From: a bacterium
Lineage (GTDB): Bacteria > CLD3 > SB21
NCBI GenBank assembly: GCA_013360215.1
Contig: JABWCP010000008.1
Coordinates: 1 to 64,000 of the forward strand
DNA: 64,000 nucleotides
Reading direction: 5' to 3'
The notes under the pieces are model-generated. The model searched no databases. It had not been told where the DNA came from and was given only the letters and a program-made list of their open reading frames with translations. How positions within the stretch are numbered: position 1 is the first letter of the stretch; each line of letters opens with the position of its first letter. Shown here piece after piece: positions 1 through 64,000 of the stretch. Both the position numbers and the translations under genes were made by a program.

Positions 1-320
1 GTTATTCGTATTGTCTCACCCGCGTACGCGGGTGTCTATGTGACCACAGGTTTAGCATTGTGGTTAACGAATTTATTTCTTCTCCGTAGGTTCCCGCTTT
101 CGCGGGAACGACACGCTTTCGCGGGAACGACACGCTTTCGCGGGAACGACATGCTTGCACGGGCGTGGCCGCGTGAAGTTATTCGTATTGTCTCACCCGC
201 GTACGCGGGTGTCTAAGTGACCACAGGTTTAGCATTGTGGTTAACGAATTTATTTCTTCTCCGTGGGTTCCCGCTTTCGTGGGAACGACATGCTTTCGCG
301 GGAACGACATGCTTGCGCCG
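1..320. repeat. Two-copy direct repeat built of palindromes, no gene
   Basis: A unit of about 177 bp starting at 1 is repeated from 178, with the second copy slightly shortened. Each unit contains the perfect palindrome CACCCGCGTACGCGGGTG (at about 18-35 and 195-212) and then a run of 19-bp units ending in CGCGGGAACGACA, three in the first copy. The hairpin TTCCCGCTTTCGCGGGAA has a 7-bp stem and a 4-nt loop. This is a REP-like intergenic repeat; its translations on either strand (GSRFRGND, PTKAGTHG) are typical products of such repeats and not real proteins. From 321 to 525 I see no gene. Confidence 0.8.
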
Positions 321-525
321 GAATAGTAACCTTTCAAGGAAACGGTAAGACAATGGTGTGTGTTTTGCCTTACCCGCACTGTCATTCGCGCAGAAATGGA
401 AAAAGTATGCATAAAAAATTTTGTAAGTCCAGTTTGATCTACAAATTTCAGTAATCGGGATCGAACCATATATCTACAGATCAAACAAACGTAAAATCAG
501 AGATGCTTAATATATGAAAAACTGA

Positions 526-921
526 TCAATGCAGAACGCGGCTCTCGATCATAATACACGCATTGGCTAAATAATTGAATCGCCGGGTTTCAAGAAAGTT
601 CAGCACTTCGTCGTTTTCCGAACCGGGTTGCAGCCATACATTGGTATGTCCGAGTTCCAGGCACTCTTGTAGGATATTTAAAGTCACCGAAGGAGGGACG
701 ACAAAATTGATGATCGTCGGTTTTACGGGTAATGCCGCGAGATTGGCATAGGCTTTATCCCCCTCGACTTCGGTGGCTGAGGGATTAACAGGAAAAATCG
801 TATACCCTTTACGCCGAAGATCGCGATAAATCGTATTGCCGTATTTATTGGGATTATTATTGGCCCCCACGACGGCGATCGTCACCTGCGGTTCGCGCAG
901 CAGATCAAGGATATCTTTCAT
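526..921 (-). CDS. CoA-binding domain protein (YccU/CoA_binding_2 type)
   Basis: A single Rossmann-like CoA-binding domain covers nearly all 131 residues. The N-terminal strand and turn IAVVGANNNPNKYGN (residues about 15-29) matches the nucleotide-binding start of the family, followed by GYTIFPVNP and the late VWLQPGSENDEV segment. Relatives in many bacteria bind CoA or a related nucleotide, but their physiological role is not established. It lies 3 bp downstream of the membrane-anchored gene that ends at 925, so the two are probably co-transcribed. Family assignment is firm; function is open. Confidence 0.88.
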   Translation of the reverse strand: MKDILDLLREPQVTIAVVGANNNPNKYGNTIYRDLRRKGYTIFPVNPSATEVEGDKAYANLAALPVKPTIINFVVPPSVTLNILQECLELGHTNVWLQPGSENDEVLNFLETRRFNYLANACIMIESRVLH

Positions 922-924
922 CGG

Positions 925-1548
925 TCACTCCATTTCTTTTTTCAAAAGATGGTCCGTGGATTTTACGGCACCTTGCATGATGGCCATATCCAGGATCTGC
1001 AATAAGTGTCGCAATTCTTTCATATCATCCAAGTACCACTGCATCCCCGGTTTTAATCGTCCGGAGCGATCATAAAAATCATCATTTGTATACGACGGGC
1101 CGTGAAACCACCGGCGGCATTCGTTTTGAAAAACATCCGATTTTTTTTCGATCAACGTGATCAGATTGGAACCCTGACTGATACTCACGATATGCTCGCG
1201 TTCGATATTTTCCAAATAGTCCGAATTGAACGCCGCACGAACTACCAGCATCGTGGAAGTAAAATCAATCGTAGGGTGAAATTTTAATTCCGGTTTTTTT
1301 CCGGCGGCCATGGCCGATTCATAAAACACAATCAACGAATCCAAAACTTGCATGCGCGGGATAACCATTTGCCGATCCATGCGCACCAGATCTTCGCGAA
1401 ACGTCTGCAGAAATGCGATCCGTGCCCGTTTGGCGCGTTGCTGATCCTGAAAATCCGATACGACAAAAGCACCATACACACCGGCAAATACGATGAGGAG
1501 TTCAAAAATTAATCGGCCTACGAAATGTTCTTTTTTTTCTTCAGACAT
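925..1548 (-). CDS. Membrane-anchored hypothetical protein
   Basis: A 207-residue protein with a charged N-terminus and one hydrophobic segment (about residues 11-31, LIFELLIVFAGVYGAFVVSD), followed by a soluble helical domain rich in charged residues. This layout suggests a signal-anchored protein with its bulk on one side of the membrane. I do not recognise catalytic motifs. It resembles in layout small single-TM proteins of unknown function common in Bacteroidota (DUF6090-like), but this is only a resemblance. It is upstream of the CoA-binding gene in what looks like a two-gene operon. Confidence 0.7.
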   Translation of the reverse strand: MSEEKKEHFVGRLIFELLIVFAGVYGAFVVSDFQDQQRAKRARIAFLQTFREDLVRMDRQMVIPRMQVLDSLIVFYESAMAAGKKPELKFHPTIDFTSTMLVVRAAFNSDYLENIEREHIVSISQGSNLITLIEKKSDVFQNECRRWFHGPSYTNDDFYDRSGRLKPGMQWYLDDMKELRHLLQILDMAIMQGAVKSTDHLLKKEME

Positions 1549-1632
1549 GCACAGCTCCCGATTTTGTCGTCAATCTAATGGCCTACGTAACAAATTACAA
1601 ACACAAAACGGGCGTCCAATGATTCGATGCAA

Positions 1633-1981
1633 TATACCCATGTCAATTCAATTAAAAAGACTTTGATAATTTTTACGCCTTGGCGCTTTAGCAAGTACCT
1701 ATTCCCTCTCGCAAAGCCGCAAAGAGAAATGAAAAAGTCTTTTGAGATAATTTTTTATAGATCGCCTATTTGTCAACGAACCATTCACCGGTCGCTATAC
1801 CCATGCCAATTCAATTAAAAAAACTTTGATAATTTTTACGCCTTGGCGCTTTAGCGAGCACCTATTCGCTCGCGCAAAGCCGCAAAGAGAAATGAAAAAG
1901 TCTTTTGAGATAATTTTTTTTAGGGATCGCCTATTTGTCAACGAACCATTCACCGGTCGCTATACCCATGCCAATTCAATT
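1633..1981. repeat. About 164-bp tandem repeat, 2.1 copies
   Basis: Units start at 1633 (TATACCCATG), 1796 and 1961 (partial). Each full unit contains a hairpin made of an arm such as CTTGGCGCTTTAGCAAG (1679-1695) and a facing arm CTCGCAAAGCCGCAAAG (1708-1724). These arms are the same family as the dispersed element at 37.2, 43.4, 45.5 and 62.0-62.7 kb. The two units differ at several positions. Short ORFs here are repeat translations. The intergenic stretch 1549-2345 otherwise holds only the regulatory sites upstream of the adaptor gene. Confidence 0.85.
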
Positions 1982-2179
1982 ACAAAATCGTTATTCCTAT
2001 CCCGGGATGTTTATCGCGCTTCACGTTTTAATTGTGATACCTCGTCTCGGTACAGCAACGCTACTCGATGAGTAATTAATCCTCCATGTGATTAATAGAT
2101 GCTGTGGTTGTTGGATCATTCTATCCATTCTTCACTTTCTCAAAATTCCTACGATGTATTTATTTGAACCATTTATTGA

Positions 2180-2197
2180 GTGTACGGATTCGTACAC
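2180..2197. promoter_or_regulatory. Palindromic operator, candidate enhancer (UAS)
   Basis: GTGTACGGATTCGTACAC is a perfect 7-bp inverted repeat around a 4-nt centre. It lies roughly 80-90 bp upstream of the candidate sigma-54 -24/-12 element and has the size and distance expected of a site for an NtrC-type enhancer-binding protein. No such regulator gene is present in this window. Confidence 0.5.
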
Positions 2198-2269
2198 CCC
2201 TGCACGCATGCGAACGATTTTCGTGCTTATTTATAAAATGAAAATTATTAAAAACAACTATTTAACCAT

Positions 2270-2285
2270 TGGCACAAGAATTGAC
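2270..2285 (+). promoter_or_regulatory. Candidate sigma-54 (-24/-12) promoter for the efflux locus
   Basis: TGGCAC, five bases, then TTGAC matches the sigma-54 consensus TGGCAC-N5-TTGC in both spacing and bases except for A in place of C in the -12 GC. It would start transcription near 2297, about 50 nt before the adaptor start codon. It is the only good -24/-12 match I found in a non-coding position in front of this long plus-strand locus. Confidence 0.55.
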
Positions 2286-2345
2286 AATAAATAGTATTGA
2301 GTTAGGTTTATCAATTATCAACCGCATTGAAACACGACAGGTAAC

Positions 2346-3599
2346 ATGGACCGGAAAATCGAAAAAAAGACATGGACTCCCAAACGCATTGCGATCATCG
2401 GCGGTGGCGCATTGTTTGTTTTTTTCATCGCGTATCAATTTCTCTTCGGAGACAATTCCACGAAGCTCAATGTCAAATCCGACAAAATCACCATCGCCAA
2501 AGTGACGAAAGGCCCGTTTCAGGAATTCATACCTGTAACCGGCAACGTCATGCCGATCAAAACGATTTACCTCGACGCGATGGAAGGCGGACGTGTGGAC
2601 AAACTTTTCGTCGAAGAAGGCGCGATGCTCAAACAAGGCGAAGAGATTCTCAAACTGACGAACACCAATTTGCAAATGGATGTCATGTTTCGCGAAGCGC
2701 AGTTATTTGAACAGATCAACAACCTGCGCAATACGCGGTTATCTTACGAACAAACCCGTTTGCGCAACAAAAGCGACCTGATCAATCTGGATTATGAAAT
2801 TCAGAAACTCAAACGCACGTACGATATTCAGAAAGGCCTGCAATCGCAGAATCTGACCACGCCGCAAGAATTTGAAACCGCACGGGACGAATACGACTAC
2901 GCCGCCAAGCGGCGCGATCTGCTATTGGAAACCATGCGCCAGGATTCGATCTTGCGCGCCGTGCAGATGCAATCGCTGGAAGCCAGTATCGAGCACATGG
3001 GAACCAACCTCAATACCATCAAAGAGAACCTCGCCAATCTTACCATCCGCGCGCCTATCGCAGGGCAACTCACGTCACGCAACGCGGAACTTGGTGAATC
3101 CAAACGCTCCGGCGATCGCCTCGGGCAAATCGACGTGCTGGACGGCTTTAAAGTGCGTGCCGGCATTGACGAACACTACATCGCACGAATTCAGATCGGG
3201 CAGACCGGCGAATTTGATCTCGCCGGAAAAACGTACAATCTCGTGATCAAAAAAGTTTATCCGGAAGTTCAGAACGGACGTTTTGAAGTGGATATGGAAT
3301 TTCAAGGCGACACACCTAAGGACATTCGTCGCGGCCAAAGTTTGCAGATCCGTCTGGAATTGGGCGATTTGCAGGAGGCCGTACTTGTACCCCGCGGCGG
3401 ATTTTATCAAAAAACCGGCGGGCAGTGGATTTTTGTCGTAGATCCGTCCGGCGACTTTGCCGTAAAACGGAATATTCGCCTCGGGCGCCAAAACCCGCAG
3501 GTTTTTGAAGTCATGGACGGAATCTTCCCCGGCGAACAAGTCATCACATCCAGCTACGACAGTTACGGTGATGTGGACAAACTCATGCTGAATAAGTAG
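2346..3599 (+). CDS. Periplasmic adaptor of an ABC exporter (HlyD/MacA-like)
   Basis: A 417-residue membrane fusion protein. It has one N-terminal TM helix (about 13-33), a first half lipoyl-like domain (about 58-107, GGRVDKLFVEEGAMLKQGEE), a coiled-coil hairpin (about 110-220, heptad-rich with LRNTRLSYEQTRLRNKSDL), the second lipoyl half (IRAPIAGQLTSRNAELGE, about 230-247), a beta-barrel and a membrane-proximal domain. Family members bridge an inner-membrane MacB-type permease to an outer-membrane channel. No outer-membrane (TolC-like) gene is visible nearby. It is the first gene after the sigma-54-like promoter and the only adaptor for the twelve permeases that follow. Confidence 0.9.
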   Translation: MDRKIEKKTWTPKRIAIIGGGALFVFFIAYQFLFGDNSTKLNVKSDKITIAKVTKGPFQEFIPVTGNVMPIKTIYLDAMEGGRVDKLFVEEGAMLKQGEEILKLTNTNLQMDVMFREAQLFEQINNLRNTRLSYEQTRLRNKSDLINLDYEIQKLKRTYDIQKGLQSQNLTTPQEFETARDEYDYAAKRRDLLLETMRQDSILRAVQMQSLEASIEHMGTNLNTIKENLANLTIRAPIAGQLTSRNAELGESKRSGDRLGQIDVLDGFKVRAGIDEHYIARIQIGQTGEFDLAGKTYNLVIKKVYPEVQNGRFEVDMEFQGDTPKDIRRGQSLQIRLELGDLQEAVLVPRGGFYQKTGGQWIFVVDPSGDFAVKRNIRLGRQNPQVFEVMDGIFPGEQVITSSYDSYGDVDKLMLNK

Positions 3600-3654
3600 C
3601 AGACGGTAGACGGCAGACGGGAAACGGGACACGGGAAACGGCAGACGGAAAGCG
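3600..3654. repeat. 7-bp-periodic repeat tract (short array)
   Basis: About seven heptamers of the type AGACGGC/AAACGGG run directly from the stop codon of the adaptor gene. The same heptamer family forms the larger tract at 4788-4919, so the two tracts bracket the S23 gene and ATPase 1. Confidence 0.85.
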
Positions 3655-3677
3655 ATAATAAATTAGGAGATTTTGTA

Positions 3678-4070
3678 ATGAATGAGAACGGTATGCTGAA
3701 TTTGGGTCATAAAAATTTAGATGTATGGAAACTGAGTATCGAATTGGTAACTAAAATTTACGCCATAACAGAAAATTTTCCAAAAACAGAGATGTATGGT
3801 ATCACCAATCAACTTCGGCGAGCGGCGGTGTCGGTTTCATCAAATATCGCCGAAGGCGCTGCACGACGATCTCAACTCGAACGACGTCGCTACTATGAGA
3901 TTGCGCGTTCTTCTTTAGTAGAAATTGATACGCAATTAGAAATTGCGTTACGCCTGAAGTTTTGCATCAGAGAAAATTTGCATTCTATCTCTGATCTACT
4001 AAACCATGTATTTGCCAGTCTTTCTAAATTAGTAAAAAGCACTATCCATAAAACATTAACGAAAAATTAA
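3678..4070 (+). CDS. Four-helix-bundle protein (S23, 23S rRNA intervening-sequence family)
   Basis: A 130-residue protein with the hallmarks of the four-helix-bundle/S23 family (TIGR02436): NLDVWKLSIELV near the start, FPKTEMYGITNQLRRAAVSV (about 36-55) and the SSNIAEGAARRS turn, then YEIARSSLVEIDTQLEIA. Family members were first found inside intervening sequences of 23S rRNA genes, but many, like this one, stand alone. Function is unknown; a nucleic-acid-related role is often supposed. AGGAGA (about 3665-3670) precedes the start. It interrupts the adaptor-ATPase gene pair and has 7-bp repeats on its left, which suggests it arrived as a separate insertion. Confidence 0.88.
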   Translation: MNENGMLNLGHKNLDVWKLSIELVTKIYAITENFPKTEMYGITNQLRRAAVSVSSNIAEGAARRSQLERRRYYEIARSSLVEIDTQLEIALRLKFCIRENLHSISDLLNHVFASLSKLVKSTIHKTLTKN

Positions 4071-4097
4071 TCCATATCACTTTTAGGAGATGCCTGT

Positions 4098-4787
4098 ATG
4101 ATCAAAGCCAAGAATCTAAACAAGATGTACACCACGGACGAAGTGGAAACAACCGCACTGAATAACGTCAACTTTGAAATCAACGACAGCGAGTTCGTCG
4201 CAATCATGGGACCATCCGGTTGCGGTAAATCCACGCTGCTCAATATCATCGGCTTACTCGACAATCCGACCAGCGGTGAATATCATTTTGTCGGGCATGA
4301 GGTATCACGCTACTCCGAGCGCCAACGTTCCAATCTGCGCAAAGCCAATATCGGTTTTGTGTTTCAGAGTTTTAACCTCATCGACGAACTGACGGTGTAT
4401 GAAAATGTCGAGTTGCCGCTTTTGTATCTCGGTATGACGGCATCGGATCGTAAAAAACGCGTCGAAGAAACCCTGGAACATATGCAAATCATGCACCGCC
4501 GCAATCACTTTCCGCAACAACTTTCCGGCGGTCAGCAGCAGCGTGTGGCCGTGTCGCGCGCCGTCGTCGCCAAACCCAAACTGATCCTCGCCGACGAACC
4601 TACGGGTAACCTTGATTCCGCGCACGGTGAAGAAGTGATGCGCCTGCTGACCGACCTCAACAAAGCCGGCACCACCATCATCATGGTAACGCACTCCCCG
4701 TCGCATGCCGAATATGCGCACCGCATCATTCACCTCTTCGACGGTCACATCGTGACGGAGAACATGAAAGAAGCGGCTAAGATATAA
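4098..4787 (+). CDS. ABC transporter ATPase 1 (LolD/MacB-type)
   Basis: A 229-residue nucleotide-binding subunit. Walker A is GPSGCGKST (about residues 38-46), the Q-loop lies in IGFVFQSFNLIDELTVYENV, the signature is LSGGQQQRVAVSRA (about 139-152), Walker B is LILADEPTGNLDS, and the H-loop is VTHSP. All catalytic elements are intact. The insertion pattern and sequence place it with LolD/MacB/FtsE-type ATPases that drive FtsX-fold permeases. AGGAG (about 4086-4090) precedes the start codon. It probably powers several of the following permeases, which lack their own NBD domains. Confidence 0.93.
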   Translation: MIKAKNLNKMYTTDEVETTALNNVNFEINDSEFVAIMGPSGCGKSTLLNIIGLLDNPTSGEYHFVGHEVSRYSERQRSNLRKANIGFVFQSFNLIDELTVYENVELPLLYLGMTASDRKKRVEETLEHMQIMHRRNHFPQQLSGGQQQRVAVSRAVVAKPKLILADEPTGNLDSAHGEEVMRLLTDLNKAGTTIIMVTHSPSHAEYAHRIIHLFDGHIVTENMKEAAKI

Positions 4788-4919
4788 CAGATGGCAAATG
4801 GCAAATGGCAGACGGGAAACGGCAAATGGCAAACGGCAAACGGCAGACGGGAAACGGCAAATGGCAAATGGCAGACGGGAAACGGCAAATGGCAAACGGC
4901 AGACGGGAAACGGGAAACA
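4788..4919. repeat. 7-bp-periodic repeat tract (about 18 heptamers)
   Basis: The tract is built of GGCAAAT, GGCAAAC, GGCAGAC and GGGAAAC units in mixed order. Because 7 is not a multiple of 3, the antisense translation gives a 7-residue periodic pseudo-protein (FAVSRLP/FAICRFP). It separates ATPase 1 from permease 1 without an obvious terminator and resembles the heptameric STRR sequences known from filamentous cyanobacteria. Confidence 0.9.
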
Positions 4920-4953
4920 GTGAAGAAAGAAGTAAAAACATAAGGCGGGGACT

Positions 4954-7326
4954 ATGATCAGGAATTATTTGAAAATCGCGATACGGAATATGCAAAAAAA
5001 TGCTTTGCATACTTTTTTTAACGTATTGGGACTGGCGATGGGTATCGCATGCTGTATCACGGTATATATATTCGTGGATACGATGCTCAATATGGATACC
5101 GCGCATCGCGAGGCCGAACGTATATTCACGATCAATCACGTTCGCCTGATCAATAACCGCGAAGAATTCTGGGGTTTGTCCAAAGGACCGCTTGGCCCGG
5201 CTATTAAAAACGACTTTCCGGAAGTCACTGATTTTATCCGTCTGGATGACAATAATGCCGTGGTCAAGCGCGGCGATCTTATCTTTAACGAAGATATTCG
5301 TTTTGCCGACGCCAATTTCTTTTCCATGTTCACCTTTTCATTGGCTTCCGGTGTCGGCAGCGATCTGACTCAGAAAAACGCCATTTTTTTGAGCGAAGAA
5401 AAAGCGCTGAAATATTTTGGCGATCAAAATCCTGTCGGTCAAACGTTGACTTTGATTTTTGAAGGCGAAAAACGTTTGGAGTTTGTCGTCAAAGGTGTGG
5501 CCAAAAAATTTCCCCGCAACACCAGTTTCGCATTCAACTTTCTCGTCAATTACGAAAACATCAAAGATATTTACCCCCAAGCGGATCGCTGGACTTACAA
5601 CGTCAGCGCTACATTTATCAAGCTGCATCGTCCGGAAGATGCGTTCAAAGTAGAACAGGGGCTTTCCCGATATTTGGCGCTTCAAAATGAAAGCAATCCC
5701 AATCAGCCCGCGCAGCGTTTTTATCTCGACAATCTGCTCACGATGTCTAAAAATTCGTGGCAGGTACGCGGTGATATTTCCGGCGGTACCAATCCGCACG
5801 GCATTTACACACTGACTTTCATCGCCGCACTGGTCATGCTGATGGCCTGCTTTAACTATATCAATATAGCCGTGGCCTCGGCGGCACGTCGTTTTAAAGA
5901 AATCGGAATTCGCAAAGTCGTCGGCGGAACCCGCGGGCAACTCGTCAAACAATTTCTGACAGAAAATTTTATTACCACGCTGACGGCTTTAGGTTTAGGT
6001 ATCGTGTTTGCAGAAACTCTTACCATACCATTTTTTAATTCCATCATACAAGGCAACACGGTATTAGCGTTTGATATTTCCGCTGATCTGCGCGTTGTTA
6101 TTTTTTTAGCCGTACTGACCTCTTCGATCGGACTTTTAGCAGGGCTGTATCCGTCGTTGTACATGAGTTCGTTCAAACCTGTTAACATTCTCAAAGATGT
6201 TCAAAAAATAGACGGCAACCGTTGGTTGGGTAAAACGCTTCTCGTATTACAATTTTCCATTTCACTTTTTGCGGTCATCGCCGGCATTATTTTTACACAA
6301 AACGCCGAATACATCAAAACTTTGGATTACGGCTACGAAGATGATCAGATCGTCGCTTTGTATTTCAAACAATCCGCGCAGTTTCATCAATTTGAACAAA
6401 AAATACGGCAGGACTCGAGAATTCACGCCATCGCCGGTTCCGCGCATCACGCCGGACGCAATATCATGGGAAATGTCGTTTATGAATCCAACGGTGCGCC
6501 GTCCCAAGCTAACGTCATGCGCGTGGGTTCCGACTACATACAGACTTTGGCTTTGCGCATGAAACAAGGACGCGCTTTTGATCGTGCGATGACGACCGAC
6601 GCTGAAAATAGCGCCATCGTCAATGCGACCTTAGTCAAGGCACAAGGATGGACGGAACCTATAGGACAGCGCCTCAAAATGAACGACAAAGAATTGACTG
6701 TCGTCGGTGTCGTGGAAGATTTTTTTTACCGTTCGTACCACCGCGCCATAGACCCTTGTATCCTGACGATGATACCGGACGACGAATACCGTTTCATGTC
6801 CATCAAAGTAGCGCCGGAACACGTTTTGTCTATTCGTCCGTTATTGGAATCAACATGGCACGAGATTTTGCCGGACGAACCGTTTGACATGATTTATCAA
6901 AATGAAATTTTTCTGGAAGATCTGACGGAGGATGAGCAAGTAAAAAACGTGTTTCTGTATGTCGCCATCATGACCTTAATGATCGCCGCGATGGGGTTAT
7001 TTGCTTTGGTATCGCTATCCATCGCCAAACGGACGAAAGAAATCGGTATTCGCAAAGTACTGGGCGCATCCGTAGCGCACGTGATACACCTTGTCAATCG
7101 GGATTTCTATTGGCTGATCGGTATTGCTTCGGTCATTATTTTTCCGATCGCATTTTTTCTGCTTACCAATCTGCTTAATAGTATTTATGCCGTGCATGTT
7201 GATATCACGGCATTACCCTTCATACTCAGCGTATTGATATTCGGTCTGGTGGCAGCCATCACAATCGGCATGCGGGTATATGGCGTCGCGAAGGAAAACC
7301 CCGTACATGCTTTGAAGTATGAATAA
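4954..7326 (+). CDS. ABC permease 1 of the array (fused MacB/FtsX, subfamily A)
   Basis: A 790-residue fused permease. The shared architecture is TM1 (about 20-42), a periplasmic MacB-type core domain, an FtsX domain with three TMs (about 285-405), a further TM (about 430-450), a second periplasmic domain, and a second FtsX domain (about 680-790). This makes about eight TMs, equal to two MacB-like halves in one chain. The cytoplasmic coupling motif appears in both halves, FKEIGIRKVVGG and TKEIGIRKVLGAS, and the second periplasmic domain ends in VVGVVEDFFYRS. The chain ends NPVHALKYE. In subfamily it pairs with permease 3. The exported substrate cannot be told from sequence. Confidence 0.9.
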   Translation: MIRNYLKIAIRNMQKNALHTFFNVLGLAMGIACCITVYIFVDTMLNMDTAHREAERIFTINHVRLINNREEFWGLSKGPLGPAIKNDFPEVTDFIRLDDNNAVVKRGDLIFNEDIRFADANFFSMFTFSLASGVGSDLTQKNAIFLSEEKALKYFGDQNPVGQTLTLIFEGEKRLEFVVKGVAKKFPRNTSFAFNFLVNYENIKDIYPQADRWTYNVSATFIKLHRPEDAFKVEQGLSRYLALQNESNPNQPAQRFYLDNLLTMSKNSWQVRGDISGGTNPHGIYTLTFIAALVMLMACFNYINIAVASAARRFKEIGIRKVVGGTRGQLVKQFLTENFITTLTALGLGIVFAETLTIPFFNSIIQGNTVLAFDISADLRVVIFLAVLTSSIGLLAGLYPSLYMSSFKPVNILKDVQKIDGNRWLGKTLLVLQFSISLFAVIAGIIFTQNAEYIKTLDYGYEDDQIVALYFKQSAQFHQFEQKIRQDSRIHAIAGSAHHAGRNIMGNVVYESNGAPSQANVMRVGSDYIQTLALRMKQGRAFDRAMTTDAENSAIVNATLVKAQGWTEPIGQRLKMNDKELTVVGVVEDFFYRSYHRAIDPCILTMIPDDEYRFMSIKVAPEHVLSIRPLLESTWHEILPDEPFDMIYQNEIFLEDLTEDEQVKNVFLYVAIMTLMIAAMGLFALVSLSIAKRTKEIGIRKVLGASVAHVIHLVNRDFYWLIGIASVIIFPIAFFLLTNLLNSIYAVHVDITALPFILSVLIFGLVAAITIGMRVYGVAKENPVHALKYE

Positions 7327-7405
7327 CCGACGGGAAACTACATCGCAACAAGTCATTCTGTTTGACGATGTTTGATTTTAAAAATTTTTATTTCGGAGTA
7401 CACCT

Positions 7406-9808
7406 ATGATCAAAAATTATTTACAAACCGCATGGCGCGTTTTGCTGCGCAATCGAGGATATGCGTCTATTAATATTTTCGGTCTGACTCTCGGTATGAC
7501 CTGCGCGTTTATGATTTTTTTGATCGTACGCTTTCACCTCAGTTTCAACGACCAGCATCATTTCAAAGATCGCATTTACCGCGTCACGACGACGGATAAA
7601 CGCGCCGCTCAGGAAGACGCGACGAGCATGGGCACGCCGTATCCAATTTCAGGTATACTGCGCACGGGATTCCCCGAAATCGAAACGGTAGCCGTAACCG
7701 ACTATGTGTACAATGGTCAGGTTCTGATCCCGCAACAGAGCGGCGAACCTAAAAAATTCAGCGAAACCAGCGGTATCGCATTTGTTCAGCCTCAGTTTTT
7801 CGACATGTTTGATTTTCCCTGGATCGAGGGCACGCCCAAAACTCTGGACGAACTGAATACCGTTGCTTTGAGTCAAACGTTGAGTAAAAAATATTTCCCC
7901 GAAGGTAATCCCATCGGAAAAATCATTCGTCTGGATAATGAGCACGATCTTAAAGTTACGGGCATTTTCAAAGATTTTCCGGCTAACTCCGACTTCCCCT
8001 TTCAGATGGCGATCGCGTTTGAAACCTCGCGGGCCATGTATCCCAACAATAAAACAGAATGGGGTTCCACCTCGAGCAATACGAACACATACGTACTATT
8101 TAAAGAGAATTTCGACCTTCGCGCGGCCGAGACCAAACTGAACGAAGAAGCCAAAAAACACCGGGAGATACGACCGGGTTTTGATCGGATTTTTTTATTT
8201 CAGCCGCTTGACGCCATTCATTACGACAGCCATTTCGGTTCATATGCCGGCGCCACCATAAGTCAAAATACGCTACTCACACTCGGTTTGATCGGATTTT
8301 TTCTGATTGTAACCGCTTGCATTAATTTCGTTAACCTTGCAACGGCCCAAGCTGTCAAACGCGCCAAAGAAGTCGGCGTGCGTAAAGTATTAGGCGCCAA
8401 TCGTTTTCAATTGGTCGCTCAATTTTATGGTGAAACGATTTTGATCACGCTGTTTGCAGTCATTCTTACATTCGGACTTACCGAATTTAGTTTCCCTAAA
8501 GTTATGGAATGGTTGGATCTGACTATTCCTTCCGCCTTGATCTGGAACGCCAACAGTCTTTTGTTTATAGCCGCTCTCTCGGTGGTGGTTATCTTTTTAG
8601 CCGGCCTTTACCCGGCGCTCGTCTTATCCGGATTCGGTCCTGCACTTGCGCTCAAAAGTAAGATCACTTCGCATCATTCCGGTGGCCTGTATCTGCGCAA
8701 AGGTCTCGTCGTTTTGCAGTTTTCGATTTCACAACTGCTGATCATCGGTACGATCATTGCGACAACGCAGTTGGATTTTTTCAACAAACAAGACCTTGGT
8801 TTCAATAAAGAAGCTGTGGTCATCGTACCGATACATGAACGGACCAAAACATTATTTGAAAGTTTGGAGCACCAATGGAAGAGCCATCCCGGCGTCGAAT
8901 CGGTGAGTTTTTCTTACGCCAGTGCCGCTTCAGGCAACCGCTGGACTTCCAATATCACTTTCTTAAAAAAGGATGAACCGATCGAATTAGACGTTGACCT
9001 CAAAATGGCTGATGATCATTATGCGGATATTTTCGGGTTACAATTTATAGCCGGGCGGAACTATGTAGCCGGTGATACATTGCGCGAAGTATTGATCAAT
9101 GAGACGATGGTTCGCAAACTCGGATTTTCTAATCCTCAGGATGCTATCGGCATTGAACTCAAGATCGGTGCACGTCGCCGCGTCAGCGTTGTCGGCGTTG
9201 TGCGGGACTTTAATGCCTCCTCACTCCATGATCCGATCGCTCCGTGCATAATTGCTACGAACAGTCGGTTTTATCAGGAGGCGTCCATAAAGATCAACAT
9301 GCAACAGGCAACGGAAGCCTTGAGACACATCGAAACAGTATGGAATTCTGCATTTCCTCAATACGTATTTGACCGACGTTTCCAGGACGAGACCATTGCC
9401 GAATTTTATGAGCAAGAACAAATCTATACCAATATGCTTCGCATTTTTTCGGGCATTGCTATTTTCATTGGTTGCCTCGGCCTGTTCGGTCTCGTTTCAT
9501 TTATGGCCACTCAAAAAACCAAAGAAATCGGCGTACGTAAAGTTCTTGGCGCCTCGGTCACGGATATACTACTCATATTTGGAAAAGAGTTTATCGCGCT
9601 GATCATTTTGGCCTTCATCATCGCCGCTCCGCTGGCTTACTACGCGATGCAACAATGGTTGCAAGATTTTGAGTACCGCATCACCCTCGGCCCGGCTGTT
9701 TTTGCCGCAGCGGTAATGGCTTCACTGATCATTGCCGGAGCCACCGTTGGGTATCAGGTATTTCGTGCCGCACGTGCCAATCCGGCCGATGCTTTGAAAT
9801 ACGAATAA
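7406..9808 (+). CDS. ABC permease 2 (subfamily B)
   Basis: 800 residues. It begins MIKNYLQTAWRVLLRNRG and has FNDQHHFKDRIYRV after TM1. Its coupling motifs are AKEVGVRKVLGAN and TKEIGVRKVLGAS, and the periplasmic motif is VVGVVRDFNASSLHD. It is closest to permease 5 (shared ACINF(V/I)NLATAQAV segment, LYLRKGLVVLQFSISQ versus LLLRRGLVMIQFVISQ, and the C-terminal MQ(Q/E)WLQDFEYR). The 79-bp spacer from permease 1 is the second longest permease-to-permease spacer, and CGGAG precedes the start. Confidence 0.9.
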   Translation: MIKNYLQTAWRVLLRNRGYASINIFGLTLGMTCAFMIFLIVRFHLSFNDQHHFKDRIYRVTTTDKRAAQEDATSMGTPYPISGILRTGFPEIETVAVTDYVYNGQVLIPQQSGEPKKFSETSGIAFVQPQFFDMFDFPWIEGTPKTLDELNTVALSQTLSKKYFPEGNPIGKIIRLDNEHDLKVTGIFKDFPANSDFPFQMAIAFETSRAMYPNNKTEWGSTSSNTNTYVLFKENFDLRAAETKLNEEAKKHREIRPGFDRIFLFQPLDAIHYDSHFGSYAGATISQNTLLTLGLIGFFLIVTACINFVNLATAQAVKRAKEVGVRKVLGANRFQLVAQFYGETILITLFAVILTFGLTEFSFPKVMEWLDLTIPSALIWNANSLLFIAALSVVVIFLAGLYPALVLSGFGPALALKSKITSHHSGGLYLRKGLVVLQFSISQLLIIGTIIATTQLDFFNKQDLGFNKEAVVIVPIHERTKTLFESLEHQWKSHPGVESVSFSYASAASGNRWTSNITFLKKDEPIELDVDLKMADDHYADIFGLQFIAGRNYVAGDTLREVLINETMVRKLGFSNPQDAIGIELKIGARRRVSVVGVVRDFNASSLHDPIAPCIIATNSRFYQEASIKINMQQATEALRHIETVWNSAFPQYVFDRRFQDETIAEFYEQEQIYTNMLRIFSGIAIFIGCLGLFGLVSFMATQKTKEIGVRKVLGASVTDILLIFGKEFIALIILAFIIAAPLAYYAMQQWLQDFEYRITLGPAVFAAAVMASLIIAGATVGYQVFRAARANPADALKYE

Positions 9809-9841
9809 ATTGTCAACGCCTTACTTTTTTGGGAGAAATTA

Positions 9842-12211
9842 ATGATACATAACTACTTCATCATCGCTTTCAGGAATCTGTACAGAAAAAAAATGTACAC
9901 ATTTATCAATTTATTCGGCCTGAGCGTTTCGATCGCGGTGTGCATCGTCGGCTACCTTATTTGGGATTATAGTTATCACTTTGATCAGTTTCACGAAAAC
10001 GCCGAACGCATTTATCACATCGGAACCACACGGGTGATCAATGAACAGGATCAAATTTTTGGAATTTCTCCTCTGCCATTAGCCCCGGCACTGGCACGGG
10101 ATTTTTCGGGCGTAAAACACGCCGTACGATTTGCCAATCAGGTAGCCATCGTCCGAGTCGGTGATAAAGTATTTAATGAGTCCATACACTTCGCGGACGA
10201 ACAATTTTTCGATATGTTTCGCTTTGAATTGGAACAAGGTCGCTACGATGCTTTAAAAAGCAAAACCGATCTCATCATCACCCATGACATGGCGATGAAA
10301 TATTTCGGCGAAACGAACGTGGTCGGTCAATCCATCACGATAAGTTATGCCAATGAAGTTAAACACACTTATACCATCGGCGGCGTGCTAAAAACCATTC
10401 CGCGTAACTCGAGTTTGCAGTTTGGTTTTTTGCTTTCAACCGAAATTCTATCGGATCTCGGCGTTGACGAACGTAATAACTGGAGTCATGTGACGGGTGC
10501 GACCTTTATCGAAGTGCATCAGGCCGAAACCATTCAACAGATCAAAGACAATGAATCTAAATACATTGAATTGGTTCGATCCGCCAACACCCGTTTTCCG
10601 ATAAGCCATCTCGTCATCACACCACTCAAGGATCTGGCCATAGAAGGAGAAAACTTCCGGAGTCACGATTTGCAAGATGCGCCGCCGCCGTCAGCACGCA
10701 TAACTTTGTTTATCACGGCCATTCTGCTCCTCGTGATGTCGTGCTTTAACTACATGAACACCTCGCTCGCCATGGCCACGGCAAGACTTAAAGAAATCGG
10801 AATTCGGAAGGTAATGGGCAGCCCGCGCACACAGCTGATTTTTCAATTTTTGACGGAAAATGTTCTGCTTTGTGTTCTTGCTATCTTTGCAGCTTTCGGA
10901 TTGGCTGAGTTTTTGGTTCCCGGATGGAATGCGCTTTTTTATGACATTCAACTTTCTATGGACGAATCGAAAACTTCCGGCTTGTGGTTATTTCTTATCG
11001 GGCTCGTCGGCTTAACAGCGGTCGGTGGCGGATTGTATCCGGCCTATGTCATCAGCGCGCACAATCCGGCTAAAATTCTGCAAGGGCATCAATCCAAAAC
11101 TACGGCGAGTTGGATCATGAAAGTGATGCTGACATTACAGTTTTCGGTCTCTATCATAGCCGTCGTCGGCAGCGTCGTGTTTTCACAAAATGCAGAGTAT
11201 CAAAAAAATTTAGACCTAGGGTATGAACCGGAAAAGCTCATCGGTGTGGTTATTCAGAAGAGCTCCATGTATCCGGTACTTTCGAACGCACTCATGCAGA
11301 ATGCACCAATCGAAAGCGTATCGGCCGGACGAAATCACATTTTGTATTCATCTTGGCGAAGAACTATCAAAGTCGTTGATCGTGATATCGAAGCGGAATT
11401 TTTATATGTACGTCCCGGATATACTGAAACCGTCGGGTTGAGGTTGGCCGAAGGCCGTTTCTTTGATACATCCAAACCGCTCGATTTGACGGAATCGATC
11501 GTGATCAACCGCAGGATGGCCAAAGAGCAAGGTTGGGGAAATCCTATCGGACAGACCATGGTTATTGATTCGGTGACGTGCCGTGTCATCGGTGTCGTAG
11601 AAGATTTTTATATCCGCGGCCCTTTTCGACCGATATTGCCCTGCGTTTTTAAAGCGGCCAAAGAAGACAGTTATAGATTTGTAATCGTCAAGGCCGATCA
11701 AACTAACATCCATGCTGCGATGCATTCTGTGGAAGAAACATGGAAAAAACTTTTTCCTGAGATGCCCTTTGAGGGATTTTATCAGGAAACACAAACGGCC
11801 AACGCGGCCGAACTTAGCAAGAGTATCATGCTCGTGTTTTTCTACGTAGCACTCATGGCGATCGTTATTTCCGGTATGGGCCTCTTTGCGCTCGTGTCGC
11901 TAAATATCGTACGGCGAACTAAGGAAATCGGTATCCGTAAAGTACTAGGCGCATCGGCACTACAGATCATGCGTATGATGAATTCGGATTTTATCATTCT
12001 TTTATTGATCGCCTCCGTCATCGCCGATGTCGCCGGGTTTTTCCTTTTCAAAGCGCTTCTGGGAAGTATTTACAGATACCACGTGGAAGTCGGAATCACG
12101 GCTCTCATACTGGCCAATATTGCAGTTCTCCTGATCGGATTGGCGACGATTACAGGTCGTGTTCTCAAAGCAGCGCGCGCCAATCCGGTAAACGCATTAA
12201 AATATGAGTGA
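9842..12211 (+). CDS. ABC permease 3 (subfamily A)
   Basis: 789 residues. Post-TM1 motif FDQFHENAERIYHI, coupling motifs LKEIGIRKVMGS and TKEIGIRKVLGAS, and IGVVEDFYIRGPFR in the second periplasmic domain. It shares with permease 1 the CFNYMN/CFNYIN opening of FtsX domain 1 and the MGLFALVSL opening of FtsX domain 2, which most of the others do not have in this form. GGGAG precedes the start; the spacer from permease 2 is 33 bp. Confidence 0.9.
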   Translation: MIHNYFIIAFRNLYRKKMYTFINLFGLSVSIAVCIVGYLIWDYSYHFDQFHENAERIYHIGTTRVINEQDQIFGISPLPLAPALARDFSGVKHAVRFANQVAIVRVGDKVFNESIHFADEQFFDMFRFELEQGRYDALKSKTDLIITHDMAMKYFGETNVVGQSITISYANEVKHTYTIGGVLKTIPRNSSLQFGFLLSTEILSDLGVDERNNWSHVTGATFIEVHQAETIQQIKDNESKYIELVRSANTRFPISHLVITPLKDLAIEGENFRSHDLQDAPPPSARITLFITAILLLVMSCFNYMNTSLAMATARLKEIGIRKVMGSPRTQLIFQFLTENVLLCVLAIFAAFGLAEFLVPGWNALFYDIQLSMDESKTSGLWLFLIGLVGLTAVGGGLYPAYVISAHNPAKILQGHQSKTTASWIMKVMLTLQFSVSIIAVVGSVVFSQNAEYQKNLDLGYEPEKLIGVVIQKSSMYPVLSNALMQNAPIESVSAGRNHILYSSWRRTIKVVDRDIEAEFLYVRPGYTETVGLRLAEGRFFDTSKPLDLTESIVINRRMAKEQGWGNPIGQTMVIDSVTCRVIGVVEDFYIRGPFRPILPCVFKAAKEDSYRFVIVKADQTNIHAAMHSVEETWKKLFPEMPFEGFYQETQTANAAELSKSIMLVFFYVALMAIVISGMGLFALVSLNIVRRTKEIGIRKVLGASALQIMRMMNSDFIILLLIASVIADVAGFFLFKALLGSIYRYHVEVGITALILANIAVLLIGLATITGRVLKAARANPVNALKYE

Positions 12212-12228
12212 TCAAGGATAATAATATT

Positions 12229-14622
12229 ATGGTAAAGAATTTTTTGATCGTGGCCATGCGCACCATGCGCAAACACAAATCGTACACTATCATGAATGTG
12301 GCCGGTCTCGCAACCGGGTTGGCGTGCTTCATGGTCATTGCCATGTATGTTCGCCGCGAAACGGAGTTTGATACCTTTCAAAAAAATCCCGATCGCCTTT
12401 TTCGTATAGCACTGCATCGGGAAAATACCGGCTCTCCACAGCCTATCGCAACCGTATCGCACAGTGTCGCCGACATCCTTCGCCGGGAATCCCCGGGTAT
12501 TGAATCCATGGCACGTTTATTTCGATTTGATCAAGACGCCGTCATTTTGACGGGCGATAAAAAATTTACCGAGCCGGATTTGATGTTCGCCGAACCGGAT
12601 GTTTTCGACCTTTTGAGTATCGAACTGCTGAATGGCAGTCCTGCTAATGCTTTAAAAAATCCTACGGACGCCGTTTTATCGGAAGCCAGTGCTCGTGCCT
12701 ACTTCGGGCATACCGACGTGATCGGACAGAATATCCGCGTTCGCATCAATACACGCTACGCCGATTTCAAGATTACGGGCGTATTCAAAAACTATCCCTC
12801 CAACTCGCATTTTTATACCAACGTATTATTGGGATTTGACGGAGTAAAAAATTACGTCGGTGATTTGGATTTTTTTCAGAGCTGGTTTAATTACCCCATG
12901 TGGACATACCTGCGCATTAAGGATATCAACGATGAAGCATCGGTTAATGCCGCACTCCATCAGATCGTCGAGCGCCACTTTCCTCAAACGCGCAAGCCGT
13001 CGCACATGCAGCTCCAGCGCGTCACGGATATCCACCTTCATTCACAAATGGGCGGAGAAATTAGACCGAATAGCAATATTTTTTACATCTACACGTTTAC
13101 GATTATCGGGCTGCTTCTTTTGATCGTAGCTTGTGTAAACTACATCAACCTTTCGACCGCTCAATCGGAACAACGTACGCGCGAAGTCGGCGTACGCAAA
13201 GTTATGGGCGCCCGCCGCAGGGAATTAATATTTCAATTTTTGATGGAATCCGTTCTGCAAAGTATATTTGCATTGGGTCTTGCCTTGGGATTGGCCGAAG
13301 TGCTGGCATCCGTCCTCAACCGATTCACGGATCTTCAACTCACATTCGATTATTCGGATCCGTTTTTATTTATATTTTCGGCGTTTCTGATCGTGGTCGT
13401 CGGCGTCGGTGCAGGTTTTTATCCGGCTGTGGTTCTGTCCGGTTATGCGCCAATCCGAAATTTAAGAATGAAGGCTTTTCGTCGCCGGTTTCCCCTCCGA
13501 AAAATACTGGTTATTGTTCAGCTTTCGGTGACCGCTGCACTCATCAGCGCGGTTTGGATCATTCAGCTTCAGATCAACTACGTTCGCTCCAAAGAACTTG
13601 GATTTAATAAAGATCACACCGTTTTGATACGTGCGATCGGGAGCACGGTAGCCTCTAACCTGAACTACGATCGTTTTAAATACCAATGCGAACAATTGCC
13701 CGGTGTGATTTCAGTCACACGTCATTCATGGGTGGCAGGCGAGGGGTTTCGAATCCGGTCCGTCGGTTTTGATTCTTTTTCAGAAGAGCAGCGCCAACCG
13801 ATACAATTTATCTTTGTAGGCGAGGATTATCTCAAAACGTACGATCTGAAGCTTATTGAAGGGCGTGACTTTTCCGCACAGTACCCGGCTGACACAGCCG
13901 GTGCATATATCGTAAACGAAGCCGCCGTCAGAGCGTACGGGCTGACCAATCCTATCGGACGCATAGTCGTCAGCGGCGATCGCGGCCCGGTTCGCGGACC
14001 CATCGTAGGGGTGGTCAAAGATTTTCATTTTGCGAGTTTGCACGAAGCCATCGAACCGATGGTCATCGGATTATTCCGATTCCCGATGCCTTACATCTCC
14101 GTACGATTTGACGGCCAAGCAACGCCGGAAACCATCGGCGCCATCGAACGTTTATGGAATAACATTGATACGGAACGCCCGATGGACTATAGCTTTTTAG
14201 ATACACGTATCGAGCGCGTCTATCGTTTTGAAAATCAACTTTCGGCCATAACCAAATTATTCACGATCTTATCCATGATCATCGGCTGCATGGGTTTATT
14301 TGGCCTTATCGCAGCAATGGCTGAAAAACGCACCAAAGAAATCGGCATTCGCAAAGTATTGGGCGCATCAATCTGGGGCATAATCGGAATGTTTGCCCGC
14401 GAATTCTCGGTCATGGTCATTGTCGCCACGCTTTTAGCTGTTCCGACCGTGTATTCCGGTCTATCCCAATGGCTCGAAGGATTTGCATATCGTGTGGAGC
14501 TGACGGCTGAACCCTTTATCGTATCCTTTATCGCGATCTTGTTTTTAACGGTTATTACAGTCACTCATCATGCATTGAAAGCCGCGAAAACTAATCCGGC
14601 GGTATCGCTCAAATCGGAATAG
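12229..14622 (+). CDS. ABC permease 4
   Basis: The open frame extends back to a GTG at 12208 overlapping permease 3, but the paralogues all start M-x-(K/N)-(N/S)-Y/F just before the first TM. The ATG at 12229 (MVKNFLIVAMRTM) fits this and has AAGGA about 10 nt upstream, so I use it (797 residues). Coupling motifs are TREVGVRKVMGAR and TKEIGIRKVLGAS; the periplasmic motif is VGVVKDFHFASLHE. It is the one member whose C-terminus departs from the family ending: NPAVSLKSE in place of NPVxALKYE. Confidence 0.88.
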   Translation: MVKNFLIVAMRTMRKHKSYTIMNVAGLATGLACFMVIAMYVRRETEFDTFQKNPDRLFRIALHRENTGSPQPIATVSHSVADILRRESPGIESMARLFRFDQDAVILTGDKKFTEPDLMFAEPDVFDLLSIELLNGSPANALKNPTDAVLSEASARAYFGHTDVIGQNIRVRINTRYADFKITGVFKNYPSNSHFYTNVLLGFDGVKNYVGDLDFFQSWFNYPMWTYLRIKDINDEASVNAALHQIVERHFPQTRKPSHMQLQRVTDIHLHSQMGGEIRPNSNIFYIYTFTIIGLLLLIVACVNYINLSTAQSEQRTREVGVRKVMGARRRELIFQFLMESVLQSIFALGLALGLAEVLASVLNRFTDLQLTFDYSDPFLFIFSAFLIVVVGVGAGFYPAVVLSGYAPIRNLRMKAFRRRFPLRKILVIVQLSVTAALISAVWIIQLQINYVRSKELGFNKDHTVLIRAIGSTVASNLNYDRFKYQCEQLPGVISVTRHSWVAGEGFRIRSVGFDSFSEEQRQPIQFIFVGEDYLKTYDLKLIEGRDFSAQYPADTAGAYIVNEAAVRAYGLTNPIGRIVVSGDRGPVRGPIVGVVKDFHFASLHEAIEPMVIGLFRFPMPYISVRFDGQATPETIGAIERLWNNIDTERPMDYSFLDTRIERVYRFENQLSAITKLFTILSMIIGCMGLFGLIAAMAEKRTKEIGIRKVLGASIWGIIGMFAREFSVMVIVATLLAVPTVYSGLSQWLEGFAYRVELTAEPFIVSFIAILFLTVITVTHHALKAAKTNPAVSLKSE

Positions 14623-14665
14623 ATGTTTTCTATTTATCACAACCTTTCAAGAAACGTGAGGTTTT

Positions 14666-17083
14666 ATGTTTATAAATTATTTACAAACGGCAATCCGAGT
14701 ATTACAGCGTAACCGCAGTTATACTCTCATCAATGTGGTCGGTTTATCCATTGGCATATCCAGTGCATTGATCATTTTTAGCATTCTGCATATTCACACC
14801 GGTTTCGACCGTTTCCACAGTAAAAAAGATCGCATCTATCGTGTCGTGACGGATTCCGATGACAACGGAAAAGTAAATCACACGCAGGGTTCGCCTATAC
14901 TTTTGGCTACAGCGATGCAATCCGACCTTTCACAGGTAGAGTTTGCGACACGTACTTATTATGCCGACAACGATAACGGGTTGATTTCTATTTATGATAC
15001 TCAAGGCGGGGCCTCGGCTAAATTCAAAGAAGATGAAGGAGTTGCTTTTGTTGAGCCGGAATTATTCAAAATTTTTGATTTTCCGCTTATCCATGGTTCG
15101 TCCGAAAAATTGAGCGAACCATTCACGGCGATCCTCACCGAATCTATCGCTCGCAAATATTTCGGCTCATCTGACGTACTTGGGCGTACGTTTCGCTTTG
15201 ATAACAAATTTGATTTTAAAATAGTCGGTGTCGCAGCCGATTTTCCGGTCAACACAGAATTGCCCTTTCGCGTAATGATGTCGCTAGAGTCGGGTCGTAA
15301 TAATCCGGATGCGGTGCTCGGATTAAATCTCTCTTCATGGGGCAACCTCTCCAGCAATACCAATACCTGGGTATTACTCAAAGAAGGTGCTACCGCAAAA
15401 GAATTGGAAGATCAACTACCGGCGCTTTCCAAAAAGCATCAGCCGGTTTCCGACATCACCCGCAACTACCGCGTACAACCGTTAGCCGATGTACATTACG
15501 CCACAGATTACGATTCGTATTCCGGTCAGACGACCGACCGATCCACATTATACGCGCTTTTTTTTATAGCCCTTTTTTTAATTGCTACGGCATGCATCAA
15601 TTTCATCAACCTTGCTACGGCACAAGCTGTACGTCGTGCGAAAGAGATCGGTGTGCGCAAAGTGCTCGGCGCCAACCGTACTCAACTCGTTATCCAATTC
15701 CTCGGCGAAACGTTTTTGATTACGATGCTTTCTGTTCTTATCGGCGTTATGATATGCGAACTCACGTTACCGTTTGTACTCAACGCCTTAACGCTTCAAG
15801 CCTTCAAAACACCGATTGATACATTCACGATATTCTTTGTATTATCGGCAATTACTTTTTCGGTCACACTTTTCTCCGGTTTCTATCCGGCAATGATTTT
15901 GTCCGGTTATCGCCCTGCCTTCGTTTTGAAGTCCTCTCAATCATCCGAACATGCCGGCGGTTTGCTGCTGCGGCGCGGGTTAGTGATGATTCAGTTTGTA
16001 ATATCCCAATCGCTCATCATAGCGACGCTTGTAGCGGTAGGCCAGTTAGATTTTTTACGCACCAGAAATATCGGGTTTTCCAAAGATGCCGTCGTCACGG
16101 TGCCGTTACCCAACGCTGAACCGCAACAACTGGAAAGTTTACGATCTCGGTTTTTAGAATTTTCAGGCATCGAGGCGGTTACGTTCGGATATGCAGCCGG
16201 TGCCGTTAATTTTAGCTGGAATACCATCATGCGTCATATGCACGATGGCAAAGAAGAACGCATTCGAACGATGATGCGGGTTGCCGACGCGTATCACATC
16301 CCTACGATGGGATTACAAATGATCGCCGGGCGAAATTACACCAAGAGCGACACACTGAATGAAATCGTGGTCAACGAAACGTTTGTCAAAACCATCGGCT
16401 GGACATCGCCACAAGACGCAGTCGGTAAAATCATGATGCGCGGCAACAACAAAACTGTGCCGATCGTCGGTGTCGTCAAAGACTGGAATACAAACTCCTT
16501 ACATTCTCGGATTCGTCCCGTCGTACTGGGAAATTATGCCCCTATGTATCGTGAGGCCGGCATCAAAATACGAATGACACAGTCAACTGAAGCAATGGCA
16601 CATATTCAAAAAGTATGGAATGAAACGTTTCCCGAATACGTTTTTTCATTCGAATTTCTGGATGAACGCATCGAACGTTTTTATCAAAATGAACGCCTCA
16701 CATCAAATCTGTTTACCACTTTCGCCGGTATTGCTATTCTCATCGGATGTCTCGGTTTATTTGGTTTGGTAGCTTTTATGGTCAATCGCAAAACCAAAGA
16801 AATAGGTGTCCGTAAAGTACTTGGCGCCTCTATTGTCGATATATTAAAGATTTTCGCCGGTGAGTTTTCCCGATTAATAGTTGTTGCATTTATTATCGCA
16901 GCGCCACTGACTTACTGCATCATGCAAGAATGGCTTCAGGATTTTGAGTATCGCGTTGCCATCGGAACCGATGTGTTTGTATTAGCACTTTGTGTTTCAC
17001 TTTTGATCGCTGCCGTATCGGTGGGTTATCAGGTGTTGCGCGCTGCACGCGCCAACCCCGTGCATGCGTTGAAATATGAGTAA
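14666..17083 (+). CDS. ABC permease 5 (subfamily B)
   Basis: 805 residues and the closest relative of permease 2. It starts MFINYLQTAIRVLQRNRSY, with FDRFHSKKDRIYRV after TM1. Coupling motifs are AKEIGVRKVLGAN and TKEIGVRKVLGAS, and the periplasmic motif is VGVVKDWNTNSLHS, with W in place of the usual F. It is separated from permease 2 by two members of other subfamilies, so the pair is not a simple adjacent duplication. Confidence 0.9.
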   Translation: MFINYLQTAIRVLQRNRSYTLINVVGLSIGISSALIIFSILHIHTGFDRFHSKKDRIYRVVTDSDDNGKVNHTQGSPILLATAMQSDLSQVEFATRTYYADNDNGLISIYDTQGGASAKFKEDEGVAFVEPELFKIFDFPLIHGSSEKLSEPFTAILTESIARKYFGSSDVLGRTFRFDNKFDFKIVGVAADFPVNTELPFRVMMSLESGRNNPDAVLGLNLSSWGNLSSNTNTWVLLKEGATAKELEDQLPALSKKHQPVSDITRNYRVQPLADVHYATDYDSYSGQTTDRSTLYALFFIALFLIATACINFINLATAQAVRRAKEIGVRKVLGANRTQLVIQFLGETFLITMLSVLIGVMICELTLPFVLNALTLQAFKTPIDTFTIFFVLSAITFSVTLFSGFYPAMILSGYRPAFVLKSSQSSEHAGGLLLRRGLVMIQFVISQSLIIATLVAVGQLDFLRTRNIGFSKDAVVTVPLPNAEPQQLESLRSRFLEFSGIEAVTFGYAAGAVNFSWNTIMRHMHDGKEERIRTMMRVADAYHIPTMGLQMIAGRNYTKSDTLNEIVVNETFVKTIGWTSPQDAVGKIMMRGNNKTVPIVGVVKDWNTNSLHSRIRPVVLGNYAPMYREAGIKIRMTQSTEAMAHIQKVWNETFPEYVFSFEFLDERIERFYQNERLTSNLFTTFAGIAILIGCLGLFGLVAFMVNRKTKEIGVRKVLGASIVDILKIFAGEFSRLIVVAFIIAAPLTYCIMQEWLQDFEYRVAIGTDVFVLALCVSLLIAAVSVGYQVLRAARANPVHALKYE

Positions 17084-17118
17084 CTAAGTTTTTTAGATAT
17101 AAAACAATGGGATGCTTC

Positions 17119-19497
17119 ATGTTCAAAGTTTACCTGAAAATTATTTTACGAAACTTTCTGAAAGAACGTTCTTTCGTCTGGATCAACCTGATCGGATTAT
17201 CGGTCGGACTACTCTGTTGTTTTACGATCTTACTCTACGCGCGTAAGGAATTGGCTTACGAAAATTTTCACGTTAACAAGGAACACATTTACCGTGTATT
17301 GCCGCGGATCCAAGGCGGCGCCAACGATTATGAACAAATTTGGACACCGGCATGGCTTGCCCCGTCCGCTAAAAATAAAATTCCCGAGATTCGCCTCGCT
17401 TCGCGATACATCCATTTGGGATCGGAACAACTGATCACGCATGAAAACCAACGTATGCTTACGGACGGATTAGCTTTGGCCGATCCGGATTTTTTACACA
17501 TGTTCTCTTTTACGGAACCGTTCACGTCCGGCATGAATCCGCTCAGCGATCCTTCGGCACTGATTGTCTCCCGTTCCGCTGCGTATCGTATGTTTGGAGA
17601 TCAATCTCCGATCGGGAAAACCATAACACTCAATGGTTCCCACGTCTTTACGATCAAAGCCGTATTTACGGATGTACCGGTCGAATCCCATCTACAATTT
17701 GAAATGCTGGGTCATTTTCAGCGCATTCGCGAAATCTGGGGAATGGATACGACACCGGAAGAAAATACCAGTTGGAATTTTGCAACCTACCTGATGACAA
17801 CGCCCCAAGCCGATATCAGCGCGGTACAGTCTAAAGTGCTCAATATTTTCGAAGAACGTGCTCCGCGGAAAAATCAGCGCACGATCCGACTACAGTCTCT
17901 CAACGATATTCATTTCACGCAAGGTATCCGCCGTGATAACGCCGACGGAAATTGGACTTCACTGATCGCGCTTTGCAGCGTCGCCGTATTGGTCGTACTC
18001 ATCGCATGTTTCAATTTTACCAATCTGATGACAGCCAAAGCGATGCGACGCGCCAAAGAAATCGCCGTGCGAAAAATTTCCGGCGCAAGCCGGTGGCTCA
18101 TAGCTCTGCAGTTTATCAGCGAAGCACTTATGCTGTCGGTTTTTGCTACCGTCTTGGCTATCGGGATGCTGGAAGGCTTACTTCCTCTTTTACGTCATTA
18201 TCTCGACATATCTATTCCTTTTACCTATACCGAACACGGTCCCTGGTTAGGCATTATGATCGGCGTCGGAGTATTGACCGGGCTCATCGCCGGTTTTTAC
18301 CCCGCATGGGTTTTATCATCCTTTGAACCCGCGCGCACCATCAAAGGCGTGACCAAACTTCCGGTGGCCAATAAACTCCGCAAAGGATTGGTTTTATCCC
18401 AATTCACCGTTTCGATCATTCTTGCATCGTGCACGGTGATTGTTTGGCAACAAATCAACCACATGAAAGAATTTAACCTCGGCTTTCAAAAAGAACAGAT
18501 TATCGTGACCTCCGCCCCGGGTTCATTGCGTGAAAAACCTGAAGCCGTACGTCAACAGCTCACCAACGACGGATCAATCATATCCGTAACATTTGCCAAC
18601 TCCGTACCCGGCAATGCTTTTTCGCATGGTCCGTATGAAATACTGGGCGGAACGGAAAACGGACGCATTTCTATCAATACCATATATGCGGATGCGGAAT
18701 ATTTGAAGACACTTAACATAGCGTTATCCGAAGGGCGTTACTTTTATCCGGAACATGCGGCAGAGAACACGGATTATTATGTGGTCAACGAAGCTTTTAT
18801 GAAAGCTTACGGAAAATCGGATTTTCAAACGATGCGCTTGCGTTCATTGGACGGAAATCATGATAAACCGGGATCAATCGTCGGCGTTGTCAAAGACTTT
18901 CATTATGCGTCACTTAAAAGCACCATCGCACCATTGGTCCTGCGCTACGCGCCGGCAGAATCCTGGCGCATGATTATTCGTGTCGCACCGCAACAAACAA
19001 AACAGGCTATCACAAAACTTTCGTCCGTGTGGCAAACTATGGCGCCGGAAATTCCGATGACGTACCGCTTTCTTGACGAAGTGTTTGACAAACAATACAA
19101 ACAGGAAGATCGCCTGCATCACCTGATGATTGGCTTTTCGGCACTGGCCATTCTTATTGCAGGGCTTGGCCTCTATAGCATGGTGGCGTATTACAATGAG
19201 CAGCGTACCAAAGAAATCGGAATTCGCAAAGTTTTGGGCGCCACGATCACGGATGTATTGTATCTGATGTCGCGCGATTATGTCGGAATGGTCGTACTGG
19301 CAAACATCATTTCATTCCCTCTGATTTATTTTATGATGAATCGCTGGCTGGACGATTTTGCGTATCGCGTTGCCGTTCGATGGGAAATCATGGCTATTAC
19401 AGGAATATTGACATTGGGACTGACACTCATCATGGTGGGAATACAATCATGGCGCACGGCTTCCGCCAATCCGATCCATGCACTCAAATACGAATAA
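17119..19497 (+). CDS. ABC permease 6
   Basis: Two starts are possible: ATG at 17107 (no Shine-Dalgarno) and ATG at 17119 (MFKVYLKIILRNF, with GGGATG just upstream). The second matches the paralogues and is used (792 residues). Post-TM1 motif YENFHVNKEHIYRV. The first coupling motif is the divergent AKEIAVRKISGAS, the second is normal (TKEIGIRKVLGAT). VGVVKDFHYASLKS marks the second periplasmic domain and the end is NPIHALKYE. It is followed directly by the SUMF1-like lipoprotein gene. Confidence 0.9.
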   Translation: MFKVYLKIILRNFLKERSFVWINLIGLSVGLLCCFTILLYARKELAYENFHVNKEHIYRVLPRIQGGANDYEQIWTPAWLAPSAKNKIPEIRLASRYIHLGSEQLITHENQRMLTDGLALADPDFLHMFSFTEPFTSGMNPLSDPSALIVSRSAAYRMFGDQSPIGKTITLNGSHVFTIKAVFTDVPVESHLQFEMLGHFQRIREIWGMDTTPEENTSWNFATYLMTTPQADISAVQSKVLNIFEERAPRKNQRTIRLQSLNDIHFTQGIRRDNADGNWTSLIALCSVAVLVVLIACFNFTNLMTAKAMRRAKEIAVRKISGASRWLIALQFISEALMLSVFATVLAIGMLEGLLPLLRHYLDISIPFTYTEHGPWLGIMIGVGVLTGLIAGFYPAWVLSSFEPARTIKGVTKLPVANKLRKGLVLSQFTVSIILASCTVIVWQQINHMKEFNLGFQKEQIIVTSAPGSLREKPEAVRQQLTNDGSIISVTFANSVPGNAFSHGPYEILGGTENGRISINTIYADAEYLKTLNIALSEGRYFYPEHAAENTDYYVVNEAFMKAYGKSDFQTMRLRSLDGNHDKPGSIVGVVKDFHYASLKSTIAPLVLRYAPAESWRMIIRVAPQQTKQAITKLSSVWQTMAPEIPMTYRFLDEVFDKQYKQEDRLHHLMIGFSALAILIAGLGLYSMVAYYNEQRTKEIGIRKVLGATITDVLYLMSRDYVGMVVLANIISFPLIYFMMNRWLDDFAYRVAVRWEIMAITGILTLGLTLIMVGIQSWRTASANPIHALKYE

Positions 19498-19501
19498 AAG
19501 T

Positions 19502-20371
19502 ATGTTAATCACAAAAGACTCAATCATCATAGCTGATTTGAGAACACTTATTATTCTAATGATATCTTTGTATTTAACAGCTTGCTCTGCCATGCATCGT
19601 AAAAATCCTTCCGGATATATTGCCGAAACTTCTTTTTCTGTATGGTGGCAGGATTCGACTACCGGTATGAAATTTCGCCGTATCGAAGCGGGAAAATATA
19701 TGGCCGGTTTAGCTGAAAACGATACGGTCGCCCCCTTGCACGAGATACATATTACAAAACCGTTTTGGATGAGCGCGTATGAAGTAACACAACGCCAATG
19801 GTATATGATCATGCATGAGAATCCCAGTCAGTATTCTCATGATTGTTCAGATTGCCCTGTTGAAAACGTCAGCTGGTTTGATGTGAAAAGATTCATTGAA
19901 CATCTGAACAGCAAAACCGGTCGTCGTTACCGATTGCCCAGTGAGGCCGAATGGGAATATGCATGCCGTGCAGGTACGTCAACACCCTTCGCCACGGGAC
20001 ATACATTGAGTACGGATCAGGCCAATTACGATGGTAACTGGCCTTACGGCAAGTCCTCAAAAGGTATTTTCCGATCTCGCCCTTTGCCGGTAGGAAGTTT
20101 TGCTCCCAACACATGGGGCCTCTATGACATGCATGGTAACGTTTTAGAGTGGTGCGAAGATGACTATTGCCGATATAATCAGGAAACGGAGTATGATCCT
20201 GTACGGCGATGTGCCGGCGATCGAAAAATCATTCGCGGCGGAAGTTGGCACTTCGGAGGTGATCTGGCGCGTAGCGGCCGTCGCTATACTCATGAACCGC
20301 ATGATCGTGGACCAAGCTTAGGCTTTCGTCTTGTAATGGAAGATGTAAATACAAAAGAAAATAACCGTTAA
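19502..20371 (+). CDS. SUMF1/FGE-fold lipoprotein lacking the catalytic cysteines
   Basis: I use the ATG at 19502 because it gives a clean lipoprotein signal (LIILMISLYLTAC, lipobox LTAC); the longer frame from 19478 would overlap permease 6. The mature part (289 residues in all) is an FGE-sulfatase domain: EVTQRQWYMIMHENPSQY, CPVENVSWFDVKRFI, RLPSEAEWEYACRAGT, GLYDMHGNVLEWCED and IRGGSWHF, ending GFRLV. In true formylglycine-generating enzymes two cysteines follow RGGS; here that stretch (GGDLARSGRRYTHEP) has none, so sulfatase activation is unlikely. A surface-anchored binding or structural role is more plausible. It splits the permease array after the sixth copy. Confidence 0.85.
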   Translation: MLITKDSIIIADLRTLIILMISLYLTACSAMHRKNPSGYIAETSFSVWWQDSTTGMKFRRIEAGKYMAGLAENDTVAPLHEIHITKPFWMSAYEVTQRQWYMIMHENPSQYSHDCSDCPVENVSWFDVKRFIEHLNSKTGRRYRLPSEAEWEYACRAGTSTPFATGHTLSTDQANYDGNWPYGKSSKGIFRSRPLPVGSFAPNTWGLYDMHGNVLEWCEDDYCRYNQETEYDPVRRCAGDRKIIRGGSWHFGGDLARSGRRYTHEPHDRGPSLGFRLVMEDVNTKENNR

Positions 20372-20394
20372 TGCTTAAATAAACAGGGACCACC

Positions 20395-22749
20395 ATGCTC
20401 AAAAGTTATCTCACTATGGCCTTGCGTACGTTATCCAAAAGCAAAGCTTATTCTTTCATCAATATTGCCGGCCTTGCCATCGGACTTACGTGTACGACGC
20501 TGATACTCCTGTGGGTGCAAGACGAATTGTCTTATAACCGTTTTCATGAAAAACTACCGCGCCTCTACCGCGTGATGGAAAGTCAGCACTATGCCAATGG
20601 TGAGGTTTTTACGACATCGGCTACGCCGGCTCCGCTGCTCTACCATCTTAAGGAGCGTTTTCCTGAATTCGAAGGCATCTCCCGAATGAATTTTTGGAAT
20701 AATATTCTTATCGAATACGGCGAAAAACGCATGTATGAAAACGACGGCCTCGGTGTGGACCCCGATTTTCTTACCATGTTTTCTTTTCCATTAATCAAAG
20801 GCGATCCGTTAACAGCACTCCATCAACCCGACGCCGTAGTACTCAGCGAAACCCTGGCCAAAAAATATTTCGGGAACGAAGATCCTATAGGTAAAACCAT
20901 CAAAATGGGTGGCCGCGACTTATTTAAAGTCACGGCTATAGCTGCCGATCCTCCGTTGCAATCGAGCATTAAATTTAATCTTTTGTGGTCCTTGTCGTAT
21001 CTGAAAGAAACACAGCCGGATAAAAGTAATTGGGATAATAACTGGCTGAGAATGTTTGCCGTTTTACAGCCGAATCAAAAAGGAACGGATGTAAGTGAAA
21101 AAATAAAAAATGTGATTATTGATCGTAATCCTAACATGGCGGTACGAATTGAATTATTCTTACAACCGCTAAGCGACATGTACCTGTACTCGGACTTCAA
21201 TAAAATACCGCCGCGCATCAACTACGTTTACATCTTATCAGGTATCGCATTTTTAATACTTTTGATCGCATGTATTAATTTTACCAATCTCGCTACGGCT
21301 CGCTCGATCAAACGCGCCAAAGAAGTCGGATTACGCAAAGTCGTAGGGGCCGATCGTTTTCAGCTCATTCGCCAATTCCTTATCGAATCCGTAACGATCA
21401 CGTTAGTCGCCATGTTATTATCGCTCATTCTGATCGAGCTGCTGGTTCCTTTTTTTAACGATCTCTCCGGAAAACAATTATCCTTACGTTGGGACGACAT
21501 ACAAACGTTTAGTTTGATGTGTGCGATGGTTCTTTTCACGGGATTGGTCTCAGGATTGTATCCGGCTATGGTACTCAGCCGTTACCAACCTGCTCTCGTA
21601 CTCAAAGGTTCATTCAGCAAGAGTATACAAGGCATGCGCCTTCGAAAAATTCTCGTATCGCTTCAGTTTACATTATCCATCGCGCTCGTCATCTGCACCA
21701 TCATCGCATACCAGCAGCTTCAGTATATGACGAATAAAAACCTCGGCTACGACAAGGAACATCTGGTTTACATTCGATTACTGGATGATACGGCCAAACA
21801 ATACCCCGTACTCAAAGAAAAGCTTCAACAGAAACCGGGTATCGTATCGGTTTCTGCCGCCGATCAGACGATGACCGGGTTTGGGAGTAACACATGGGGA
21901 TTAAAATGGCGCGGCCAACAAGAAGGCCAACGCATACTGACTACGTTTCTGCGTGTGGACTATGATTTTTTTGAAACGCACGGCATTCAGGTTTCTCAAG
22001 GGCGATTTTTCTCGAAAAATTTTGCCGCCGACAGCGGCGCCTTTATTGTCAACGAAGCGGCTATCCGGCAAATGAAGTTGGAGAATCCGCTTCAGGAAAC
22101 GATTACGCTATGGAACATACAAGGCCCTATCGTCGGTGTTGTCAAAGATTTTCACTTTCAATCCGTGCACCAGGAAATCACGCCTTTGATTTTTATACTC
22201 AATCCGGAACGCGTGAATGTTATGACCGTTCGCTTCGGACCATCGGAAACTACTAAAACTTTGGCTTCCATTGAAGAAACGTGGCAACAAGTACTCCCCC
22301 AATATCCTTTTGTATATCAATTTGTAGACGAAGAACTTGAGAAGCTATACAAAGCCGAGCAACGCCTGACCGGAATATATACGTCCTTTACGGTACTGGC
22401 GATTATCATATCCTGCCTCGGACTTTTCGGATTGGCCTCTTTTACGACGGAACAACGCACCAAAGAAATCGGCATTCGTAAAGTGCTTGGCGCCTCGATT
22501 CCGAAAATCATCATCATGCTTTCGACGGAATTTCTAAAGCTCGTTCTATTGTCCAATATTATCGCCTGGCCCGTTGCGTATTTCCTTATGAGTCGCTGGC
22601 TTCAGGATTTTGCGTTTCGCGTGGACATCGGCATTATGACATTTATTCTGGCCGGCACGACGGCGCTTTGTATTGCATTGATTACCGTCAGTTATCAAGC
22701 GATCAAAGCTTCATCCGCCAATCCCGTAGATGCGCTGAAGTATGAATAA
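20395..22749 (+). CDS. ABC permease 7
   Basis: 784 residues, the shortest of the twelve. MLKSYLTMALRTL start with AGGGA upstream, post-TM1 motif YNRFHEKLPRLYRV, coupling motifs AKEVGLRKVVGAD and TKEIGIRKVLGAS, periplasmic motif VGVVKDFHFQSVHQ, end NPVDALKYE. Its first half is closest to permease 8, which shares the AKEVGLRKVVGA form of the motif. It restarts the array 23 bp after the SUMF1-like gene, so that gene does not appear to end the transcription unit. Confidence 0.9.
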   Translation: MLKSYLTMALRTLSKSKAYSFINIAGLAIGLTCTTLILLWVQDELSYNRFHEKLPRLYRVMESQHYANGEVFTTSATPAPLLYHLKERFPEFEGISRMNFWNNILIEYGEKRMYENDGLGVDPDFLTMFSFPLIKGDPLTALHQPDAVVLSETLAKKYFGNEDPIGKTIKMGGRDLFKVTAIAADPPLQSSIKFNLLWSLSYLKETQPDKSNWDNNWLRMFAVLQPNQKGTDVSEKIKNVIIDRNPNMAVRIELFLQPLSDMYLYSDFNKIPPRINYVYILSGIAFLILLIACINFTNLATARSIKRAKEVGLRKVVGADRFQLIRQFLIESVTITLVAMLLSLILIELLVPFFNDLSGKQLSLRWDDIQTFSLMCAMVLFTGLVSGLYPAMVLSRYQPALVLKGSFSKSIQGMRLRKILVSLQFTLSIALVICTIIAYQQLQYMTNKNLGYDKEHLVYIRLLDDTAKQYPVLKEKLQQKPGIVSVSAADQTMTGFGSNTWGLKWRGQQEGQRILTTFLRVDYDFFETHGIQVSQGRFFSKNFAADSGAFIVNEAAIRQMKLENPLQETITLWNIQGPIVGVVKDFHFQSVHQEITPLIFILNPERVNVMTVRFGPSETTKTLASIEETWQQVLPQYPFVYQFVDEELEKLYKAEQRLTGIYTSFTVLAIIISCLGLFGLASFTTEQRTKEIGIRKVLGASIPKIIIMLSTEFLKLVLLSNIIAWPVAYFLMSRWLQDFAFRVDIGIMTFILAGTTALCIALITVSYQAIKASSANPVDALKYE

Positions 22750-22779
22750 TCTCCAATTTTTTAACACTAAAGGTGATGT

Positions 22780-25164
22780 ATGATATCCAATCATCTCAAA
22801 ATCGCATTTCGCAGCATCCTAAAAAATCGTTTTTTTTCTTTCATCAATGTTTTTGGGCTGTCACTGGGAATGATGTGCGTTATCCTGATCGCTGTTTATA
22901 TCGTTCATGAAACCGGATACGATCGATTTCATCGCAATGGTGATCGGATATATCGGGTATTACGGGTGAATCAAGATGCGCACGGGTTAAATCACGTTGC
23001 GGTGACTTCAGCTCCTTACGCGGACGCCATGGCCAATGACTTACCGGATGATCTGGAGTCCATTACGCGTGTGGCGCCCAACGACGGATTGATCTCGTAC
23101 AACGGCACGTCTTTTAGTGAAAAAAAACTTTATTATGTGGATGCTAATTTTTTTCAGTTTTTTTCCTATACACTTACCAAAGGCGATCCGGCTTCCGTTC
23201 TCAGCAATCCCAACGATGTCGTGCTGACCGAGGCAACCGCCAGAAAATATTTCGGCGAAGAAAATCCTATCGGCAAAATCATTCGATTAGACAATGAGAT
23301 TGATCTCAAAGTCACCGGTATCGCTAAATCAGCGCCCAATAATTCGCATCTGAATTTTGACGTGGTCGCCAATCTGACATTATTCAAAGACCGTAAGTGG
23401 TATTCCAACTGGTGGAATAATTTTCTGTTTACCTACATCACGTTGAAACCGGGCATAATCGCCGCTCTAACGGAGCAAAAACTCCCCGCGTTCATGGATA
23501 AATATTTTGGAGAAGATTTTAAAAAACAGGGGCGGCGCATGGATTTGTCCTTGCAGCCGTTGCAGTCGATTTATCTGGATCACCATACGCAATTTGACTT
23601 GATACCTCACGGCAACGATCAATCGTTGTTTGTTTTTTTATGTGTAAGCTTGATGGTGCTACTGATTGCCGCGCTTAATTTTATGAACCTATCGACTGCA
23701 AAATCCGCTATGCGCGCCAAAGAGGTAGGGCTCCGCAAAGTAGTCGGCGCGCATCGCCGCACTCTGATGGTCCAATTTTTGGCCGAATCATCCATCGTTG
23801 CGTTCATTGCATTGACATTAGCGCTGACGGGCACGGAGCTTGTTCTGCCCTATATGAATGCTTTTCTTGAGAAAGAGTTGTCTTGGACATCCGATCCGTT
23901 ACTCTTTTTGCCTTACTTCATTTTGGGTACACTCATGATGGGCGGATTGGCCGGCCTGTATCCCGCTTTGGTTCTTTCATCCTTTAAGCCGGTCGATGCA
24001 CTCAAGTATAAACTCCACTCCGGTACACAACGCAGTCGCCTGTGGAAAGCCGTTGTTATCGCACAGTTTGGAATCGCCACATTCCTCATCATCGCTGTCA
24101 TCACGATGTTTGCACAGTTTGATTTTATCCAATCTAAAAATTTGGGATTTGATAAAGACGAAATCCTGCTTGTACCGCTTGACAACAGCGACATTCGTAA
24201 AAATATAGAATCGTTTAAAGATCGTCTTGCTGCCAATCCGAGCATTATTCAGGCTTCGTCCATGTCCGGTGAGCCCGGCGGCTTTCATGACAAATTTGGC
24301 TTTGAAATCGAAGGGAAAACATCAAACGAAAGTTTTATGATGCGCACGGTTTTTGCGGATTTTAATTACACCAAAACTTTCGGCTTAAAAATTGTCGCCG
24401 GCAGGAATTTTTCTAAAGAATTCGGAACCGACAAAGACGGTATTCTTTTAAATGAGACGGCCGCGCGTGCATTGGGTTGGTCGCCGGATGAAGCACTCGG
24501 AAAAAAAATGAAAATAACGTTGCTCCGCGACAGTGATACGAAAACCGTGATCGGCGTGGTGAAGGATTATCATTTTGAATCTTTGAAAGATGAAATACAA
24601 CCGTTGGCTATTTCCATCCACGCGGATAACCGAATTTGCGCCGTCAAAATCAAATCGGATGACGTGCAAGAGAGCATTATGCATATTGAAAAAACGTGGA
24701 TGCAACTTGCCGCGGCGTATCCTTTTGAATACAAATTTTTAGACCAGCGTTTGGACCGCTTGTATCGCAACGAACAAAAACAAAGTCGCCTCATTATCGT
24801 TTTTTCTGTTTTTGCTATTGTGATTGCTTGCCTTGGCCTTTTGGGTCTCGCGATTTTTGACGCTGAGAAACGAACAAAAGAAATCGGAGTGCGCAAAGTT
24901 TTAGGTGCAGGCACGATGCAGATCACAGGCACATTGGTACGTAAATTTCTCACACTGGTAATGACAGCCAACATTATCGCCGTACCATTGGCTTATTTAG
25001 CCATGAAAACCTGGCTGGAGAATTTTGCCTATCGCACGGATCAGAATGCGTTCACGTATTTGATGGCGGCCCTGATCGCCGTATGTATTGCGATGCTTAC
25101 GATAGGATTGCAGGCTATAAAAACGGCACGCGGTAATCCCGTAAACGCATTGAAACATGAATAA
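22780..25164 (+). CDS. ABC permease 8
   Basis: 794 residues. Starts MISNHLKIAFRSIL; YDRFHRNGDRIYRV follows TM1. Coupling motifs AKEVGLRKVVGAH and TKEIGVRKVLGAG; periplasmic motif IGVVKDYHFESLKD. The last residues are NPVNALKHE, the second of two deviations (with permease 4) from the KYE ending. AAGGTGAT lies just upstream of the start codon. Confidence 0.9.
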   Translation: MISNHLKIAFRSILKNRFFSFINVFGLSLGMMCVILIAVYIVHETGYDRFHRNGDRIYRVLRVNQDAHGLNHVAVTSAPYADAMANDLPDDLESITRVAPNDGLISYNGTSFSEKKLYYVDANFFQFFSYTLTKGDPASVLSNPNDVVLTEATARKYFGEENPIGKIIRLDNEIDLKVTGIAKSAPNNSHLNFDVVANLTLFKDRKWYSNWWNNFLFTYITLKPGIIAALTEQKLPAFMDKYFGEDFKKQGRRMDLSLQPLQSIYLDHHTQFDLIPHGNDQSLFVFLCVSLMVLLIAALNFMNLSTAKSAMRAKEVGLRKVVGAHRRTLMVQFLAESSIVAFIALTLALTGTELVLPYMNAFLEKELSWTSDPLLFLPYFILGTLMMGGLAGLYPALVLSSFKPVDALKYKLHSGTQRSRLWKAVVIAQFGIATFLIIAVITMFAQFDFIQSKNLGFDKDEILLVPLDNSDIRKNIESFKDRLAANPSIIQASSMSGEPGGFHDKFGFEIEGKTSNESFMMRTVFADFNYTKTFGLKIVAGRNFSKEFGTDKDGILLNETAARALGWSPDEALGKKMKITLLRDSDTKTVIGVVKDYHFESLKDEIQPLAISIHADNRICAVKIKSDDVQESIMHIEKTWMQLAAAYPFEYKFLDQRLDRLYRNEQKQSRLIIVFSVFAIVIACLGLLGLAIFDAEKRTKEIGVRKVLGAGTMQITGTLVRKFLTLVMTANIIAVPLAYLAMKTWLENFAYRTDQNAFTYLMAALIAVCIAMLTIGLQAIKTARGNPVNALKHE

Positions 25165-25191
25165 TCACCGCTCATAACCGAAAGTGTTTTT

Positions 25192-27594
25192 ATGATCCTT
25201 TATTATGTAACGGTAGCTCTGAGGCATCTCAAAAAAAGCATCTGGTTTTCATCCATCAATCTGATCGGATTAACGGTCGGTTTAGCTGCATGCATCATGT
25301 TATGTTTGTATTTAGCGCACGAGTTATCGTTTGATCGTTTTCACGAAAAAGCTGAACGGATGTACCGTATCGTGGAGCACCAATCATCGGGCGATACGAT
25401 GGAACGCCTAGCCGCGCATACCGCCGGACCTCTTGCTGACCATCTTAAATCGAAATCGGATATCGAATCGGCAACGCAAGTGCGCCGTTTAGGCCGCTAT
25501 ACCATCACGGTCGGAGATAACCGGTTTTATGAAGGCGATTATCTATTCGCCGATCCCACATTTTTTGAAGTTTTTGATTTTCCGATGCGCAGCGGCAATC
25601 CTTCACTTTCATTAAGCGAACCCCTGTCCGTCGTATTAACTCCGGAATCGGCACTACGATATTTCGGTCATACGGATGTTGTCGGCCGATTTCTATCCGT
25701 CGAAAGTTTTGGACTCGTCAAAGTTACAGGTTTATTGCAAACACTGCCCGGCAATTCACATCTTCAATTCAGTATGTTGTTTTCAATTTCTTCCATTCAG
25801 GATCAGCGTTTCAAAAAATTCAAAGAAAGCTGGGAGTCCGGTGGATTTATTACGTACGCTGTTGCACGCGAAGGTGTGAACATAAATACTTTAGAAAAGG
25901 ATGTCCTGAATATCATAAACGAAAAAATCGGCCATACCAATAAACGTCGCACGATACAGTTACAACCGCTGACGGATATCCATCTTTATTCGAGTGCTAT
26001 CGAATCTGACCGCAATTTTCAAAAAAGCGATCCTCAATATTTGTACCTTTTTTCGGCCATTGCGCTGTTTATTCTCATTATCGCCACGATCAACTATATC
26101 AATCTTTCCACGGCGCGTTCTCTGCATCGGGCGCGCGAGGTCGGCGTGCGAAAATCCGTCGGCGCCCGTCTTCCGCAGTTGATCGGCCAGTTTGTAAGCG
26201 AATCGGTTTTGCTGGTGTTTATTGCGATGATCTTTGCATGCGGTTTGGTTGAACTTTTTGTCACGCATTTTAGTGCATTGATCGGGAAACCGATATCGTT
26301 TTCTGTTTTCAACAATCCTTTTCTTATCGCATTGATAATCCTTTTCACACTCACGGTCGGGCTCCTTTCAGGCGCCTATCCGGCATTTCACCTTTCGAGA
26401 CTCAATGTGATTCATATTTTCAAAGGGTATTCGCGTTCATCTAAACATGAACGTGGTATCCGCGCGGGTCTTGTCGTCGGTCAATTTACATTATCCATCG
26501 TGATGATCGTTACCACCATCGCCGCCTATAGGCAGTTAACTTATATTCGTGAAAAAAATCTCGGCTTTGAAAGTGAACATTTGGTAGTTATCGATATCAA
26601 TTCGGGTGAAGTGCGCAAGCATCTAGTCGGTATGAAATCCCAGTTCGCCTCACACTCGTCGGTAAAATCCGTCAGTGTGACTTCACGCGTACCTGGCGAA
26701 TGGAAAGATATTCCCGAAGTGGAAGCTTATTCACCGGGCGTAACCCAATCCGTAAAAACTGCGTTTATTGCCTCCGATATGGATTTTCTTCATACGTTCG
26801 GTGTACAACTTATTCGGGGACGCAATTTTTCCGATGCGATGGGTACCGATTCGTTCAGCGTAATAATCAATGAAACGGCGGCCAAAGCTTGGGGATGGGA
26901 TGAACCTATCGGCCAACGTATTCGCGTGCCGGACCGTCAGTTCGAAGCAACGATTGTCGGCGTTGTCGGTGATTTCCATTTTCGCTCTCTTCATGATAAA
27001 ATCCAACCTTTGATCATAGGTTTTTTATCGCCACTCGGTGAACATCCGATAGATCGAAGCGATTATTTTTCGGTTCGTTTCACGGCAGACAACATGAATG
27101 ACTTGATGCTTCACCTTCGTCAGGTGGGTGAAAAGTATGACCCGGAACATCCTTTTGAATATAATTTTTTGAATGAGAAACTTGCTTCCTTTTATCAGGA
27201 AGATGAACGTATCGGCAACATTTTTATTGTAAGTGCGGCGTTTACAATATTTATCTCCTGTCTTGGGCTTTTTAGTTTATCATCATTTTCGGCTGAACAA
27301 CGACGCAAAGAAATAGGCATCCGAAAAGTTATGGGGGCTCATACCCATCGCCTCGTTTTCTTCCTGGCAAAAGATTTTCTTAAATTGGTTGTGTTTGCAA
27401 TTCTTGTGGCCGTACCGATAGCCTACGCCGTCCTTGTTTATTGGTTGAGTAATTTCGCATACCGCATCGGCATCGAACCGGATTTATTCATATCCGGAGG
27501 GTTGATAGCGCTCGGCATTGCATGGGTAACGGTCGCCTATCAGGCGTATCGTGCCGCATCCGCCAATCCCGTGGATGCACTGAAGTATGAGTAA
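25192..27594 (+). CDS. ABC permease 9
   Basis: 800 residues. Begins MILYYVTVALRHLKKS, post-TM1 motif FDRFHEKAERMYRI. The first coupling motif is AREVGVRKSVGAR, the second RKEIGIRKVMGAH; the periplasmic motif VGVVGDFHFRSLHD has G where the others mostly have K or E. The end is NPVDALKYE. No clear Shine-Dalgarno sequence is seen before the start; the spacer is 27 bp. Confidence 0.9.
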   Translation: MILYYVTVALRHLKKSIWFSSINLIGLTVGLAACIMLCLYLAHELSFDRFHEKAERMYRIVEHQSSGDTMERLAAHTAGPLADHLKSKSDIESATQVRRLGRYTITVGDNRFYEGDYLFADPTFFEVFDFPMRSGNPSLSLSEPLSVVLTPESALRYFGHTDVVGRFLSVESFGLVKVTGLLQTLPGNSHLQFSMLFSISSIQDQRFKKFKESWESGGFITYAVAREGVNINTLEKDVLNIINEKIGHTNKRRTIQLQPLTDIHLYSSAIESDRNFQKSDPQYLYLFSAIALFILIIATINYINLSTARSLHRAREVGVRKSVGARLPQLIGQFVSESVLLVFIAMIFACGLVELFVTHFSALIGKPISFSVFNNPFLIALIILFTLTVGLLSGAYPAFHLSRLNVIHIFKGYSRSSKHERGIRAGLVVGQFTLSIVMIVTTIAAYRQLTYIREKNLGFESEHLVVIDINSGEVRKHLVGMKSQFASHSSVKSVSVTSRVPGEWKDIPEVEAYSPGVTQSVKTAFIASDMDFLHTFGVQLIRGRNFSDAMGTDSFSVIINETAAKAWGWDEPIGQRIRVPDRQFEATIVGVVGDFHFRSLHDKIQPLIIGFLSPLGEHPIDRSDYFSVRFTADNMNDLMLHLRQVGEKYDPEHPFEYNFLNEKLASFYQEDERIGNIFIVSAAFTIFISCLGLFSLSSFSAEQRRKEIGIRKVMGAHTHRLVFFLAKDFLKLVVFAILVAVPIAYAVLVYWLSNFAYRIGIEPDLFISGGLIALGIAWVTVAYQAYRAASANPVDALKYE

Positions 27595-27652
27595 AAAGTT
27601 TTGAATAAATACGTTAACCGCTGCGTCCGAAAAAAAAATCGAAAGGCCGCCA

Positions 27653-30022
27653 ATGCTGTTTAATTTCCTAAAAGTCAGCCTGCGCAATATGTGGCGCAAC
27701 CGTGCTTACGCCGCGATCAACATTATCGGTTTGACCGTAGGTCTGACGGCATGTTTCATCATTGGCGTGTATGTGATTCATGAAACATCCTACGATCGGT
27801 TTCATGAAAAATCCGAACGTATCTATCGTATTCATTCAGATACACGGGGTTTTGGTTTGTCGAACGCCTCTTCACCGGCGTTGTTTTCAGAATTACATAA
27901 ATATAATGCGATAGCAAGCGCAACACGGGTCTTTCGCCATTGGTTTGACCCTCTGGTTTCACGCGATAAAGAAAACGGTTTTATCGAAAGTCAATTTTTC
28001 TTTGCGGATTCGTCTGTATTTGATGTGTTTAGTTTAACTCTTCTCGCAGGTGAAGGGCGAGAAGCGCTTGGGCGACCGATGACCGTATTATTAACCGCTT
28101 CGACTGCGCGCAAATATTTCGGGAAACAGTCTCCGGTAGGATCAATATTAAAATATAATGCCGAACATGAATTCACCGTCGCCGGCGTTATTGACGATTT
28201 TCCATCCACTTCGCATGTGCGGCCTGATTTTATCGCTTCGATGGGTTCGACGGAAAAAATATTCTGGCCGACATTTTTAAAATCAAGCGGCAACCTTGTA
28301 AAAACCTATATCGTCGTACGCCCGGAGGCATCGGTCGAAAACCTCGCAGCCGATCTGACAAGTATCTATACGACGCGCTACGGTAATGATAATCGTGTCA
28401 CCCTCAGCCTGATGCCGCTTACCGACATTCATCTCAAATCCACCGTCGAAAAAGATTTTAGTGTCAACAACGATATACGCTATGTACAGCTGTTGGGCGT
28501 CATCGGATTAATCATCATTTTGATTTCGCTGATTAACTATACCAATCTTACCGCGGCGCGAAGCCTCTCGCGCAGTAAAGAGGTGGGTATTCGCCAAACG
28601 CTCGGCGGTTTTCGCTCGATGATCGTCATCCAGTTTTTATGCGAATCATTTTTATTCGTTTTGTTAGGACTCGCTTTTTCGATGGTCCTTTCGGAAATGT
28701 TGTTTCCTGCGATTAATCGTATGACCTCCATTCATCTCAGTTTTTCGTTATTGGATAGCACACACTGGATGATGATCGCCGCATCCGTCGTCCTGCTGGC
28801 CATAACGGGCGGGGTCTATCCGGCGTGGATCGTCGCGCGATTTAAAATAGTCCATACTCTGAAAGGACGGGTCGAACACGTACGCGGCCGTTGGCTGCGC
28901 AAAGGTCTCGTCATTTCGCAATTTGTTTCCGGCGTAATTCTGATCGTAGCGACAAGTGTGATCTGGCATCAGATGCAGTTTATCCGTGAAGCGCGATTAG
29001 GTTTTACTAAAGAAGAAGTGGCGATCGTACGTCTGATGGATCCTTCGGTTGCATCCAATCTCCCCGCACTCAAACAGCGTTGGCTCAATATTCCGGGTGT
29101 CCAATCCGTAGCCTTAGCCAATGCTATGCCCGGTAAAACGCATGCCGGTGATTACATTTCACACCGCGGCACGGATGAAGACCTAGCCGTCGCGGTCAAC
29201 TGGATAGATGAAGGTTTTGTGCCGACCATGGATCTTTCAATCATCGCTGGTCGCAATATTTCACCCCCTCATCCGACCGACAACGACGGATCGGTTTTGA
29301 TCAACGAAGCCACGGCGCGTGAACTGGGATACCCCGATCCGGAAAAAGCGATCGGCACGCTGATCACCCTTCAGGGAACTGACGGCGGTAAACAACGAAC
29401 CGTCGTCGGTGTGGTAAATGATTTTCATTACGAAAGCTTTAGACACAAAATTACGCCGTTGATTCTCGTTCCACAGTTCGAACGATGCGCCTACCTTATG
29501 GTTCGTTGCAATACGCAAGCATTGGATCAGACACTGGATCGGATCAAAACCGTCTGGTCGGAGATGGCCACGGAGCAACCGTTTGCCTTCACGTTTTTAG
29601 ATGACTCATTTCAGCAGTTGTATGCGCAGGATCGTCGGTGGTCTCTGGTCGTCGGTGCCGGGGCTTCGGCCGCTCTGATCATCGCATGCCTCGGTCTTTT
29701 CGGATTAGTTATTTTCAGCGTCCAACGCCGCGTCAAAGAAATCGGTGTACGCAAAATTCTCGGCGCTACGATCGGTAATATTATCCGGTTACTTACTAAA
29801 GAATATCTTTTACTGATCGGTGCAGCCAATATGATCGCTTGGCCGATAGCCTATTATTGGATGCAGGAATGGCTCACTCAATTTGTTTACCGCCCTTCGT
29901 TTCCATGGCTTGCATTTCCTTTGGCGCTGGTTGCAACGATGAGCATGGCCATGCTGACGATTGGTTTTCAGGCATTCAAAGCGGCTGTGACCAATCCGAT
30001 ACATTCGCTCAAATATGAATAA
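27653..30022 (+). CDS. ABC permease 10
   Basis: 789 residues. Starts MLFNFLKVSLRNM with AAAGG upstream; YDRFHEKSERIYRI after TM1. Its first coupling motif is the most degenerate of the array, SKEVGIRQTLGGF (RQT for RKV), while the second is VKEIGVRKILGAT. Periplasmic motif VGVVNDFHYESFRH, end NPIHSLKYE. If the coupling helix contacts the ATPase as in MacB and LolCE, the two halves of this copy may contact it unequally. Confidence 0.9.
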   Translation: MLFNFLKVSLRNMWRNRAYAAINIIGLTVGLTACFIIGVYVIHETSYDRFHEKSERIYRIHSDTRGFGLSNASSPALFSELHKYNAIASATRVFRHWFDPLVSRDKENGFIESQFFFADSSVFDVFSLTLLAGEGREALGRPMTVLLTASTARKYFGKQSPVGSILKYNAEHEFTVAGVIDDFPSTSHVRPDFIASMGSTEKIFWPTFLKSSGNLVKTYIVVRPEASVENLAADLTSIYTTRYGNDNRVTLSLMPLTDIHLKSTVEKDFSVNNDIRYVQLLGVIGLIIILISLINYTNLTAARSLSRSKEVGIRQTLGGFRSMIVIQFLCESFLFVLLGLAFSMVLSEMLFPAINRMTSIHLSFSLLDSTHWMMIAASVVLLAITGGVYPAWIVARFKIVHTLKGRVEHVRGRWLRKGLVISQFVSGVILIVATSVIWHQMQFIREARLGFTKEEVAIVRLMDPSVASNLPALKQRWLNIPGVQSVALANAMPGKTHAGDYISHRGTDEDLAVAVNWIDEGFVPTMDLSIIAGRNISPPHPTDNDGSVLINEATARELGYPDPEKAIGTLITLQGTDGGKQRTVVGVVNDFHYESFRHKITPLILVPQFERCAYLMVRCNTQALDQTLDRIKTVWSEMATEQPFAFTFLDDSFQQLYAQDRRWSLVVGAGASAALIIACLGLFGLVIFSVQRRVKEIGVRKILGATIGNIIRLLTKEYLLLIGAANMIAWPIAYYWMQEWLTQFVYRPSFPWLAFPLALVATMSMAMLTIGFQAFKAAVTNPIHSLKYE

Positions 30023-30140
30023 TACGTGTACGATCAAAACGCATCATTTTTATGGCAACCTTATGATGAGGTCAAACGTATAAAAATTGATTTACGCGCT
30101 TGTTAAATAACACAATTTTCAACCTTAAGAGACGAGCCCC

Positions 30141-32552
30141 ATGCTTAATAATTATCTTAAAATTGCTTTTCGCAATCTTATTAAACACAAACTTTACTCC
30201 ACGATCAATATCGTGGGTCTGTCAGTAGGCATCGGCGCTTGTTTGGCCATATTACTCTTTGTAAAGGACGAATTGCGTTATGATCGCCATCACCCGCAGG
30301 CCGATCGGATATACCGTATTACGCGTTCTTGGAATAATCCCAACGGGGAAACCAGCCTTCACCTGGGAAAAATTGCACCGCCGGCGGCTCCGCTGATGAG
30401 AACGGACTTTCCGGAAATAGTCGTAACTCAAATTTTACAGGATTTTCAAACCCGACTGAAGTGCGATAATAAAGTTTTCGTTGAAAGCGGCTTATTCTTC
30501 GCGGATGAATACGCGTTTCCTATTTTCAGTTTCAAGGTTGTCAAAGGAGATATCCAGAACGCACTGAAAAATCCCAATGAGCTATGGATAACCGAAAGTA
30601 TGGCACGCAAGTACTTCGGAGATGCCGACCCTATCGGTAAAATCATCCGTTACGAGGACGACGCCGACCTGAAAGTCGCAGGTATACTTGCCGATCCGCC
30701 CCAGCAAACGCATTTTCACTTTGATTTCCTTGTTTCGTTCAGCACCTATAAAGCTTTTACCCCTCCGGAAAGATTGACCTATTGGGGCTCGAATAACTAT
30801 ATCACGTATGCCTTGTTGCCTGAAGACTTAACGGCTTCGGCGCTGGAAGATAAGCTGGTCGCTTTTGTAGATCGGCATATCCCGCTGAGCAACTCACATT
30901 TTCCAAAACCGAGCATGGGAACTCGCCTGCACGTGCAGAAGATGACCGATATCCATTTATATTCACATCTCGATTCGGAAATCGAACCCAACGGCGATAT
31001 TTTGTATGTCTGGACTTTTTCGATTGTTGCAGTCTTCGTACTGTTGATCGCGTGTATTAATTTTATGAATCTTTCCACGGCGAAAGCATCGGATCGTGCC
31101 ACGGAGGTCGGCGTGCGCAAAGCGATCGGCGCACATCGCGGCGATTTGATCCGTCAGTTTTTGAGCGAATCACTGGTGATCGCCGTCATCGCAATGATAT
31201 TGTCGATCGGTCTTGTGGAACTTTCGCTCCCGTTTTTTTCATCTTTTGTCGGAAAATCCCTCGACCTTTCGTTAGTAGAAGATTATGGAATGCTGTTGTC
31301 GGTGCTGGGTATTTTGCTGGTCACCGGTGTTGTGGCCGGCAGCTACCCGGCTTTTTATTTGTCTTCCTTCGAGGCGGCCAAAGTACTCAAAGACAAACGG
31401 CAGTTTGGTTCCGCCCGATCACGTTTTCGCTCCGTCCTCGTCGTGACCCAGTTTGCAATTTCCATCGCTCTGGTTATCGGTATCGGCATCATCCGTAATC
31501 AGATCGATTACTGCCGCAATGCCGATATGGGATTTGATAAGGATCGCGTCGTGTCGCTTTTTATCGAACAGGAAACCCGCGACAAAATTCCACAAGTCAA
31601 GGCACAACTTCTGCAACTGCCCGGCGTTGAATCCGTTGGGTCATCGAGTCGTATTCCCTCCGGTCGCCTTTTAGATAGTTATAAAATGACCGTGGAGTCG
31701 GAATCTAAAATGAAGGAAATTGATTTTCGCATAGCCGCAGTGCGCGTGGATGAAGACTTCTTTCCGACCTACGGTATGACGATGGCAAGCGGTCGTAATT
31801 TCTCCAGAACGTACGCGACCGACGACACGGCGGCGGTCATGTTCAACGAGGCGGCCGTCAAAGCCATAGGCTGGAAATCCAATGATGAAGCGCTGGGCAA
31901 AATGGTGATCTCGGCCAATCGTACTATGAAAGTAATCGGTATCGTCAAGGACTTCCATTTTGAGTCCATGCACGAAAAAATTTCGCCGATTGTTTTTATT
32001 CCCAATACAGGCAACTATACTCGCCTGTCCATTCGATTGCGCGGAACAGCAATACCGGAAACGATGGATCACATCCGTACACTTTGGGCGGAATACCATC
32101 CGTCACTGCCGTTTGAATATCAATTCATTGATGAAAGTTTTGATCGGTTGTATCGCGCCGAAGAGCGCTTGGGAACCATATTACGCGCCTTTGCCATATT
32201 TGCCACTTTTATCGCCTGCCTTGGACTGATCGGTCTGGCCGCTTATATGGCTGAACGACGTACGAAAGAAATCGGCGTCCGCAAAGTAATGGGGGCGTCG
32301 TCCTGGAGTATAGTCCGGCTCTTGGCTTCTGATTTTGTACGATTGGTGGCGGTGGCCAATCTGCTGGCCTGGCCGCTAGCCTACTATGTCATGAATCAAT
32401 GGCTTGCGACGTTTGAATATCGCACTCCACTTTCGATAGTACCGTTTGCCGTAGCAGGGCTGACGGCCGTCATTATCGCAATCGCCACTGTGAGTTTTCA
32501 AGCCTATCGCGCCGCCAGCGCCAACCCGATACGGTCCCTGAAATACGAATAA
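30141..32552 (+). CDS. ABC permease 11
   Basis: 803 residues. Starts MLNNYLKIAFRNLIKHKLY; YDRHHPQADRIYRI after TM1. Coupling motifs ATEVGVRKAIGAH and TKEIGVRKVMGAS; periplasmic motif IGIVKDFHFESMHE; end NPIRSLKYE. It is preceded by the longest permease-to-permease spacer of the array (118 bp, AT-rich), the most likely place for an internal promoter, although I could not identify one with confidence. Confidence 0.9.
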   Translation: MLNNYLKIAFRNLIKHKLYSTINIVGLSVGIGACLAILLFVKDELRYDRHHPQADRIYRITRSWNNPNGETSLHLGKIAPPAAPLMRTDFPEIVVTQILQDFQTRLKCDNKVFVESGLFFADEYAFPIFSFKVVKGDIQNALKNPNELWITESMARKYFGDADPIGKIIRYEDDADLKVAGILADPPQQTHFHFDFLVSFSTYKAFTPPERLTYWGSNNYITYALLPEDLTASALEDKLVAFVDRHIPLSNSHFPKPSMGTRLHVQKMTDIHLYSHLDSEIEPNGDILYVWTFSIVAVFVLLIACINFMNLSTAKASDRATEVGVRKAIGAHRGDLIRQFLSESLVIAVIAMILSIGLVELSLPFFSSFVGKSLDLSLVEDYGMLLSVLGILLVTGVVAGSYPAFYLSSFEAAKVLKDKRQFGSARSRFRSVLVVTQFAISIALVIGIGIIRNQIDYCRNADMGFDKDRVVSLFIEQETRDKIPQVKAQLLQLPGVESVGSSSRIPSGRLLDSYKMTVESESKMKEIDFRIAAVRVDEDFFPTYGMTMASGRNFSRTYATDDTAAVMFNEAAVKAIGWKSNDEALGKMVISANRTMKVIGIVKDFHFESMHEKISPIVFIPNTGNYTRLSIRLRGTAIPETMDHIRTLWAEYHPSLPFEYQFIDESFDRLYRAEERLGTILRAFAIFATFIACLGLIGLAAYMAERRTKEIGVRKVMGASSWSIVRLLASDFVRLVAVANLLAWPLAYYVMNQWLATFEYRTPLSIVPFAVAGLTAVIIAIATVSFQAYRAASANPIRSLKYE

Positions 32553-32582
32553 CATGATTTATATATTCAGGAGTACATGCGC

Positions 32583-34991
32583 ATGTTGACCAATTATATC
32601 AAAATCGCTTTACGCAATATGCTCAAAGCCAAAGGCTATTCGGCCATCAATATTTTGGGATTGGCCGTCGGTCTGGCGTGTTGCTTATTGATCGTACTTT
32701 TTATCAGCGACGAACTGAGCTACGACACCCATTATGCCAACGGTGATCGTTTGTACCGCGTTTATCTGAACGCTCGCATCAACAACAAAGACTTTGTCAC
32801 GGTAACTACTAATAGCCCTTTGGCGGCCGCTATGATGAAGGAGATCCCTGAAGTCGAAACGGCCGGTCGTCTCTACAGTCCGGGAAATTTTACGATTCGT
32901 TACGGGGAAAAAATCTTTAATGAAGAGCGTATGTATTTTGCCGATCCGACGATGCTGGATATTTTTAGTGTGACCGTTCGCGACGGCGATGTCAAAAATT
33001 TTGACCAACCCAATATGATTATTCTGTCGGAAAGTATGGCCAAAAAATATTTTTCAGACGAAAATCCGATCGGCAAAGTCCTGCGGCTTGACGGCAAAAC
33101 CGATTACAAGGTCATCGCCGTGTATAATGATGTACCCGGCAACGCGCATTTGCATTTTGATTTTTTGGCCAGCCTCACCAACCGTGAGGAGGGGAAAAGT
33201 ACGCAATGGCTAAGCAATAATTTTTCAACGTACACACGATTAAAACCCGGCGCATCCACAACCAGCGTCGAATCCAAGATGCATGAAATGGTCATGCGTT
33301 ATGGCGGGCCTGAGCTAAAACGATACGCTAATAAGACCTTTGAACAGTTTTTTTCGCAAGGCGGCGCCTACGCTTATCATTTGCAGCCGATCCGCGACAT
33401 CCATTTGTATTCCAATCTTGAAAATGAACAAGAACCCGGCGGGGATATTACGTACGTTTATATTTTTTCAGGCATTGCTATTTTTATTTTGCTCGTTGCG
33501 TGTGTCAATTTTATGAATCTTGCCACCGCACGTTCCGCAGGTCGCGCCAAAGAAGTCGGCATTCGCAAAGTACTCGGCTCCGAACGCGGTCAGCTCATAC
33601 GTCTCTTTCTGATCGAATCGCTGGTCATCACGACCTTGGCGATGATCATCGCCGTACTTTTGGCTGAAATGGCACTGCCATTTTTCAACGAACTCTCAGG
33701 CAAATCGCTTGATATCGGAATCGCAACCAATCCCCTGCTTGGTATCGGACTTGCCTTGGCGGTACTTTTAGTCGGTGTGCTGGCCGGCACCTATCCGGCG
33801 TTTTACCTCACGGCTTACCAACCGATCGCCGTACTCAAAGGAGCGATCGCTTCCGGCGTAAAAAATAGCAGACTGCGTGACGTCCTTGTTGTTTTTCAAT
33901 TCTGCGTATCCATCATCCTGATCGCGGGCACGATCATCGTTTACCAACAGCTACAGTATGTACAAAACCGAAATCTGGGTTTCCAAAAAGAACAGATCCT
34001 CGTTATTCATAATGTATGGCAAATGAATAAACAAGGTGATGCCTTCAAACAATCCGTCCTGCGCACACCCGGCGTCGCAAGCGCATCGCTCACCAGTACT
34101 TTACCCGGGCATCCTACCGGCAACAGCGCATTTCAGATCGAAGGCGATGCGTCCAATGAACCGTATCTCCTTTGGCAAGTGCGAACCGATTTCGACTTTC
34201 TTAAAACTATGGGGATTAACATGTCCCAAGGCCGCGATTTTTCGATGGAACATCCTTCGGATTCCTCTGCGATCATTATCAATGAGGCGGCTGTCCGTCT
34301 GATGAATATGCCGCAACCCCTCGGCAAACGTCTGACGCGTTTTAGTTCTCCGCCATACGAAATCGTCGGCGTCACGCAGGATTTCAATTTTCAATCTTTA
34401 CGCAATCCGGTTCGCCCGATTTCGATTTTTATGAATCCTCCGGGTTTTCCGGCACCTTCATTTTTAGCGGTTCGCGTAAAACCGGATCATTTACAGGAAA
34501 CCATACAATCCATCGGTCAGGTGTGGAATCAATTCCAGCCCGGTGAACCGTACGTGTACACCTTCCTCGATGAAGATTTCGGAAACCTGTATCGCACGGA
34601 AGAGCGCGCCGGCACGATCGTAACGACGTTTTCAAGTTTGGCTATATTTATTGCCTGCCTTGGGCTTTTGGGTCTTGCCGCTTTTGCCACCGAACGGCGC
34701 ACTAAAGAAATCGGTATTCGCAAAGTACTCGGCGCATCCGAAGGTCACATCATCGGCATGATCTGCAAAGAATTCGTCTTATTGGTTACCGTCGCTTTGG
34801 TCATCTCCGTGCCGATCGCATACTACGTGATGAATCGCTGGCTGCAGGATTTTGCCTACCGTATTGACATCGGCGCTGATGTATTTATTCTGTCGGGCGT
34901 GATTGCATTGACCGTGGCGCTGCTGACGGTAAGCTATACGGCGATCCGCGCCGCCTTGTCTAACCCCGTAAACGCATTGAAGTATGAATAA
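32583..34991 (+). CDS. ABC permease 12
   Basis: Two in-frame ATGs lie at 32577 and 32583. CAGGAG ends only 3 nt before the first but 9 nt before the second, and the second gives the family-like start MLTNYIKIALRNM, so 32583 is preferred (802 residues). YDTHYANGDRLYRV follows TM1; coupling motifs AKEVGIRKVLGSE and TKEIGIRKVLGAS. The periplasmic motif VGVTQDFNFQSLRN is the most divergent of the set. End NPVNALKYE. Its stop codon overlaps the start of the next gene. Confidence 0.9.
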   Translation: MLTNYIKIALRNMLKAKGYSAINILGLAVGLACCLLIVLFISDELSYDTHYANGDRLYRVYLNARINNKDFVTVTTNSPLAAAMMKEIPEVETAGRLYSPGNFTIRYGEKIFNEERMYFADPTMLDIFSVTVRDGDVKNFDQPNMIILSESMAKKYFSDENPIGKVLRLDGKTDYKVIAVYNDVPGNAHLHFDFLASLTNREEGKSTQWLSNNFSTYTRLKPGASTTSVESKMHEMVMRYGGPELKRYANKTFEQFFSQGGAYAYHLQPIRDIHLYSNLENEQEPGGDITYVYIFSGIAIFILLVACVNFMNLATARSAGRAKEVGIRKVLGSERGQLIRLFLIESLVITTLAMIIAVLLAEMALPFFNELSGKSLDIGIATNPLLGIGLALAVLLVGVLAGTYPAFYLTAYQPIAVLKGAIASGVKNSRLRDVLVVFQFCVSIILIAGTIIVYQQLQYVQNRNLGFQKEQILVIHNVWQMNKQGDAFKQSVLRTPGVASASLTSTLPGHPTGNSAFQIEGDASNEPYLLWQVRTDFDFLKTMGINMSQGRDFSMEHPSDSSAIIINEAAVRLMNMPQPLGKRLTRFSSPPYEIVGVTQDFNFQSLRNPVRPISIFMNPPGFPAPSFLAVRVKPDHLQETIQSIGQVWNQFQPGEPYVYTFLDEDFGNLYRTEERAGTIVTTFSSLAIFIACLGLLGLAAFATERRTKEIGIRKVLGASEGHIIGMICKEFVLLVTVALVISVPIAYYVMNRWLQDFAYRIDIGADVFILSGVIALTVALLTVSYTAIRAALSNPVNALKYE

Positions 34992-35478
34992 CGTTTCGTC
35001 CATAGAAATACGCGCAATTGAAAATCGCGATAATACGGCTTTAGCATCCATCATACGCACGGTTATGCCGGAGTTTGGCGCCGACGGTCCGGGTTTTGCC
35101 ATACACGATGCCGAAGTCAATGATATGTTCGCCGCTTACACACGCCCGCGCAGCGCTTATTTCGTGGTCGTAGCCGATGGCGTCGTCTCCGGCGGTGGCG
35201 GCATCGCTCCTTTGGCGGGCGGAGATGCGAACGTATGCGAATTAAAAAAAATGTATTTTCTTCCCGGCTTGCGGGGACGCGGCGTCGGACATAAGATCAT
35301 CACGCTTTGTCTGCAAAGCGCCATGGCTTTCGGTTATAAACAATGTTATCTCGAAACATTGACCGGCATGGACGCAGCACAGCATTTGTATAAACAGCAC
35401 GGGTTTCGTTCCATTCCTCAAGCGATGGGACAAACCGGCCACTACAGTTGCGATCGTTTTTATATCAAAGATATTTGA
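34984..35478 (+). CDS. GNAT-family N-acetyltransferase
   Basis: 164 residues with a GNAT fold: a central strand with CELKKMYFLPGLRGRGVG (acetyl-CoA pyrophosphate loop RGRGVG, about residues 93-98), then YKQCYLETLTGMDAAQHLYKQ and the C-terminal HGFRSI strand. The start codon lies inside the last codons of permease 12 (8-bp overlap in ATGAATAA), which points to translational coupling. The acceptor substrate is unknown; location at the end of an exporter array makes a tailoring or self-protection role possible, but nothing in the sequence proves it. Confidence 0.88.
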   Translation: MNNVSSIEIRAIENRDNTALASIIRTVMPEFGADGPGFAIHDAEVNDMFAAYTRPRSAYFVVVADGVVSGGGGIAPLAGGDANVCELKKMYFLPGLRGRGVGHKIITLCLQSAMAFGYKQCYLETLTGMDAAQHLYKQHGFRSIPQAMGQTGHYSCDRFYIKDI

Positions 35479-35510
35479 CCACAATGCCATAAAAACTGAA
35501 AGGATATGCC

Positions 35511-35789
35511 ATGGCTGAAGTCGTTATCCAATTGCCGGAACTCAACTCCAAAGACCGCATCGAAGTCGAATGCCGGATCAACGGAAAAAAACAAGTCCTG
35601 CATTACCGCGTGGAAATTTTTGCTTGGGAGGATTGCAATGAACCCGTAGCGGATCGTGCACTGTGCCTCAAACGATTGGTTGAAAATTACGATCCTAATT
35701 GGCAACTTCAGCAGATCGGCGCTTATACGGATAAAACCGTACAAGTGATGTTCCGCGAAAAGCACACCCCCGGCACTTTAATCCATTGA
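35511..35789 (+). CDS. Small conserved-looking protein of unknown function
   Basis: 92 residues, acidic and soluble, no signal peptide or TM. It has alternating beta-like segments (DRIEVECRINGKKQVLHYRVEIF) followed by a short helical part (RALCLKRLVENY) and a final strand. GAAAGGA precedes the ATG and the gene is only 10 bp upstream of ATPase 2. I do not recognise a family. Confidence 0.7.
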   Translation: MAEVVIQLPELNSKDRIEVECRINGKKQVLHYRVEIFAWEDCNEPVADRALCLKRLVENYDPNWQLQQIGAYTDKTVQVMFREKHTPGTLIH

Positions 35790-35799
35790 TAGAGGTATC

Positions 35800-36462
35800 A
35801 TGATCACGCTGAAAAACATCGAAAAGTATTACGAAAACAAAAGCATCAAAAATTATGTCCTCAGGGATATCAACCTGACCATTCAGCCCGGCGAATTTGT
35901 TTCCATTATGGGGCCGAGCGGTTCCGGCAAATCCACCCTGCTGCATATCCTCGGTATGCTGGACGAACCGACCAAAGGCGAGTATCTTTTTTTGGATCAG
36001 GAAGTGCACCGCATATCCGAACGCCAAAAAACCGAATTGCATAAAAATCACATCGGATTTGTTTTTCAGAGTTACCATCTTATCGACGAACTGACCGTCT
36101 ATGAAAACATCGAAACACCGCTGCTGTACAAAAAAACGAGCGGCTCGGAACGCAAAGCTTTGGTCGCGGATATTTTGGATCGTTTTAATATCGTCGGTAA
36201 AAAGGATCTATTCCCCAGCCAGCTATCCGGCGGTCAACAACAACTTGTCGGCATTGCCCGTGCGGTGATCACCGCACCGAAAGTCATCCTCGCCGACGAA
36301 CCTACGGGCAATCTCAATTCCGCCCAGGGCGAAGAGATCATGCAACTTTTCAAAAAACTCAATCAGGAAGGCACGACGATCATTCAGGTCACCCACTCTG
36401 AAAAAAATGCGGCGTACGGAAATCGTATCATCAATCTTTTAGACGGATTCATTCAGAAATAA
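35800..36462 (+). CDS. ABC transporter ATPase 2 (LolD/MacB-type)
   Basis: 220 residues with an intact Walker A (GPSGSGKST, about 38-46), Q-loop region IGFVFQSYHLIDELTVYENI, Walker B (VILADEPTGNLNS) and H-loop (VTHSE). The signature reads LSGGQQQLVGIARA, with L in place of the usual R after the QQQ; this R is common but not catalytic. It parallels ATPase 1 at the other end of the array and has no permease of its own downstream, so it probably drives members of the upstream array. Confidence 0.92.
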   Translation: MITLKNIEKYYENKSIKNYVLRDINLTIQPGEFVSIMGPSGSGKSTLLHILGMLDEPTKGEYLFLDQEVHRISERQKTELHKNHIGFVFQSYHLIDELTVYENIETPLLYKKTSGSERKALVADILDRFNIVGKKDLFPSQLSGGQQQLVGIARAVITAPKVILADEPTGNLNSAQGEEIMQLFKKLNQEGTTIIQVTHSEKNAAYGNRIINLLDGFIQK

Positions 36463-36489
36463 TACTTCGCTGACACATATTCTTATTTT

Positions 36490-37071
36490 ATGTTTTGGAA
36501 AATCAAAGCGCTTCTGTATGCCAGGTTCCGGCATGTATTTCCTTTTGGGTATTTTTTAAATAAAGAGAACGCCGCTTTGATAAAGCTTCTCCAACCGTCG
36601 ATTCGACCCGATGACTATGTACTGGATGCCGGATGCGGCGATGGCAATGCTACGCGAATACTTTTGAAAATACACCCTCAGGTTCGAATCATGGGCATAG
36701 ATCAATCTCCATCCATGGCAAACTATATAGAACATTCCGGACGCACTGAAATTCGAATCGCTTCACTGGATGCCATCGCAGAAGAAAATCATACTTTTGA
36801 TGCCGTGATGTGTATCGGGGTCACCGAGTATATCAACGATATCCCGAGGGTACTGCTTGAAATAAAACGTGTAACCAAACCCGGTGCGCCGATGGTGATA
36901 ACGTTTGCCCCGCCGGTATTTTGGAATTATCTGCGCTTCGGATACGGAAAGACTCTACGTTTAATATCAACGACGGAAGCAACTCACTTTCTTCAAGAAA
37001 ACGGCTGGCTAATCCAATCACAGAGCGCAACTTCGATGCAAATTCAATTTCTTGTACGAAATTCTGTCTGA
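36490..37071 (+). CDS. Class I SAM-dependent methyltransferase
   Basis: 193 residues. Motif I is VLDAGCGDGNATR (about residues 43-55), followed by IMGIDQSP (acidic end of strand 2) and FDAVMCIGVTEYINDIPRVL (motifs II/III region), typical of the Methyltransf_11/25 fold. An N-terminal helix-rich part precedes the SAM site. The substrate is not predictable; it is 27 bp after ATPase 2 and could belong to the same transcript. Confidence 0.85.
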   Translation: MFWKIKALLYARFRHVFPFGYFLNKENAALIKLLQPSIRPDDYVLDAGCGDGNATRILLKIHPQVRIMGIDQSPSMANYIEHSGRTEIRIASLDAIAEENHTFDAVMCIGVTEYINDIPRVLLEIKRVTKPGAPMVITFAPPVFWNYLRFGYGKTLRLISTTEATHFLQENGWLIQSQSATSMQIQFLVRNSV

Positions 37072-37170
37072 TGAAAATCACTCTTCGCAATGCCGCATAG
37101 AGGAAAAAAAGATAGTCTCAATAAAATCGCCTTGGGCCTTGGTTTCTTAGAAGAACTTATTTCACATCGG

Positions 37171-37650
37171 CTCTCAACTTAGTCATCGCTTAGACGTGCC
37201 GTATCGAAATGAAAAATAAAAACCATTCTCGCAGAGACGCAAAGGTTACAAGGCATTGTTTATACATTCATTTCTTAGCGTCTTAGCGAGAATGTGTTTC
37301 GAATAGACTCTCAACTTAGTTATCGCATAGACGTTCCATATCGAAATGAAAAATAAAAACTATTCTCGCAGAGACGCAAAGGTTACAAGGCATTGTTTAT
37401 ACATTCGAGACGCAAAGGTTACAAGGCATTGTTTATACATTCATTTCTTAGCGTCTTTAGCGAGAAGGTATTTCGAATAGACTCTCAACTTAGTCATCGC
37501 ATAGACATTCCGTATCGAAATGAAAAATAAAAACTATTCTCTCAGAGACGCAAAGGTTACAAGACATTTTTTGTACATTCATTTCTTAGCGTCTTAGCGA
37601 GAACGTATTTCGAATAGACACTCAACTTAGTTATCGCATAGACATGCCGT
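37171..37650. repeat. 137-bp tandem repeat array with an internal duplication
   Basis: Units begin with (C)TCTCAACTTAG at 37171, 37308, 37482 and 37619 (partial). The spacing is 137, 174 and 137 bp; the long unit carries an internal 36-bp duplication starting GAGACGCAAAGG plus one extra T. Each unit holds an inverted-repeat pair such as CTCGCAGAGACGCAAAG (37228-37244) and CTTAGCGTCTTAGCGAG (37274-37290). It fills the gene-free stretch 37072-37781. These arms recur elsewhere in the window. Confidence 0.9.
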
Positions 37651-37781
37651 ATCAAAATGGCCAATAAATACAACCAATCGCAATATTTCAAAAAAATATA
37701 TTCAAAACATCGCTTCGACATTAGTGATAATGCTATATTTAAATCGTTCTGTTTTAGATATTTAAATCAAAAAGGCAAATT

Positions 37782-38405
37782 ATGGAAACATCTGATATTG
37801 TTTTATTTTTCACGGCCACGCTATTACTCAATCTTTCACCCGGGCCGGACATGATATACGTCATAGCACGAAGTATTGGACAAGGTAAATTAGCCGGCGT
37901 CGTCTCTTCCCTTGGAATTTTTGCAGGTTGTTTTTTTCATATTATCGCCGCTTCATTGGGTTTAACCGCGCTTTTGGAAACGGTACCATTAGCCTTTGAT
38001 ATCATCAAATACACCGGCAGTGGTTATCTGATCTATTTAGGAATCCGAATTCTAAATGCAGGTCCTCCGGCCGAAGGAGAAACTGTAAGATCCATGCCTT
38101 TATGGGCAATATTCAGGCAAGGAGCGATCACCAATATACTCAATCCGAAAGTAGCTCTTTTTTTCGTAGCGTTTCTGCCACAATTTGTTAATCCGCATGA
38201 TCCGTCGGCGCGTTTTCAGATGGCCTCTTTAGGCTTATTTTTTAATACAAGCGGAACAATCGTCAATATTCTTGTCGCTATTGTATCATCGTATGCGGGG
38301 GTGTGGATCAAACAAAGCCTGAAAAATGCTTCATGGTTCAATCGTTTCACGGGATTGGCCATGATCGTTTTGGGTATTCGCCTGGCCTTACAAAGAAAAA
38401 AATAA
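37782..38405 (+). CDS. LysE/RhtB-family amino-acid or metabolite exporter
   Basis: 207 residues and about six TM helices. The N-terminal LLLNLSPGPDMIYVIARSIG (about 15-34) is the hallmark of the LysE/RhtB superfamily, followed by GVVSSLGIFAGC and the conserved TNILNPKVALFFVAFLPQF (about 116-134). These inner-membrane proteins export amino acids such as homoserine or lysine, or related small molecules. The gene stands alone after the repeat array. Confidence 0.9.
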   Translation: METSDIVLFFTATLLLNLSPGPDMIYVIARSIGQGKLAGVVSSLGIFAGCFFHIIAASLGLTALLETVPLAFDIIKYTGSGYLIYLGIRILNAGPPAEGETVRSMPLWAIFRQGAITNILNPKVALFFVAFLPQFVNPHDPSARFQMASLGLFFNTSGTIVNILVAIVSSYAGVWIKQSLKNASWFNRFTGLAMIVLGIRLALQRKK

Positions 38406-38418
38406 TTCCGGTTACATG

Positions 38419-38446
38419 TCCGATTTCCGATCCGTCATTCGTCATT
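38419..38446. repeat. Short 7-bp-periodic tract
   Basis: Four heptamers (TCCGATT, TCCGATC, CGTCATT, CGTCATT) lie between the exporter and the DGPF gene. It has the same period as the tracts at 3.6 and 4.8 kb, but a different sequence. Confidence 0.6.
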
Positions 38447-38490
38447 AATATGTAGCACATTAAATTCATACAAACGAAAGGGTACAACGT

Positions 38491-38841
38491 ATGCAATCGT
38501 ACATGATGATTTTCCGCGGTGGCGATGACGCCATGGTCAAAATGTCACCGGATGAGATCCAGCAGCACATGGGCCAGTGGTTTGCTTGGGTGGAAAAACT
38601 GACCAAAGAAGGACGTTATGTCAGCGGCGAACCGCTGGTTATGGAAGGCAAAGTCGTTCGCGCCAAAGGCGTCATCACGGACGGACCTTTTGCCGAAGGG
38701 AAAGAATTGGTCGGCGGTTTTTTTATAGTCAAAGCCAAATCCATCGACGAAGCATGCGACATGGCCAAAGTGTGCCCCAGTTTTCAGTTTGACGGCGCCA
38801 CGGTCGAGATACGCCAGGTTCAGGAAATGGAGCACGCATAA
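38491..38841 (+). CDS. DGPF-domain (YCII-related) protein, ECF42 partner
   Basis: 116 residues. The sequence ITDGPFAEGKELVGGFFIV (about 62-80) contains the DGPF motif that names the family, on a YCII-like ferredoxin fold. DGPF genes are known neighbours of ECF42 sigma factors and are among their targets. Here the stop codon is 9 bp before the sigma-factor start, so the two form one operon. The DGPF protein's biochemical role is not established. Confidence 0.92.
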   Translation: MQSYMMIFRGGDDAMVKMSPDEIQQHMGQWFAWVEKLTKEGRYVSGEPLVMEGKVVRAKGVITDGPFAEGKELVGGFFIVKAKSIDEACDMAKVCPSFQFDGATVEIRQVQEMEHA

Positions 38842-38850
38842 TAACCCAGC

Positions 38851-40125
38851 ATGAGTGTCGGCGAAAATCATCCATCCATAGAGTCTTTGGTAGACCATCT
38901 TTTTCGTAATTCGGCGGGAAAGATGGTCTCCGTTTTGACGCGATTATTCGGCAGTCATAATATCACGTTGGCCGAAGACGTCGTGCAGGATACGCTGCTC
39001 AAGGCGATGCAAATCTGGCCGCGCGCCGGTATTCCGCAAAATCCCGAAGGCTGGCTTATGCAGGTAGCCAAAAACCGTGCGCTGGATCTGATCCGTCGCC
39101 GCAGCCGCGAAATCGAATTACCGGAAGATACCGACCCGCTGTTATCCAGTGCATGGACCCGTGCAACGCGTATGGAATATCTTTTTCTGCCGCACGAAAT
39201 CCGCGACGACCAACTCCGCCTGATGTTTACCTGCTGCCACCCGATGTTGCCACAGGAAAGCCGCATCGCTCTGACGCTCAAAACGCTGTGCGGTCTGGGT
39301 ACCAAAGAAATTGCACGCGCCTTCCTGACATCCGAAGAAACGATTCAAAAACGACTGTACCGCGCCAAACAGCTTTTGCGGGAACATCGTATTCGGTTTG
39401 AAATCCCCGATGACGGGATATCGGAACGCTTTGACTCGGTTTTGCATGTGATCTATCTGCTGTTTAATGAAGGCTATAATACGACCCGCACCGATGCGGT
39501 GATTCGCCAAGATCTGATGGACGAATCAATACGGTTGGGGGAAATGCTTTTACAAAATAATCGCACCAATACCCCCGCCACGCAGGCCTTACTGGCGCTG
39601 ATGTACCTGCACGCCGCACGTACCGATGCGCGTACCGACGCCACCGGCCATATTCTTTTGCTGGCCGAACAAGACCGCCGTTTGTGGAATCAAACAATGA
39701 TTCTCAAAGGCCTGACGCATCTGCACGCCTCGGCACGCGGTACGACGATCACACGGTATCATCTGGAAGCTGGTATCGCCGGTTGCCATGCCACAGCCGA
39801 AAGTTTTGCCGCGACCAATTGGGATCGCATCGTGCAGTTGTATGATCTGCTTTTGCAAACGCAGGATCATCCCGTGATCCGGCTCCAGCGAGGTATCGCA
39901 CTTTGCCAATCCCAATCGCCTCAAACGGCGCTCGCCTGGCTTCAGCAGCAAGGCATTGACGAGGCACTGACCGATTATCCGTATTTGCATGCCACGTACG
40001 CCGAGTTATACAAAGCCCTTGATGACAAACCCTCCGCCCGCAAAGCCTTAACCCGCGCTATCCAATGCCCGATCAGCGAAGCGGAAAAACATTTGCTAAA
40101 CGATCGTTTAGAAAAATTAGTTTAG
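38851..40125 (+). CDS. ECF42-type sigma factor with long C-terminal extension
   Basis: 424 residues. Region 2 is about 20-85 (LAEDVVQDTLLKAMQIWP, then NPEGWLMQVAKNRALDLIRRR), and region 4 is about 130-180 (ALTLKTLCGLGTKEIARAFL, TIQKRLYRAKQLL). The remainder is the DUF6596 segment (VLHVIYLLFNEGYN, about 198-211) and a helical TPR-like tail to the end. This layout is that of ECF42, whose members have no anti-sigma factor and use the C-terminal extension for activity. None is seen here either. Confidence 0.92.
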   Translation: MSVGENHPSIESLVDHLFRNSAGKMVSVLTRLFGSHNITLAEDVVQDTLLKAMQIWPRAGIPQNPEGWLMQVAKNRALDLIRRRSREIELPEDTDPLLSSAWTRATRMEYLFLPHEIRDDQLRLMFTCCHPMLPQESRIALTLKTLCGLGTKEIARAFLTSEETIQKRLYRAKQLLREHRIRFEIPDDGISERFDSVLHVIYLLFNEGYNTTRTDAVIRQDLMDESIRLGEMLLQNNRTNTPATQALLALMYLHAARTDARTDATGHILLLAEQDRRLWNQTMILKGLTHLHASARGTTITRYHLEAGIAGCHATAESFAATNWDRIVQLYDLLLQTQDHPVIRLQRGIALCQSQSPQTALAWLQQQGIDEALTDYPYLHATYAELYKALDDKPSARKALTRAIQCPISEAEKHLLNDRLEKLV

Positions 40126-40184
40126 TTTAATTTTAGTAAGCGCTCGCGATCAATCCACCATATCATTTCGAAAGAAAAATATCT

Positions 40185-40643
40185 ATGCAACATAACATCA
40201 AAATTTTAATCGCATCAGTTTTGCTTTTAGCATGCAACAGCCCCGAGCCGAAAATTTCGGTACAATCGGAGAATGAAAAAATCGTCCGGCAGTATTATGA
40301 ATACTTTAATAATCACGCATGGGAAAAAATGGCGGGCATGTACACGGAGGTATCCGAATTTAAAGATCCTTCGCTGGGACCCGGTATCGTAAAACAAACA
40401 AGGCAACAAATCATTCAAAAGTATACCGAATTGAGTACGATGTTCCCCGATGTCAAAGACGAAATCATTCAGACCTACCCTTCCGGCGATAAACATATCA
40501 TCGTTGAGTTTGTTTCTACCGGGACGGCGCCCGATAACACCAAGTTTCAATTACCGATTTGTACCGTTTTTACGATTGAGAATGGCTTGATTAGCAAAGA
40601 CTTCACGTATTACGATAATTTTGAAACAAAAACGACGAACTGA
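40185..40643 (+). CDS. SnoaL/NTF2-like lipoprotein
   Basis: 152 residues. Lipoprotein signal ILIASVLLLAC (lipobox LLAC), then an NTF2-like cone domain: IVRQYYEYFNNHAWEKMAGM (about 31-50), EFKDPSLGPG, and the terminal beta strands ICTVFTIENGLISKDFTYYDN. The family includes SnoaL-type cyclases and many non-catalytic proteins. It lies 59 bp after the sigma factor and could be a target gene of it, which is inference only. Confidence 0.82.
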   Translation: MQHNIKILIASVLLLACNSPEPKISVQSENEKIVRQYYEYFNNHAWEKMAGMYTEVSEFKDPSLGPGIVKQTRQQIIQKYTELSTMFPDVKDEIIQTYPSGDKHIIVEFVSTGTAPDNTKFQLPICTVFTIENGLISKDFTYYDNFETKTTN

Positions 40644-40683
40644 TTTTTCAGGCTCTTAGTACTAATCCGGCATACGACGCAGC

Positions 40684-40708
40684 TTTACGCTTCACGCATC
40701 ACGCATGC
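40684..40708. repeat. Short 7-bp-periodic tract
   Basis: TTTACGC, TTCACGC and ATCACGC follow one another in the spacer before the serine hydrolase gene; period 7 as in the other tracts of the window. Confidence 0.5.
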
Positions 40709-40804
40709 CGATGAAACTTTTGTTTACGGATTTACGTTTGAGGTGGTAACACTTTGTAACACGTAATTCCGACGTGTTGATGGCATTCTAAAACGAAATG
40801 AATT

Positions 40805-41974
40805 ATGAAAAATGCGATGTACGGGTTGTTATGGAGTTGGATTCTGGTTTCCGTTGTGCACGGGCAAACTATTTATAAAAACAAACTGGACGTGCTTTTA
40901 AAAAAAGCCGAACAGACGCATTCGGAAGCCGTGATCGTCTATAAGGACAACCAACTAGTTACCGAAAAATATTTCGGCATCGGACAGGCCGATACCAAAA
41001 TCGAAAGCATGTCCTGCACCAAAAGTATTGTCGGTTTGGCCGTGGCGTGCATGCTCTCCGATCAAACGCTGGCTAGTCTGGATGAACCCGTGTCCCGATA
41101 TTATCCGGAATGGCGGCAAGGCCAAAAACAAGCGATCACGGTGCGGCATTTAGTCAATATGACATCCGGTTTGCAAAATCATCCCAATGCTTCCGTTGAA
41201 ATCTATCCGAGCCCCGACTTCGTACAGCTTGCGCTGGCCGCGGAATTAACATCCAAACCCGGCGAAGTCTGGTCCTATAATAACAAATCACTAAACCTTA
41301 TGGCCGGCGTGATCAAAAAAATCACCGGCCAACGTATGGATCAGTATATCGGCGAACGCCTTTTCAAACCACTGGGCATCACGGAATTCAGTTGGTCGCT
41401 GGACAGCGCAGGTAACCCGCACGTCATGTCAGGATGCCAAATCAAACCCGGCGACTTCGCTAAAATCGGACTTCTTTTGCTCAATAACGGAAAATACAAT
41501 AACCAAACCATCATCGCTGAAAAATACATACAGGAAGTGATCACACCATGCAAGCCGTATCCGGGTTACGGGATACTGTGGTGGATTGACTACGAAAAAA
41601 CGACCTCCATCGTTGATGATGAGATCGTGCGCGAACTTCAGAAAGCAGGCGTCGCAGAGGACTTTGTCCAAAAAGCCAAGGCCATGCAAGGAACGTACGC
41701 TAGCAACGATGCCTATTACGCTAAACTACTCACCGTTTTCGGAGCTAATCCCTGGGAATACATCAATACTACGCTCGGCGCCAATCTTCGACTGCGCAAA
41801 AAAGAATTTAGCGGTCATGTGACCTATCGGGCGGACGGGTATTTAGGAAACTATATCATCGTGGATTTTAAAACCAAAATCGTCGCCGTTCGGATGATCA
41901 GCCACCAAAGTTTTCAGGACGAAACCGATAACTTCAATGATTTTGCAAAAATGGTATTAAAACTATCCGAATAA
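40805..41974 (+). CDS. Secreted serine hydrolase (class C beta-lactamase fold)
   Basis: 389 residues with an N-terminal signal peptide (about 1-20, ending VVHGQ). The active-site SxxK is S70-C-T-K73 and the second motif is Y158-N-N160 in VWSYNNKSLN. The C-terminal part has the family's GYGILWWID and GHVTYRADGYLGNYIIV segments. Family members are penicillin-binding proteins, esterases or peptidases; a true beta-lactamase role cannot be assumed. It stands alone between repeat-bearing spacers. Confidence 0.9.
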   Translation: MKNAMYGLLWSWILVSVVHGQTIYKNKLDVLLKKAEQTHSEAVIVYKDNQLVTEKYFGIGQADTKIESMSCTKSIVGLAVACMLSDQTLASLDEPVSRYYPEWRQGQKQAITVRHLVNMTSGLQNHPNASVEIYPSPDFVQLALAAELTSKPGEVWSYNNKSLNLMAGVIKKITGQRMDQYIGERLFKPLGITEFSWSLDSAGNPHVMSGCQIKPGDFAKIGLLLLNNGKYNNQTIIAEKYIQEVITPCKPYPGYGILWWIDYEKTTSIVDDEIVRELQKAGVAEDFVQKAKAMQGTYASNDAYYAKLLTVFGANPWEYINTTLGANLRLRKKEFSGHVTYRADGYLGNYIIVDFKTKIVAVRMISHQSFQDETDNFNDFAKMVLKLSE

Positions 41975-42007
41975 AATAATGCGCTTATCGGAATGACTCA
42001 TTTACGT

Positions 42008-42077
42008 CATGGTGAGCGGAGTCGAACCATGACCAAGTTTAGTAAAATCCGTCTTCGGCTTCGCTCAGACTGAAGAG
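42008..42077. repeat. Imperfect inverted repeat (dispersed-type hairpin)
   Basis: CATGGT and ACCATG (42008-42013, 42026-42031) flank GAGCGGAGTCGA. A second arm, TTCGGCTTCGCTC at about 42054-42066, is nearly its reverse complement. It lies between two genes and resembles widespread intergenic palindromes; it could act as a transcription terminator for the upstream hydrolase. Confidence 0.6.
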
Positions 42078-42180
42078 CCTCTAAACTCGGTTTTTCTGAA
42101 ACTTTTTACTCTGTATGCGTATATCTCTAATACGATCGCATCCGTAGTCTATTCTACAAAGTTTCAGGAAAGGCTCTATC

Positions 42181-42375
42181 GTGAAGTGGTTAACACAATC
42201 TCAAAAATTGTATGTACTCATTTTCAAAATGAGTTTATTTTTCATCATGCCTTTGCTTTTACTAACGGTACTGCCGATGATCGGTGTCGCCTGGTTATCC
42301 GAAATAGCCCTGGCCGCTTTGGTCGCCGGCATGATCCTGACGATCACCAAACTGCGCGAACGTATTTTTTTATAA
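42181..42375 (+). CDS. Small two-TM membrane protein
   Basis: 64 residues from a GTG start with AGGAAAGG upstream. Two hydrophobic segments (about 13-32 and 38-55, LFFIMPLLLLTVLPMIGVAW and IALAALVAGMILTITK) suggest a hairpin in the inner membrane. I recognise no family. It ends 19 bp before the next gene and probably shares its transcript. Confidence 0.55.
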   Translation: MKWLTQSQKLYVLIFKMSLFFIMPLLLLTVLPMIGVAWLSEIALAALVAGMILTITKLRERIFL

Positions 42376-42394
42376 ATCTAACCCCGTATGTCCC

Positions 42395-43297
42395 ATGAAA
42401 AATTGTTTCAAAACCATCCTTCTTTTTTTGAGTTTTGTTTTGACCTATGCGCTACAAATCAAAGCGCAGGAACCCGACTCGGCATCGCCGCTCAAACCCC
42501 TGGTCGAAGCCGAGCGCAGTTTTGCCAAAATGGCTGCCGCCGAAGGTGTGCGCAATGCCTTCGTTCACAATCTTGCCGATAAAGCGCTGATGTTTCGCAA
42601 TGGCCCCATCAATGGCAAAGAATTATGGGAAAAGCGCAAACCCGCGCCGTTTTTACTCAAATGGGAACCGGAGTTTGCCGACATCGCCGCCTCCGGTGAT
42701 TTTGGTTTTACGACAGGTCCTTGGGAGATACAGGAATATCGCCCGCTCACGGAGTCCGGCGGCTACGGATACTTCACATCGGTATGGAAAAAACAAACTG
42801 ATGGCACATGGAAAGTCGTACTCGACATCGGTACATCCAATCCGAAACCGGCGACATACACCTACGCTTTGCAGTACCCGCCGGGCGCCGATAAAGTCCG
42901 ATCGTTTACCCCCGTCGCTAAGCTCGATGCCGTACGGGACGAACTGATCCAACGCGATGCCGCGCTGGGCCGCTCGACGGCAGCGTCATTCTCGGCCCCG
43001 TCGTTTTTCGAAGCGCTATCAAGCGATGCACGTTTGCAGCGCAATGAATACCTGCCCACGACCCATCGCGATACGATCGCAGCACGTTTGCGCGGGATCA
43101 CCGCTTGGGAATCCCAACCCATCGGCGGCGATGTAGCCGCTTCCGGTGACCTCGGCTACACGTACGGGACGTACACTATCCGACGCGGCGAGGCTTCCGA
43201 AAAGGGCCACTACGTGCGCTTCTGGAAACGTAACGAAAAAAACCAATGGAAAATCACACTGGATCTCACCGATCCTTCACCGGAAGTCAAAAAATAA
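42395..43297 (+). CDS. Secreted protein with two tandem NTF2-like (DUF4440-type) domains
   Basis: 300 residues with a signal peptide (about 1-24, ending LQIKAQ). Two related halves follow. The first has IAASGDFGFTTGPWEI and YFTSVWKKQTDGTWKVVLD; the second has VAASGDLGYTYGTYTIRR and YVRFWKRNEKNQWKITLD. Each is the typical late beta-sheet of DUF4440/ketosteroid-isomerase-like domains (S-G-D-x-G-(F/Y)...W.(V/I)..D). No conserved catalytic acid is obvious. The duplication within one chain may mimic the usual NTF2 dimer. Confidence 0.78.
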   Translation: MKNCFKTILLFLSFVLTYALQIKAQEPDSASPLKPLVEAERSFAKMAAAEGVRNAFVHNLADKALMFRNGPINGKELWEKRKPAPFLLKWEPEFADIAASGDFGFTTGPWEIQEYRPLTESGGYGYFTSVWKKQTDGTWKVVLDIGTSNPKPATYTYALQYPPGADKVRSFTPVAKLDAVRDELIQRDAALGRSTAASFSAPSFFEALSSDARLQRNEYLPTTHRDTIAARLRGITAWESQPIGGDVAASGDLGYTYGTYTIRRGEASEKGHYVRFWKRNEKNQWKITLDLTDPSPEVKK

Positions 43298-43314
43298 AAC
43301 TGTCGCTGATTTTT

Positions 43315-43520
43315 AACCTCGGCGTCTCGGCAAGAACGTGTCCTACATCCCGGTCATTGCGTAGGTTTGCCGTGTCGAAATGACCGATAAAAACCAATCT
43401 CTCGCAAAGTCGCTAAGAGAACCTGAAAAATATTCTTAATAAACCTCTTGTACCTTGGCGTCTCCGCGGGAACGTATCCTATGTCATTTCGTAGGTTTGC
43501 CGTATCGAAATGACCGATAA
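43315..43520. repeat. Dispersed inverted-repeat element, 1.5 copies
   Basis: One full element spans 43401-43470, with left arm CTCGCAAAGTCGCTAAG and right arm CTTGGCGTCTCCGCGGG. A partial right arm lies at about 43317-43334. The linker between elements contains the perfect 9-bp palindrome GTCATTTCG...CGAAATGAC (43483-43491 and 43506-43514). It is the near twin of the copy at 45.5 kb. The rest of 43298-43899 is AT-rich sequence with no gene that I can support. Confidence 0.85.
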
Positions 43521-43899
43521 AAACCAAGTTCTCGCCAAAACAGCTAGAAACGAATTCATTTCATACGTACGTCGCCTACTTTACGAGAATTCTAGAAACA
43601 TAAAAAAATCAGGCTATTCCGTAAATTCATGAGATAAATAAGAAATAAAAACACATTTCATTTTTTCGCATGTAAATCAAAAGAATAAGAAAAAACTAAA
43701 AGCCTCTTAACTCCTTGTAAAACACCAAAACGCTATGCGACTTAAAAAAACATTAGCCGCTTTTATTAAATTTAAATTCACACAATAAGCCTAACTTAGG
43801 AGTGTATGAATACACTAAAAAGCATCATTCAATTTGGTAGAGACATATACAACATATGCATATTACATTGTAAACAATAAGACTATAAGTTAAATCCAT

Positions 43900-45021
43900 A
43901 TGAGTAAAATATTCAAACTAAGCGCACTTTATTTGTTCCTCATACTTTGCGCGTGTAACTCAAATAATTCGAAAAAAAATGAAAGTAATAAGCAAGCCCA
44001 AACTGCGGACTTAATATTAAAATTGCATCAAATAATAACTCCATTTGTCGATAAAGGTTTTGTTGGAGTTGTACTTTTTGCCGACTCGTCTGATATAATC
44101 ATGAATAGAGCTTATGGGAAAAGCAAAAACAATCATGACTCAAATACGACTTTTTGGATTGCATCCAACACAAAACCCATCACCGCTATCGCAATATTAA
44201 AACTACAAGAAGATGGAAAACTTTCCGTTAAGGACAGCATTACTAAGTTTTTAAAAAACGTTCCATCAGACAAAAAAAATATTACGATCGAACAATTACT
44301 TACTCATTTATCAGGTTTGCCAAGTGATTTTATTGCAGAAGGTGAACAAAATATGGAGTTGGCTGTTAAGCAAATTCTGTCTCAAAAACTGATTTCTGAA
44401 CCGGGAAAGGAGTTTAATTACACCAATGACGGGTACATTCTCCTTGCAGCAATAATTGAGTTAAGTTCAAACAAAAAATACGAATCGTATATAAGAGATG
44501 CTGTGTTTACCAAATCCGGTATGACTAATTCAGGTTTTTGGGGAGGCGACGATATTGCCGTAGATCCGGTGAATGATTCAGCTAAATACTACCCGTTTTA
44601 TCCGAAAATATTCAGAGATGGAAAAACTCTCGAGAATTGGAACAATAAAGGCGCTGCTGGAATAAGCAGCAATACAGCAGATCTTTATAAGATGATGATT
44701 GCTCTTAATAGTGGACAACTACTTAATCAAATCTCTTTAAGAGAACTGTTTCGACCTAGATTTGAACTTAGCAACACAAATGATACTATTTTATCTTTTG
44801 CTTATGGATGGGCAATTGTTCAATCCAAAGAAAATGTTCTGGAAATCAGGCATCGCGGAAGAGGTGATTGGATGCACAATAACAGCATTTATTTCCTAAA
44901 AAATGGTTATAAAATTATTGTTTGGGCAAAAGACACCGGTCCTAACAATAACGCATGGAGTACAGAAATCTGCAAAAGTTTAATCCAAGAACTAAACTTA
45001 CTTGAGAAGGCTAATCGTTAA
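43900..45021 (+). CDS. Serine hydrolase lipoprotein (class C beta-lactamase fold), AT-rich
   Basis: 373 residues. The lipobox is LCAC (Cys19). The SxxK motif is S89-N-T-K92 in FWIASNTKPITAIAIL, the YxN motif is Y174-T-N176 in FNYTNDGYI, and RHRGRGDWMHNN near the C-terminus takes the place of the third motif. It is shorter in its C-terminal part than the hydrolase at 40.8 kb and not its close relative. Codon use is visibly AT-richer than most of the window. Repeat elements lie on both sides, which suggests acquisition by transfer. Confidence 0.88.
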   Translation: MSKIFKLSALYLFLILCACNSNNSKKNESNKQAQTADLILKLHQIITPFVDKGFVGVVLFADSSDIIMNRAYGKSKNNHDSNTTFWIASNTKPITAIAILKLQEDGKLSVKDSITKFLKNVPSDKKNITIEQLLTHLSGLPSDFIAEGEQNMELAVKQILSQKLISEPGKEFNYTNDGYILLAAIIELSSNKKYESYIRDAVFTKSGMTNSGFWGGDDIAVDPVNDSAKYYPFYPKIFRDGKTLENWNNKGAAGISSNTADLYKMMIALNSGQLLNQISLRELFRPRFELSNTNDTILSFAYGWAIVQSKENVLEIRHRGRGDWMHNNSIYFLKNGYKIIVWAKDTGPNNNAWSTEICKSLIQELNLLEKANR

Positions 45022-45482
45022 TATCGTAAAGACAAAACCATACTATATGATCAACATTGGCTATTAAAATGAATATTTGAACCAATGTTGTGAGCTGATT
45101 TTTTTTATTGTTCACGCGTCGCTAACGCCAAATCCGTTTTCACACAGTAAAGTAAAACTATGCGAACAAGAAATTGATTACAAAACCATCTTTAGTTATA
45201 AAATGCCTCTCCTCCTAATATTTGGAACGCATTAGCCAACCCCGAACAAGCAAAAGAATGCTTTTAAACATAGAGCTGTCGTTTGGCAACAACATTCTCA
45301 ATGAAGTATTTTGATGGACTACCTGATGATAGAATATGGACTTTTGATCAATTGGAAAAGGCATGAACCTTAAAATTATCCATTACTAATAGATAATATA
45401 CCCGCAGAAAAGCAAAAAACCTTCGGGCGAGTTTTGGAGTGAAGCTCTCTTGAAGATGAAACAACTAGTCGAAAACCAATCT

Positions 45483-45620
45483 CTCGCAAAGCCGCTAAGA
45501 GAAACTGAAAAATATTCTTAATAAACCTCTTGTGCCTTGGCGTCTCTGCGGGAACGTATCCTAGGTCATTTCGTAGGTTTGCCGTACCGAAATGACCGAT
45601 AAATACAATGCCTAGCAAAG
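45483..45620. repeat. Dispersed inverted-repeat element
   Basis: Left arm CTCGCAAAGCCGCTAAG (45483-45499) and right arm CTTGGCGTCTCTGCGGG (45536-45552), then the palindrome GGTCATTTCG...CGAAATGACC (45564-45573 and 45588-45597) and a decayed further arm. It closely repeats the sequence at 43.4 kb. The remaining gene-free sequence of 45022-45764 is AT-rich and contains no ORF that I can support. Confidence 0.85.
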
Positions 45621-45764
45621 CCGCATAGAAAATTGAAAGATATTCTTACTAAAATCGCACGTCTTAACGTCTCTTAACGGTTTGAAGCTCTACTAATAAC
45701 GATTTGCGTTGGGAAGACGAAAAATGTAAAACAAATAGCAACTAAAATAACAACATGATACATT

Positions 45765-46376
45765 ATGTCGTTAATTTTACCACTTTTCTTTCTTACTAAA
45801 ACGTATGGATCATTGAAGAGTATGACAAATCAAGAAATTATAGAGATACCCAAAATAAGCTTTGACGACAACGGAGAGTTGGTAATCACAGCATCACCGA
45901 CTTCTTCCAAAAATGATTTTGATTTTTATCAGGGTAAATGGAAACTTAAAAATAAGAAATTAAAAACACGATTAAACAATTGTACAGAGTGGGCAGAGTT
46001 TGAATCAACTCAGGACATGTATAAGGTTTTAAACGGACTAGGAAATATTGACAATTTCTTTGCAACATTTGACGGCGTACCATTTGAGGGAATGTCCATC
46101 AGACTGTTTAATCCAAAGACAAAACTATGGAGCATCTACTGGGCTGATTCTAACGAAGGTGTATTACAACCGCCGGTTCTAGGTTCATTTGAAAACAATA
46201 TTGCTCATTTTTTTACAAAGGACATTTTTAACGGGCGCAACATATTAGTCGTATTCCGTTGGGACGTTAGAGACAAAGAAAATCCAATTTGGAGTCAAGC
46301 ATTTTCGGGCGACAATGGTAAGACTTGGGAGTGGAATTGGTATATGTATTGCAGTAAAGTAAATAAGATCGATTGA
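45765..46376 (+). CDS. DUF1579-like (lipocalin-like) protein
   Basis: 203 residues in the longest frame; the ATG at 45822 (MTNQEIIEIPK) is an alternative start, since the first 19 residues are only weakly signal-like and neither start has a clear Shine-Dalgarno. The core starts FDFYQGKWKLKNKKL and continues with RLFNPKTKLWSIYWAD and WSQAFSGDNGKTWEWNWYMY, the pattern of DUF1579-type proteins (FDFxxGxW, K-x-W-x-x-x-W-D, DGGKTWxxxW). It shares this pattern with the protein at 52.6 kb. Function is unknown. AT-rich island. Confidence 0.75.
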   Translation: MSLILPLFFLTKTYGSLKSMTNQEIIEIPKISFDDNGELVITASPTSSKNDFDFYQGKWKLKNKKLKTRLNNCTEWAEFESTQDMYKVLNGLGNIDNFFATFDGVPFEGMSIRLFNPKTKLWSIYWADSNEGVLQPPVLGSFENNIAHFFTKDIFNGRNILVVFRWDVRDKENPIWSQAFSGDNGKTWEWNWYMYCSKVNKID

Positions 46377-46612
46377 AGGAAATGCTTGCCGAATGACTTG
46401 AGAGTTGGATAATAAATGAGATAACGAGAAAGCCACACAACCACCCACACCGTGTTTATGTCAGCTGCAGGTGACAGGTTGATATGAAGTTTAGTTTTTT
46501 CGTTCATCCACATTGGAAAATAACGGCTTCGGAAACCGCCGCCTTCATAAGTTCTTCGTCACTTTACGGGTAACTGTAACCGATCTGCATAATGGGTATC
46601 AGGAAAAGTTAG

Positions 46613-47101
46613 ATGAAAGTAATAAATATTCATACGAGAGAAATCGGACAACCCAAGGCCGATATCGCCAAACTGTTAAACACTTTGGCGACGGAAAATG
46701 ATATGATGTTGGCAACAGATAAATGGTCGCCGATGAAATTGGACAAAGGATTACAGGTTGGTTCAAAAGGCGGACACGGACCCATCAAATATGTTGTAAC
46801 GGAGTATCAGCCTGAAAAATCAATCACTTTTCAGTTTAACTTGATCGGTTTTAATGGTTACCACAGATTTGACATCAACGAGGTAGAGCCCAACAAAACT
46901 GAGCTTACACATATTATTGATATGACAACAACAGGTTCAGCGACTTTAAAATGGGTGTTAGCAATTCGTTGGCTGCACGATGCTTACATTGAAGACGCTT
47001 TTGATAAAATCGAAAACCAGTTCACAAAAGACAAAAAAAGTAGCGAATGGAATTGGTGGGTTAAAATTTTAAGAAAAACAATGAAGTCTAAAAAGAAATA
47101 A
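46613..47101 (+). CDS. SRPBCC (START/Bet v1-like) family protein
   Basis: 162 residues, soluble. The middle VVTEYQPEKSITFQFNL, the strand FDINEVEPNKTELTHIIDM and a long C-terminal helix (WLHDAYIEDAFDKIENQFTK) fit the helix-grip fold of polyketide-cyclase/START-like proteins. The ligand is unknown. AGGAAAA precedes the ATG. The 236 bp before it contain no gene that I can support. Confidence 0.75.
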   Translation: MKVINIHTREIGQPKADIAKLLNTLATENDMMLATDKWSPMKLDKGLQVGSKGGHGPIKYVVTEYQPEKSITFQFNLIGFNGYHRFDINEVEPNKTELTHIIDMTTTGSATLKWVLAIRWLHDAYIEDAFDKIENQFTKDKKSSEWNWWVKILRKTMKSKKK

Positions 47102-47243
47102 AAACGAACACTGATCACCCGTTAAATAAAATAACAGGCTTAATGCTAAATACAACGATCGTTTTTCGATTGAGTATTTGTACTGAAAATCCCGCACCAA
47201 TGCCAAACTGAGAATCCTTAACCTTAACTATCAAACCACCACC

Positions 47244-47642
47244 ATGCCCATCGAATATAGTTTTGACAAAAGACCCTCCGCCGACCAGATCATAGCGCTC
47301 TATGATAGATCGGGTTTGCCGAGACCGACCCAGGACAAAGAACGCATACAAAAGATGTATGACCATTCCGATCTGATCGTAACCGCCTGGGACGGCGACC
47401 TGCTGGTCGGAGTTTCCCGCTCGATCACGGATTGGGTTTGGAGTTGTTACCTCGCCGACCTGGCGATCCATCCCGATTACCAAAAAAACGGCATCGGTAA
47501 GGAACTGGTTCGCCTCACCAAAGAAAAAGTGGGCGAAGAAGTCATGATACTATTGCTTTCGGTTGCCACCGCGATGACCTACTATCCCAAAATCGGAATG
47601 ACCAAAGAAGACCGGGCCTTTACCATTCTCCGGACTAAATAA
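47244..47642 (+). CDS. GNAT-family N-acetyltransferase
   Basis: 132 residues. LADLAIHPDYQKNGIGKELV (about 70-89) is motif A, with the acetyl-CoA loop QKNGIG; the C-terminal YYPKIGMTKEDRAFTI is the usual motif B region. The N-terminal half (MYDHSDLIVTAWDGDLLVGV) supplies strands 1-3. Substrate not predictable; single gene. Confidence 0.85.
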   Translation: MPIEYSFDKRPSADQIIALYDRSGLPRPTQDKERIQKMYDHSDLIVTAWDGDLLVGVSRSITDWVWSCYLADLAIHPDYQKNGIGKELVRLTKEKVGEEVMILLLSVATAMTYYPKIGMTKEDRAFTILRTK

Positions 47643-47760
47643 ATACTTTCATCCGACCGGAAAAATCACCAAACTTCGTCGGATCGCTTTTATACAGACG
47701 TTCGCACCATCGCGTAACGTCCGATTATTTGATTACTGTCATTTAATAAAACGATACAAC

Positions 47761-48198
47761 ATGCTTACTCGCATTTCGATAAAAGACATTGAACCCGAAG
47801 CGTATAAGGCCATGATGGCTTTAGAAAACTATACCAAAACGATCGGTGTTTCACCACTTCTGACAGAACTCATAAAGATACGCGCTTCGCAGATCAATGG
47901 GTGCGCTTACTGCATAGACATGCACACGGAGTATGCTATTAAGTTAGGCGAAAGCGAAAGACGGCTCTTCGTATTACCGGCCTGGAAAGAATCGCATCTG
48001 TTTTCTGACGAAGAGCGACTGGTTTTACAATTGACAGAAGAAGTCACCTTGATCCATGCGCATGGCGTGCAGGATGATACCTATAATGCCGTCGTAAAAC
48101 ATTTTGGCGAAAAAACAACCGCTCAAATCATAATGCTGATCGTTTTGATTAATTCATGGAATCGCATCGCCGTGACGACAAAACTGATCTACAAATAA
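47761..48198 (+). CDS. AhpD-like / carboxymuconolactone decarboxylase-family protein
   Basis: 145 residues. The helix INGCAYCIDMHTEYA (about 43-57) carries the CxxC-x3-H motif of the AhpD core (C-A-Y-C-I-D-M-H), the redox centre of peroxidase-type members of this family. An all-helical fold with an EERLVLQLTEEVTL segment agrees. It is likely a peroxide-reducing or related thiol enzyme in the cytoplasm; the donor system is not evident nearby. Confidence 0.88.
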   Translation: MLTRISIKDIEPEAYKAMMALENYTKTIGVSPLLTELIKIRASQINGCAYCIDMHTEYAIKLGESERRLFVLPAWKESHLFSDEERLVLQLTEEVTLIHAHGVQDDTYNAVVKHFGEKTTAQIIMLIVLINSWNRIAVTTKLIYK

Positions 48199-48259
48199 TA
48201 TCTGTCGCCGATGAAGCATTACGATCAAGCATAATCTACATAACATATACAGAGGATGT

Positions 48260-48814
48260 ATGGATTTCAATCTGACCTCGGAATTACAAGACTATTTAGA
48301 TAAAAACGAAAAACTGCTTTGGACAGGACAGCCCCGAAAGGGAATTGTTTTTAGTGCGGCGGACATTTTTATGATACCGTTTAGCCTTTTGTGGTGCGGG
48401 TTTGCGATATTTTGGTTTACCACAGCCATTACTTCCGGTGCACCGATTTTCTTTAGCTTGTTTGGGGTTCCATTTGTTGTCATAGGGCTGATGATGGTAT
48501 TCGGGCGATTTATCATAGACGCCAAACTAAGGGAATCGACGATTTACGGTTTGACCGATGAACGCATCATTATCAAGTCCGGCCTATTTAAGAAGACTAT
48601 AAAATCCATACATATCAAAACCCTCGCTGATTTCGAATACGACGAAAAAAATGACGGTAGCGGCACGATCACGATAGGCCCGAAAAATCCGATGATGGTA
48701 TGGGGAAACGGAATGAGCTGGTGGCCAGGAACAAATCCGACACCGTCACTTCATCTGATACAAAACGTCCGGCAAGTGTATAATATGATCATCGAAATTA
48801 AAAAAAAGCGATGA
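48260..48814 (+). CDS. Membrane PH-domain protein (bPH type)
   Basis: 184 residues. After a short N-terminus with LLWTGQPRKGIVFSAAD come two TM helices (about 38-60 and 64-83), then a bacterial PH-like domain with YGLTDERIIIKSGLFKKTIKSI (a classic bPH strand pair) and IHIKTLADFEYDE. Comparable proteins are common and mostly of unknown role. GAGGATG precedes the start. Confidence 0.8.
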   Translation: MDFNLTSELQDYLDKNEKLLWTGQPRKGIVFSAADIFMIPFSLLWCGFAIFWFTTAITSGAPIFFSLFGVPFVVIGLMMVFGRFIIDAKLRESTIYGLTDERIIIKSGLFKKTIKSIHIKTLADFEYDEKNDGSGTITIGPKNPMMVWGNGMSWWPGTNPTPSLHLIQNVRQVYNMIIEIKKKR

Positions 48815-48880
48815 ATGGGATACTATAGTGCACTGTTAGCACTTACCATACACGGAATTAAAAAAACTTAAGCAAAGTGA

Positions 48881-49387
48881 TTGATGAAAAACCCGTTTGA
48901 AATAGAAAAAACATACATCACCGAATATTCCCCAAGCCGTATCACGGCCATCGTGCAAGAAACCTTAGAGAAAAAGAACCGTATCGTTTTCTTTTCATCA
49001 AAAACTTTTACCGGCGCGATCAAAGAAAACCATTTCCGTTTCAAAGAAAATGTATGGGCCACCAATAACGGAATGATCTATCCGACCATCCAAGGTACGA
49101 TACTGGGTGATAACCCCACAAAGATACATATCCATATTACACCGCGATACGGGTGGATATTATCGTTCACACTGTGCGCTTTAGTTTTTTTATGTACTGC
49201 TTTTTTTACGGATCGCATGTCCGTTGACGGTATCGAAAGCGCATCAACGCTGTATGAACGATCGGCTTTTGCAATTTTTGGCGCAGGTATTCCAATGCTC
49301 ATGTGTTATGTTACCTGCCTAAGATCCATCAAACATACTGAACGATGGATTATAAAAAAACTCTATCTCAAAGAAATCACTTCATAA
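48881..49387 (+). CDS. Hypothetical protein with two TM helices
   Basis: 168 residues. The first 80 residues are soluble with beta-like strands (NRIVFFSSKTFTGAIKENHF), then two TM helices (about 89-106 and 130-148) and a basic C-terminal tail. It could be a relative of the preceding membrane PH-domain gene in layout, but I see no shared motif. Function unknown. Confidence 0.65.
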   Translation: MMKNPFEIEKTYITEYSPSRITAIVQETLEKKNRIVFFSSKTFTGAIKENHFRFKENVWATNNGMIYPTIQGTILGDNPTKIHIHITPRYGWILSFTLCALVFLCTAFFTDRMSVDGIESASTLYERSAFAIFGAGIPMLMCYVTCLRSIKHTERWIIKKLYLKEITS

Positions 49388-49494
49388 AATGAAGCATTAC
49401 CCGCCGCAACGTGTATAGACAATTAACCGAAGTACGGCGGCATATACATACCGGCTTTTTATTTTACTTTTTTTTCTTACATTGAGCGGGATGC

Positions 49495-49953
49495 GTGCCC
49501 GATAATCTTATGATCGAATTACCTATACTCAAACTTATGCCGGCTATAGCCAAATATTTTATCCGATGCGCTTTGGTATTTCTCCTGCTTTCGATCCTGA
49601 TACAGGCGTTGACCCAAGTGGGACCGCATTGGGGTTGGACGACCATTCACAATCTTCAGCCCGTATTTTTTCATTTTTTCTTATTCGGCTGGGTCATGCA
49701 GATGATCATCGGCGTATCGCTGTGGATGTTTCCGTGGCAAGATAAGGCGCAGTTCATACTCCGCGACCGGATCGGTTGGTTTGCGCTTTTGACGATCAAT
49801 AGCGGCCTCGTACTGCGCGGGGTGTGTGAACCGTTTCTCGATCCGTCCTCCGGCGATGCGTTGCGATTCGCGCTTACGGCTTCCGTGATACTGATGTGGC
49901 TGGGATGCGTCGTATATGCCGCGCATATCTGGCAAAGAGTGCGGAGCAAATGA
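49495..49953 (+). CDS. Four-TM membrane protein resembling part of heme-copper oxidase subunit I
   Basis: 152 residues and four predicted TM helices. The second helix region NLQPVFFHFFLFGWVMQMII followed by GVSLWMFP resembles the heme-ligand helix of cbb3/NOR-type oxidase subunits (H...FGW....I.G....P). The chain is far too short for a complete oxidase subunit and no copper-site histidines are visible. It forms a pair with the next gene and sits upstream of ferrochelatase, so a heme-related function is a reasonable guess. Confidence 0.65.
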   Translation: MPDNLMIELPILKLMPAIAKYFIRCALVFLLLSILIQALTQVGPHWGWTTIHNLQPVFFHFFLFGWVMQMIIGVSLWMFPWQDKAQFILRDRIGWFALLTINSGLVLRGVCEPFLDPSSGDALRFALTASVILMWLGCVVYAAHIWQRVRSK

Positions 49954-49954
49954 C

Positions 49955-50380
49955 ATGGATCGCCTCAGTATATGGTGGATTCGCGGCGCGTTGATTTATT
50001 TTGTAGTCGGCGTTACGCTCGGCGCACTTTTACTTTTGCACAAAACCTGGTCATGGGATATGCTCTGGTGGCGTTTGCTGCCGCTGCACATCTACACCAT
50101 GTTGCTCGGTTTTATGATTCCTTTTATCATCGGCGTAGCACACTGGATACTGCCGCGCAACGACGGCCCCCATGATCGCGGCAATCCCAAACTCATTATC
50201 ACCGCCTGGGTGCTATGGCACACCGGCCTCATCGCCGGACTCGTTTCCGAAATCTCCGGATCGGCACGGTCCGCGATCACATTGAGCGTGGCTTTGTGCA
50301 ATAGCGTTGCCGTTATGATCATGTTCACCCAGCTATGGCGACGTCTTCGATTATTCAAACAAATCTATAACGGCAAATGA
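49955..50380 (+). CDS. Second four-TM oxidase-subunit-I-like membrane protein
   Basis: 142 residues from the ATG at 49955, one base after the previous stop and with CGGAG upstream; the longer frame from 49916 would overlap the neighbour. Four TM helices. LLPLHIYTMLLGFMIPFIIG followed by VAHWILPR again matches the H...G....I.G....LP pattern, as does the upstream gene. The two small proteins look like diverged copies that could form a heterodimer around heme. Confidence 0.68.
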   Translation: MDRLSIWWIRGALIYFVVGVTLGALLLLHKTWSWDMLWWRLLPLHIYTMLLGFMIPFIIGVAHWILPRNDGPHDRGNPKLIITAWVLWHTGLIAGLVSEISGSARSAITLSVALCNSVAVMIMFTQLWRRLRLFKQIYNGK

Positions 50381-50470
50381 TCCCCCAGTGCATCAAAATA
50401 TTAAATATGTTTTGATATGAATGCGAGGCGGAAAAAATCTGCTTTTTCCAAAACCTTGTGAGATCTTGAC

Positions 50471-51472
50471 GTGGCACAAAAAACGGCCATTATATTACTA
50501 CAGCTTGGCGGACCGGATAACTTAGATGCAGTCGAACCGTTTTTGTATAATTTATTTTGTGATCCGGACATCATTGATCTGCCAGGCGCTTTCCTTTTTC
50601 GTAAAGGTCTCGCACGTTTGATTTCGACCCGCCGTTCACTGCCCGTCCGGGAACTCTACAAAAATATCGGAGGCCGTTCACCGATCTTGCCGCAAACCGA
50701 AGAGCAGGCACAGGCGTTGCAAGTACGATTGGATACATCCGGTCACCGATGTACCGTATTTATCGCGATGCGCTATTGGCACCCCATGACCGATGCGGTA
50801 GCCCGATCCATAGCCGAGGGTGGTTACGATCGTATTCTTTTGCTCCCGCTGTATCCGCATTATTGCAAGGCTACGACCGGCTCCGGTATCAATGAATGGA
50901 AACGCTGCGTTAAAAAATATCAGATTGATCGCATTCCTGCCAAAATCATCGAAAGTTATTTTGATCATCCGGATTATATTCGCGCAATCACGGATAATAT
51001 CCAAAAAGCACTAGCCAAACTACCGAGCGAAGAGCGTGCGCAGATACATCTGGTATTTAGTGCACACGGCACACCGATGAAACTTGTTCGCGATGGCGAT
51101 CCGTATTCGTTGCATATTCGTCGCACATACGAAGCAGTTTTATCCGCCGGTAATTTTAGGTTACCCCATCATCTGTGTTTCCAAAGCAAAGTCGGCCCGC
51201 AAAAGTGGCTTGAGCCTTCGCTGGTGCAGACCATCGCTCAACTCGCGTCACAAAAGGCATCAGGCATACTGGTGGTTCCTATCGCTTTCGTGACGGAGCA
51301 CATCGAAACGCTTTCTGAAATCAATATCGAAGCGCGTCATGAAGCGGAACAAGCAGGCGTTCGGTATTTTGATATGATGCCTGCACTCCGCGATCATCCG
51401 TCTTTTACCGCGTGTCTCTACGACCTCACTCTAAAGGCATTGCACGGTGCTTGGCCCGTATCGCAATCATAG
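50471..51472 (+). CDS. hemH: Ferrochelatase
   Basis: 333 residues from a GTG start. Inserts Fe2+ into protoporphyrin IX in the last step of heme synthesis. Seen in the sequence: LQLGGPDNLDAVEPFLYNLF at the start, DPDIIDLP, YKNIGGRSPI, LLPLYPHYC, the metal-binding region LVFSAHGTPMKLV (His about 198), CFQSKVGPQKWLEPS and PIAFVTEHIETLSEINIE. All expected family blocks are present and the length is normal. It is 90 bp downstream of the two small oxidase-like membrane proteins. Confidence 0.95.
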   Translation: MAQKTAIILLQLGGPDNLDAVEPFLYNLFCDPDIIDLPGAFLFRKGLARLISTRRSLPVRELYKNIGGRSPILPQTEEQAQALQVRLDTSGHRCTVFIAMRYWHPMTDAVARSIAEGGYDRILLLPLYPHYCKATTGSGINEWKRCVKKYQIDRIPAKIIESYFDHPDYIRAITDNIQKALAKLPSEERAQIHLVFSAHGTPMKLVRDGDPYSLHIRRTYEAVLSAGNFRLPHHLCFQSKVGPQKWLEPSLVQTIAQLASQKASGILVVPIAFVTEHIETLSEINIEARHEAEQAGVRYFDMMPALRDHPSFTACLYDLTLKALHGAWPVSQS

Positions 51473-51602
51473 GCGGCTGGATCATATAGTAATGTTCCTA
51501 AGTAAATATTGAAGAATAACTCCTTCGGGGCGATATACCTTTAGCAAAGAAACTTTTTTAAAAAATACCGTATAAATTAGAAATCATAACCGATACTTCG
51601 CC

Positions 51603-52511
51603 ATGCGTTACGTTGATCGTTTTCCCGATCCGCACTCCCGCCGATTTGATAAAGCCGAATGGCGTGATGAACATGGTGTGGCCAACGTGATCATTCATTG
51701 CCAATCTTCAGGAATTGCTTTTCCCAAGCATTGGGGTCCCCTCTCGCTCAAAACCACATTATCCGGTCATGAATACTATGTCACACGGCACAGCACGCAC
51801 CGCGTTACGCCGGAACGGATTTTGATACTCAATGAAGATACGACTTACGCCAGTTATATTCGCGACGGTGAAACCGTCGAATCGTTTACAATCAATTTCA
51901 GTGCGGATTTTATACGCACCGCTTTGCGCGATAGCATGTCCGATAGTATGCAAAAATTAGATGATCCTTTTTCGGGCGAAGCGCCTTCCGTGCAATTTCC
52001 GGAGTACACGCTGCCGTATCATCATCATATCCGGACCCGTCTGAACCGTATTCGACGATGCCTTACCATGCCCGCGGATTTGAACGGACGCGTGGACGAA
52101 GAGTTGTCGTTTTTATATGAAGCGATGCGCACGCTTTCCGCGTCAGAAAATAAAAAAACGCGCGGCCTGCCTTTCCAAAAAGTCTCGACACGCGAAGAAC
52201 TGTACCGGCGGCTTCAGCATGTCCGGGATTATATGGAGGCCTGTTATGCGGAATCTATAAATCTGCACGATCTCAGTCGCGTGGCGTGCCTTTCCGTGCA
52301 TCATTTGATTCGCCTTTTCAAATCACATTTTTTATGTACGCCGCACCAATATCTCATACGATGCCGATTGCTCGAGGCCAAACGACTCACCGAAACCACT
52401 TCCCTTCGTATTGAAGACATTGCACGCCGTGTCGGCTTTGAAGACCGAAGTTCATTTTCACGATTGTTTCGTCAGCATTTCGGCAAAAAACCCTCCGACC
52501 GCACGCAATAA
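51603..52511 (+). CDS. AraC-family transcriptional regulator
   Basis: 302 residues. The C-terminal 100 residues form two helix-turn-helix units: NLHDLSRVACLSVHHLIRLF and IEDIARRVGFEDRSSFSRLF, ending QHFGKKPSD. The N-terminal 180 residues look like a cupin-type sensing domain (HRVTPERILILNEDTTY) with no recognisable ligand. The DUF1579-like gene starts 85 bp downstream, a possible target. Confidence 0.9.
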   Translation: MRYVDRFPDPHSRRFDKAEWRDEHGVANVIIHCQSSGIAFPKHWGPLSLKTTLSGHEYYVTRHSTHRVTPERILILNEDTTYASYIRDGETVESFTINFSADFIRTALRDSMSDSMQKLDDPFSGEAPSVQFPEYTLPYHHHIRTRLNRIRRCLTMPADLNGRVDEELSFLYEAMRTLSASENKKTRGLPFQKVSTREELYRRLQHVRDYMEACYAESINLHDLSRVACLSVHHLIRLFKSHFLCTPHQYLIRCRLLEAKRLTETTSLRIEDIARRVGFEDRSSFSRLFRQHFGKKPSDRTQ

Positions 52512-52596
52512 AAAAAAGCAATTTTCACCACCTTGTTTTAACAAACCTCTGCGCATATTATAGGGATGATATTATTCCAAAACGAAAGGCACACGT

Positions 52597-53091
52597 ATGT
52601 TGATGCGATCTTTCATTATCGCGCTTTTTTTTATATGGACTCAATCCTTTGCACAAATGCCGATGGATTCGACAGCGTTTGATTTTTGGGTAGGTGAATG
52701 GACGGCGACTTGGTCCAACGCCGACGGCAGCACCGGTAAAGGTCAAAATCGCATCGTCAAAATTTTAGACGGCAAAGTGATTCAGGAACATTTTGAAGAC
52801 GAAAGCGGATTCAAAGGAACGAGCCTTTCCGTATATACACCTGTTCAAAAAAAATGGCGTCAAGCATGGGCCGATAACCAAGGCGGTTATTTTGATTTTG
52901 AAGGCGATATGTCGGACGGAAAAAAGATTTTTAAAACCAAAATACGCGAAGCCAACGGCAAACAATATATGTCACGTATGCTGTTTTACGATATCAAGAC
53001 GGATGCGTTTACGTGGGATTGGGAAAAAACAGAGGACGGCGGCAAAACATGGGCCTTGCAATGGCGCATACAATATGTGCGCAAAAAATAA
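52597..53091 (+). CDS. Secreted DUF1579-like protein
   Basis: 164 residues with a signal peptide (about 1-17, FFIWTQSFAQ). The mature part is FDFWVGEWTATWSNADGSTG, KILDGKVIQEHFEDESGFKG, YTPVQKKWRQAWADNQGGYF and WEKTEDGGKTWALQWRIQY, a clean DUF1579-type lipocalin-like pattern. Probably periplasmic; ligand unknown. It is convergent with the acr3 gene, whose stop lies 20 bp away. Confidence 0.85.
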   Translation: MLMRSFIIALFFIWTQSFAQMPMDSTAFDFWVGEWTATWSNADGSTGKGQNRIVKILDGKVIQEHFEDESGFKGTSLSVYTPVQKKWRQAWADNQGGYFDFEGDMSDGKKIFKTKIREANGKQYMSRMLFYDIKTDAFTWDWEKTEDGGKTWALQWRIQYVRKK

Positions 53092-53110
53092 TGGAAAGAC
53101 GGATTGAAAT

Positions 53111-54166
53111 TCAGTTCGCCCCCGTCGGCGCATCATAATATTTACTTTTGATCCACAACGCAACGCGAACGAGGCTTACCAAAACGGGCACCTCGACCAA
53201 TGGACCGATCACGGCAGCAAACGCTGCACCGGATGAGATACCGAAAACCGCTATGGCAACGGCGATCGCCAGTTCAAAATTATTGCTCGCCGCGGTAAAC
53301 GAGAGCGTAGCCGACTCGGCATAGTCCGCACCGCTGCGACGGCTGAGATAAAAAGAAATCAAAAACATCACGACAAAATAGATCACCAGAGGAACGGCGA
53401 TGCGCAAAACATCGAACGGAATCGTTACGATATACTCACCTTTGAGCGAAAACATAACCACGATCGTAAACAGCAACGCAATCAATGTCAGCGGCGATAT
53501 TTTGGGAATAAATTTTTCATGATACCAAACCCGACCTTTAGCTTTTAATAAAATCATCCGCGTAAGCATCCCGGCTAAAAAAGGAATTCCAAGATAGATA
53601 AATACGCTTTCGGCGATCTGCATGATCGTGATATCCACCGCAAACGCTTGTAATCCGAGCATGGAGGGAAACAACGTCAAAAAGAGATACGCATACACCG
53701 GGAAAAACAAAACTTGGAAAATGGAATTAAAAGCAACCAGACCCGCCGCGTACTCCGTATCACCATGCGCAAGTTCATTCCACACGATAACCATAGCGAT
53801 ACAGCGTGCAAGTCCGATCATGATCAGGCCGGCCATATATTCCGGATAATCGCGGAGAAATACGACCGCCAGCAAAAACATAAACACGGGGCCGATCAAC
53901 CAGTTTTGAACGAGCGACAGAAACAAAACTTTTTTATTCCGAAAAACATCCGCGAGTTCTTCGTATTTGACTTTGGCCAGCGGCGGATACATCATCAGAA
54001 TCAACCCTACGGCGATAGGAATATTGGTCGTGCCGGATTGGAACCGGTTCCAGAATCCAACGATGGGCGGAAACAAATAGCCTGAAAAAACGCCGATCAA
54101 CATGGCGATAAAAATCCACAACGTCAGATACCGGTCTATAAATGAAAGTTTACTGATCTTTTCCAT
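53111..54166 (-). CDS. acr3: ACR3-family arsenite efflux permease
   Basis: 351 residues from ATG 54166 ([17 protein letters not shown], the usual family start); a GTG-ATG further upstream would add 8 residues. About ten TM helices. [12 protein letters not shown] contains the conserved Cys of ACR3 carriers, and [22 protein letters not shown] near the C-terminus is also typical. It exports arsenite formed by the arsenate reductase encoded immediately upstream. Third gene of the ars operon. Confidence 0.93.
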
Positions 54167-54190
54167 AGTGAATCTTGCGTGTGGCATCAC

Positions 54191-54613
54191 TTATCGAAGT
54201 GACTTTTGATAAAATGCAAAAAAGTCTTTTTTAATTTCATCACGGATGCGGCGAAATTCCTTCATCACATGTTCTTCTGCCCCAGAAGCCTCCGCTGGAT
54301 CATCAAACCCAATGTGCAATCGGTGGCTCACGGTTCCCGTAAAAACAGGGCACTGTTCTTGGGCATTACCGCATACGGTGATGACATAGTCAAACGGCTT
54401 ATCCAAAAAAAGATCGGTGCTTTTGGGATAGTTACCGCTGAGATCAATTCCAATCTCGCCCATTACCTTGACCGCCTTCGGATGCACTTGAGATGAAGGC
54501 CGTGTACCTGCGGAATACACCTCAAGCGAAGCATCAAATGATTTAAGAAACCCTTCGGCCATTTGACTGCGGCAGGAATTCCCGGTACAAAGGATTAAGA
54601 CACGTTTTTTCAT
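54191..54613 (-). CDS. arsC: Arsenate reductase (low-MW phosphatase, thioredoxin-coupled type)
   Basis: 141 residues from ATG 54613, which has AGG 8 nt upstream (an in-frame GTG at 54619 is less likely). The P-loop ILCTGNSCRSQMAEGF is the CX5R active site. NYPKSTDLFLDKPFDYVITVCGNAQEQCPVF carries the later redox cysteines, typical of the Bacillus/Staphylococcus-type enzyme. Reduces arsenate to arsenite in the cytoplasm. Stops 1 nt before the longest acr3 frame. Confidence 0.94.
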   Translation of the reverse strand: MKKRVLILCTGNSCRSQMAEGFLKSFDASLEVYSAGTRPSSQVHPKAVKVMGEIGIDLSGNYPKSTDLFLDKPFDYVITVCGNAQEQCPVFTGTVSHRLHIGFDDPAEASGAEEHVMKEFRRIRDEIKKDFFAFYQKSLR

Positions 54614-54630
54614 AAACACTACCTATTAAT

Positions 54631-54655
54631 ATTAATTCGTTATATTACGAAATAT
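54631..54655. promoter_or_regulatory. Inverted repeat similar to the ArsR operator, between arsR and arsC
   Basis: ATTAATTCGT, TATATT, ACGAAAT resembles the operator upstream of arsR (shared ATTAATTCGTT core) but is less perfectly symmetrical. Its position between arsR and arsC suggests a second, internal control point. Confidence 0.5.
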
Positions 54656-54999
54656 TATAAACACGCTATCATTTTGGGTGCTTGTATTTTTTTTACATCC
54701 GACTGTACCTGCGCCGTATCATTGAGCGCTGTATGAAGCAATATACGTAGCGCGGTTATTTCCGGATACAGAGGTTTCGTATTCAAACTATAATACACCC
54801 AACGGCCTTTTTTCTCTTCTTTTATATAGGCATTTTTTTTCAAAATTTTCAAATGCTGCGAAACGGTGGACGGCGCCAATTTTAAGACGTCCCGTATTTC
54901 ACATACACACAACGTACGTTGCTCCAGCATTTTGAGAATGCGGAGCCTGTTAGGATCGGAAAGCGCTTTGAATACTTCGGCGTAATTTTGAATGGTCAT
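54655..54999 (-). CDS. arsR: ArsR-family metalloregulatory repressor
   Basis: 114 residues with a winged helix-turn-helix: LSDPNRLRILKMLEQRTLCVCEI, then LAPSTVSQHLKILKKNAYIKEE and the wing GRWVYYSL. The CVC pair in TLCVCEI is the As(III)/Sb(III) sensor of classical ArsR proteins. First gene of the ars operon; the operator directly before its start codon predicts autoregulation. Confidence 0.94.
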   Translation of the reverse strand: MTIQNYAEVFKALSDPNRLRILKMLEQRTLCVCEIRDVLKLAPSTVSQHLKILKKNAYIKEEKKGRWVYYSLNTKPLYPEITALRILLHTALNDTAQVQSDVKKIQAPKMIACL

Positions 55000-55002
55000 A
55001 TT

Positions 55003-55022
55003 AATTCGTTTATTAACGAATT
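55003..55022. promoter_or_regulatory. ArsR operator
   Basis: AATTCGTT-TATT-AACGAATT is a perfect 8-bp inverted repeat ending 3 bp before the arsR start codon. It lies between arsR and the divergent gene at 55.1 kb, so it may control both. Confidence 0.7.
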
Positions 55023-55122
55023 ATAATAATCCAACCTCTTCAAAAAATCAATTCGTTTTTTGTGATACCGATTATTAGAAGTAGTGCTTGACAATACGAT
55101 ACGAACTGTTCTAATTTACGTC

Positions 55123-55473
55123 ATGCAACGGATTTTTAAAGCTTCATTGTTTTTCACTGTTTTCGTTTTATTAAGCATTGCTTCGCATACTTATTCGGCC
55201 AGCCAACAAAACGAAAACCGTTCCCCGCATAAAACAGCACAAGAGCCGGCCTGGTCATCATTAGATCAGCGTGACGGTTTATTTTTTCTTTCATCGTCCC
55301 GCGAAGAAACTGCATCCCAATTAAAAGAAACACGCCATAAAGCGTGGATTCTGCCTGCACTACCTGTTTCATTTATTACGTACCGCAAATACCTCGATTT
55401 TTTTCAACTTTCACTGGCCCACAATTTTCTCCTCGGGCATACGACAGGTCTTCGCGCCCCGCCGATCTGCTGA
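55123..55473 (+). CDS. Small exported protein of unknown function
   Basis: 116 residues from ATG 55123 (the longer frame from 55084 lacks a signal-like start). A signal peptide (about 1-26, FFTVFVLLSIASHTYSA) is followed by a mature part of about 90 residues without known motifs, ending LRAPPIC. The RAPP ending recalls small exported proteins (DUF2946-like) found beside metal-transport genes, but this is a weak resemblance. Divergent from arsR and sharing its control region. Confidence 0.6.
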   Translation: MQRIFKASLFFTVFVLLSIASHTYSASQQNENRSPHKTAQEPAWSSLDQRDGLFFLSSSREETASQLKETRHKAWILPALPVSFITYRKYLDFFQLSLAHNFLLGHTTGLRAPPIC

Positions 55474-55500
55474 CATCTCCCCCTCTATAAATCATTTATC

Positions 55501-55568
55501 GGCCACCCGGTGTGGCTGAGCCGGCACAGCTTCATGCCATCCGTGGTGGTGTTTCTCACGGAGGTACT
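55501..55568 (+). promoter_or_regulatory. Structured leader with three consecutive hairpins
   Basis: Three short inverted repeats stand in a row: GGCCAC/GTGGCT (55501-55517), GGCA/TGCC (55523-55538) and CCGTG/CACGG (55541-55561). The last overlaps the Shine-Dalgarno CGGAGG of the next small ORF, so it could sequester it. I do not recognise it as a known riboswitch class. Confidence 0.45.
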
Positions 55569-55682
55569 ATGAGTTTTTCAACCGATGTGCTCACCAAGAT
55601 CGTTGTGATCGCCCTATCGATCACAATTTTCGGCGTGTTTGTACATCTCTATATCAAGTCCGGAAAATCTGAAAAAAAATGA
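55569..55682 (+). CDS. 37-residue single-TM protein
   Basis: A short ORF with a strong ribosome-binding site (CGGAGG, 6 nt before ATG). The product reads MSFSTDVLTK, then a hydrophobic helix (about 11-29, IVVIALSITIFGVFVHLYI), then a basic tail KSGKSEKK. It has the design of small regulatory or assembly subunits of membrane complexes, but I recognise no family. The next gene starts 21 bp later. Confidence 0.55.
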   Translation: MSFSTDVLTKIVVIALSITIFGVFVHLYIKSGKSEKK

Positions 55683-55702
55683 CATGAAACGGAGTATATA
55701 TT

Positions 55703-55987
55703 ATGTCAATCTCTCAACCCGAATCGCGCCCTTTGATCAGCATTACGGAATTATTCAATTCCGATCCGGAATGGGTCGTGAAGCGTGATAAAGCTATTAA
55801 GAAACTGTACGACGGCAATACGCAGGAATTCAATGCGTTCATGTCCAAACTGGAGCCCATGCGCGACTGGAAAGACGTGATGGACGCCGTCGAAGCCGAG
55901 TTTATGCGTAAAAAAATCAGACAAGACAGCAAAGAAGCAACCGGTCTTACGGATGTGCTTTTCAAACGATACTTCCCCTCGTATTAG
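55703..55987 (+). CDS. Small soluble hypothetical protein
   Basis: 94 residues, charged and mostly helical (DPEWVVKRDKAIKKLYDGN, FMSKLEPMRDWKDVMDAVEA), with no TM or Cys. CGGAG lies before the ATG. It probably shares a transcript with the 37-residue membrane protein upstream. No family recognised. The 179 bp to the ferredoxin gene hold no gene that I can support. Confidence 0.65.
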   Translation: MSISQPESRPLISITELFNSDPEWVVKRDKAIKKLYDGNTQEFNAFMSKLEPMRDWKDVMDAVEAEFMRKKIRQDSKEATGLTDVLFKRYFPSY

Positions 55988-56166
55988 TCCGTCTGGATAT
56001 ATTCATTTCTTACTCCGAGCTGCGCGAATAATTTGCGCAGCTCTTTTTATTTTTTGCCGCACCCTCTTCGCTGAAAAAATCTTGACTATTCACGGCTTAA
56101 TTTTTATGTTGAGCCACGATAATGATGGATTTGTGCTCACTATAAAAAATTTTCAGAGGAGTAGAT

Positions 56167-56409
56167 ATGGCTTATATTATTGCAGAACCGTGCATCGGTG
56201 TTAAAGATACAGCCTGCGTCAAGGTTTGCCCGGTGGACTGCATTTATGACGGCGACGGTTGGGATCAGTTGTACATTCATCCGGATGAATGTATTGATTG
56301 CGGCGCATGTGAACCCGAATGCCCTGTCGAAGCGATTTTCGCCGCCGAAAACACGCCCGATAAATGGAAAAGTTTTATTCAGAAGAACGCGGATCAATTC
56401 AAACAATAG
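56167..56409 (+). CDS. fdxA: 7Fe ferredoxin ([3Fe-4S][4Fe-4S], FdxA type)
   Basis: 80 residues. Cluster motifs are [14 protein letters not shown] (C-x7-C-x3-CP, the form that holds [3Fe-4S]) and [12 protein letters not shown] (C-x2-C-x2-C-x3-CP, [4Fe-4S]). The tail [14 protein letters not shown] agrees with FdxA-type proteins. Soluble electron carrier. AGAGGAG before the start and a strong terminator after the stop make it a monocistronic gene. Confidence 0.93.
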
Positions 56410-56431
56410 ATCCCGTCTTGATTACACACGA

Positions 56432-56466
56432 AAAGGCTTGGACTTGTTCCAAGCCTTTTTATTTTT
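56432..56466 (+). terminator. Rho-independent terminator after the ferredoxin gene
   Basis: AAAAGGCTTGGA and TCCAAGCCTTTT form a perfect 12-bp stem with a 5-nt loop (CTTGT), followed by a T-rich run. Confidence 0.92.
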
Positions 56467-56521
56467 TATGCTCGTCGTTGCCGTAGCATCGCACCTGCCG
56501 TGCTAAAATGGGGAAATCAAA

Positions 56522-58468
56522 ATGAAAAAAATCACGTTACCGGCGTTTATCTTTCCTTGCGCATTGATTCTGCTCGATTATGTAACCAATAAATCAACCG
56601 TTACTTTTAATACCAACCGTATCCTGGCGTATACCAACGGGTTTATCGGTTCTATCGCGTTTTGGACTTTTTATCAATTAGCTTCGGCGTACACGCTGCA
56701 TCATTATCGCGAACACAAACGGGTTCGCATGCTTTTCATTGTCGGGCAAATTCTTTTTGCCTTGGTATTTACCGCTACGATTTCCGTAAGCCTCGGATAT
56801 TATTATGAGTTTGGTAACTTGCCCAATAAGTTTGCCGTGGCGTATCTGATGGATGAATGGACTGACGCGGTTAGTCTTATTACCGGTTATATTTCTATGC
56901 CGCTGATGTTTCTTCTGATGTCCGTATTCGCAGCGATATATGCCTGCCACTATTTTGTGATACGTCATATTGCACAACGTATGCACACGAGTACCCCGGC
57001 TTCGGTGAAGAAAGTCTTAGCGATTTTGGCAATCATCACCGCGGCATCGTTGCTCGGCGGTTTTTTTTCCAAAAAACTGTCCGCTACGTTACCGATGGAC
57101 TTCGGGAGTTTACAAGCCGTCGCAAAATATGCGTTCGGCGATAAGTCGGGAAAAGGCTATTCTGTTCCTCAACGAATTATTTTACCGGAGAATCGGACCG
57201 CCCCAAAACCATCCAATGTACTGTTGATCATCAACGAAACGTTGCGCGCCGATTTTATCGGTTATCAGACATTGGCTAATCCGATTCCGCCGGCTTCACG
57301 CATGACCGACGCAATCGCTTCTGACAGCTTGTCTTTCGTATTCAAACGCGCACGCAGCAATTCGAGTTCTACCCGTGTCAGCTTGCCTGCTATTCTTATG
57401 GGCATGATTCCCACAACCGCCACTTCCGCCGATTATCATCGCATGCCGACGCTTTGGAATGTGTCTAAAGCGCTGGGTTACCGCACTTTTTTTATCACGC
57501 CGCAAAACTGGGATTGGCAAAATCTGGATGTATTTTTTCTCAATAAACAAGTGGATCAAAGTATAACGGCTAAAGATATCGGCCCGCCTTACGTCAATAA
57601 TGCGGGCGTGGAGGATCGCCGAATATTGGATTACACTAATTCTATTTTTCAGGAATTTAAGAAAAACAAAAACCCGTTTTTTGGCGTTATTCAGTTTAAC
57701 TGCACGCACCAGCCGTATAATCCCGGCGACCCGCATACGGCGTTATCACCTAACTCAACCGAGCGGTATGCCGCGGCGGTACAATATTTGGACAGTTTGA
57801 TTGCGCAGATATACGTTCAACTCAATGAAGCCGGCCTGAAAGACGAAACGCTGATCATCGTGACAAGCGATCATGGTGAGAATTTTAAGCATCGCGGTCT
57901 TGCTCGATTGAATAATCTGTACGACGAAGTCATATGCATTCCATTATGGGTAAGTTATCCGAGCCAATATTATCAAACCCCCGAAGGTAAGGCGCGATTT
58001 CAAGCCTGGAAACAAAATGAATACAGTACGGTACAAAATGCCGATATTTTCCCGACCTTGTTAAGTTACTGGGGTGTTTACAAAACCTCACTTCAGGGTT
58101 ATTCTTATCAGGGAATGCGGTGGGAAGATCCGGCGGACTCCCTGCGTATCCTGAGCGGTACAAATACCGGCGATATCCGAAAGTGGAATCGTGAAGAGTT
58201 TTTTTTATTACGCCAACATGTGAAATTTTTAGCAACGGATAAAGCGGGGCCACAGATTTATAATTTGCAATCCGACCCGTATGAAGAACACAACTTGTGG
58301 GACGACTTATCTTTTAGAGAAGCGCATCGGCCATGGATACATCAATATATATCCGACCATGCGGTGCTCGCAGAATTGGCCAAGCGAATGAAAATTAATT
58401 TGGAAAACGAAGCCGCCACACAACCATCGGACTCTTCGCTTTCGCGTGCGGATATTGATTTGAAATAA
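56522..58468 (+). CDS. Membrane sulfatase-fold transferase (phosphoethanolamine-transferase-like)
   Basis: 648 residues. About five TM helices in residues 1-185, then a periplasmic alkaline-phosphatase/sulfatase domain from about 230. Visible active-site elements are VLLIINETLRADF (E239), the SNSSSTRVSLP stretch (279-289) in the place of the nucleophile Thr/Ser, and IIVTSDHGENF with the metal-binding DH. The arrangement is that of EptA/OpgE-type transferases and LtaS relatives that modify lipid A or other envelope polymers. There is no CxPSR motif, so it is not a classical sulfatase. Substrate is not determined. Confidence 0.82.
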   Translation: MKKITLPAFIFPCALILLDYVTNKSTVTFNTNRILAYTNGFIGSIAFWTFYQLASAYTLHHYREHKRVRMLFIVGQILFALVFTATISVSLGYYYEFGNLPNKFAVAYLMDEWTDAVSLITGYISMPLMFLLMSVFAAIYACHYFVIRHIAQRMHTSTPASVKKVLAILAIITAASLLGGFFSKKLSATLPMDFGSLQAVAKYAFGDKSGKGYSVPQRIILPENRTAPKPSNVLLIINETLRADFIGYQTLANPIPPASRMTDAIASDSLSFVFKRARSNSSSTRVSLPAILMGMIPTTATSADYHRMPTLWNVSKALGYRTFFITPQNWDWQNLDVFFLNKQVDQSITAKDIGPPYVNNAGVEDRRILDYTNSIFQEFKKNKNPFFGVIQFNCTHQPYNPGDPHTALSPNSTERYAAAVQYLDSLIAQIYVQLNEAGLKDETLIIVTSDHGENFKHRGLARLNNLYDEVICIPLWVSYPSQYYQTPEGKARFQAWKQNEYSTVQNADIFPTLLSYWGVYKTSLQGYSYQGMRWEDPADSLRILSGTNTGDIRKWNREEFFLLRQHVKFLATDKAGPQIYNLQSDPYEEHNLWDDLSFREAHRPWIHQYISDHAVLAELAKRMKINLENEAATQPSDSSLSRADIDLK

Positions 58469-58531
58469 AACGAAAAGTTTATATATATAGCCGATTCATT
58501 CAACAATGTCCCATTTGCTGAAGAGGTAATC

Positions 58532-58984
58532 ATGAAAATAGCTATTGGCTGCGATCACGGCGGGTTTCCACTCAAAGCGACGGTGATCGAAACTGTTCAG
58601 AAGGTCGGTCACGAAACCATGGATCTCGGAACATTTTCATCGGATCCTGCGGATTATCCCGATTATTCGGAAAAAGTAGCCCAGGCGGTACAAACCGGTC
58701 TCGCTGATCGCGGTATCGTCATCTGCGGCAGCGGTGTCGGCGCTACGGTGGCGGCCAACAAATTCAAAGGTATTCGCGCCGGATTATGTCATGATACATT
58801 TTCAGCCCGTCAAGGTGTAGAGGATGACGACATGAATGTGCTCACCCTCGGTGCGCGTATTATCGGTCCGCTTTTGGCCATCGAAGTGATCCAAGCATTT
58901 CTCAAAGCGCGCTTTTCCAACGCCGAACGTCACCTCCGGCGGCTGAATAAAGTCAAAGGTTTTGAAGAAAATTTCGGCAAATAA
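58532..58984 (+). CDS. rpiB: Ribose-5-phosphate isomerase B (RpiB/LacAB family)
   Basis: 150 residues. IAIGCDHGGFPLK at the start, GIVICGSGVGATVAANKFKG (with the active-site Cys, about residue 70) and the DMNVLTLGAR block are typical of RpiB. The length is normal. It interconverts ribulose-5-phosphate and ribose-5-phosphate, or a related sugar phosphate. It is the first gene of a tightly spaced run with kynA, pduS and pduT (33, 24 and 23 bp gaps). RpiB-type enzymes are known in sugar-phosphate-utilising microcompartments, which fits the two BMC genes downstream. Confidence 0.92.
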   Translation: MKIAIGCDHGGFPLKATVIETVQKVGHETMDLGTFSSDPADYPDYSEKVAQAVQTGLADRGIVICGSGVGATVAANKFKGIRAGLCHDTFSARQGVEDDDMNVLTLGARIIGPLLAIEVIQAFLKARFSNAERHLRRLNKVKGFEENFGK

Positions 58985-59017
58985 AAATTCTTATTTATTT
59001 TTTTAACTACTGGTCCT

Positions 59018-60115
59018 ATGGAAAAACCTTATCCGCCGGTTTATTACGCCGACTATTTGGAACTCAATCAGCTGCTCGGCGCACAACATCCTAAAAGCGA
59101 TGCGTATGGCAAACCGGCGCACGATGAGATGCTGTTTATCATCATTCATCAGGCGTACGAACTTTGGTTCAAACAAATTTTGCACGAAGTAGATTCCGTT
59201 GCACGCCTGTTTGCCGAAGATCATATTGATGAAAAAAACATAGGCATCGCCGTCGCAAGGTTGCAGCGCGTCACGGAAATTCAGAAAATCCTGGTAGATC
59301 AACTGCGGATTTTGGAAACGATGACACCGTTGGATTTTTTGGAATTTCGAGATTTTTTAGTCCCGGCTTCGGGTTTTCAAAGCGTCCAGTTTCGCCTGAT
59401 CGAAAACAAACTCGGGCTCAAACATTCCCAGCGACTCAATTACGGTCAACATCCATACCACGATCGGCTCTCCAAAGAACATCAATCTTTAGTGCAGACC
59501 GCTGAACAATCGGCTTCGCTGCTCGAATTGGTCGAGCGCTGGTTGGAACGCACACCGTTTTTGGAATTGGGTGATTTTAATTTTTGGAGCGCATACCGGG
59601 ATGCCGTAACACGCATGCTGGATGAAGATCACCGCACCATCGAACATAACGTCAGTCTTTCGCCATCCAAAAAAAAAGAACAATTAAAACAACTTGATCT
59701 CACGCGGATCAATTTTGATGCGCTCTTCGATGAAAATAAACATAACCAACTGATGAAGGAAGGCATACGCACGATTTCGTACCGCGCCACGCAGGCGGCG
59801 CTACTGATTTGTTTATACCGCGATCAACCGATATTGCATCAGCCGTTTCGCCTCATTACTTTACTTGTGGATATTGATGAAATGTTTACAACGTGGCGTT
59901 ATCGCCATGCACTGATGGTACACCGCATGATCGGCACCAAAATCGGCACGGGCGGTTCGTCCGGGCATCAGTACCTGAAAGGCACTTCGGATCAACATAA
60001 AATCTTTTCCGATTTTTTCAACCTTTCGACATTTTTAATTCCGCGTTCCTCATTACCCAAGCTGCCCGGCGACGTCGAGCGCAATCTTGGATTTGTCTAC
60101 AGTCAAAAACAATAA
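59018..60115 (+). CDS. kynA: Tryptophan 2,3-dioxygenase family protein
   Basis: 365 residues. Typical blocks are YYADYLELNQLLGAQHP, HDEMLFIIIHQAYELWFKQ (H44 corresponds to the distal active-site His), LRILETMTPLDFLEFRD and FQSVQFRLIENKLG. RHALMVHRMIGTKIGTGGSSG near residue 310 carries the proximal heme ligand region. Longer than the 280-residue classical enzyme, as in several FCB-group homologues. It would oxidise the indole ring of tryptophan (kynurenine route). No other kynurenine genes are nearby; instead it lies between rpiB and pduS. Confidence 0.92.
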   Translation: MEKPYPPVYYADYLELNQLLGAQHPKSDAYGKPAHDEMLFIIIHQAYELWFKQILHEVDSVARLFAEDHIDEKNIGIAVARLQRVTEIQKILVDQLRILETMTPLDFLEFRDFLVPASGFQSVQFRLIENKLGLKHSQRLNYGQHPYHDRLSKEHQSLVQTAEQSASLLELVERWLERTPFLELGDFNFWSAYRDAVTRMLDEDHRTIEHNVSLSPSKKKEQLKQLDLTRINFDALFDENKHNQLMKEGIRTISYRATQAALLICLYRDQPILHQPFRLITLLVDIDEMFTTWRYRHALMVHRMIGTKIGTGGSSGHQYLKGTSDQHKIFSDFFNLSTFLIPRSSLPKLPGDVERNLGFVYSQKQ

Positions 60116-60139
60116 GGATCGTTAACCGATAAAACACCT

Positions 60140-61453
60140 ATGAGTGCTATTGTTGATATGATACGCAAAGCCGGTGTGGTCGGCGCCGGCGGAGCCGGTT
60201 TTCCGGCACACATCAAAGCCGGTTCCACCGTGGATACCGTAATCGCTAACGGCGCCGAATGCGAGCCGTTGATTCACAAAGATTACGAATTGATGCTGCA
60301 TTATCCGGCGGAAGTCGTGCGTGGCGTCGAACTCGTCATGCAATCCACGGGCGCCAAAGAAGGCATCCTCGGCGTCAAAGAAAAAAACACCAAAGCCATC
60401 GAAGCACTACAGAAACATCTCAAACCCGGCATACGGCTTCATCTGCTGGGTGATTTTTATCCTTCGGGCGACGAATATATCCTCGTATACGAAAGCACCA
60501 AACGTCTGATACCTCCGCAGGGCATACCGCTTCATGTCGGCTGCGTGGTCAATAATGTCGAAACGTTTTACAACATCGCGCAGGCCGAAAAAGGCGAAGC
60601 CGTGACGGAAAAATTTATCTCCGTTTCCGGCGCGGTAAAAAAACCGTTCACCGGGATTGTTCCCGTCGGTGCGACATTTGCCGATGTGATCGCCATGGCC
60701 GGCGGCATTACAGAAAAAGAATACGGTGTTTTTGTCTCCGGGATCATGATGGGCAAACTGACCTTTGATCTGGATCAACCCATCACCAAAACCTGCGCCG
60801 GATTGATCGTACTTCCCAAAGAGCATAAACTCGTGACGCGAAAATCTCTGCCGGAGGAATCCATGCATCGTATCGGCAAATCGGCTTGCGATCAATGCAG
60901 CTATTGTACCGAACTGTGCCCCCGTTATATTTTGGGTTACGATATTCAGCCGCACAAAGTGATGCGCAGTCTCGGATTTACCAAAACCGGTACGGATTAT
61001 TGGAACCAATTTGCTTCTTTGTGTTGTGCCTGCGGCTTATGCACGCTGTATGCATGCCCGGAAAGTCTTTTCCCCAAAGAAGCTTGCGATCAAAGCAAAC
61101 GTGTGATGAAAGAACAAAACATCCAATGGTCAGGCCCGGTGGAAATACAACCGCATCCGATGTACGAAGGGCGCCGCACCCCGCTCAAAATGCTGGTGAA
61201 ACGTCTTGGCGTCACGGATTACGACATACACGCCCCTTATTCCGATCGTCAAGCAACCCCATTTAAACGTGTGATCCTGCCGCTGCAGCAGCACGTGGGG
61301 CAAAAAGCCGAAGCGGTTATTCGCACGGGTGAATCGGTAAAACGGGGGCAGCTTATCGCCGATGTCCCGCAGGATAAAATGGGCGCACCGATCCACGCCA
61401 GCATTGACGGTACGGCACGCGTCGAAGCGGATCGCATCCTTATCGAATCTTAA
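60140..61453 (+). CDS. pduS: PduS-type iron-sulfur flavoprotein of a microcompartment (RnfC-like)
   Basis: 437 residues. The N-terminal GVVGAGGAGFPAHIKAG and IANGAECEPLIHKDYELM belong to the NADH/FMN-binding RnfC/complex I 51-kDa fold; an SLBB-like segment follows. Two 4Fe-4S motifs are CDQCSYCTELCP (about 253-264) and CCACGLCTLYACP (about 293-305). The C-terminal part is a lipoyl-like domain (ADVPQDKMGAPIHASIDG). PduS proteins carry electrons in propanediol-type microcompartments, e.g. for cobalamin reduction. It is directly followed by a PduT shell gene, the usual partner. Confidence 0.92.
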   Translation: MSAIVDMIRKAGVVGAGGAGFPAHIKAGSTVDTVIANGAECEPLIHKDYELMLHYPAEVVRGVELVMQSTGAKEGILGVKEKNTKAIEALQKHLKPGIRLHLLGDFYPSGDEYILVYESTKRLIPPQGIPLHVGCVVNNVETFYNIAQAEKGEAVTEKFISVSGAVKKPFTGIVPVGATFADVIAMAGGITEKEYGVFVSGIMMGKLTFDLDQPITKTCAGLIVLPKEHKLVTRKSLPEESMHRIGKSACDQCSYCTELCPRYILGYDIQPHKVMRSLGFTKTGTDYWNQFASLCCACGLCTLYACPESLFPKEACDQSKRVMKEQNIQWSGPVEIQPHPMYEGRRTPLKMLVKRLGVTDYDIHAPYSDRQATPFKRVILPLQQHVGQKAEAVIRTGESVKRGQLIADVPQDKMGAPIHASIDGTARVEADRILIES

Positions 61454-61476
61454 AATGTAAATTTGAGGATATTATC

Positions 61477-62028
61477 ATGACTATGAATTCTATCGGATTG
61501 ATCGAACTCGGCAGTATTGCAGCGGGATTTGACACGGCGGATGCGATGCTCAAAGCGGCTAACGTTAACATCTTACTGGCACGTTCGATTTGTTCAGGCA
61601 AATACATCGTGATGGTGGGCGGTGAAGTCGCGGCGGTGCAATCCAGCATTGATGCCGGTGCAGCACAAAGCCGCGGTTCGGTCATAGACACTTTTGTTAT
61701 TCCCAATGTGCACCCGGAAGTTTTTCCTGCGCTCTCCGGAGCGGGCCGATCCGAACTGCGCGAATCGCTGGGCATTATCGAATCGTTTTCTGTAGCTTCT
61801 TTGATCGAAGCGGCCGATGCCGCCGTTAAAGCGGCCAATGTCAAATTGCTGGAAATTCGCCTCGCTATGGCGCTCGGCGGTAAAGCTTTTCTCACCATGA
61901 CCGGTGAAGTCGCCGCCGTTCAGGCCGCTGTGGACGCGGGTTCACGTGTCGTAGCCGAAAAAGGACTACTCGTCAACAAAGTCGTCATACCGGGTCCGCG
62001 ACCGGAACTCCTGACCGAAGTAGTCTGA
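61477..62028 (+). CDS. pduT: Tandem-BMC shell protein, PduT type
   Basis: 183 residues with two BMC domains: the first about 5-88 (IGLIELGSIAAGFDTADAML) and the second about 97-178 (LGIIESFSVASLIEAADAAV). Cys39 in RSICSGKY corresponds to the PduT cysteine that holds a central [4Fe-4S] cluster in the trimer pore. Trimers form shell facets, and with PduS they are thought to pass electrons across the shell. No BMC-H or BMC-P gene is in this window, so the rest of the compartment must be elsewhere. Its final 33 bp are repeated at 62.6 kb. Confidence 0.95.
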   Translation: MTMNSIGLIELGSIAAGFDTADAMLKAANVNILLARSICSGKYIVMVGGEVAAVQSSIDAGAAQSRGSVIDTFVIPNVHPEVFPALSGAGRSELRESLGIIESFSVASLIEAADAAVKAANVKLLEIRLAMALGGKAFLTMTGEVAAVQAAVDAGSRVVAEKGLLVNKVVIPGPRPELLTEVV

Positions 62029-62059
62029 TCAGATAATTTTCTCTCGCGGAGACGCAAAG
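61996..62059. repeat. 64-bp direct repeat, left copy
   Basis: Covers the 3' end of pduT and the arm CTCGCGGAGACGCAAAG; 63 of 64 bases are identical to 62603-62666 (one difference, CTCCTG versus CTGCTG). Confidence 0.95.
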
Positions 62060-62559
62060 AAGCTGTATCAAACAAACTTTTTTTGATGCTATACAGATAA
62101 AAAGGTTGTTTTTTATTGATCAATGAAATACCTGAAAACGCTATTTCAACACAAATAATAGATGCTTGTTTTAAAATACATTCTACATTGGGACCAGGAT
62201 TACTCGAATCGGTTTATGAGAACATTTTGTGTTACGAGTTAGATAAGAGGAATCTTCATTTTGAAAGACAAAAAACGATTCCTCTGCGCTATGAAAACAT
62301 GCAATTTGAATCGGCACTTCGCTTAGATTTAATTGTAGAAAATAAAGTTATCGTCGAAATTAAATCGGTAGAAACAGTTTTACCTTTACACAAAAAACAA
62401 TTGCTGACTTATCTGAAAATTTCAGGTTATAAACTGGGCTTGCTGGTGAATTTCAATTCGGCGTTAATCAAAGACGGTATAACAAGAATCGCTAATAACT
62501 TGTAACTTGGTTCATTATGCTCGCTTATAAACTCCTTTTTTTCTTTGCGACTTTGCGAG
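62043..62559. mobile_element. Inverted-repeat-bounded GxxExxY cassette (putative)
   Basis: The left arm CTCGCGGAGACGCAAAG (62043-62059) and the right arm CTTTGCGACTTTGCGAG (62543-62559) are inverted repeats (14 of 17 positions match) and belong to the dispersed repeat family of this window. The GxxExxY gene lies between them. The 64-bp direct duplication around the segment suggests that 607 bp were inserted or duplicated here. This is an inference; no transposase is present. Confidence 0.45.
62116..62505 (+). CDS. GxxExxY protein (PD-(D/E)XK-like)
   Basis: 129 residues from a TTG start. The family motif GPGLLESVYENIL (about 27-39) contains G-x-x-E-x-x-Y, and LRLDLIVENKVIVEIKSVE (about 69-87) has the D...ExK pattern of PD-(D/E)XK nucleases. 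The C-terminal GYKLGLLVNFNS is also usual. Function is not established in the family. The gene lies between arms of the dispersed repeat and splits the pduT-SDR spacer. Confidence 0.88.
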   Translation: MINEIPENAISTQIIDACFKIHSTLGPGLLESVYENILCYELDKRNLHFERQKTIPLRYENMQFESALRLDLIVENKVIVEIKSVETVLPLHKKQLLTYLKISGYKLGLLVNFNSALIKDGITRIANNL

Positions 62560-62602
62560 TAAATATTTGAAATATGACTCTTATTCAACTAAACAACCAA
62601 TG

Positions 62603-62666
62603 CCGCGACCGGAACTGCTGACCGAAGTAGTCTGATCAGATAATTTTCTCTCGCGGAGACGCAAAG
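62603..62666. repeat. 64-bp direct repeat, right copy
   Basis: Repeat of 61996-62059 including a non-coding copy of the pduT 3' end; marks the right limit of the inserted segment. Confidence 0.95.
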
Positions 62667-62716
62667 TACACGACGTCGTTCCGGTTTGTACCTTTTTTTC
62701 ATCGCGTCTTTGCGAG
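62650..62716. repeat. Empty dispersed inverted-repeat element (67 bp)
   Basis: Left arm CTCGCGGAGACGCAAAG (62650-62666) and right arm GCGTCTTTGCGAG (62704-62716), with about 37 bp between and no gene. It has the size of the elements at 37.2, 43.4 and 45.5 kb. Confidence 0.8.
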
Positions 62717-62734
62717 CAAACACTATGAATAGAC

Positions 62735-63523
62735 ATGAATCTCAATCTGCAAAATAAAACCGCCTTAGTATGCGGCAGTACGCAAGGCATCGGTAAAGCC
62801 GCCGCAATGGCGCTGGCCGGTCTCGGTGCGCGAATCATACTTTGTGCACGTAACGCCGAGGCGTTGGAAAGTGTAAAAAACGAACTGCCCCAACCGGCTT
62901 CGGCGCACCATACTTATCTGGTGGCAGATTTTTCAAAACCGGAGACGCTTCAGCGAATCCTCCATACGTTTACCGAAAAATCAGGCCCGATACACATTCT
63001 CGTCAATAATACCGGCGGTCCCGCGGGCGGCCCGATCGCGGATGCAGCGACCGATGCGTTTGAGCAAACCTTTCGCCAGCATTTGATTTGCAATCACATC
63101 CTCGCACAAGCGGTAATCCCCGGTATGAAATCATCGGGTTTTGGTCGCATCATCAATGTGATCTCGACTTCCGTCAAACAACCGCTCAAAGGTTTAGGTG
63201 TATCCAATACCATTCGCGCCGCGGTGGCCAACTGGGCGAAGACACTATCGGTCGAACTTGCTCCGTTTGGAATAACGGTAAATAACGTTTTGCCCGGAGC
63301 CACCCTCACACAACGCTTGACCACTCTCATCGCCAACCGCGCCAAACAAAGCGGTCGCCCGGAAGAGGCGATTCAAAAAGAAATGGTGACCGAAATTCCC
63401 GCCGGACGCCTTGGGCAAGCAGAAGATATTGCTGCCGCCATCGCTTTCCTCGCCTCACCCGCGGCCGGATATATCAATGGTATCAATCTGCCCGTGGATG
63501 GCGGAAGAACGGGATGCTTATAA
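62735..63523 (+). CDS. SDR-family protein with an altered active site
   Basis: 262 residues with a Rossmann NAD(P) site, ALVCGSTQGIGKAAA (about 10-24), NNTGGPAGG, and a normal SDR C-terminus (INGINLPVDGG). In the catalytic helix the expected Y-x-x-x-K is S157-N-T-I-R161 (VSNTIRAAV), although Ser144 of the triad is kept. This suggests an atypical or absent dehydrogenase activity; a divergent FabG-like clade with this sequence is possible. The next gene begins 3 bp after its stop. Confidence 0.85.
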   Translation: MNLNLQNKTALVCGSTQGIGKAAAMALAGLGARIILCARNAEALESVKNELPQPASAHHTYLVADFSKPETLQRILHTFTEKSGPIHILVNNTGGPAGGPIADAATDAFEQTFRQHLICNHILAQAVIPGMKSSGFGRIINVISTSVKQPLKGLGVSNTIRAAVANWAKTLSVELAPFGITVNNVLPGATLTQRLTTLIANRAKQSGRPEEAIQKEMVTEIPAGRLGQAEDIAAAIAFLASPAAGYINGINLPVDGGRTGCL

Positions 63524-63526
63524 ATC

Positions 63527-64000
63527 ATGATCTCCGCGCCTGAACCCTCCGAGCTGCTACGTAAAGTTTTCGCTGCGCATACGGAAAATTACGGTGACCC
63601 CGATGTACAGTTTCGCTTCGATCAGCAAAATTCAACGCTGACCGCGCTCAACTACCTTGACGTGTTTGTTTGGGAACCGACGGAAGAAATCCCCATGACG
63701 ACGTTTTCCACCATAGGTATGGCTGAACGTGCAATGCCGGAATGTCCGCATCGCGCCGAAATTCACTGGACACTGCGCGGTAAACTGACGGAAGCACAAG
63801 AGGAAGAAGCCGCTGTTTTTTTACTTAACCTTGCCGCGCTGCCTTTTGTTAAAAATACTTTTTTAGATCATTGGCATGTATTACCCAACCTCAGAATTCC
63901 CCATTTTGGCGGTTGCTCGGCCGGATTGATGCACCCTTCGTTTGTGGATGGCGGCTGGGATCACATGCACGCCGAAAATACCATCGTAAAATTTCTTAAT
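63527..64000 (+). CDS. Suppressor-of-fused (SUFU) domain protein, partial at window end
   Basis: 158 codons are visible without a stop; the gene runs out of the window. TFSTIGMAERAMP and RAEIHWTLRG are characteristic of bacterial SUFU-domain proteins, as is the later DHWHVLPN with IPHFGG. In bacteria such proteins are mostly of unknown role and often act as immunity-like or stand-alone domains. It starts 3 bp after the SDR gene and is probably co-transcribed. Confidence 0.85.
   Translation, partial: MISAPEPSELLRKVFAAHTENYGDPDVQFRFDQQNSTLTALNYLDVFVWEPTEEIPMTTFSTIGMAERAMPECPHRAEIHWTLRGKLTEAQEEEAAVFLLNLAALPFVKNTFLDHWHVLPNLRIPHFGGCSAGLMHPSFVDGGWDHMHAENTIVKFLN

Follow-up and report, generated by a model that had tools for sequence, protein, structure and literature searches.

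The region 2180-2300 of the window (the whole stretch of 64,000 nt that was analysed, with which contig C8 begins on its left) is read, with a probability of about 0.9, as a putative sigma-54 promoter with an upstream enhancer, which would serve the adaptor-ATPase-permease array that follows and would be run by an adjoining two-component pair. The elements and genes concerned are the following:

1-320, no strand assigned: tandem repeat of about 180 bp at the contig start, containing a 36-mer confined to this end and to the right end of contig C10
526-921, reverse strand: CoA-binding-domain gene, a syntenic marker
2180-2197: palindrome GTGTACGGATTCGTACAC, 149-166 nt 5′ of the adaptor ATG (2346)
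2181-2196, no strand assigned: dyad 1, TGTACG-GATT-CGTACA, predicted enhancer site of the NtrC-type regulator
2203-2218, no strand assigned: dyad 2, TGCACG-CATG-CGAACG, degenerate, predicted second enhancer site
2270-2285, forward strand: −24/−12 element TGGCACAAGAATTGAC (TGGCAC-AAGAA-TTGAC), 61-76 nt 5′ of the adaptor ATG (2346)
2271-2272, 2283 and 2284, forward strand: −24 GG, −13 G and −12 base, the last being A (consensus C)
2296, forward strand: predicted transcription start, derived from the −12 base at 2284 by sigma-54 numbering
2346-3599, forward strand: periplasmic adaptor (HlyD_3/HlyD_D23), 417 aa, first gene of the array
4098-4787, forward strand: ABC ATPase, MacB/LolD/DarD-like, 229 aa
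4954-34991, forward strand: twelve ORFs of 784-805 aa, MacB_PCD/FtsX (ADOP-like) permeases
L150:4756-6129, right end of contig C10: NtrC-type regulator, 457 aa, with PF00072, PF00158 and PF02954 all over the cut-off
L150:3399-4766, right end of contig C10: kinase, 455 aa

Both strings named in an earlier reading made from the letters alone (hereafter the sequence-only reading), TGGCAC-N5-TTGAC at 2270-2285 and the perfect palindrome at 2180-2197, are present as described. Of the architecture built on them, the two elements stood, while the degenerate dyad at 2203-2218 had been missed and the consensus C at −12 is absent. Dyad 1 is the palindrome without its outermost pair, with TGTNCG-N4-CGNACA as the conserved core (2181-2196) and its centre at about −108 relative to the predicted start. 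Dyad 2 starts 22 bp past the start of dyad 1, two helical turns downstream, the tandem dyads thus lying approximately 85 and 108 bp 5′ of the predicted start. In the promoter element, the GG at −25/−24 (2271-2272) and the G at −13 (2283) were found with the standard sigma-54 spacing, while position 2284 carries A in place of the consensus C. A C at −12 is a consensus preference of sigma-54 promoters, and exceptions are known. Standard sigma-54 numbering puts the start at about 2296, in agreement with the position near 2297 that had been expected earlier. Farther upstream (approximately 1630-1980), a non-coding stretch of about 165 bp is repeated in tandem with few differences.

The motif TGGCAC-N5-TTGAC, with at most one mismatch, matched once in the 64-kb window versus 0.95 expected. 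The sigma-54 consensus TGGCAC-N5-TTGCW, from which the element at 2270-2285 differs in two positions (the −12 C and the next base), matched 36 times with at most two mismatches, versus 28.3 expected from shuffled sequence. A total of 13 perfect palindromes with 7-bp arms and a 4-bp spacer were counted in the same window. Neither element alone therefore exceeds chance in 64 kb, and it is conservation that decides: the elements are judged real because four further genomes show the same arrangement, with the same 90-bp spacing, ahead of the orthologous gene.

Clear orthologs of the adaptor were found in four of the six other family genomes (G002, G003, G004 and G006; 75-83% identity). In all four, TGTNCG-N4-CGNACA is followed exactly 90 bp on (measured from the dyad to the GG) by GGCAY-N5-TTG, before the orthologous adaptor gene. 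In the five-genome alignment, all 10 core positions of dyad 1 and all seven positions of GGCA and TTG were identical, versus 19 of the 68 spacer positions and 10 of the 59 leader positions; only four of 10 positions were identical in dyad 2, and the base matching 2284 was A in three genomes and T in two. Across the seven family genomes, exact dyads occurred at 21 distinct places, of which 17 were inspected for a downstream element. Six of these, all at the exporter locus, were followed by a sigma-54-like element, at 90 bp in five cases and 89 bp in one. None of the 11 inspected dyads among the 15 outside the locus had such an element after it, 10 of the 11 lying inside open frames of at least 90 codons. 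Moreover, a scan of the seven genomes for the composite pattern (dyad plus element) gave no match beyond those at the locus. In G001, the dyad falls within the coding frame of a permease, so that this genome provides no support for the promoter, and no dyad was seen in the inspected stretch of its regulator contig.

Within the genome itself, the expectation of the sequence-only reading that the same palindrome would precede other MacB-type operons was not borne out: of five exact dyads, only the one at this locus was followed by a sigma-54-like element. The palindrome as the mark of a regulon was likewise rejected, as it appeared with at most two mismatches at 15 places versus 10 for the reversed pattern and defines no regulon by itself. 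The canonical TGGCAC-N5-TTGCW matched 35 and 24 times versus 57 and 73 for the control, and was discarded as uninformative. The same holds for the intergenic share of the sigma-54-like sites of the genome (10 of 59; three of 16 among those without the −12 C and seven of 43 among the others).

The presence of rpoN, on which the proposal had been made to depend, was confirmed: the genome has a single, intact copy of 556 aa, with the Sigma54_DBD domain (E = 1.1e−59) and the RpoN box ARRTITKYRE, together with 11 strong sigma-54 activators. One of these 11, an NtrC-type regulator, is encoded beside a kinase, 0.6 kb from the right end of contig C10, and its Response_reg, Sigma54_activat and HTH_8 domains give it the receiver-AAA-Fis organization of group I bacterial enhancer-binding proteins (bEBPs). 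The 36 bases that end C10 also begin C8; with at most three mismatches, this 36-mer was found at only four places in the entire assembly, two at the end of C10 and two at the start of C8. Since the two ends share a unique repeat and relatives carry the pair beside the adaptor, the regulator probably adjoins the window on its left, the C10-C8 join being drawn from the repeat. The sequence-only reading had placed the cognate regulator outside the window and suggested a search to its left, and the regulator and kinase at the adjoining contig end agree with this.

In G003 and G006, one or two genes separate the adaptor from the regulator-kinase pair to its left, the CoA-binding-domain gene being found in this interval also in G003. 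In G002 and G004, the pair is again to the left, with a large hybrid kinase gene among the intervening genes (L154:14275-17376 in G002, with HAMP, HisKA, receiver and Hpt domains; L155:15301-18486 in G004). Furthermore, G005 (95% complete) has no ortholog of the adaptor, the regulator or the kinase. The array and the pair are thus jointly absent there, which, as read from the assembly, is a natural deletion. On its contig 37 (L158:6275-6700), a fossil locus consists of the enhancer dyad, the promoter (89 bp) and a degraded adaptor start. In G001 (85% complete, 660 contigs), regulator and kinase are present and no adaptor ortholog was found, a combination for which fragmentation bars either reading.

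The architecture was then followed across phyla in the best 80 of 405 loci retrieved with the receiver domain of the regulator as query, hence no random sample. These came from Bacteroidota, Acidobacteriota, Zixibacteria, Latescibacterota, Aminicenantes, KSB1, Cloacimonadota and some Proteobacteria. A total of 40 exact dyads were found in 34 of the 80 loci (1.26 Mb), while of the 120 permuted forms scored, a number that counts the real dyad too, the runner-up gave 8 matches and the median was 1. When spacers of 0-12 were tested, enrichment appeared at 4 alone (40 versus 0 to 3 matches). A common layout has permeases, ATPase and adaptor on one side, then the dyad, and then the regulator and kinase in divergent orientation. 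With genes taken as longest-ORF calls and classes labelled by profiles made from this same family, a dyad with at most one mismatch lay upstream of 41 of 44 adaptor genes versus 11 of 623 other genes, and a dyad plus a strict sigma-54 element upstream of 17 of 44 versus 0 of 623 (both 44 and 623 leaving out genes with <300 nt of sequence). A looser element, GG[CA]AY-N6-TG, with −12 free, followed the dyad in 32 of the 41 dyad-bearing adaptor upstream regions versus 0 of 684 other genes, a count that keeps the genes with <300 nt, and the reversed element gave 0. In these homologous promoters, the dyad lies 79-116 bp upstream of the element, and many carry another, degenerate dyad at +20 to +22. 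On the negative side, no recognisable sigma-54 element was seen at 70-125 bp in nine of the 41 dyad-bearing regions, and two of the 44 adaptor genes had no dyad within two mismatches. Some regulators of the family adjoin genes other than ABC arrays. In several Bacteroidales (L167, L171, L177, L183 and L199), an exact dyad, followed after 93-104 bp by a TGGCATA-N4-TTG-type element, was observed beside the array, and in the first four of these it points at a small 98-aa gene, likely a second target.

When the composite pattern was searched over 386 genomes, 15 matched, six of the seven family genomes among them, versus four for the reversed control. Of the nine matches outside the family, G062 has an adaptor alongside, the match in G007 is not near any array gene, and in G090 there are only distant relatives of the pair, with permease fragments a few kilobases off; several of the remaining six are probably due to chance. 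In the phylum of G062, two of six genomes matched, with no control match.

The base at −12 was C in six of 32 homologous promoters, A in 12, G in eight and T in six; C at −12 therefore does not define this subgroup. In a loose scan of 16.6 kb of intergenic sequence around other activators and transporters of the genome itself, seven matches were obtained. The three of them that read TGGCAC-N5-TTG all had no C at −12, so that its absence may be a trait of the lineage. The sigma-54 contact loop was GAFTDA or GSFTDA in 77 of 81 regulators of the family, two of the 81 being unreadable. Among the strong activators of the genome (10 of 11 readable), nine had GAFTGA and the tenth, the candidate regulator of this locus, had GAFTDA, a tolerated variant. 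GAFTDA is reported, in the part of the source consulted, as a natural loop variant that keeps activity (PMC4641369), and the matching change in NorR, G266D, is described in the available part of another as releasing the protein from the repression that its sensor domain exerts (PMC2941729). Coevolution of the GAFTDA loop with the missing −12 C was considered and is disfavoured, as two members with GAFTGA also have TTGA (small numbers). The link is further weakened by members with a −12 C that include GAFTDA ones and by the three other sites of the genome without C.

Control by an enhancer-binding protein through sigma-54, as the sequence-only reading had it, is thus supported by rpoN, the conserved footprint, the linked regulator, the joint absence in G005 and the recurrence across phyla. 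Against it stands, as a very unlikely account, a housekeeping promoter of the sigma-70 type driving the array, with TTGACA at 2281 or TTGGCA at 2269 as the −35 and an accidental −24/−12 match. TTGGCA-N17-TAGTAT at 2269-2297 does score 9 of 12, although eight such matches occur in the region versus 5.5 expected. FCB-type bacteria often use other housekeeping promoters, and the lack of a perfect sigma-70 match is therefore weak evidence. The −10-like part falls in the poorly kept leader (10 of 59 positions), in contrast to the seven of seven positions kept in GGCA and TTG, and a sigma-70 promoter accounts for neither the 90-bp register of the dyad nor the linked NtrC-type regulator.

The dyad could also be the operator of a repressor or of an activator that does not work through sigma-54, the sigma-54-like element being incidental. 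Palindromes with short spacers are common operators, and the nine of 41 dyad-bearing upstream regions without an element would fit such a role. However, in several phyla the dyad goes together with a regulator that has a Sigma54_activat domain, the dyad's distance of 79-116 bp upstream of the element is typical of enhancers and not of a repressor, and dyad and element together were found in none of the 684 other genes; we consider the operator highly improbable. As for pure chance, with an AT-rich intergenic region happening to hold both a palindrome and a promoter-like string, each element taken singly does occur at chance level in 64 kb, while the conservation at fixed spacing in five genomes and the cross-phylum enrichment lead us to regard this explanation as refuted.

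The exporter array itself contains a run of twelve large MacB/FtsX-type permeases, preceded by one ATPase, and there is another ATPase at 35800-36462. MacB_PCD was over the cut-off in 11 of the 12 permease ORFs, the one at 17107-19497 being sub-threshold. A gene with an FGE-sulfatase domain (19478-20371) interrupts the permeases, and a gene for a 23S rRNA-intervening-sequence (four-helix) protein (3678-4070) lies between adaptor and ATPase, an interval in which no gene was called at the G002 locus (L154). Low-complexity intergenic repeats of the type ggcaaatggcagacgggaaacgg flank array genes (3600-3650 and 4788-4920). The darobactin exporter DarBCD is nearest for the adaptor (DarC) and the ATPase (DarD), with NCBIfam scores below the curated cut-offs (DarC 203.5 versus 450 bits, DarD 282.5 versus 375, DarB 103 and 135 versus 700). 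For the permeases, ADOP (TIGR03434) is the nearest named family, the two of the twelve that were scanned reaching 269.9 and 351.1 bits versus a cut-off of 622.3.

The predicted promoter resembles those activated by NtrC-type regulators in its −24 GG, −13 G and standard spacing. Like NtrC-glnA, ZraR, AtoC and PrsR/PEP_resp_reg, the system combines a receiver-AAA-Fis regulator with a tandem dyad enhancer about 85-110 bp upstream. Unlike these known systems, its predicted enhancer is TGTNCG-N4-CGNACA, the −12 C is mostly absent and the loop is GAFTDA/GSFTDA. Its regulator also differs from the named NtrC-type ones: the best NCBIfam equivalog, PEP_resp_reg, scored 413 bits, below its cut-off of 502.6, and the regulator is therefore none of them. 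No description of this regulator family, enhancer motif or architecture was found in the open-licence papers searched, and a search by motif letters gave none on the subject among the matches listed. A promoter scan has found sigma-54 promoters enriched before COG0577 FtsX-like permeases, in what the consulted part of the paper calls the first such link, the enrichment being given at class level for Bacteroidia, Opitutia and gammaproteobacteria (PMC12316311, 2025). The same permease class is thus tied to sigma-54, while that part of the paper names no regulator, enhancer motif or locus architecture. Furthermore, the sigma-54 regulon of Flavobacterium psychrophilum includes envelope-stress genes, according to the part of the source available (PMC9723704).

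As for the signal, the hydrophobic segments of the kinase are confined to residues 2-56 in this genome, and in 63 of 71 homologs all of them fall within a 60-residue span (hydropathy alone in both cases). Most of these kinases would therefore leave no space for a sensor domain in the periplasm, and the kinase may respond to the transporter or directly to the membrane, as in Bce-type systems. Those modules, known from Firmicutes, place an FtsX-family exporter beside a kinase that lacks a periplasmic sensor domain. The present locus shares with them a kinase that, by hydropathy, has no extracytoplasmic sensor domain and adjoins an FtsX-type exporter, and differs from them in its output, an NtrC-type sigma-54 activator instead of an OmpR-type regulator. 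In the proposed sequence of events, the kinase encoded directly to the left (at the end of C10) would sense a membrane or antimicrobial signal, which is the most speculative step; the activating input may be membrane-active peptides or similar compounds, or the working transporter. The phosphorylated regulator would then bind the tandem dyads at 2181-2196 and 2203-2218 and loop over the AT-rich spacer, and its AAA+ ring would open the sigma-54 polymerase waiting at 2270-2285. Transcription would begin near 2296 and probably run into the exporter array.

Exporter arrays of the MacB/ADOP type are frequent in Bacteroidota, in Acidobacteriota and in many phyla without cultured members, and their signals and regulators are, to our knowledge, mostly unknown. 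The locus offers a concrete candidate regulator, kinase, enhancer motif and promoter for such arrays, and the cultured carriers of the regulator (Ekhidna, Roseivirga, Pontibacter, Dyadobacter, Chitinophaga and Kordiimonas) make the circuit testable. Sigma-54 scans that require a C at −12 will miss promoters of this kind. As a tentative and rather doubtful extension, the locus could be one case of a widespread, so far undescribed sigma-54 detoxification module in which the kinase, lacking a periplasmic sensor domain, reads the activity of the ADOP/MacB-type exporter, and the GAFTDA activator, acting with the tandem TGTNCG-N4-CGNACA sites, raises the exporter from a promoter without the −12 C. 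If true, flux sensing of the Bce kind would have arisen here independently, on the basis of sigma-54.

Follow-up and report, generated by a model that had tools for sequence, protein, structure and literature searches.

Type VII (MacB-superfamily) ABC transporters are marked by a unit of four transmembrane (TM) helices whose TM1 and TM2 flank a large periplasmic domain and by a partner ATPase of the MacB/LolD/FtsE class, and they act by mechanotransmission as ATP drives the nucleotide-binding domains to dimerize; several described systems vary this plan. In YbbAP-TesA of Escherichia coli (PDB 9ge6-9ge8), the permease is a fused duplication with two periplasmic domains and two coupling helices; YbbP has 10 TM helices, including two linker helices, and its coupling helices bind two copies of YbbA (PMC12646458). 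In MacAB-TolC, MacB is an ATPase fused to a half-size, homodimerising permease and is accompanied by an HlyD-type adaptor. The darobactin exporter DarBCD has one permease and one ATPase. ADOP proteins (TIGR03434) are fused, duplicated MacB/FtsX permeases of about 800 amino acids that form big paralogous sets and are defined as lacking a partner ATPase. Annotations of their relatives speak of 'orphan' permeases whose function is unknown (PMC11573002). Group II ECF importers, which have an unrelated fold, use one energising module, often with an ATPase heterodimer, in common for many exchangeable membrane subunits (PMC7755397).

Here, we describe a bacterial locus of twelve fused MacB/FtsX permeases in a window of 64,000 nucleotides (the whole stretch of contig JABWCP010000008.1 that was analyzed). 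In Pfam profiles and in a structural model of permease P12, the Type VII feature occurs twice, and on these features the system is assigned to the Type VII ABC transporters; by defining features it is not an ADOP, DarBCD, YbbAP, or MacAB system. Like ADOPs, the permeases are about 800 residues long and duplicated, but the four that were scanned reached 270 to 351 bits against a cut-off of 622.3, as a related group rather than members, and an ATPase stands at either end of the array. With an ATPase pair accompanying the set, 'orphan' is not an apt label for them. The DarBCD profiles (NF038007, NF038008, and NF038010) describe the same three kinds of parts and are among the best curated matches for the adaptor and ATPases, but all scores fall under the equivalog cut-offs (adaptor, 203.5 of 450 bits; permeases, 103 to 175 of 700; ATPases, 263 to 282 of 375). 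Unlike YbbP, the window permease has eight TM helices (in the model), and it comes with two ATPase types and an adaptor; we found no evidence of a TesA partner. The MacB-class transmembrane and periplasmic domains and the HlyD-type adaptor resemble MacAB-TolC, whereas the ATPases are separate, the permeases are fused, and there are many of them per adaptor. The likeness to group II ECF systems is one of organization only, seen in gene counts (one A1-type ATPase and at most one A2 type per genome for 1 to at least 41 permeases); those systems are importers with a separate EcfT, whereas the membrane parts of the window are MacB_PCD/FtsX, with no EcfT or S-component folds. Motor sharing is known in vitamin importers and, as far as we could find, is apparently new for MacB-class exporters. 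We found no paper describing arrays or shared motors of such exporters in the openly available literature, which is not proof of novelty, as subscription papers were mostly outside the search.

Layout of the array and its surroundings

A first-pass annotation had described the locus as twelve consecutive, nearly gapless, full-length fused permeases on one strand, with one adaptor and two ATPases at the ends. All twelve open reading frames are present and intact (784 to 805 amino acids, no stops) between positions 4954 and 34991, and profile matches confirmed the adaptor and both ATPases. The gene order, all on the plus strand, is adaptor, ATPase 1, permeases, and ATPase 2, with three further genes inside this bracket (Table 1). 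The description as a consecutive run held only in part: a lipoprotein gene interrupts it within the largest gap (897 bp), and the other gaps between permeases do not exceed 118 bp. The permeases tested matched MacB_PCD and FtsX, most of them in both halves. A KEIGxRKxxGA-type coupling motif is present in each half of all 12, as claimed, with variants such as KEVGIRQTLGG in P10 and KEIAVRKISGA in P06; the C termini, described earlier as NPVxALKYE, follow the looser form NP(V/I/A)xxLK(Y/H/S)E. Pairwise identity among the twelve is 26 to 46%, the nearest pairs being P02/P05 (46%), P07/P12 (44%), and P01/P03 (37%). An assembly artifact was rejected as the source of the array, since the copies are far too divergent and the composition is even.

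Table 1. Features of the permease locus (positions in the 64,000-nucleotide window)
Feature	Position	Strand	Evidence or remarks
Weak sigma-54-like -24/-12 site upstream of adaptor (TGGCACAAGAATTGAC)	2270..2285	+	2 mismatches, not significant alone
Periplasmic adaptor (HlyD/RND_mfp-type membrane-fusion protein, DarC-like)	2346..3599	+	HlyD_3, TIGR01730, NF038010
23S_rRNA_IVP four-helix-bundle gene, adaptor/ATPase 1 interval	3678..4070	+	PF05635, 114.6 bits; at this spot in more than 15 related loci
ATPase 1, A1 type (FQSFNL, SGGQQQR, GNLDS)	4098..4787	+	ABC_tran; DarD-like, 282.5 bits; A1 group
Permease P01, 790 aa	4954..7326	+	MacB_PCD and FtsX, two stretches each; 45-46% orthologue in G002/G004
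Permease P02, 800 aa	7406..9808	+	TIGR03434, 315 bits (under cut-off of 622.3); 51% to G002/G004 copies
Permease P03, 789 aa	9842..12211	+	68% orthologue in G003 array
Permease P04, 804 aa	12208..14622	+	MacB_PCD and FtsX, two stretches each; 60% orthologue in G004
Permease P05, 805 aa	14666..17083	+	Nearest 48% in G004, ambiguous orthology
Permease P06, 796 aa	17107..19497	+	FtsX twice, MacB_PCD; without clear orthologue, best about 34%
FGE-sulfatase-domain lipoprotein inside array	19478..20371	+	PF03781, 153 bits
Permease P07, 784 aa	20395..22749	+	Orthologue 56% (G002), 53% (G003)
Permease P08, 794 aa	22780..25164	+	54% orthologue in G006/G004
Permease P09, 800 aa	25192..27594	+	57-60% orthologue in G002/G004/G006
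Permease P10, 789 aa	27653..30022	+	44% orthologue in G002
Permease P11, 803 aa	30141..32552	+	59% orthologue in G002/G004
Permease P12, 804 aa	32577..34991	+	AlphaFold2 pLDDT 90.7; best solved match YbbP 9ge6; about 52% orthologue in G003/G004
GNAT acetyltransferase between P12 and ATPase 2	34984..35478	+	PF00583
ATPase 2, A2 type (FQSYHL, SGGQQQL, GNLNS)	35800..36462	+	ABC_tran; DarD-like, 263 bits; A2 clade

The 23S_rRNA_IVP gene is probably an insertion rather than a component of the machine, and the GNAT gene is probably unrelated to the transporter. In about 20 loci from different phyla, a gene of the 23S_rRNA_IVP type, in either orientation, separates the adaptor from ATPase 1 or closely follows ATPase 1 (e.g., L041:11301-11660, L054:3123-3491, L081:11335-11691, L119:11288-11656, and L100:11378-11746 and 12633-12998). 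All 24 matches in the gathered loci are at this position, and the interval looks like a recurrent insertion hotspot for these genes. Related arrays contain genes for signal-peptide proteins between their permeases (an esterase, an HGI-repeat protein, a peptidase-like lipoprotein, and uncharacterized ones; G002_C36:6014-6886 and 14252-15289, G002_C4:88435-89193 and 96589-97698, and G002_C84:4775-5506), some of them common to genomes G002 and G004. The idea that secreted proteins are array cargo did not reach significance: 22 of 30 embedded genes (at least 200 amino acids) look secreted by a crude predictor, compared to 186 of 328 in the flanks (P = 0.08). Downstream of the array, the window also contains two separate nearby serine hydrolases of the beta-lactamase family (PF00144; 40805-41974 and 43900-45021) and a bacterial microcompartment (BMC) shell protein with two BMC domains adjoining an RnfC/Nuo51-like (PduS-like) protein (60140-62028), beside which lies a tryptophan 2,3-dioxygenase gene (59018-60115).

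We did not accept a sigma-54 promoter for the window, as the candidate site has two mismatches and the window holds 36 such sites, with 28 expected. Across related loci, 19 of 83 adaptors are preceded by a -24/-12 site with no more than one mismatch (about 1.4 expected), an enrichment seen for the class as a whole, and an NtrC-type sigma-54 activator occurs in the flanks (up to 10 kb) of 57 of 78 named loci. The regulator of the window, if present, would lie past the end of the contig. FtsX-like permeases also appear, independently of our data, in a survey of sigma-54 regulons (PMC12316311). In several Bacteroidota loci, a TolC-like gene follows ATPase 2, which supports a tripartite exporter.

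Two ATPase types and many permeases

Two ATPases had been recognized at the first pass, which missed that they belong to different, conserved types. Both are of the MacB/LolD/FtsE class. In an alignment of 97 locus ATPases, fixed residues split the sequences into 71 of type A1 and 26 of type A2. We assigned sequences to these groups by the D-loop residue (D173 in A1, N or H173 in A2); the tree and the remaining differences are independent of that choice. These differences lie near the Q-loop (F92/N93 in A1 and Y92/H93 in A2), after the signature (R149 and L/V/K149), and elsewhere (H137 and L; M129 and F). A2 is monophyletic with a support of 1.0, and A1 plus A2 form one clade (0.965, with a few other ATPases as the outgroup). 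From these sequences, ATPase 1 and ATPase 2 are ancient, distinct paralogues. The D-loop contrast did not hold as a universal rule, as A1-like genes in two genomes of the Acidobacteriota group (G066 and G081) also carry GNLNS. These two ATPases (loci L245 and L247) combine the Asn D-loop with SGGHQQR, in genomes with 235 and 145 first-look ADOP candidates, respectively. The D-loop Asp touches the Walker A motif of the partner subunit, and in TAP1 a D-loop mutation allows translocation without hydrolysis of ATP (PMC4242082). The A2 change would thus plausibly render the two ATP sites of any A1-A2 pair nonequivalent.

Among 25 named FCB-type genomes, which were reached through the adaptor, all 25 have one A1 and 19 have one A2, with 1 to at least 41 fused permeases. 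The genome of the window has 15 permeases, G002 has 34 to 40 hits, and G003 has 6; all three genomes carry a single A1 and a single A2. Three fused permeases of the window's genome lie outside the array (on C14, at 83 kb of C8, and, partial, on C24), and C14 and C24 carry no MacB-type ATPase. Permeases, at least 41 of them, are dispersed around the complete Aminicenantes chromosome CP070825 (G044), whose sole A1-A2 pair is a tandem at 673 to 674 kb. The common motor proposed earlier thus gains support: each genome has one A1 and at most one A2, whatever the number of permeases.

Alternatively, many of the permeases could be independent of A1 and A2, either serving as receptors or as mechanical regulators or drawing on other MacB-type ATPases of the cell. 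The dispersed copies mostly lie at a distance from the A1-A2 pair, other MacB-type ATPases are present in each genome, and the ADOP relatives carry the orphan annotation cited above. Against this, the four other MacB-type ATPases in the genome of the window (C1, C2, C9, and C10) adjoin half-size MacB permeases of their own and do not fit the separate ATPase and adaptor per fused permease that the first-pass annotation had named as one finding that would overturn it. Conservation of the coupling motifs in both halves of 238 permeases is also high, about 90 to 100% at the key residues (E, G, R, K, and G), which argues for real ATPase contact. We consider independence from A1 and A2 improbable.

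In the 60 Acidobacteriota-group genomes sampled from the phylum of G044 (largest permease counts of at least 13), A2 occurs in 14 of 15 genomes with at least five fused permeases and in 1 of 45 others (Fisher P = 1.3e-11, kinship ignored). Within the 25 FCB-type genomes, A2 presence does not predict permease number. A1-like genes of at least 67% identity were found in 17 of 19 genomes with an ADOP above the curated cut-off and in none without one; in the remaining two, the A1-like gene is more divergent. In several genomes of this group A2 adjoins ADOP genes, the adaptor-A1-ADOP-A2 bracket is present in three, and in others A2 is isolated. A1 occurs without a recognized A2 in 6 of the 25 FCB-type genomes, three of them with 13 to 20 permeases, and in six ADOP genomes with 1 to 6 permeases; several of the genomes with A1 but no A2 are incomplete metagenome-assembled genomes.

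These A1-only genomes imply that A2 is not always needed, that A1 can probably homodimerize, and that two separate homodimers are possible. The ATPases might then have diverged to recognize different permease subgroups, with A1 homodimers driving one subset (e.g., a permease beside the adaptor) and A2 homodimers the expanded rest. Consistent with two motors, A1 is the only type in genomes holding few ADOPs, A2 comes with expansions, A2 adjoins one or more ADOP permeases in G073, G090, G074, and G083, and both types retain Walker A, Walker B, the catalytic Glu, and the H-loop His. However, in both surveys every genome with A2 also had an A1-like gene (34 of 34: 19 of 19 FCB-type and 15 of 15 Acidobacteriota-group genomes, with G044 in both), A1-A2 tandems occur, A1...A2 brackets surround the same permeases, and an A2 homodimer would have the altered D-loop at both ATP sites. 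We regard two separate motors as rather unlikely.

The search for the same array in related genomes recovered the adaptor-A1-[permeases]-A2 order in sister genera and other phyla (Bacteroidota, Neomarinimicrobiota, Cloacimonadota, and Zixibacteria), with 3 to 15 permeases. Brackets on single contigs hold 12 permeases in the window, 6 in G003, 15 in Algoriphagus vanfongensis, 7 in Cecembia, 7 in Cloacimonadota, 6 in Neomarinimicrobiota, 5 in Xanthocytophaga, and 4 in Marinigracilibium; other loci have an A1-A2 tandem ahead of the permeases. A dozen in one run, called unusual before, is therefore unusual in size only. Within the window's own phylum, where the survey covered eight genomes, the same-family genomes G002, G003, G004, and G006 have an adaptor 75 to 83% identical to that of the window, followed by ATPase 1 and permeases. 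ATPase 2 follows six permeases in G003 and closes the array of G006, which spans two contigs joined via a 77-base overlap. A 127-base overlap links the adaptor-ATPase 1 contig of G002 to a second contig with permeases, and ATPase 2 ends a further contig; the permease hits of G002 do not necessarily form one array. In one Chitinophaga pinensis record, several copies have broken frames, for which sequencing error is one possible cause.

Divergence and predicted structure of the permeases

In a tree of 83 permeases, 10 of the 12 window copies pair with a copy from another genus at 44 to 68% identity, the exceptions being P05 (ambiguous) and P06. The P01 orthologue is also the first permease after A1 in G002 and G004. 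We computed dN/dS between G002 and G004 and between G003 and G006, so the window copies are represented through their orthologues. All 21 permease orthologue pairs tested gave values of 0.026 to 0.103; dS was near or above 1 for the G002/G004 pairs and 0.18 to 0.60 for the G003/G006 pairs. The identities, the cross-genus orthologues, and this purifying selection bear out the view that these are old paralogues kept together, and neutral decay was seen neither in the twelve window copies nor in the tested orthologue pairs. Ordinary lineage-specific amplification, with largely redundant copies and an array reflecting dosage or drift, would fit the fast change in copy number (6 in G003, 34 to 40 hits in G002, and the module absent from G005, of the same genus as G003). 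With copies so divergent, mostly shared across genera, and under such strong selection in the tested pairs, we find it very improbable.

Between paralogues, the periplasmic domains are 27% identical and the TM/coupling blocks 36 to 44%, with the C-terminal TM/coupling part highest (44%). Because the periplasmic domains are the most divergent part, the permeases probably differ in substrate, and on this comparison a panel of distinct substrates is plausible.

An AlphaFold2 model of P12 (64-sequence alignment, pLDDT of 90.7, pTM of 0.86) has long helices at residues 19-47, 291-321, 337-374, 386-412, 431-464, 673-707, 722-756, and 767-793. Read as TM helices, in agreement with hydropathy, they number eight (4 + 4), with periplasmic domains at about 48-290 and 465-672, and the coupling motifs form short helices at 324-332 and 709-717. 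The best solved match is YbbP (9ge6; E = 1.3e-18, TM score of 0.47), followed by MacB and LolCDE. Each permease polypeptide is thus predicted to supply both transmembrane halves, and the mixed complexes considered at the first pass are not needed. With its two coupling motifs and helices, each permease would offer two docking sites for ATPases, as in YbbP, which binds two YbbA copies. The N-half and C-half motifs differ consistently over the 238 permeases, an asymmetry that is expected for unlike ATPases but also for a homodimer, as in YbbAP.

A proposed motor shared among interchangeable permeases

The best explanation, to which we assign a probability of about 0.6, is a shared-motor Type VII (MacB-class) system, in which one A1-A2 pair, probably a heterodimer, drives interchangeable permeases via a common adaptor. 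Each fused permease would be a complete transmembrane pair, its two halves each contributing four TM helices, a periplasmic domain, and a coupling helix. The single adaptor and an outer-membrane TolC would complete an envelope-spanning exporter. A single pair of ancient but dissimilar ATPases would supply ATP hydrolysis, most likely as an A1-A2 heterodimer to which ATPase 2 brings its altered D-loop, and the pair would dock on whichever permease is produced. The permease would probably set the substrate through its divergent periplasmic domains. We infer physical sharing, the heterodimer, export through TolC, and distinct substrates. Taken by themselves, motor sharing appears likely, with good genomic support, and the A1-A2 heterodimer only slightly favored, both judged from sequence data.

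There are roughly even odds on a wider reading, in which all 'orphan' duplicated permeases (the ADOPs of Acidobacteriota and their FCB relatives, a handful to more than 40 per genome) would constitute one plug-in export system with a single asymmetric A1-A2 pair and one adaptor, the export counterpart of group II ECF importers. If this is true, a large unexplained membrane protein family of soil and sediment bacteria would no longer count as 'orphan' and would become a modular transporter whose motor is defined. The MacB class, in which the members studied so far each work with two copies of a single ATPase, would then include motor sharing and an ATPase pair whose altered D-loop is fixed in the lineage, and the loss of two ATPase genes should silence all of the permeases together.
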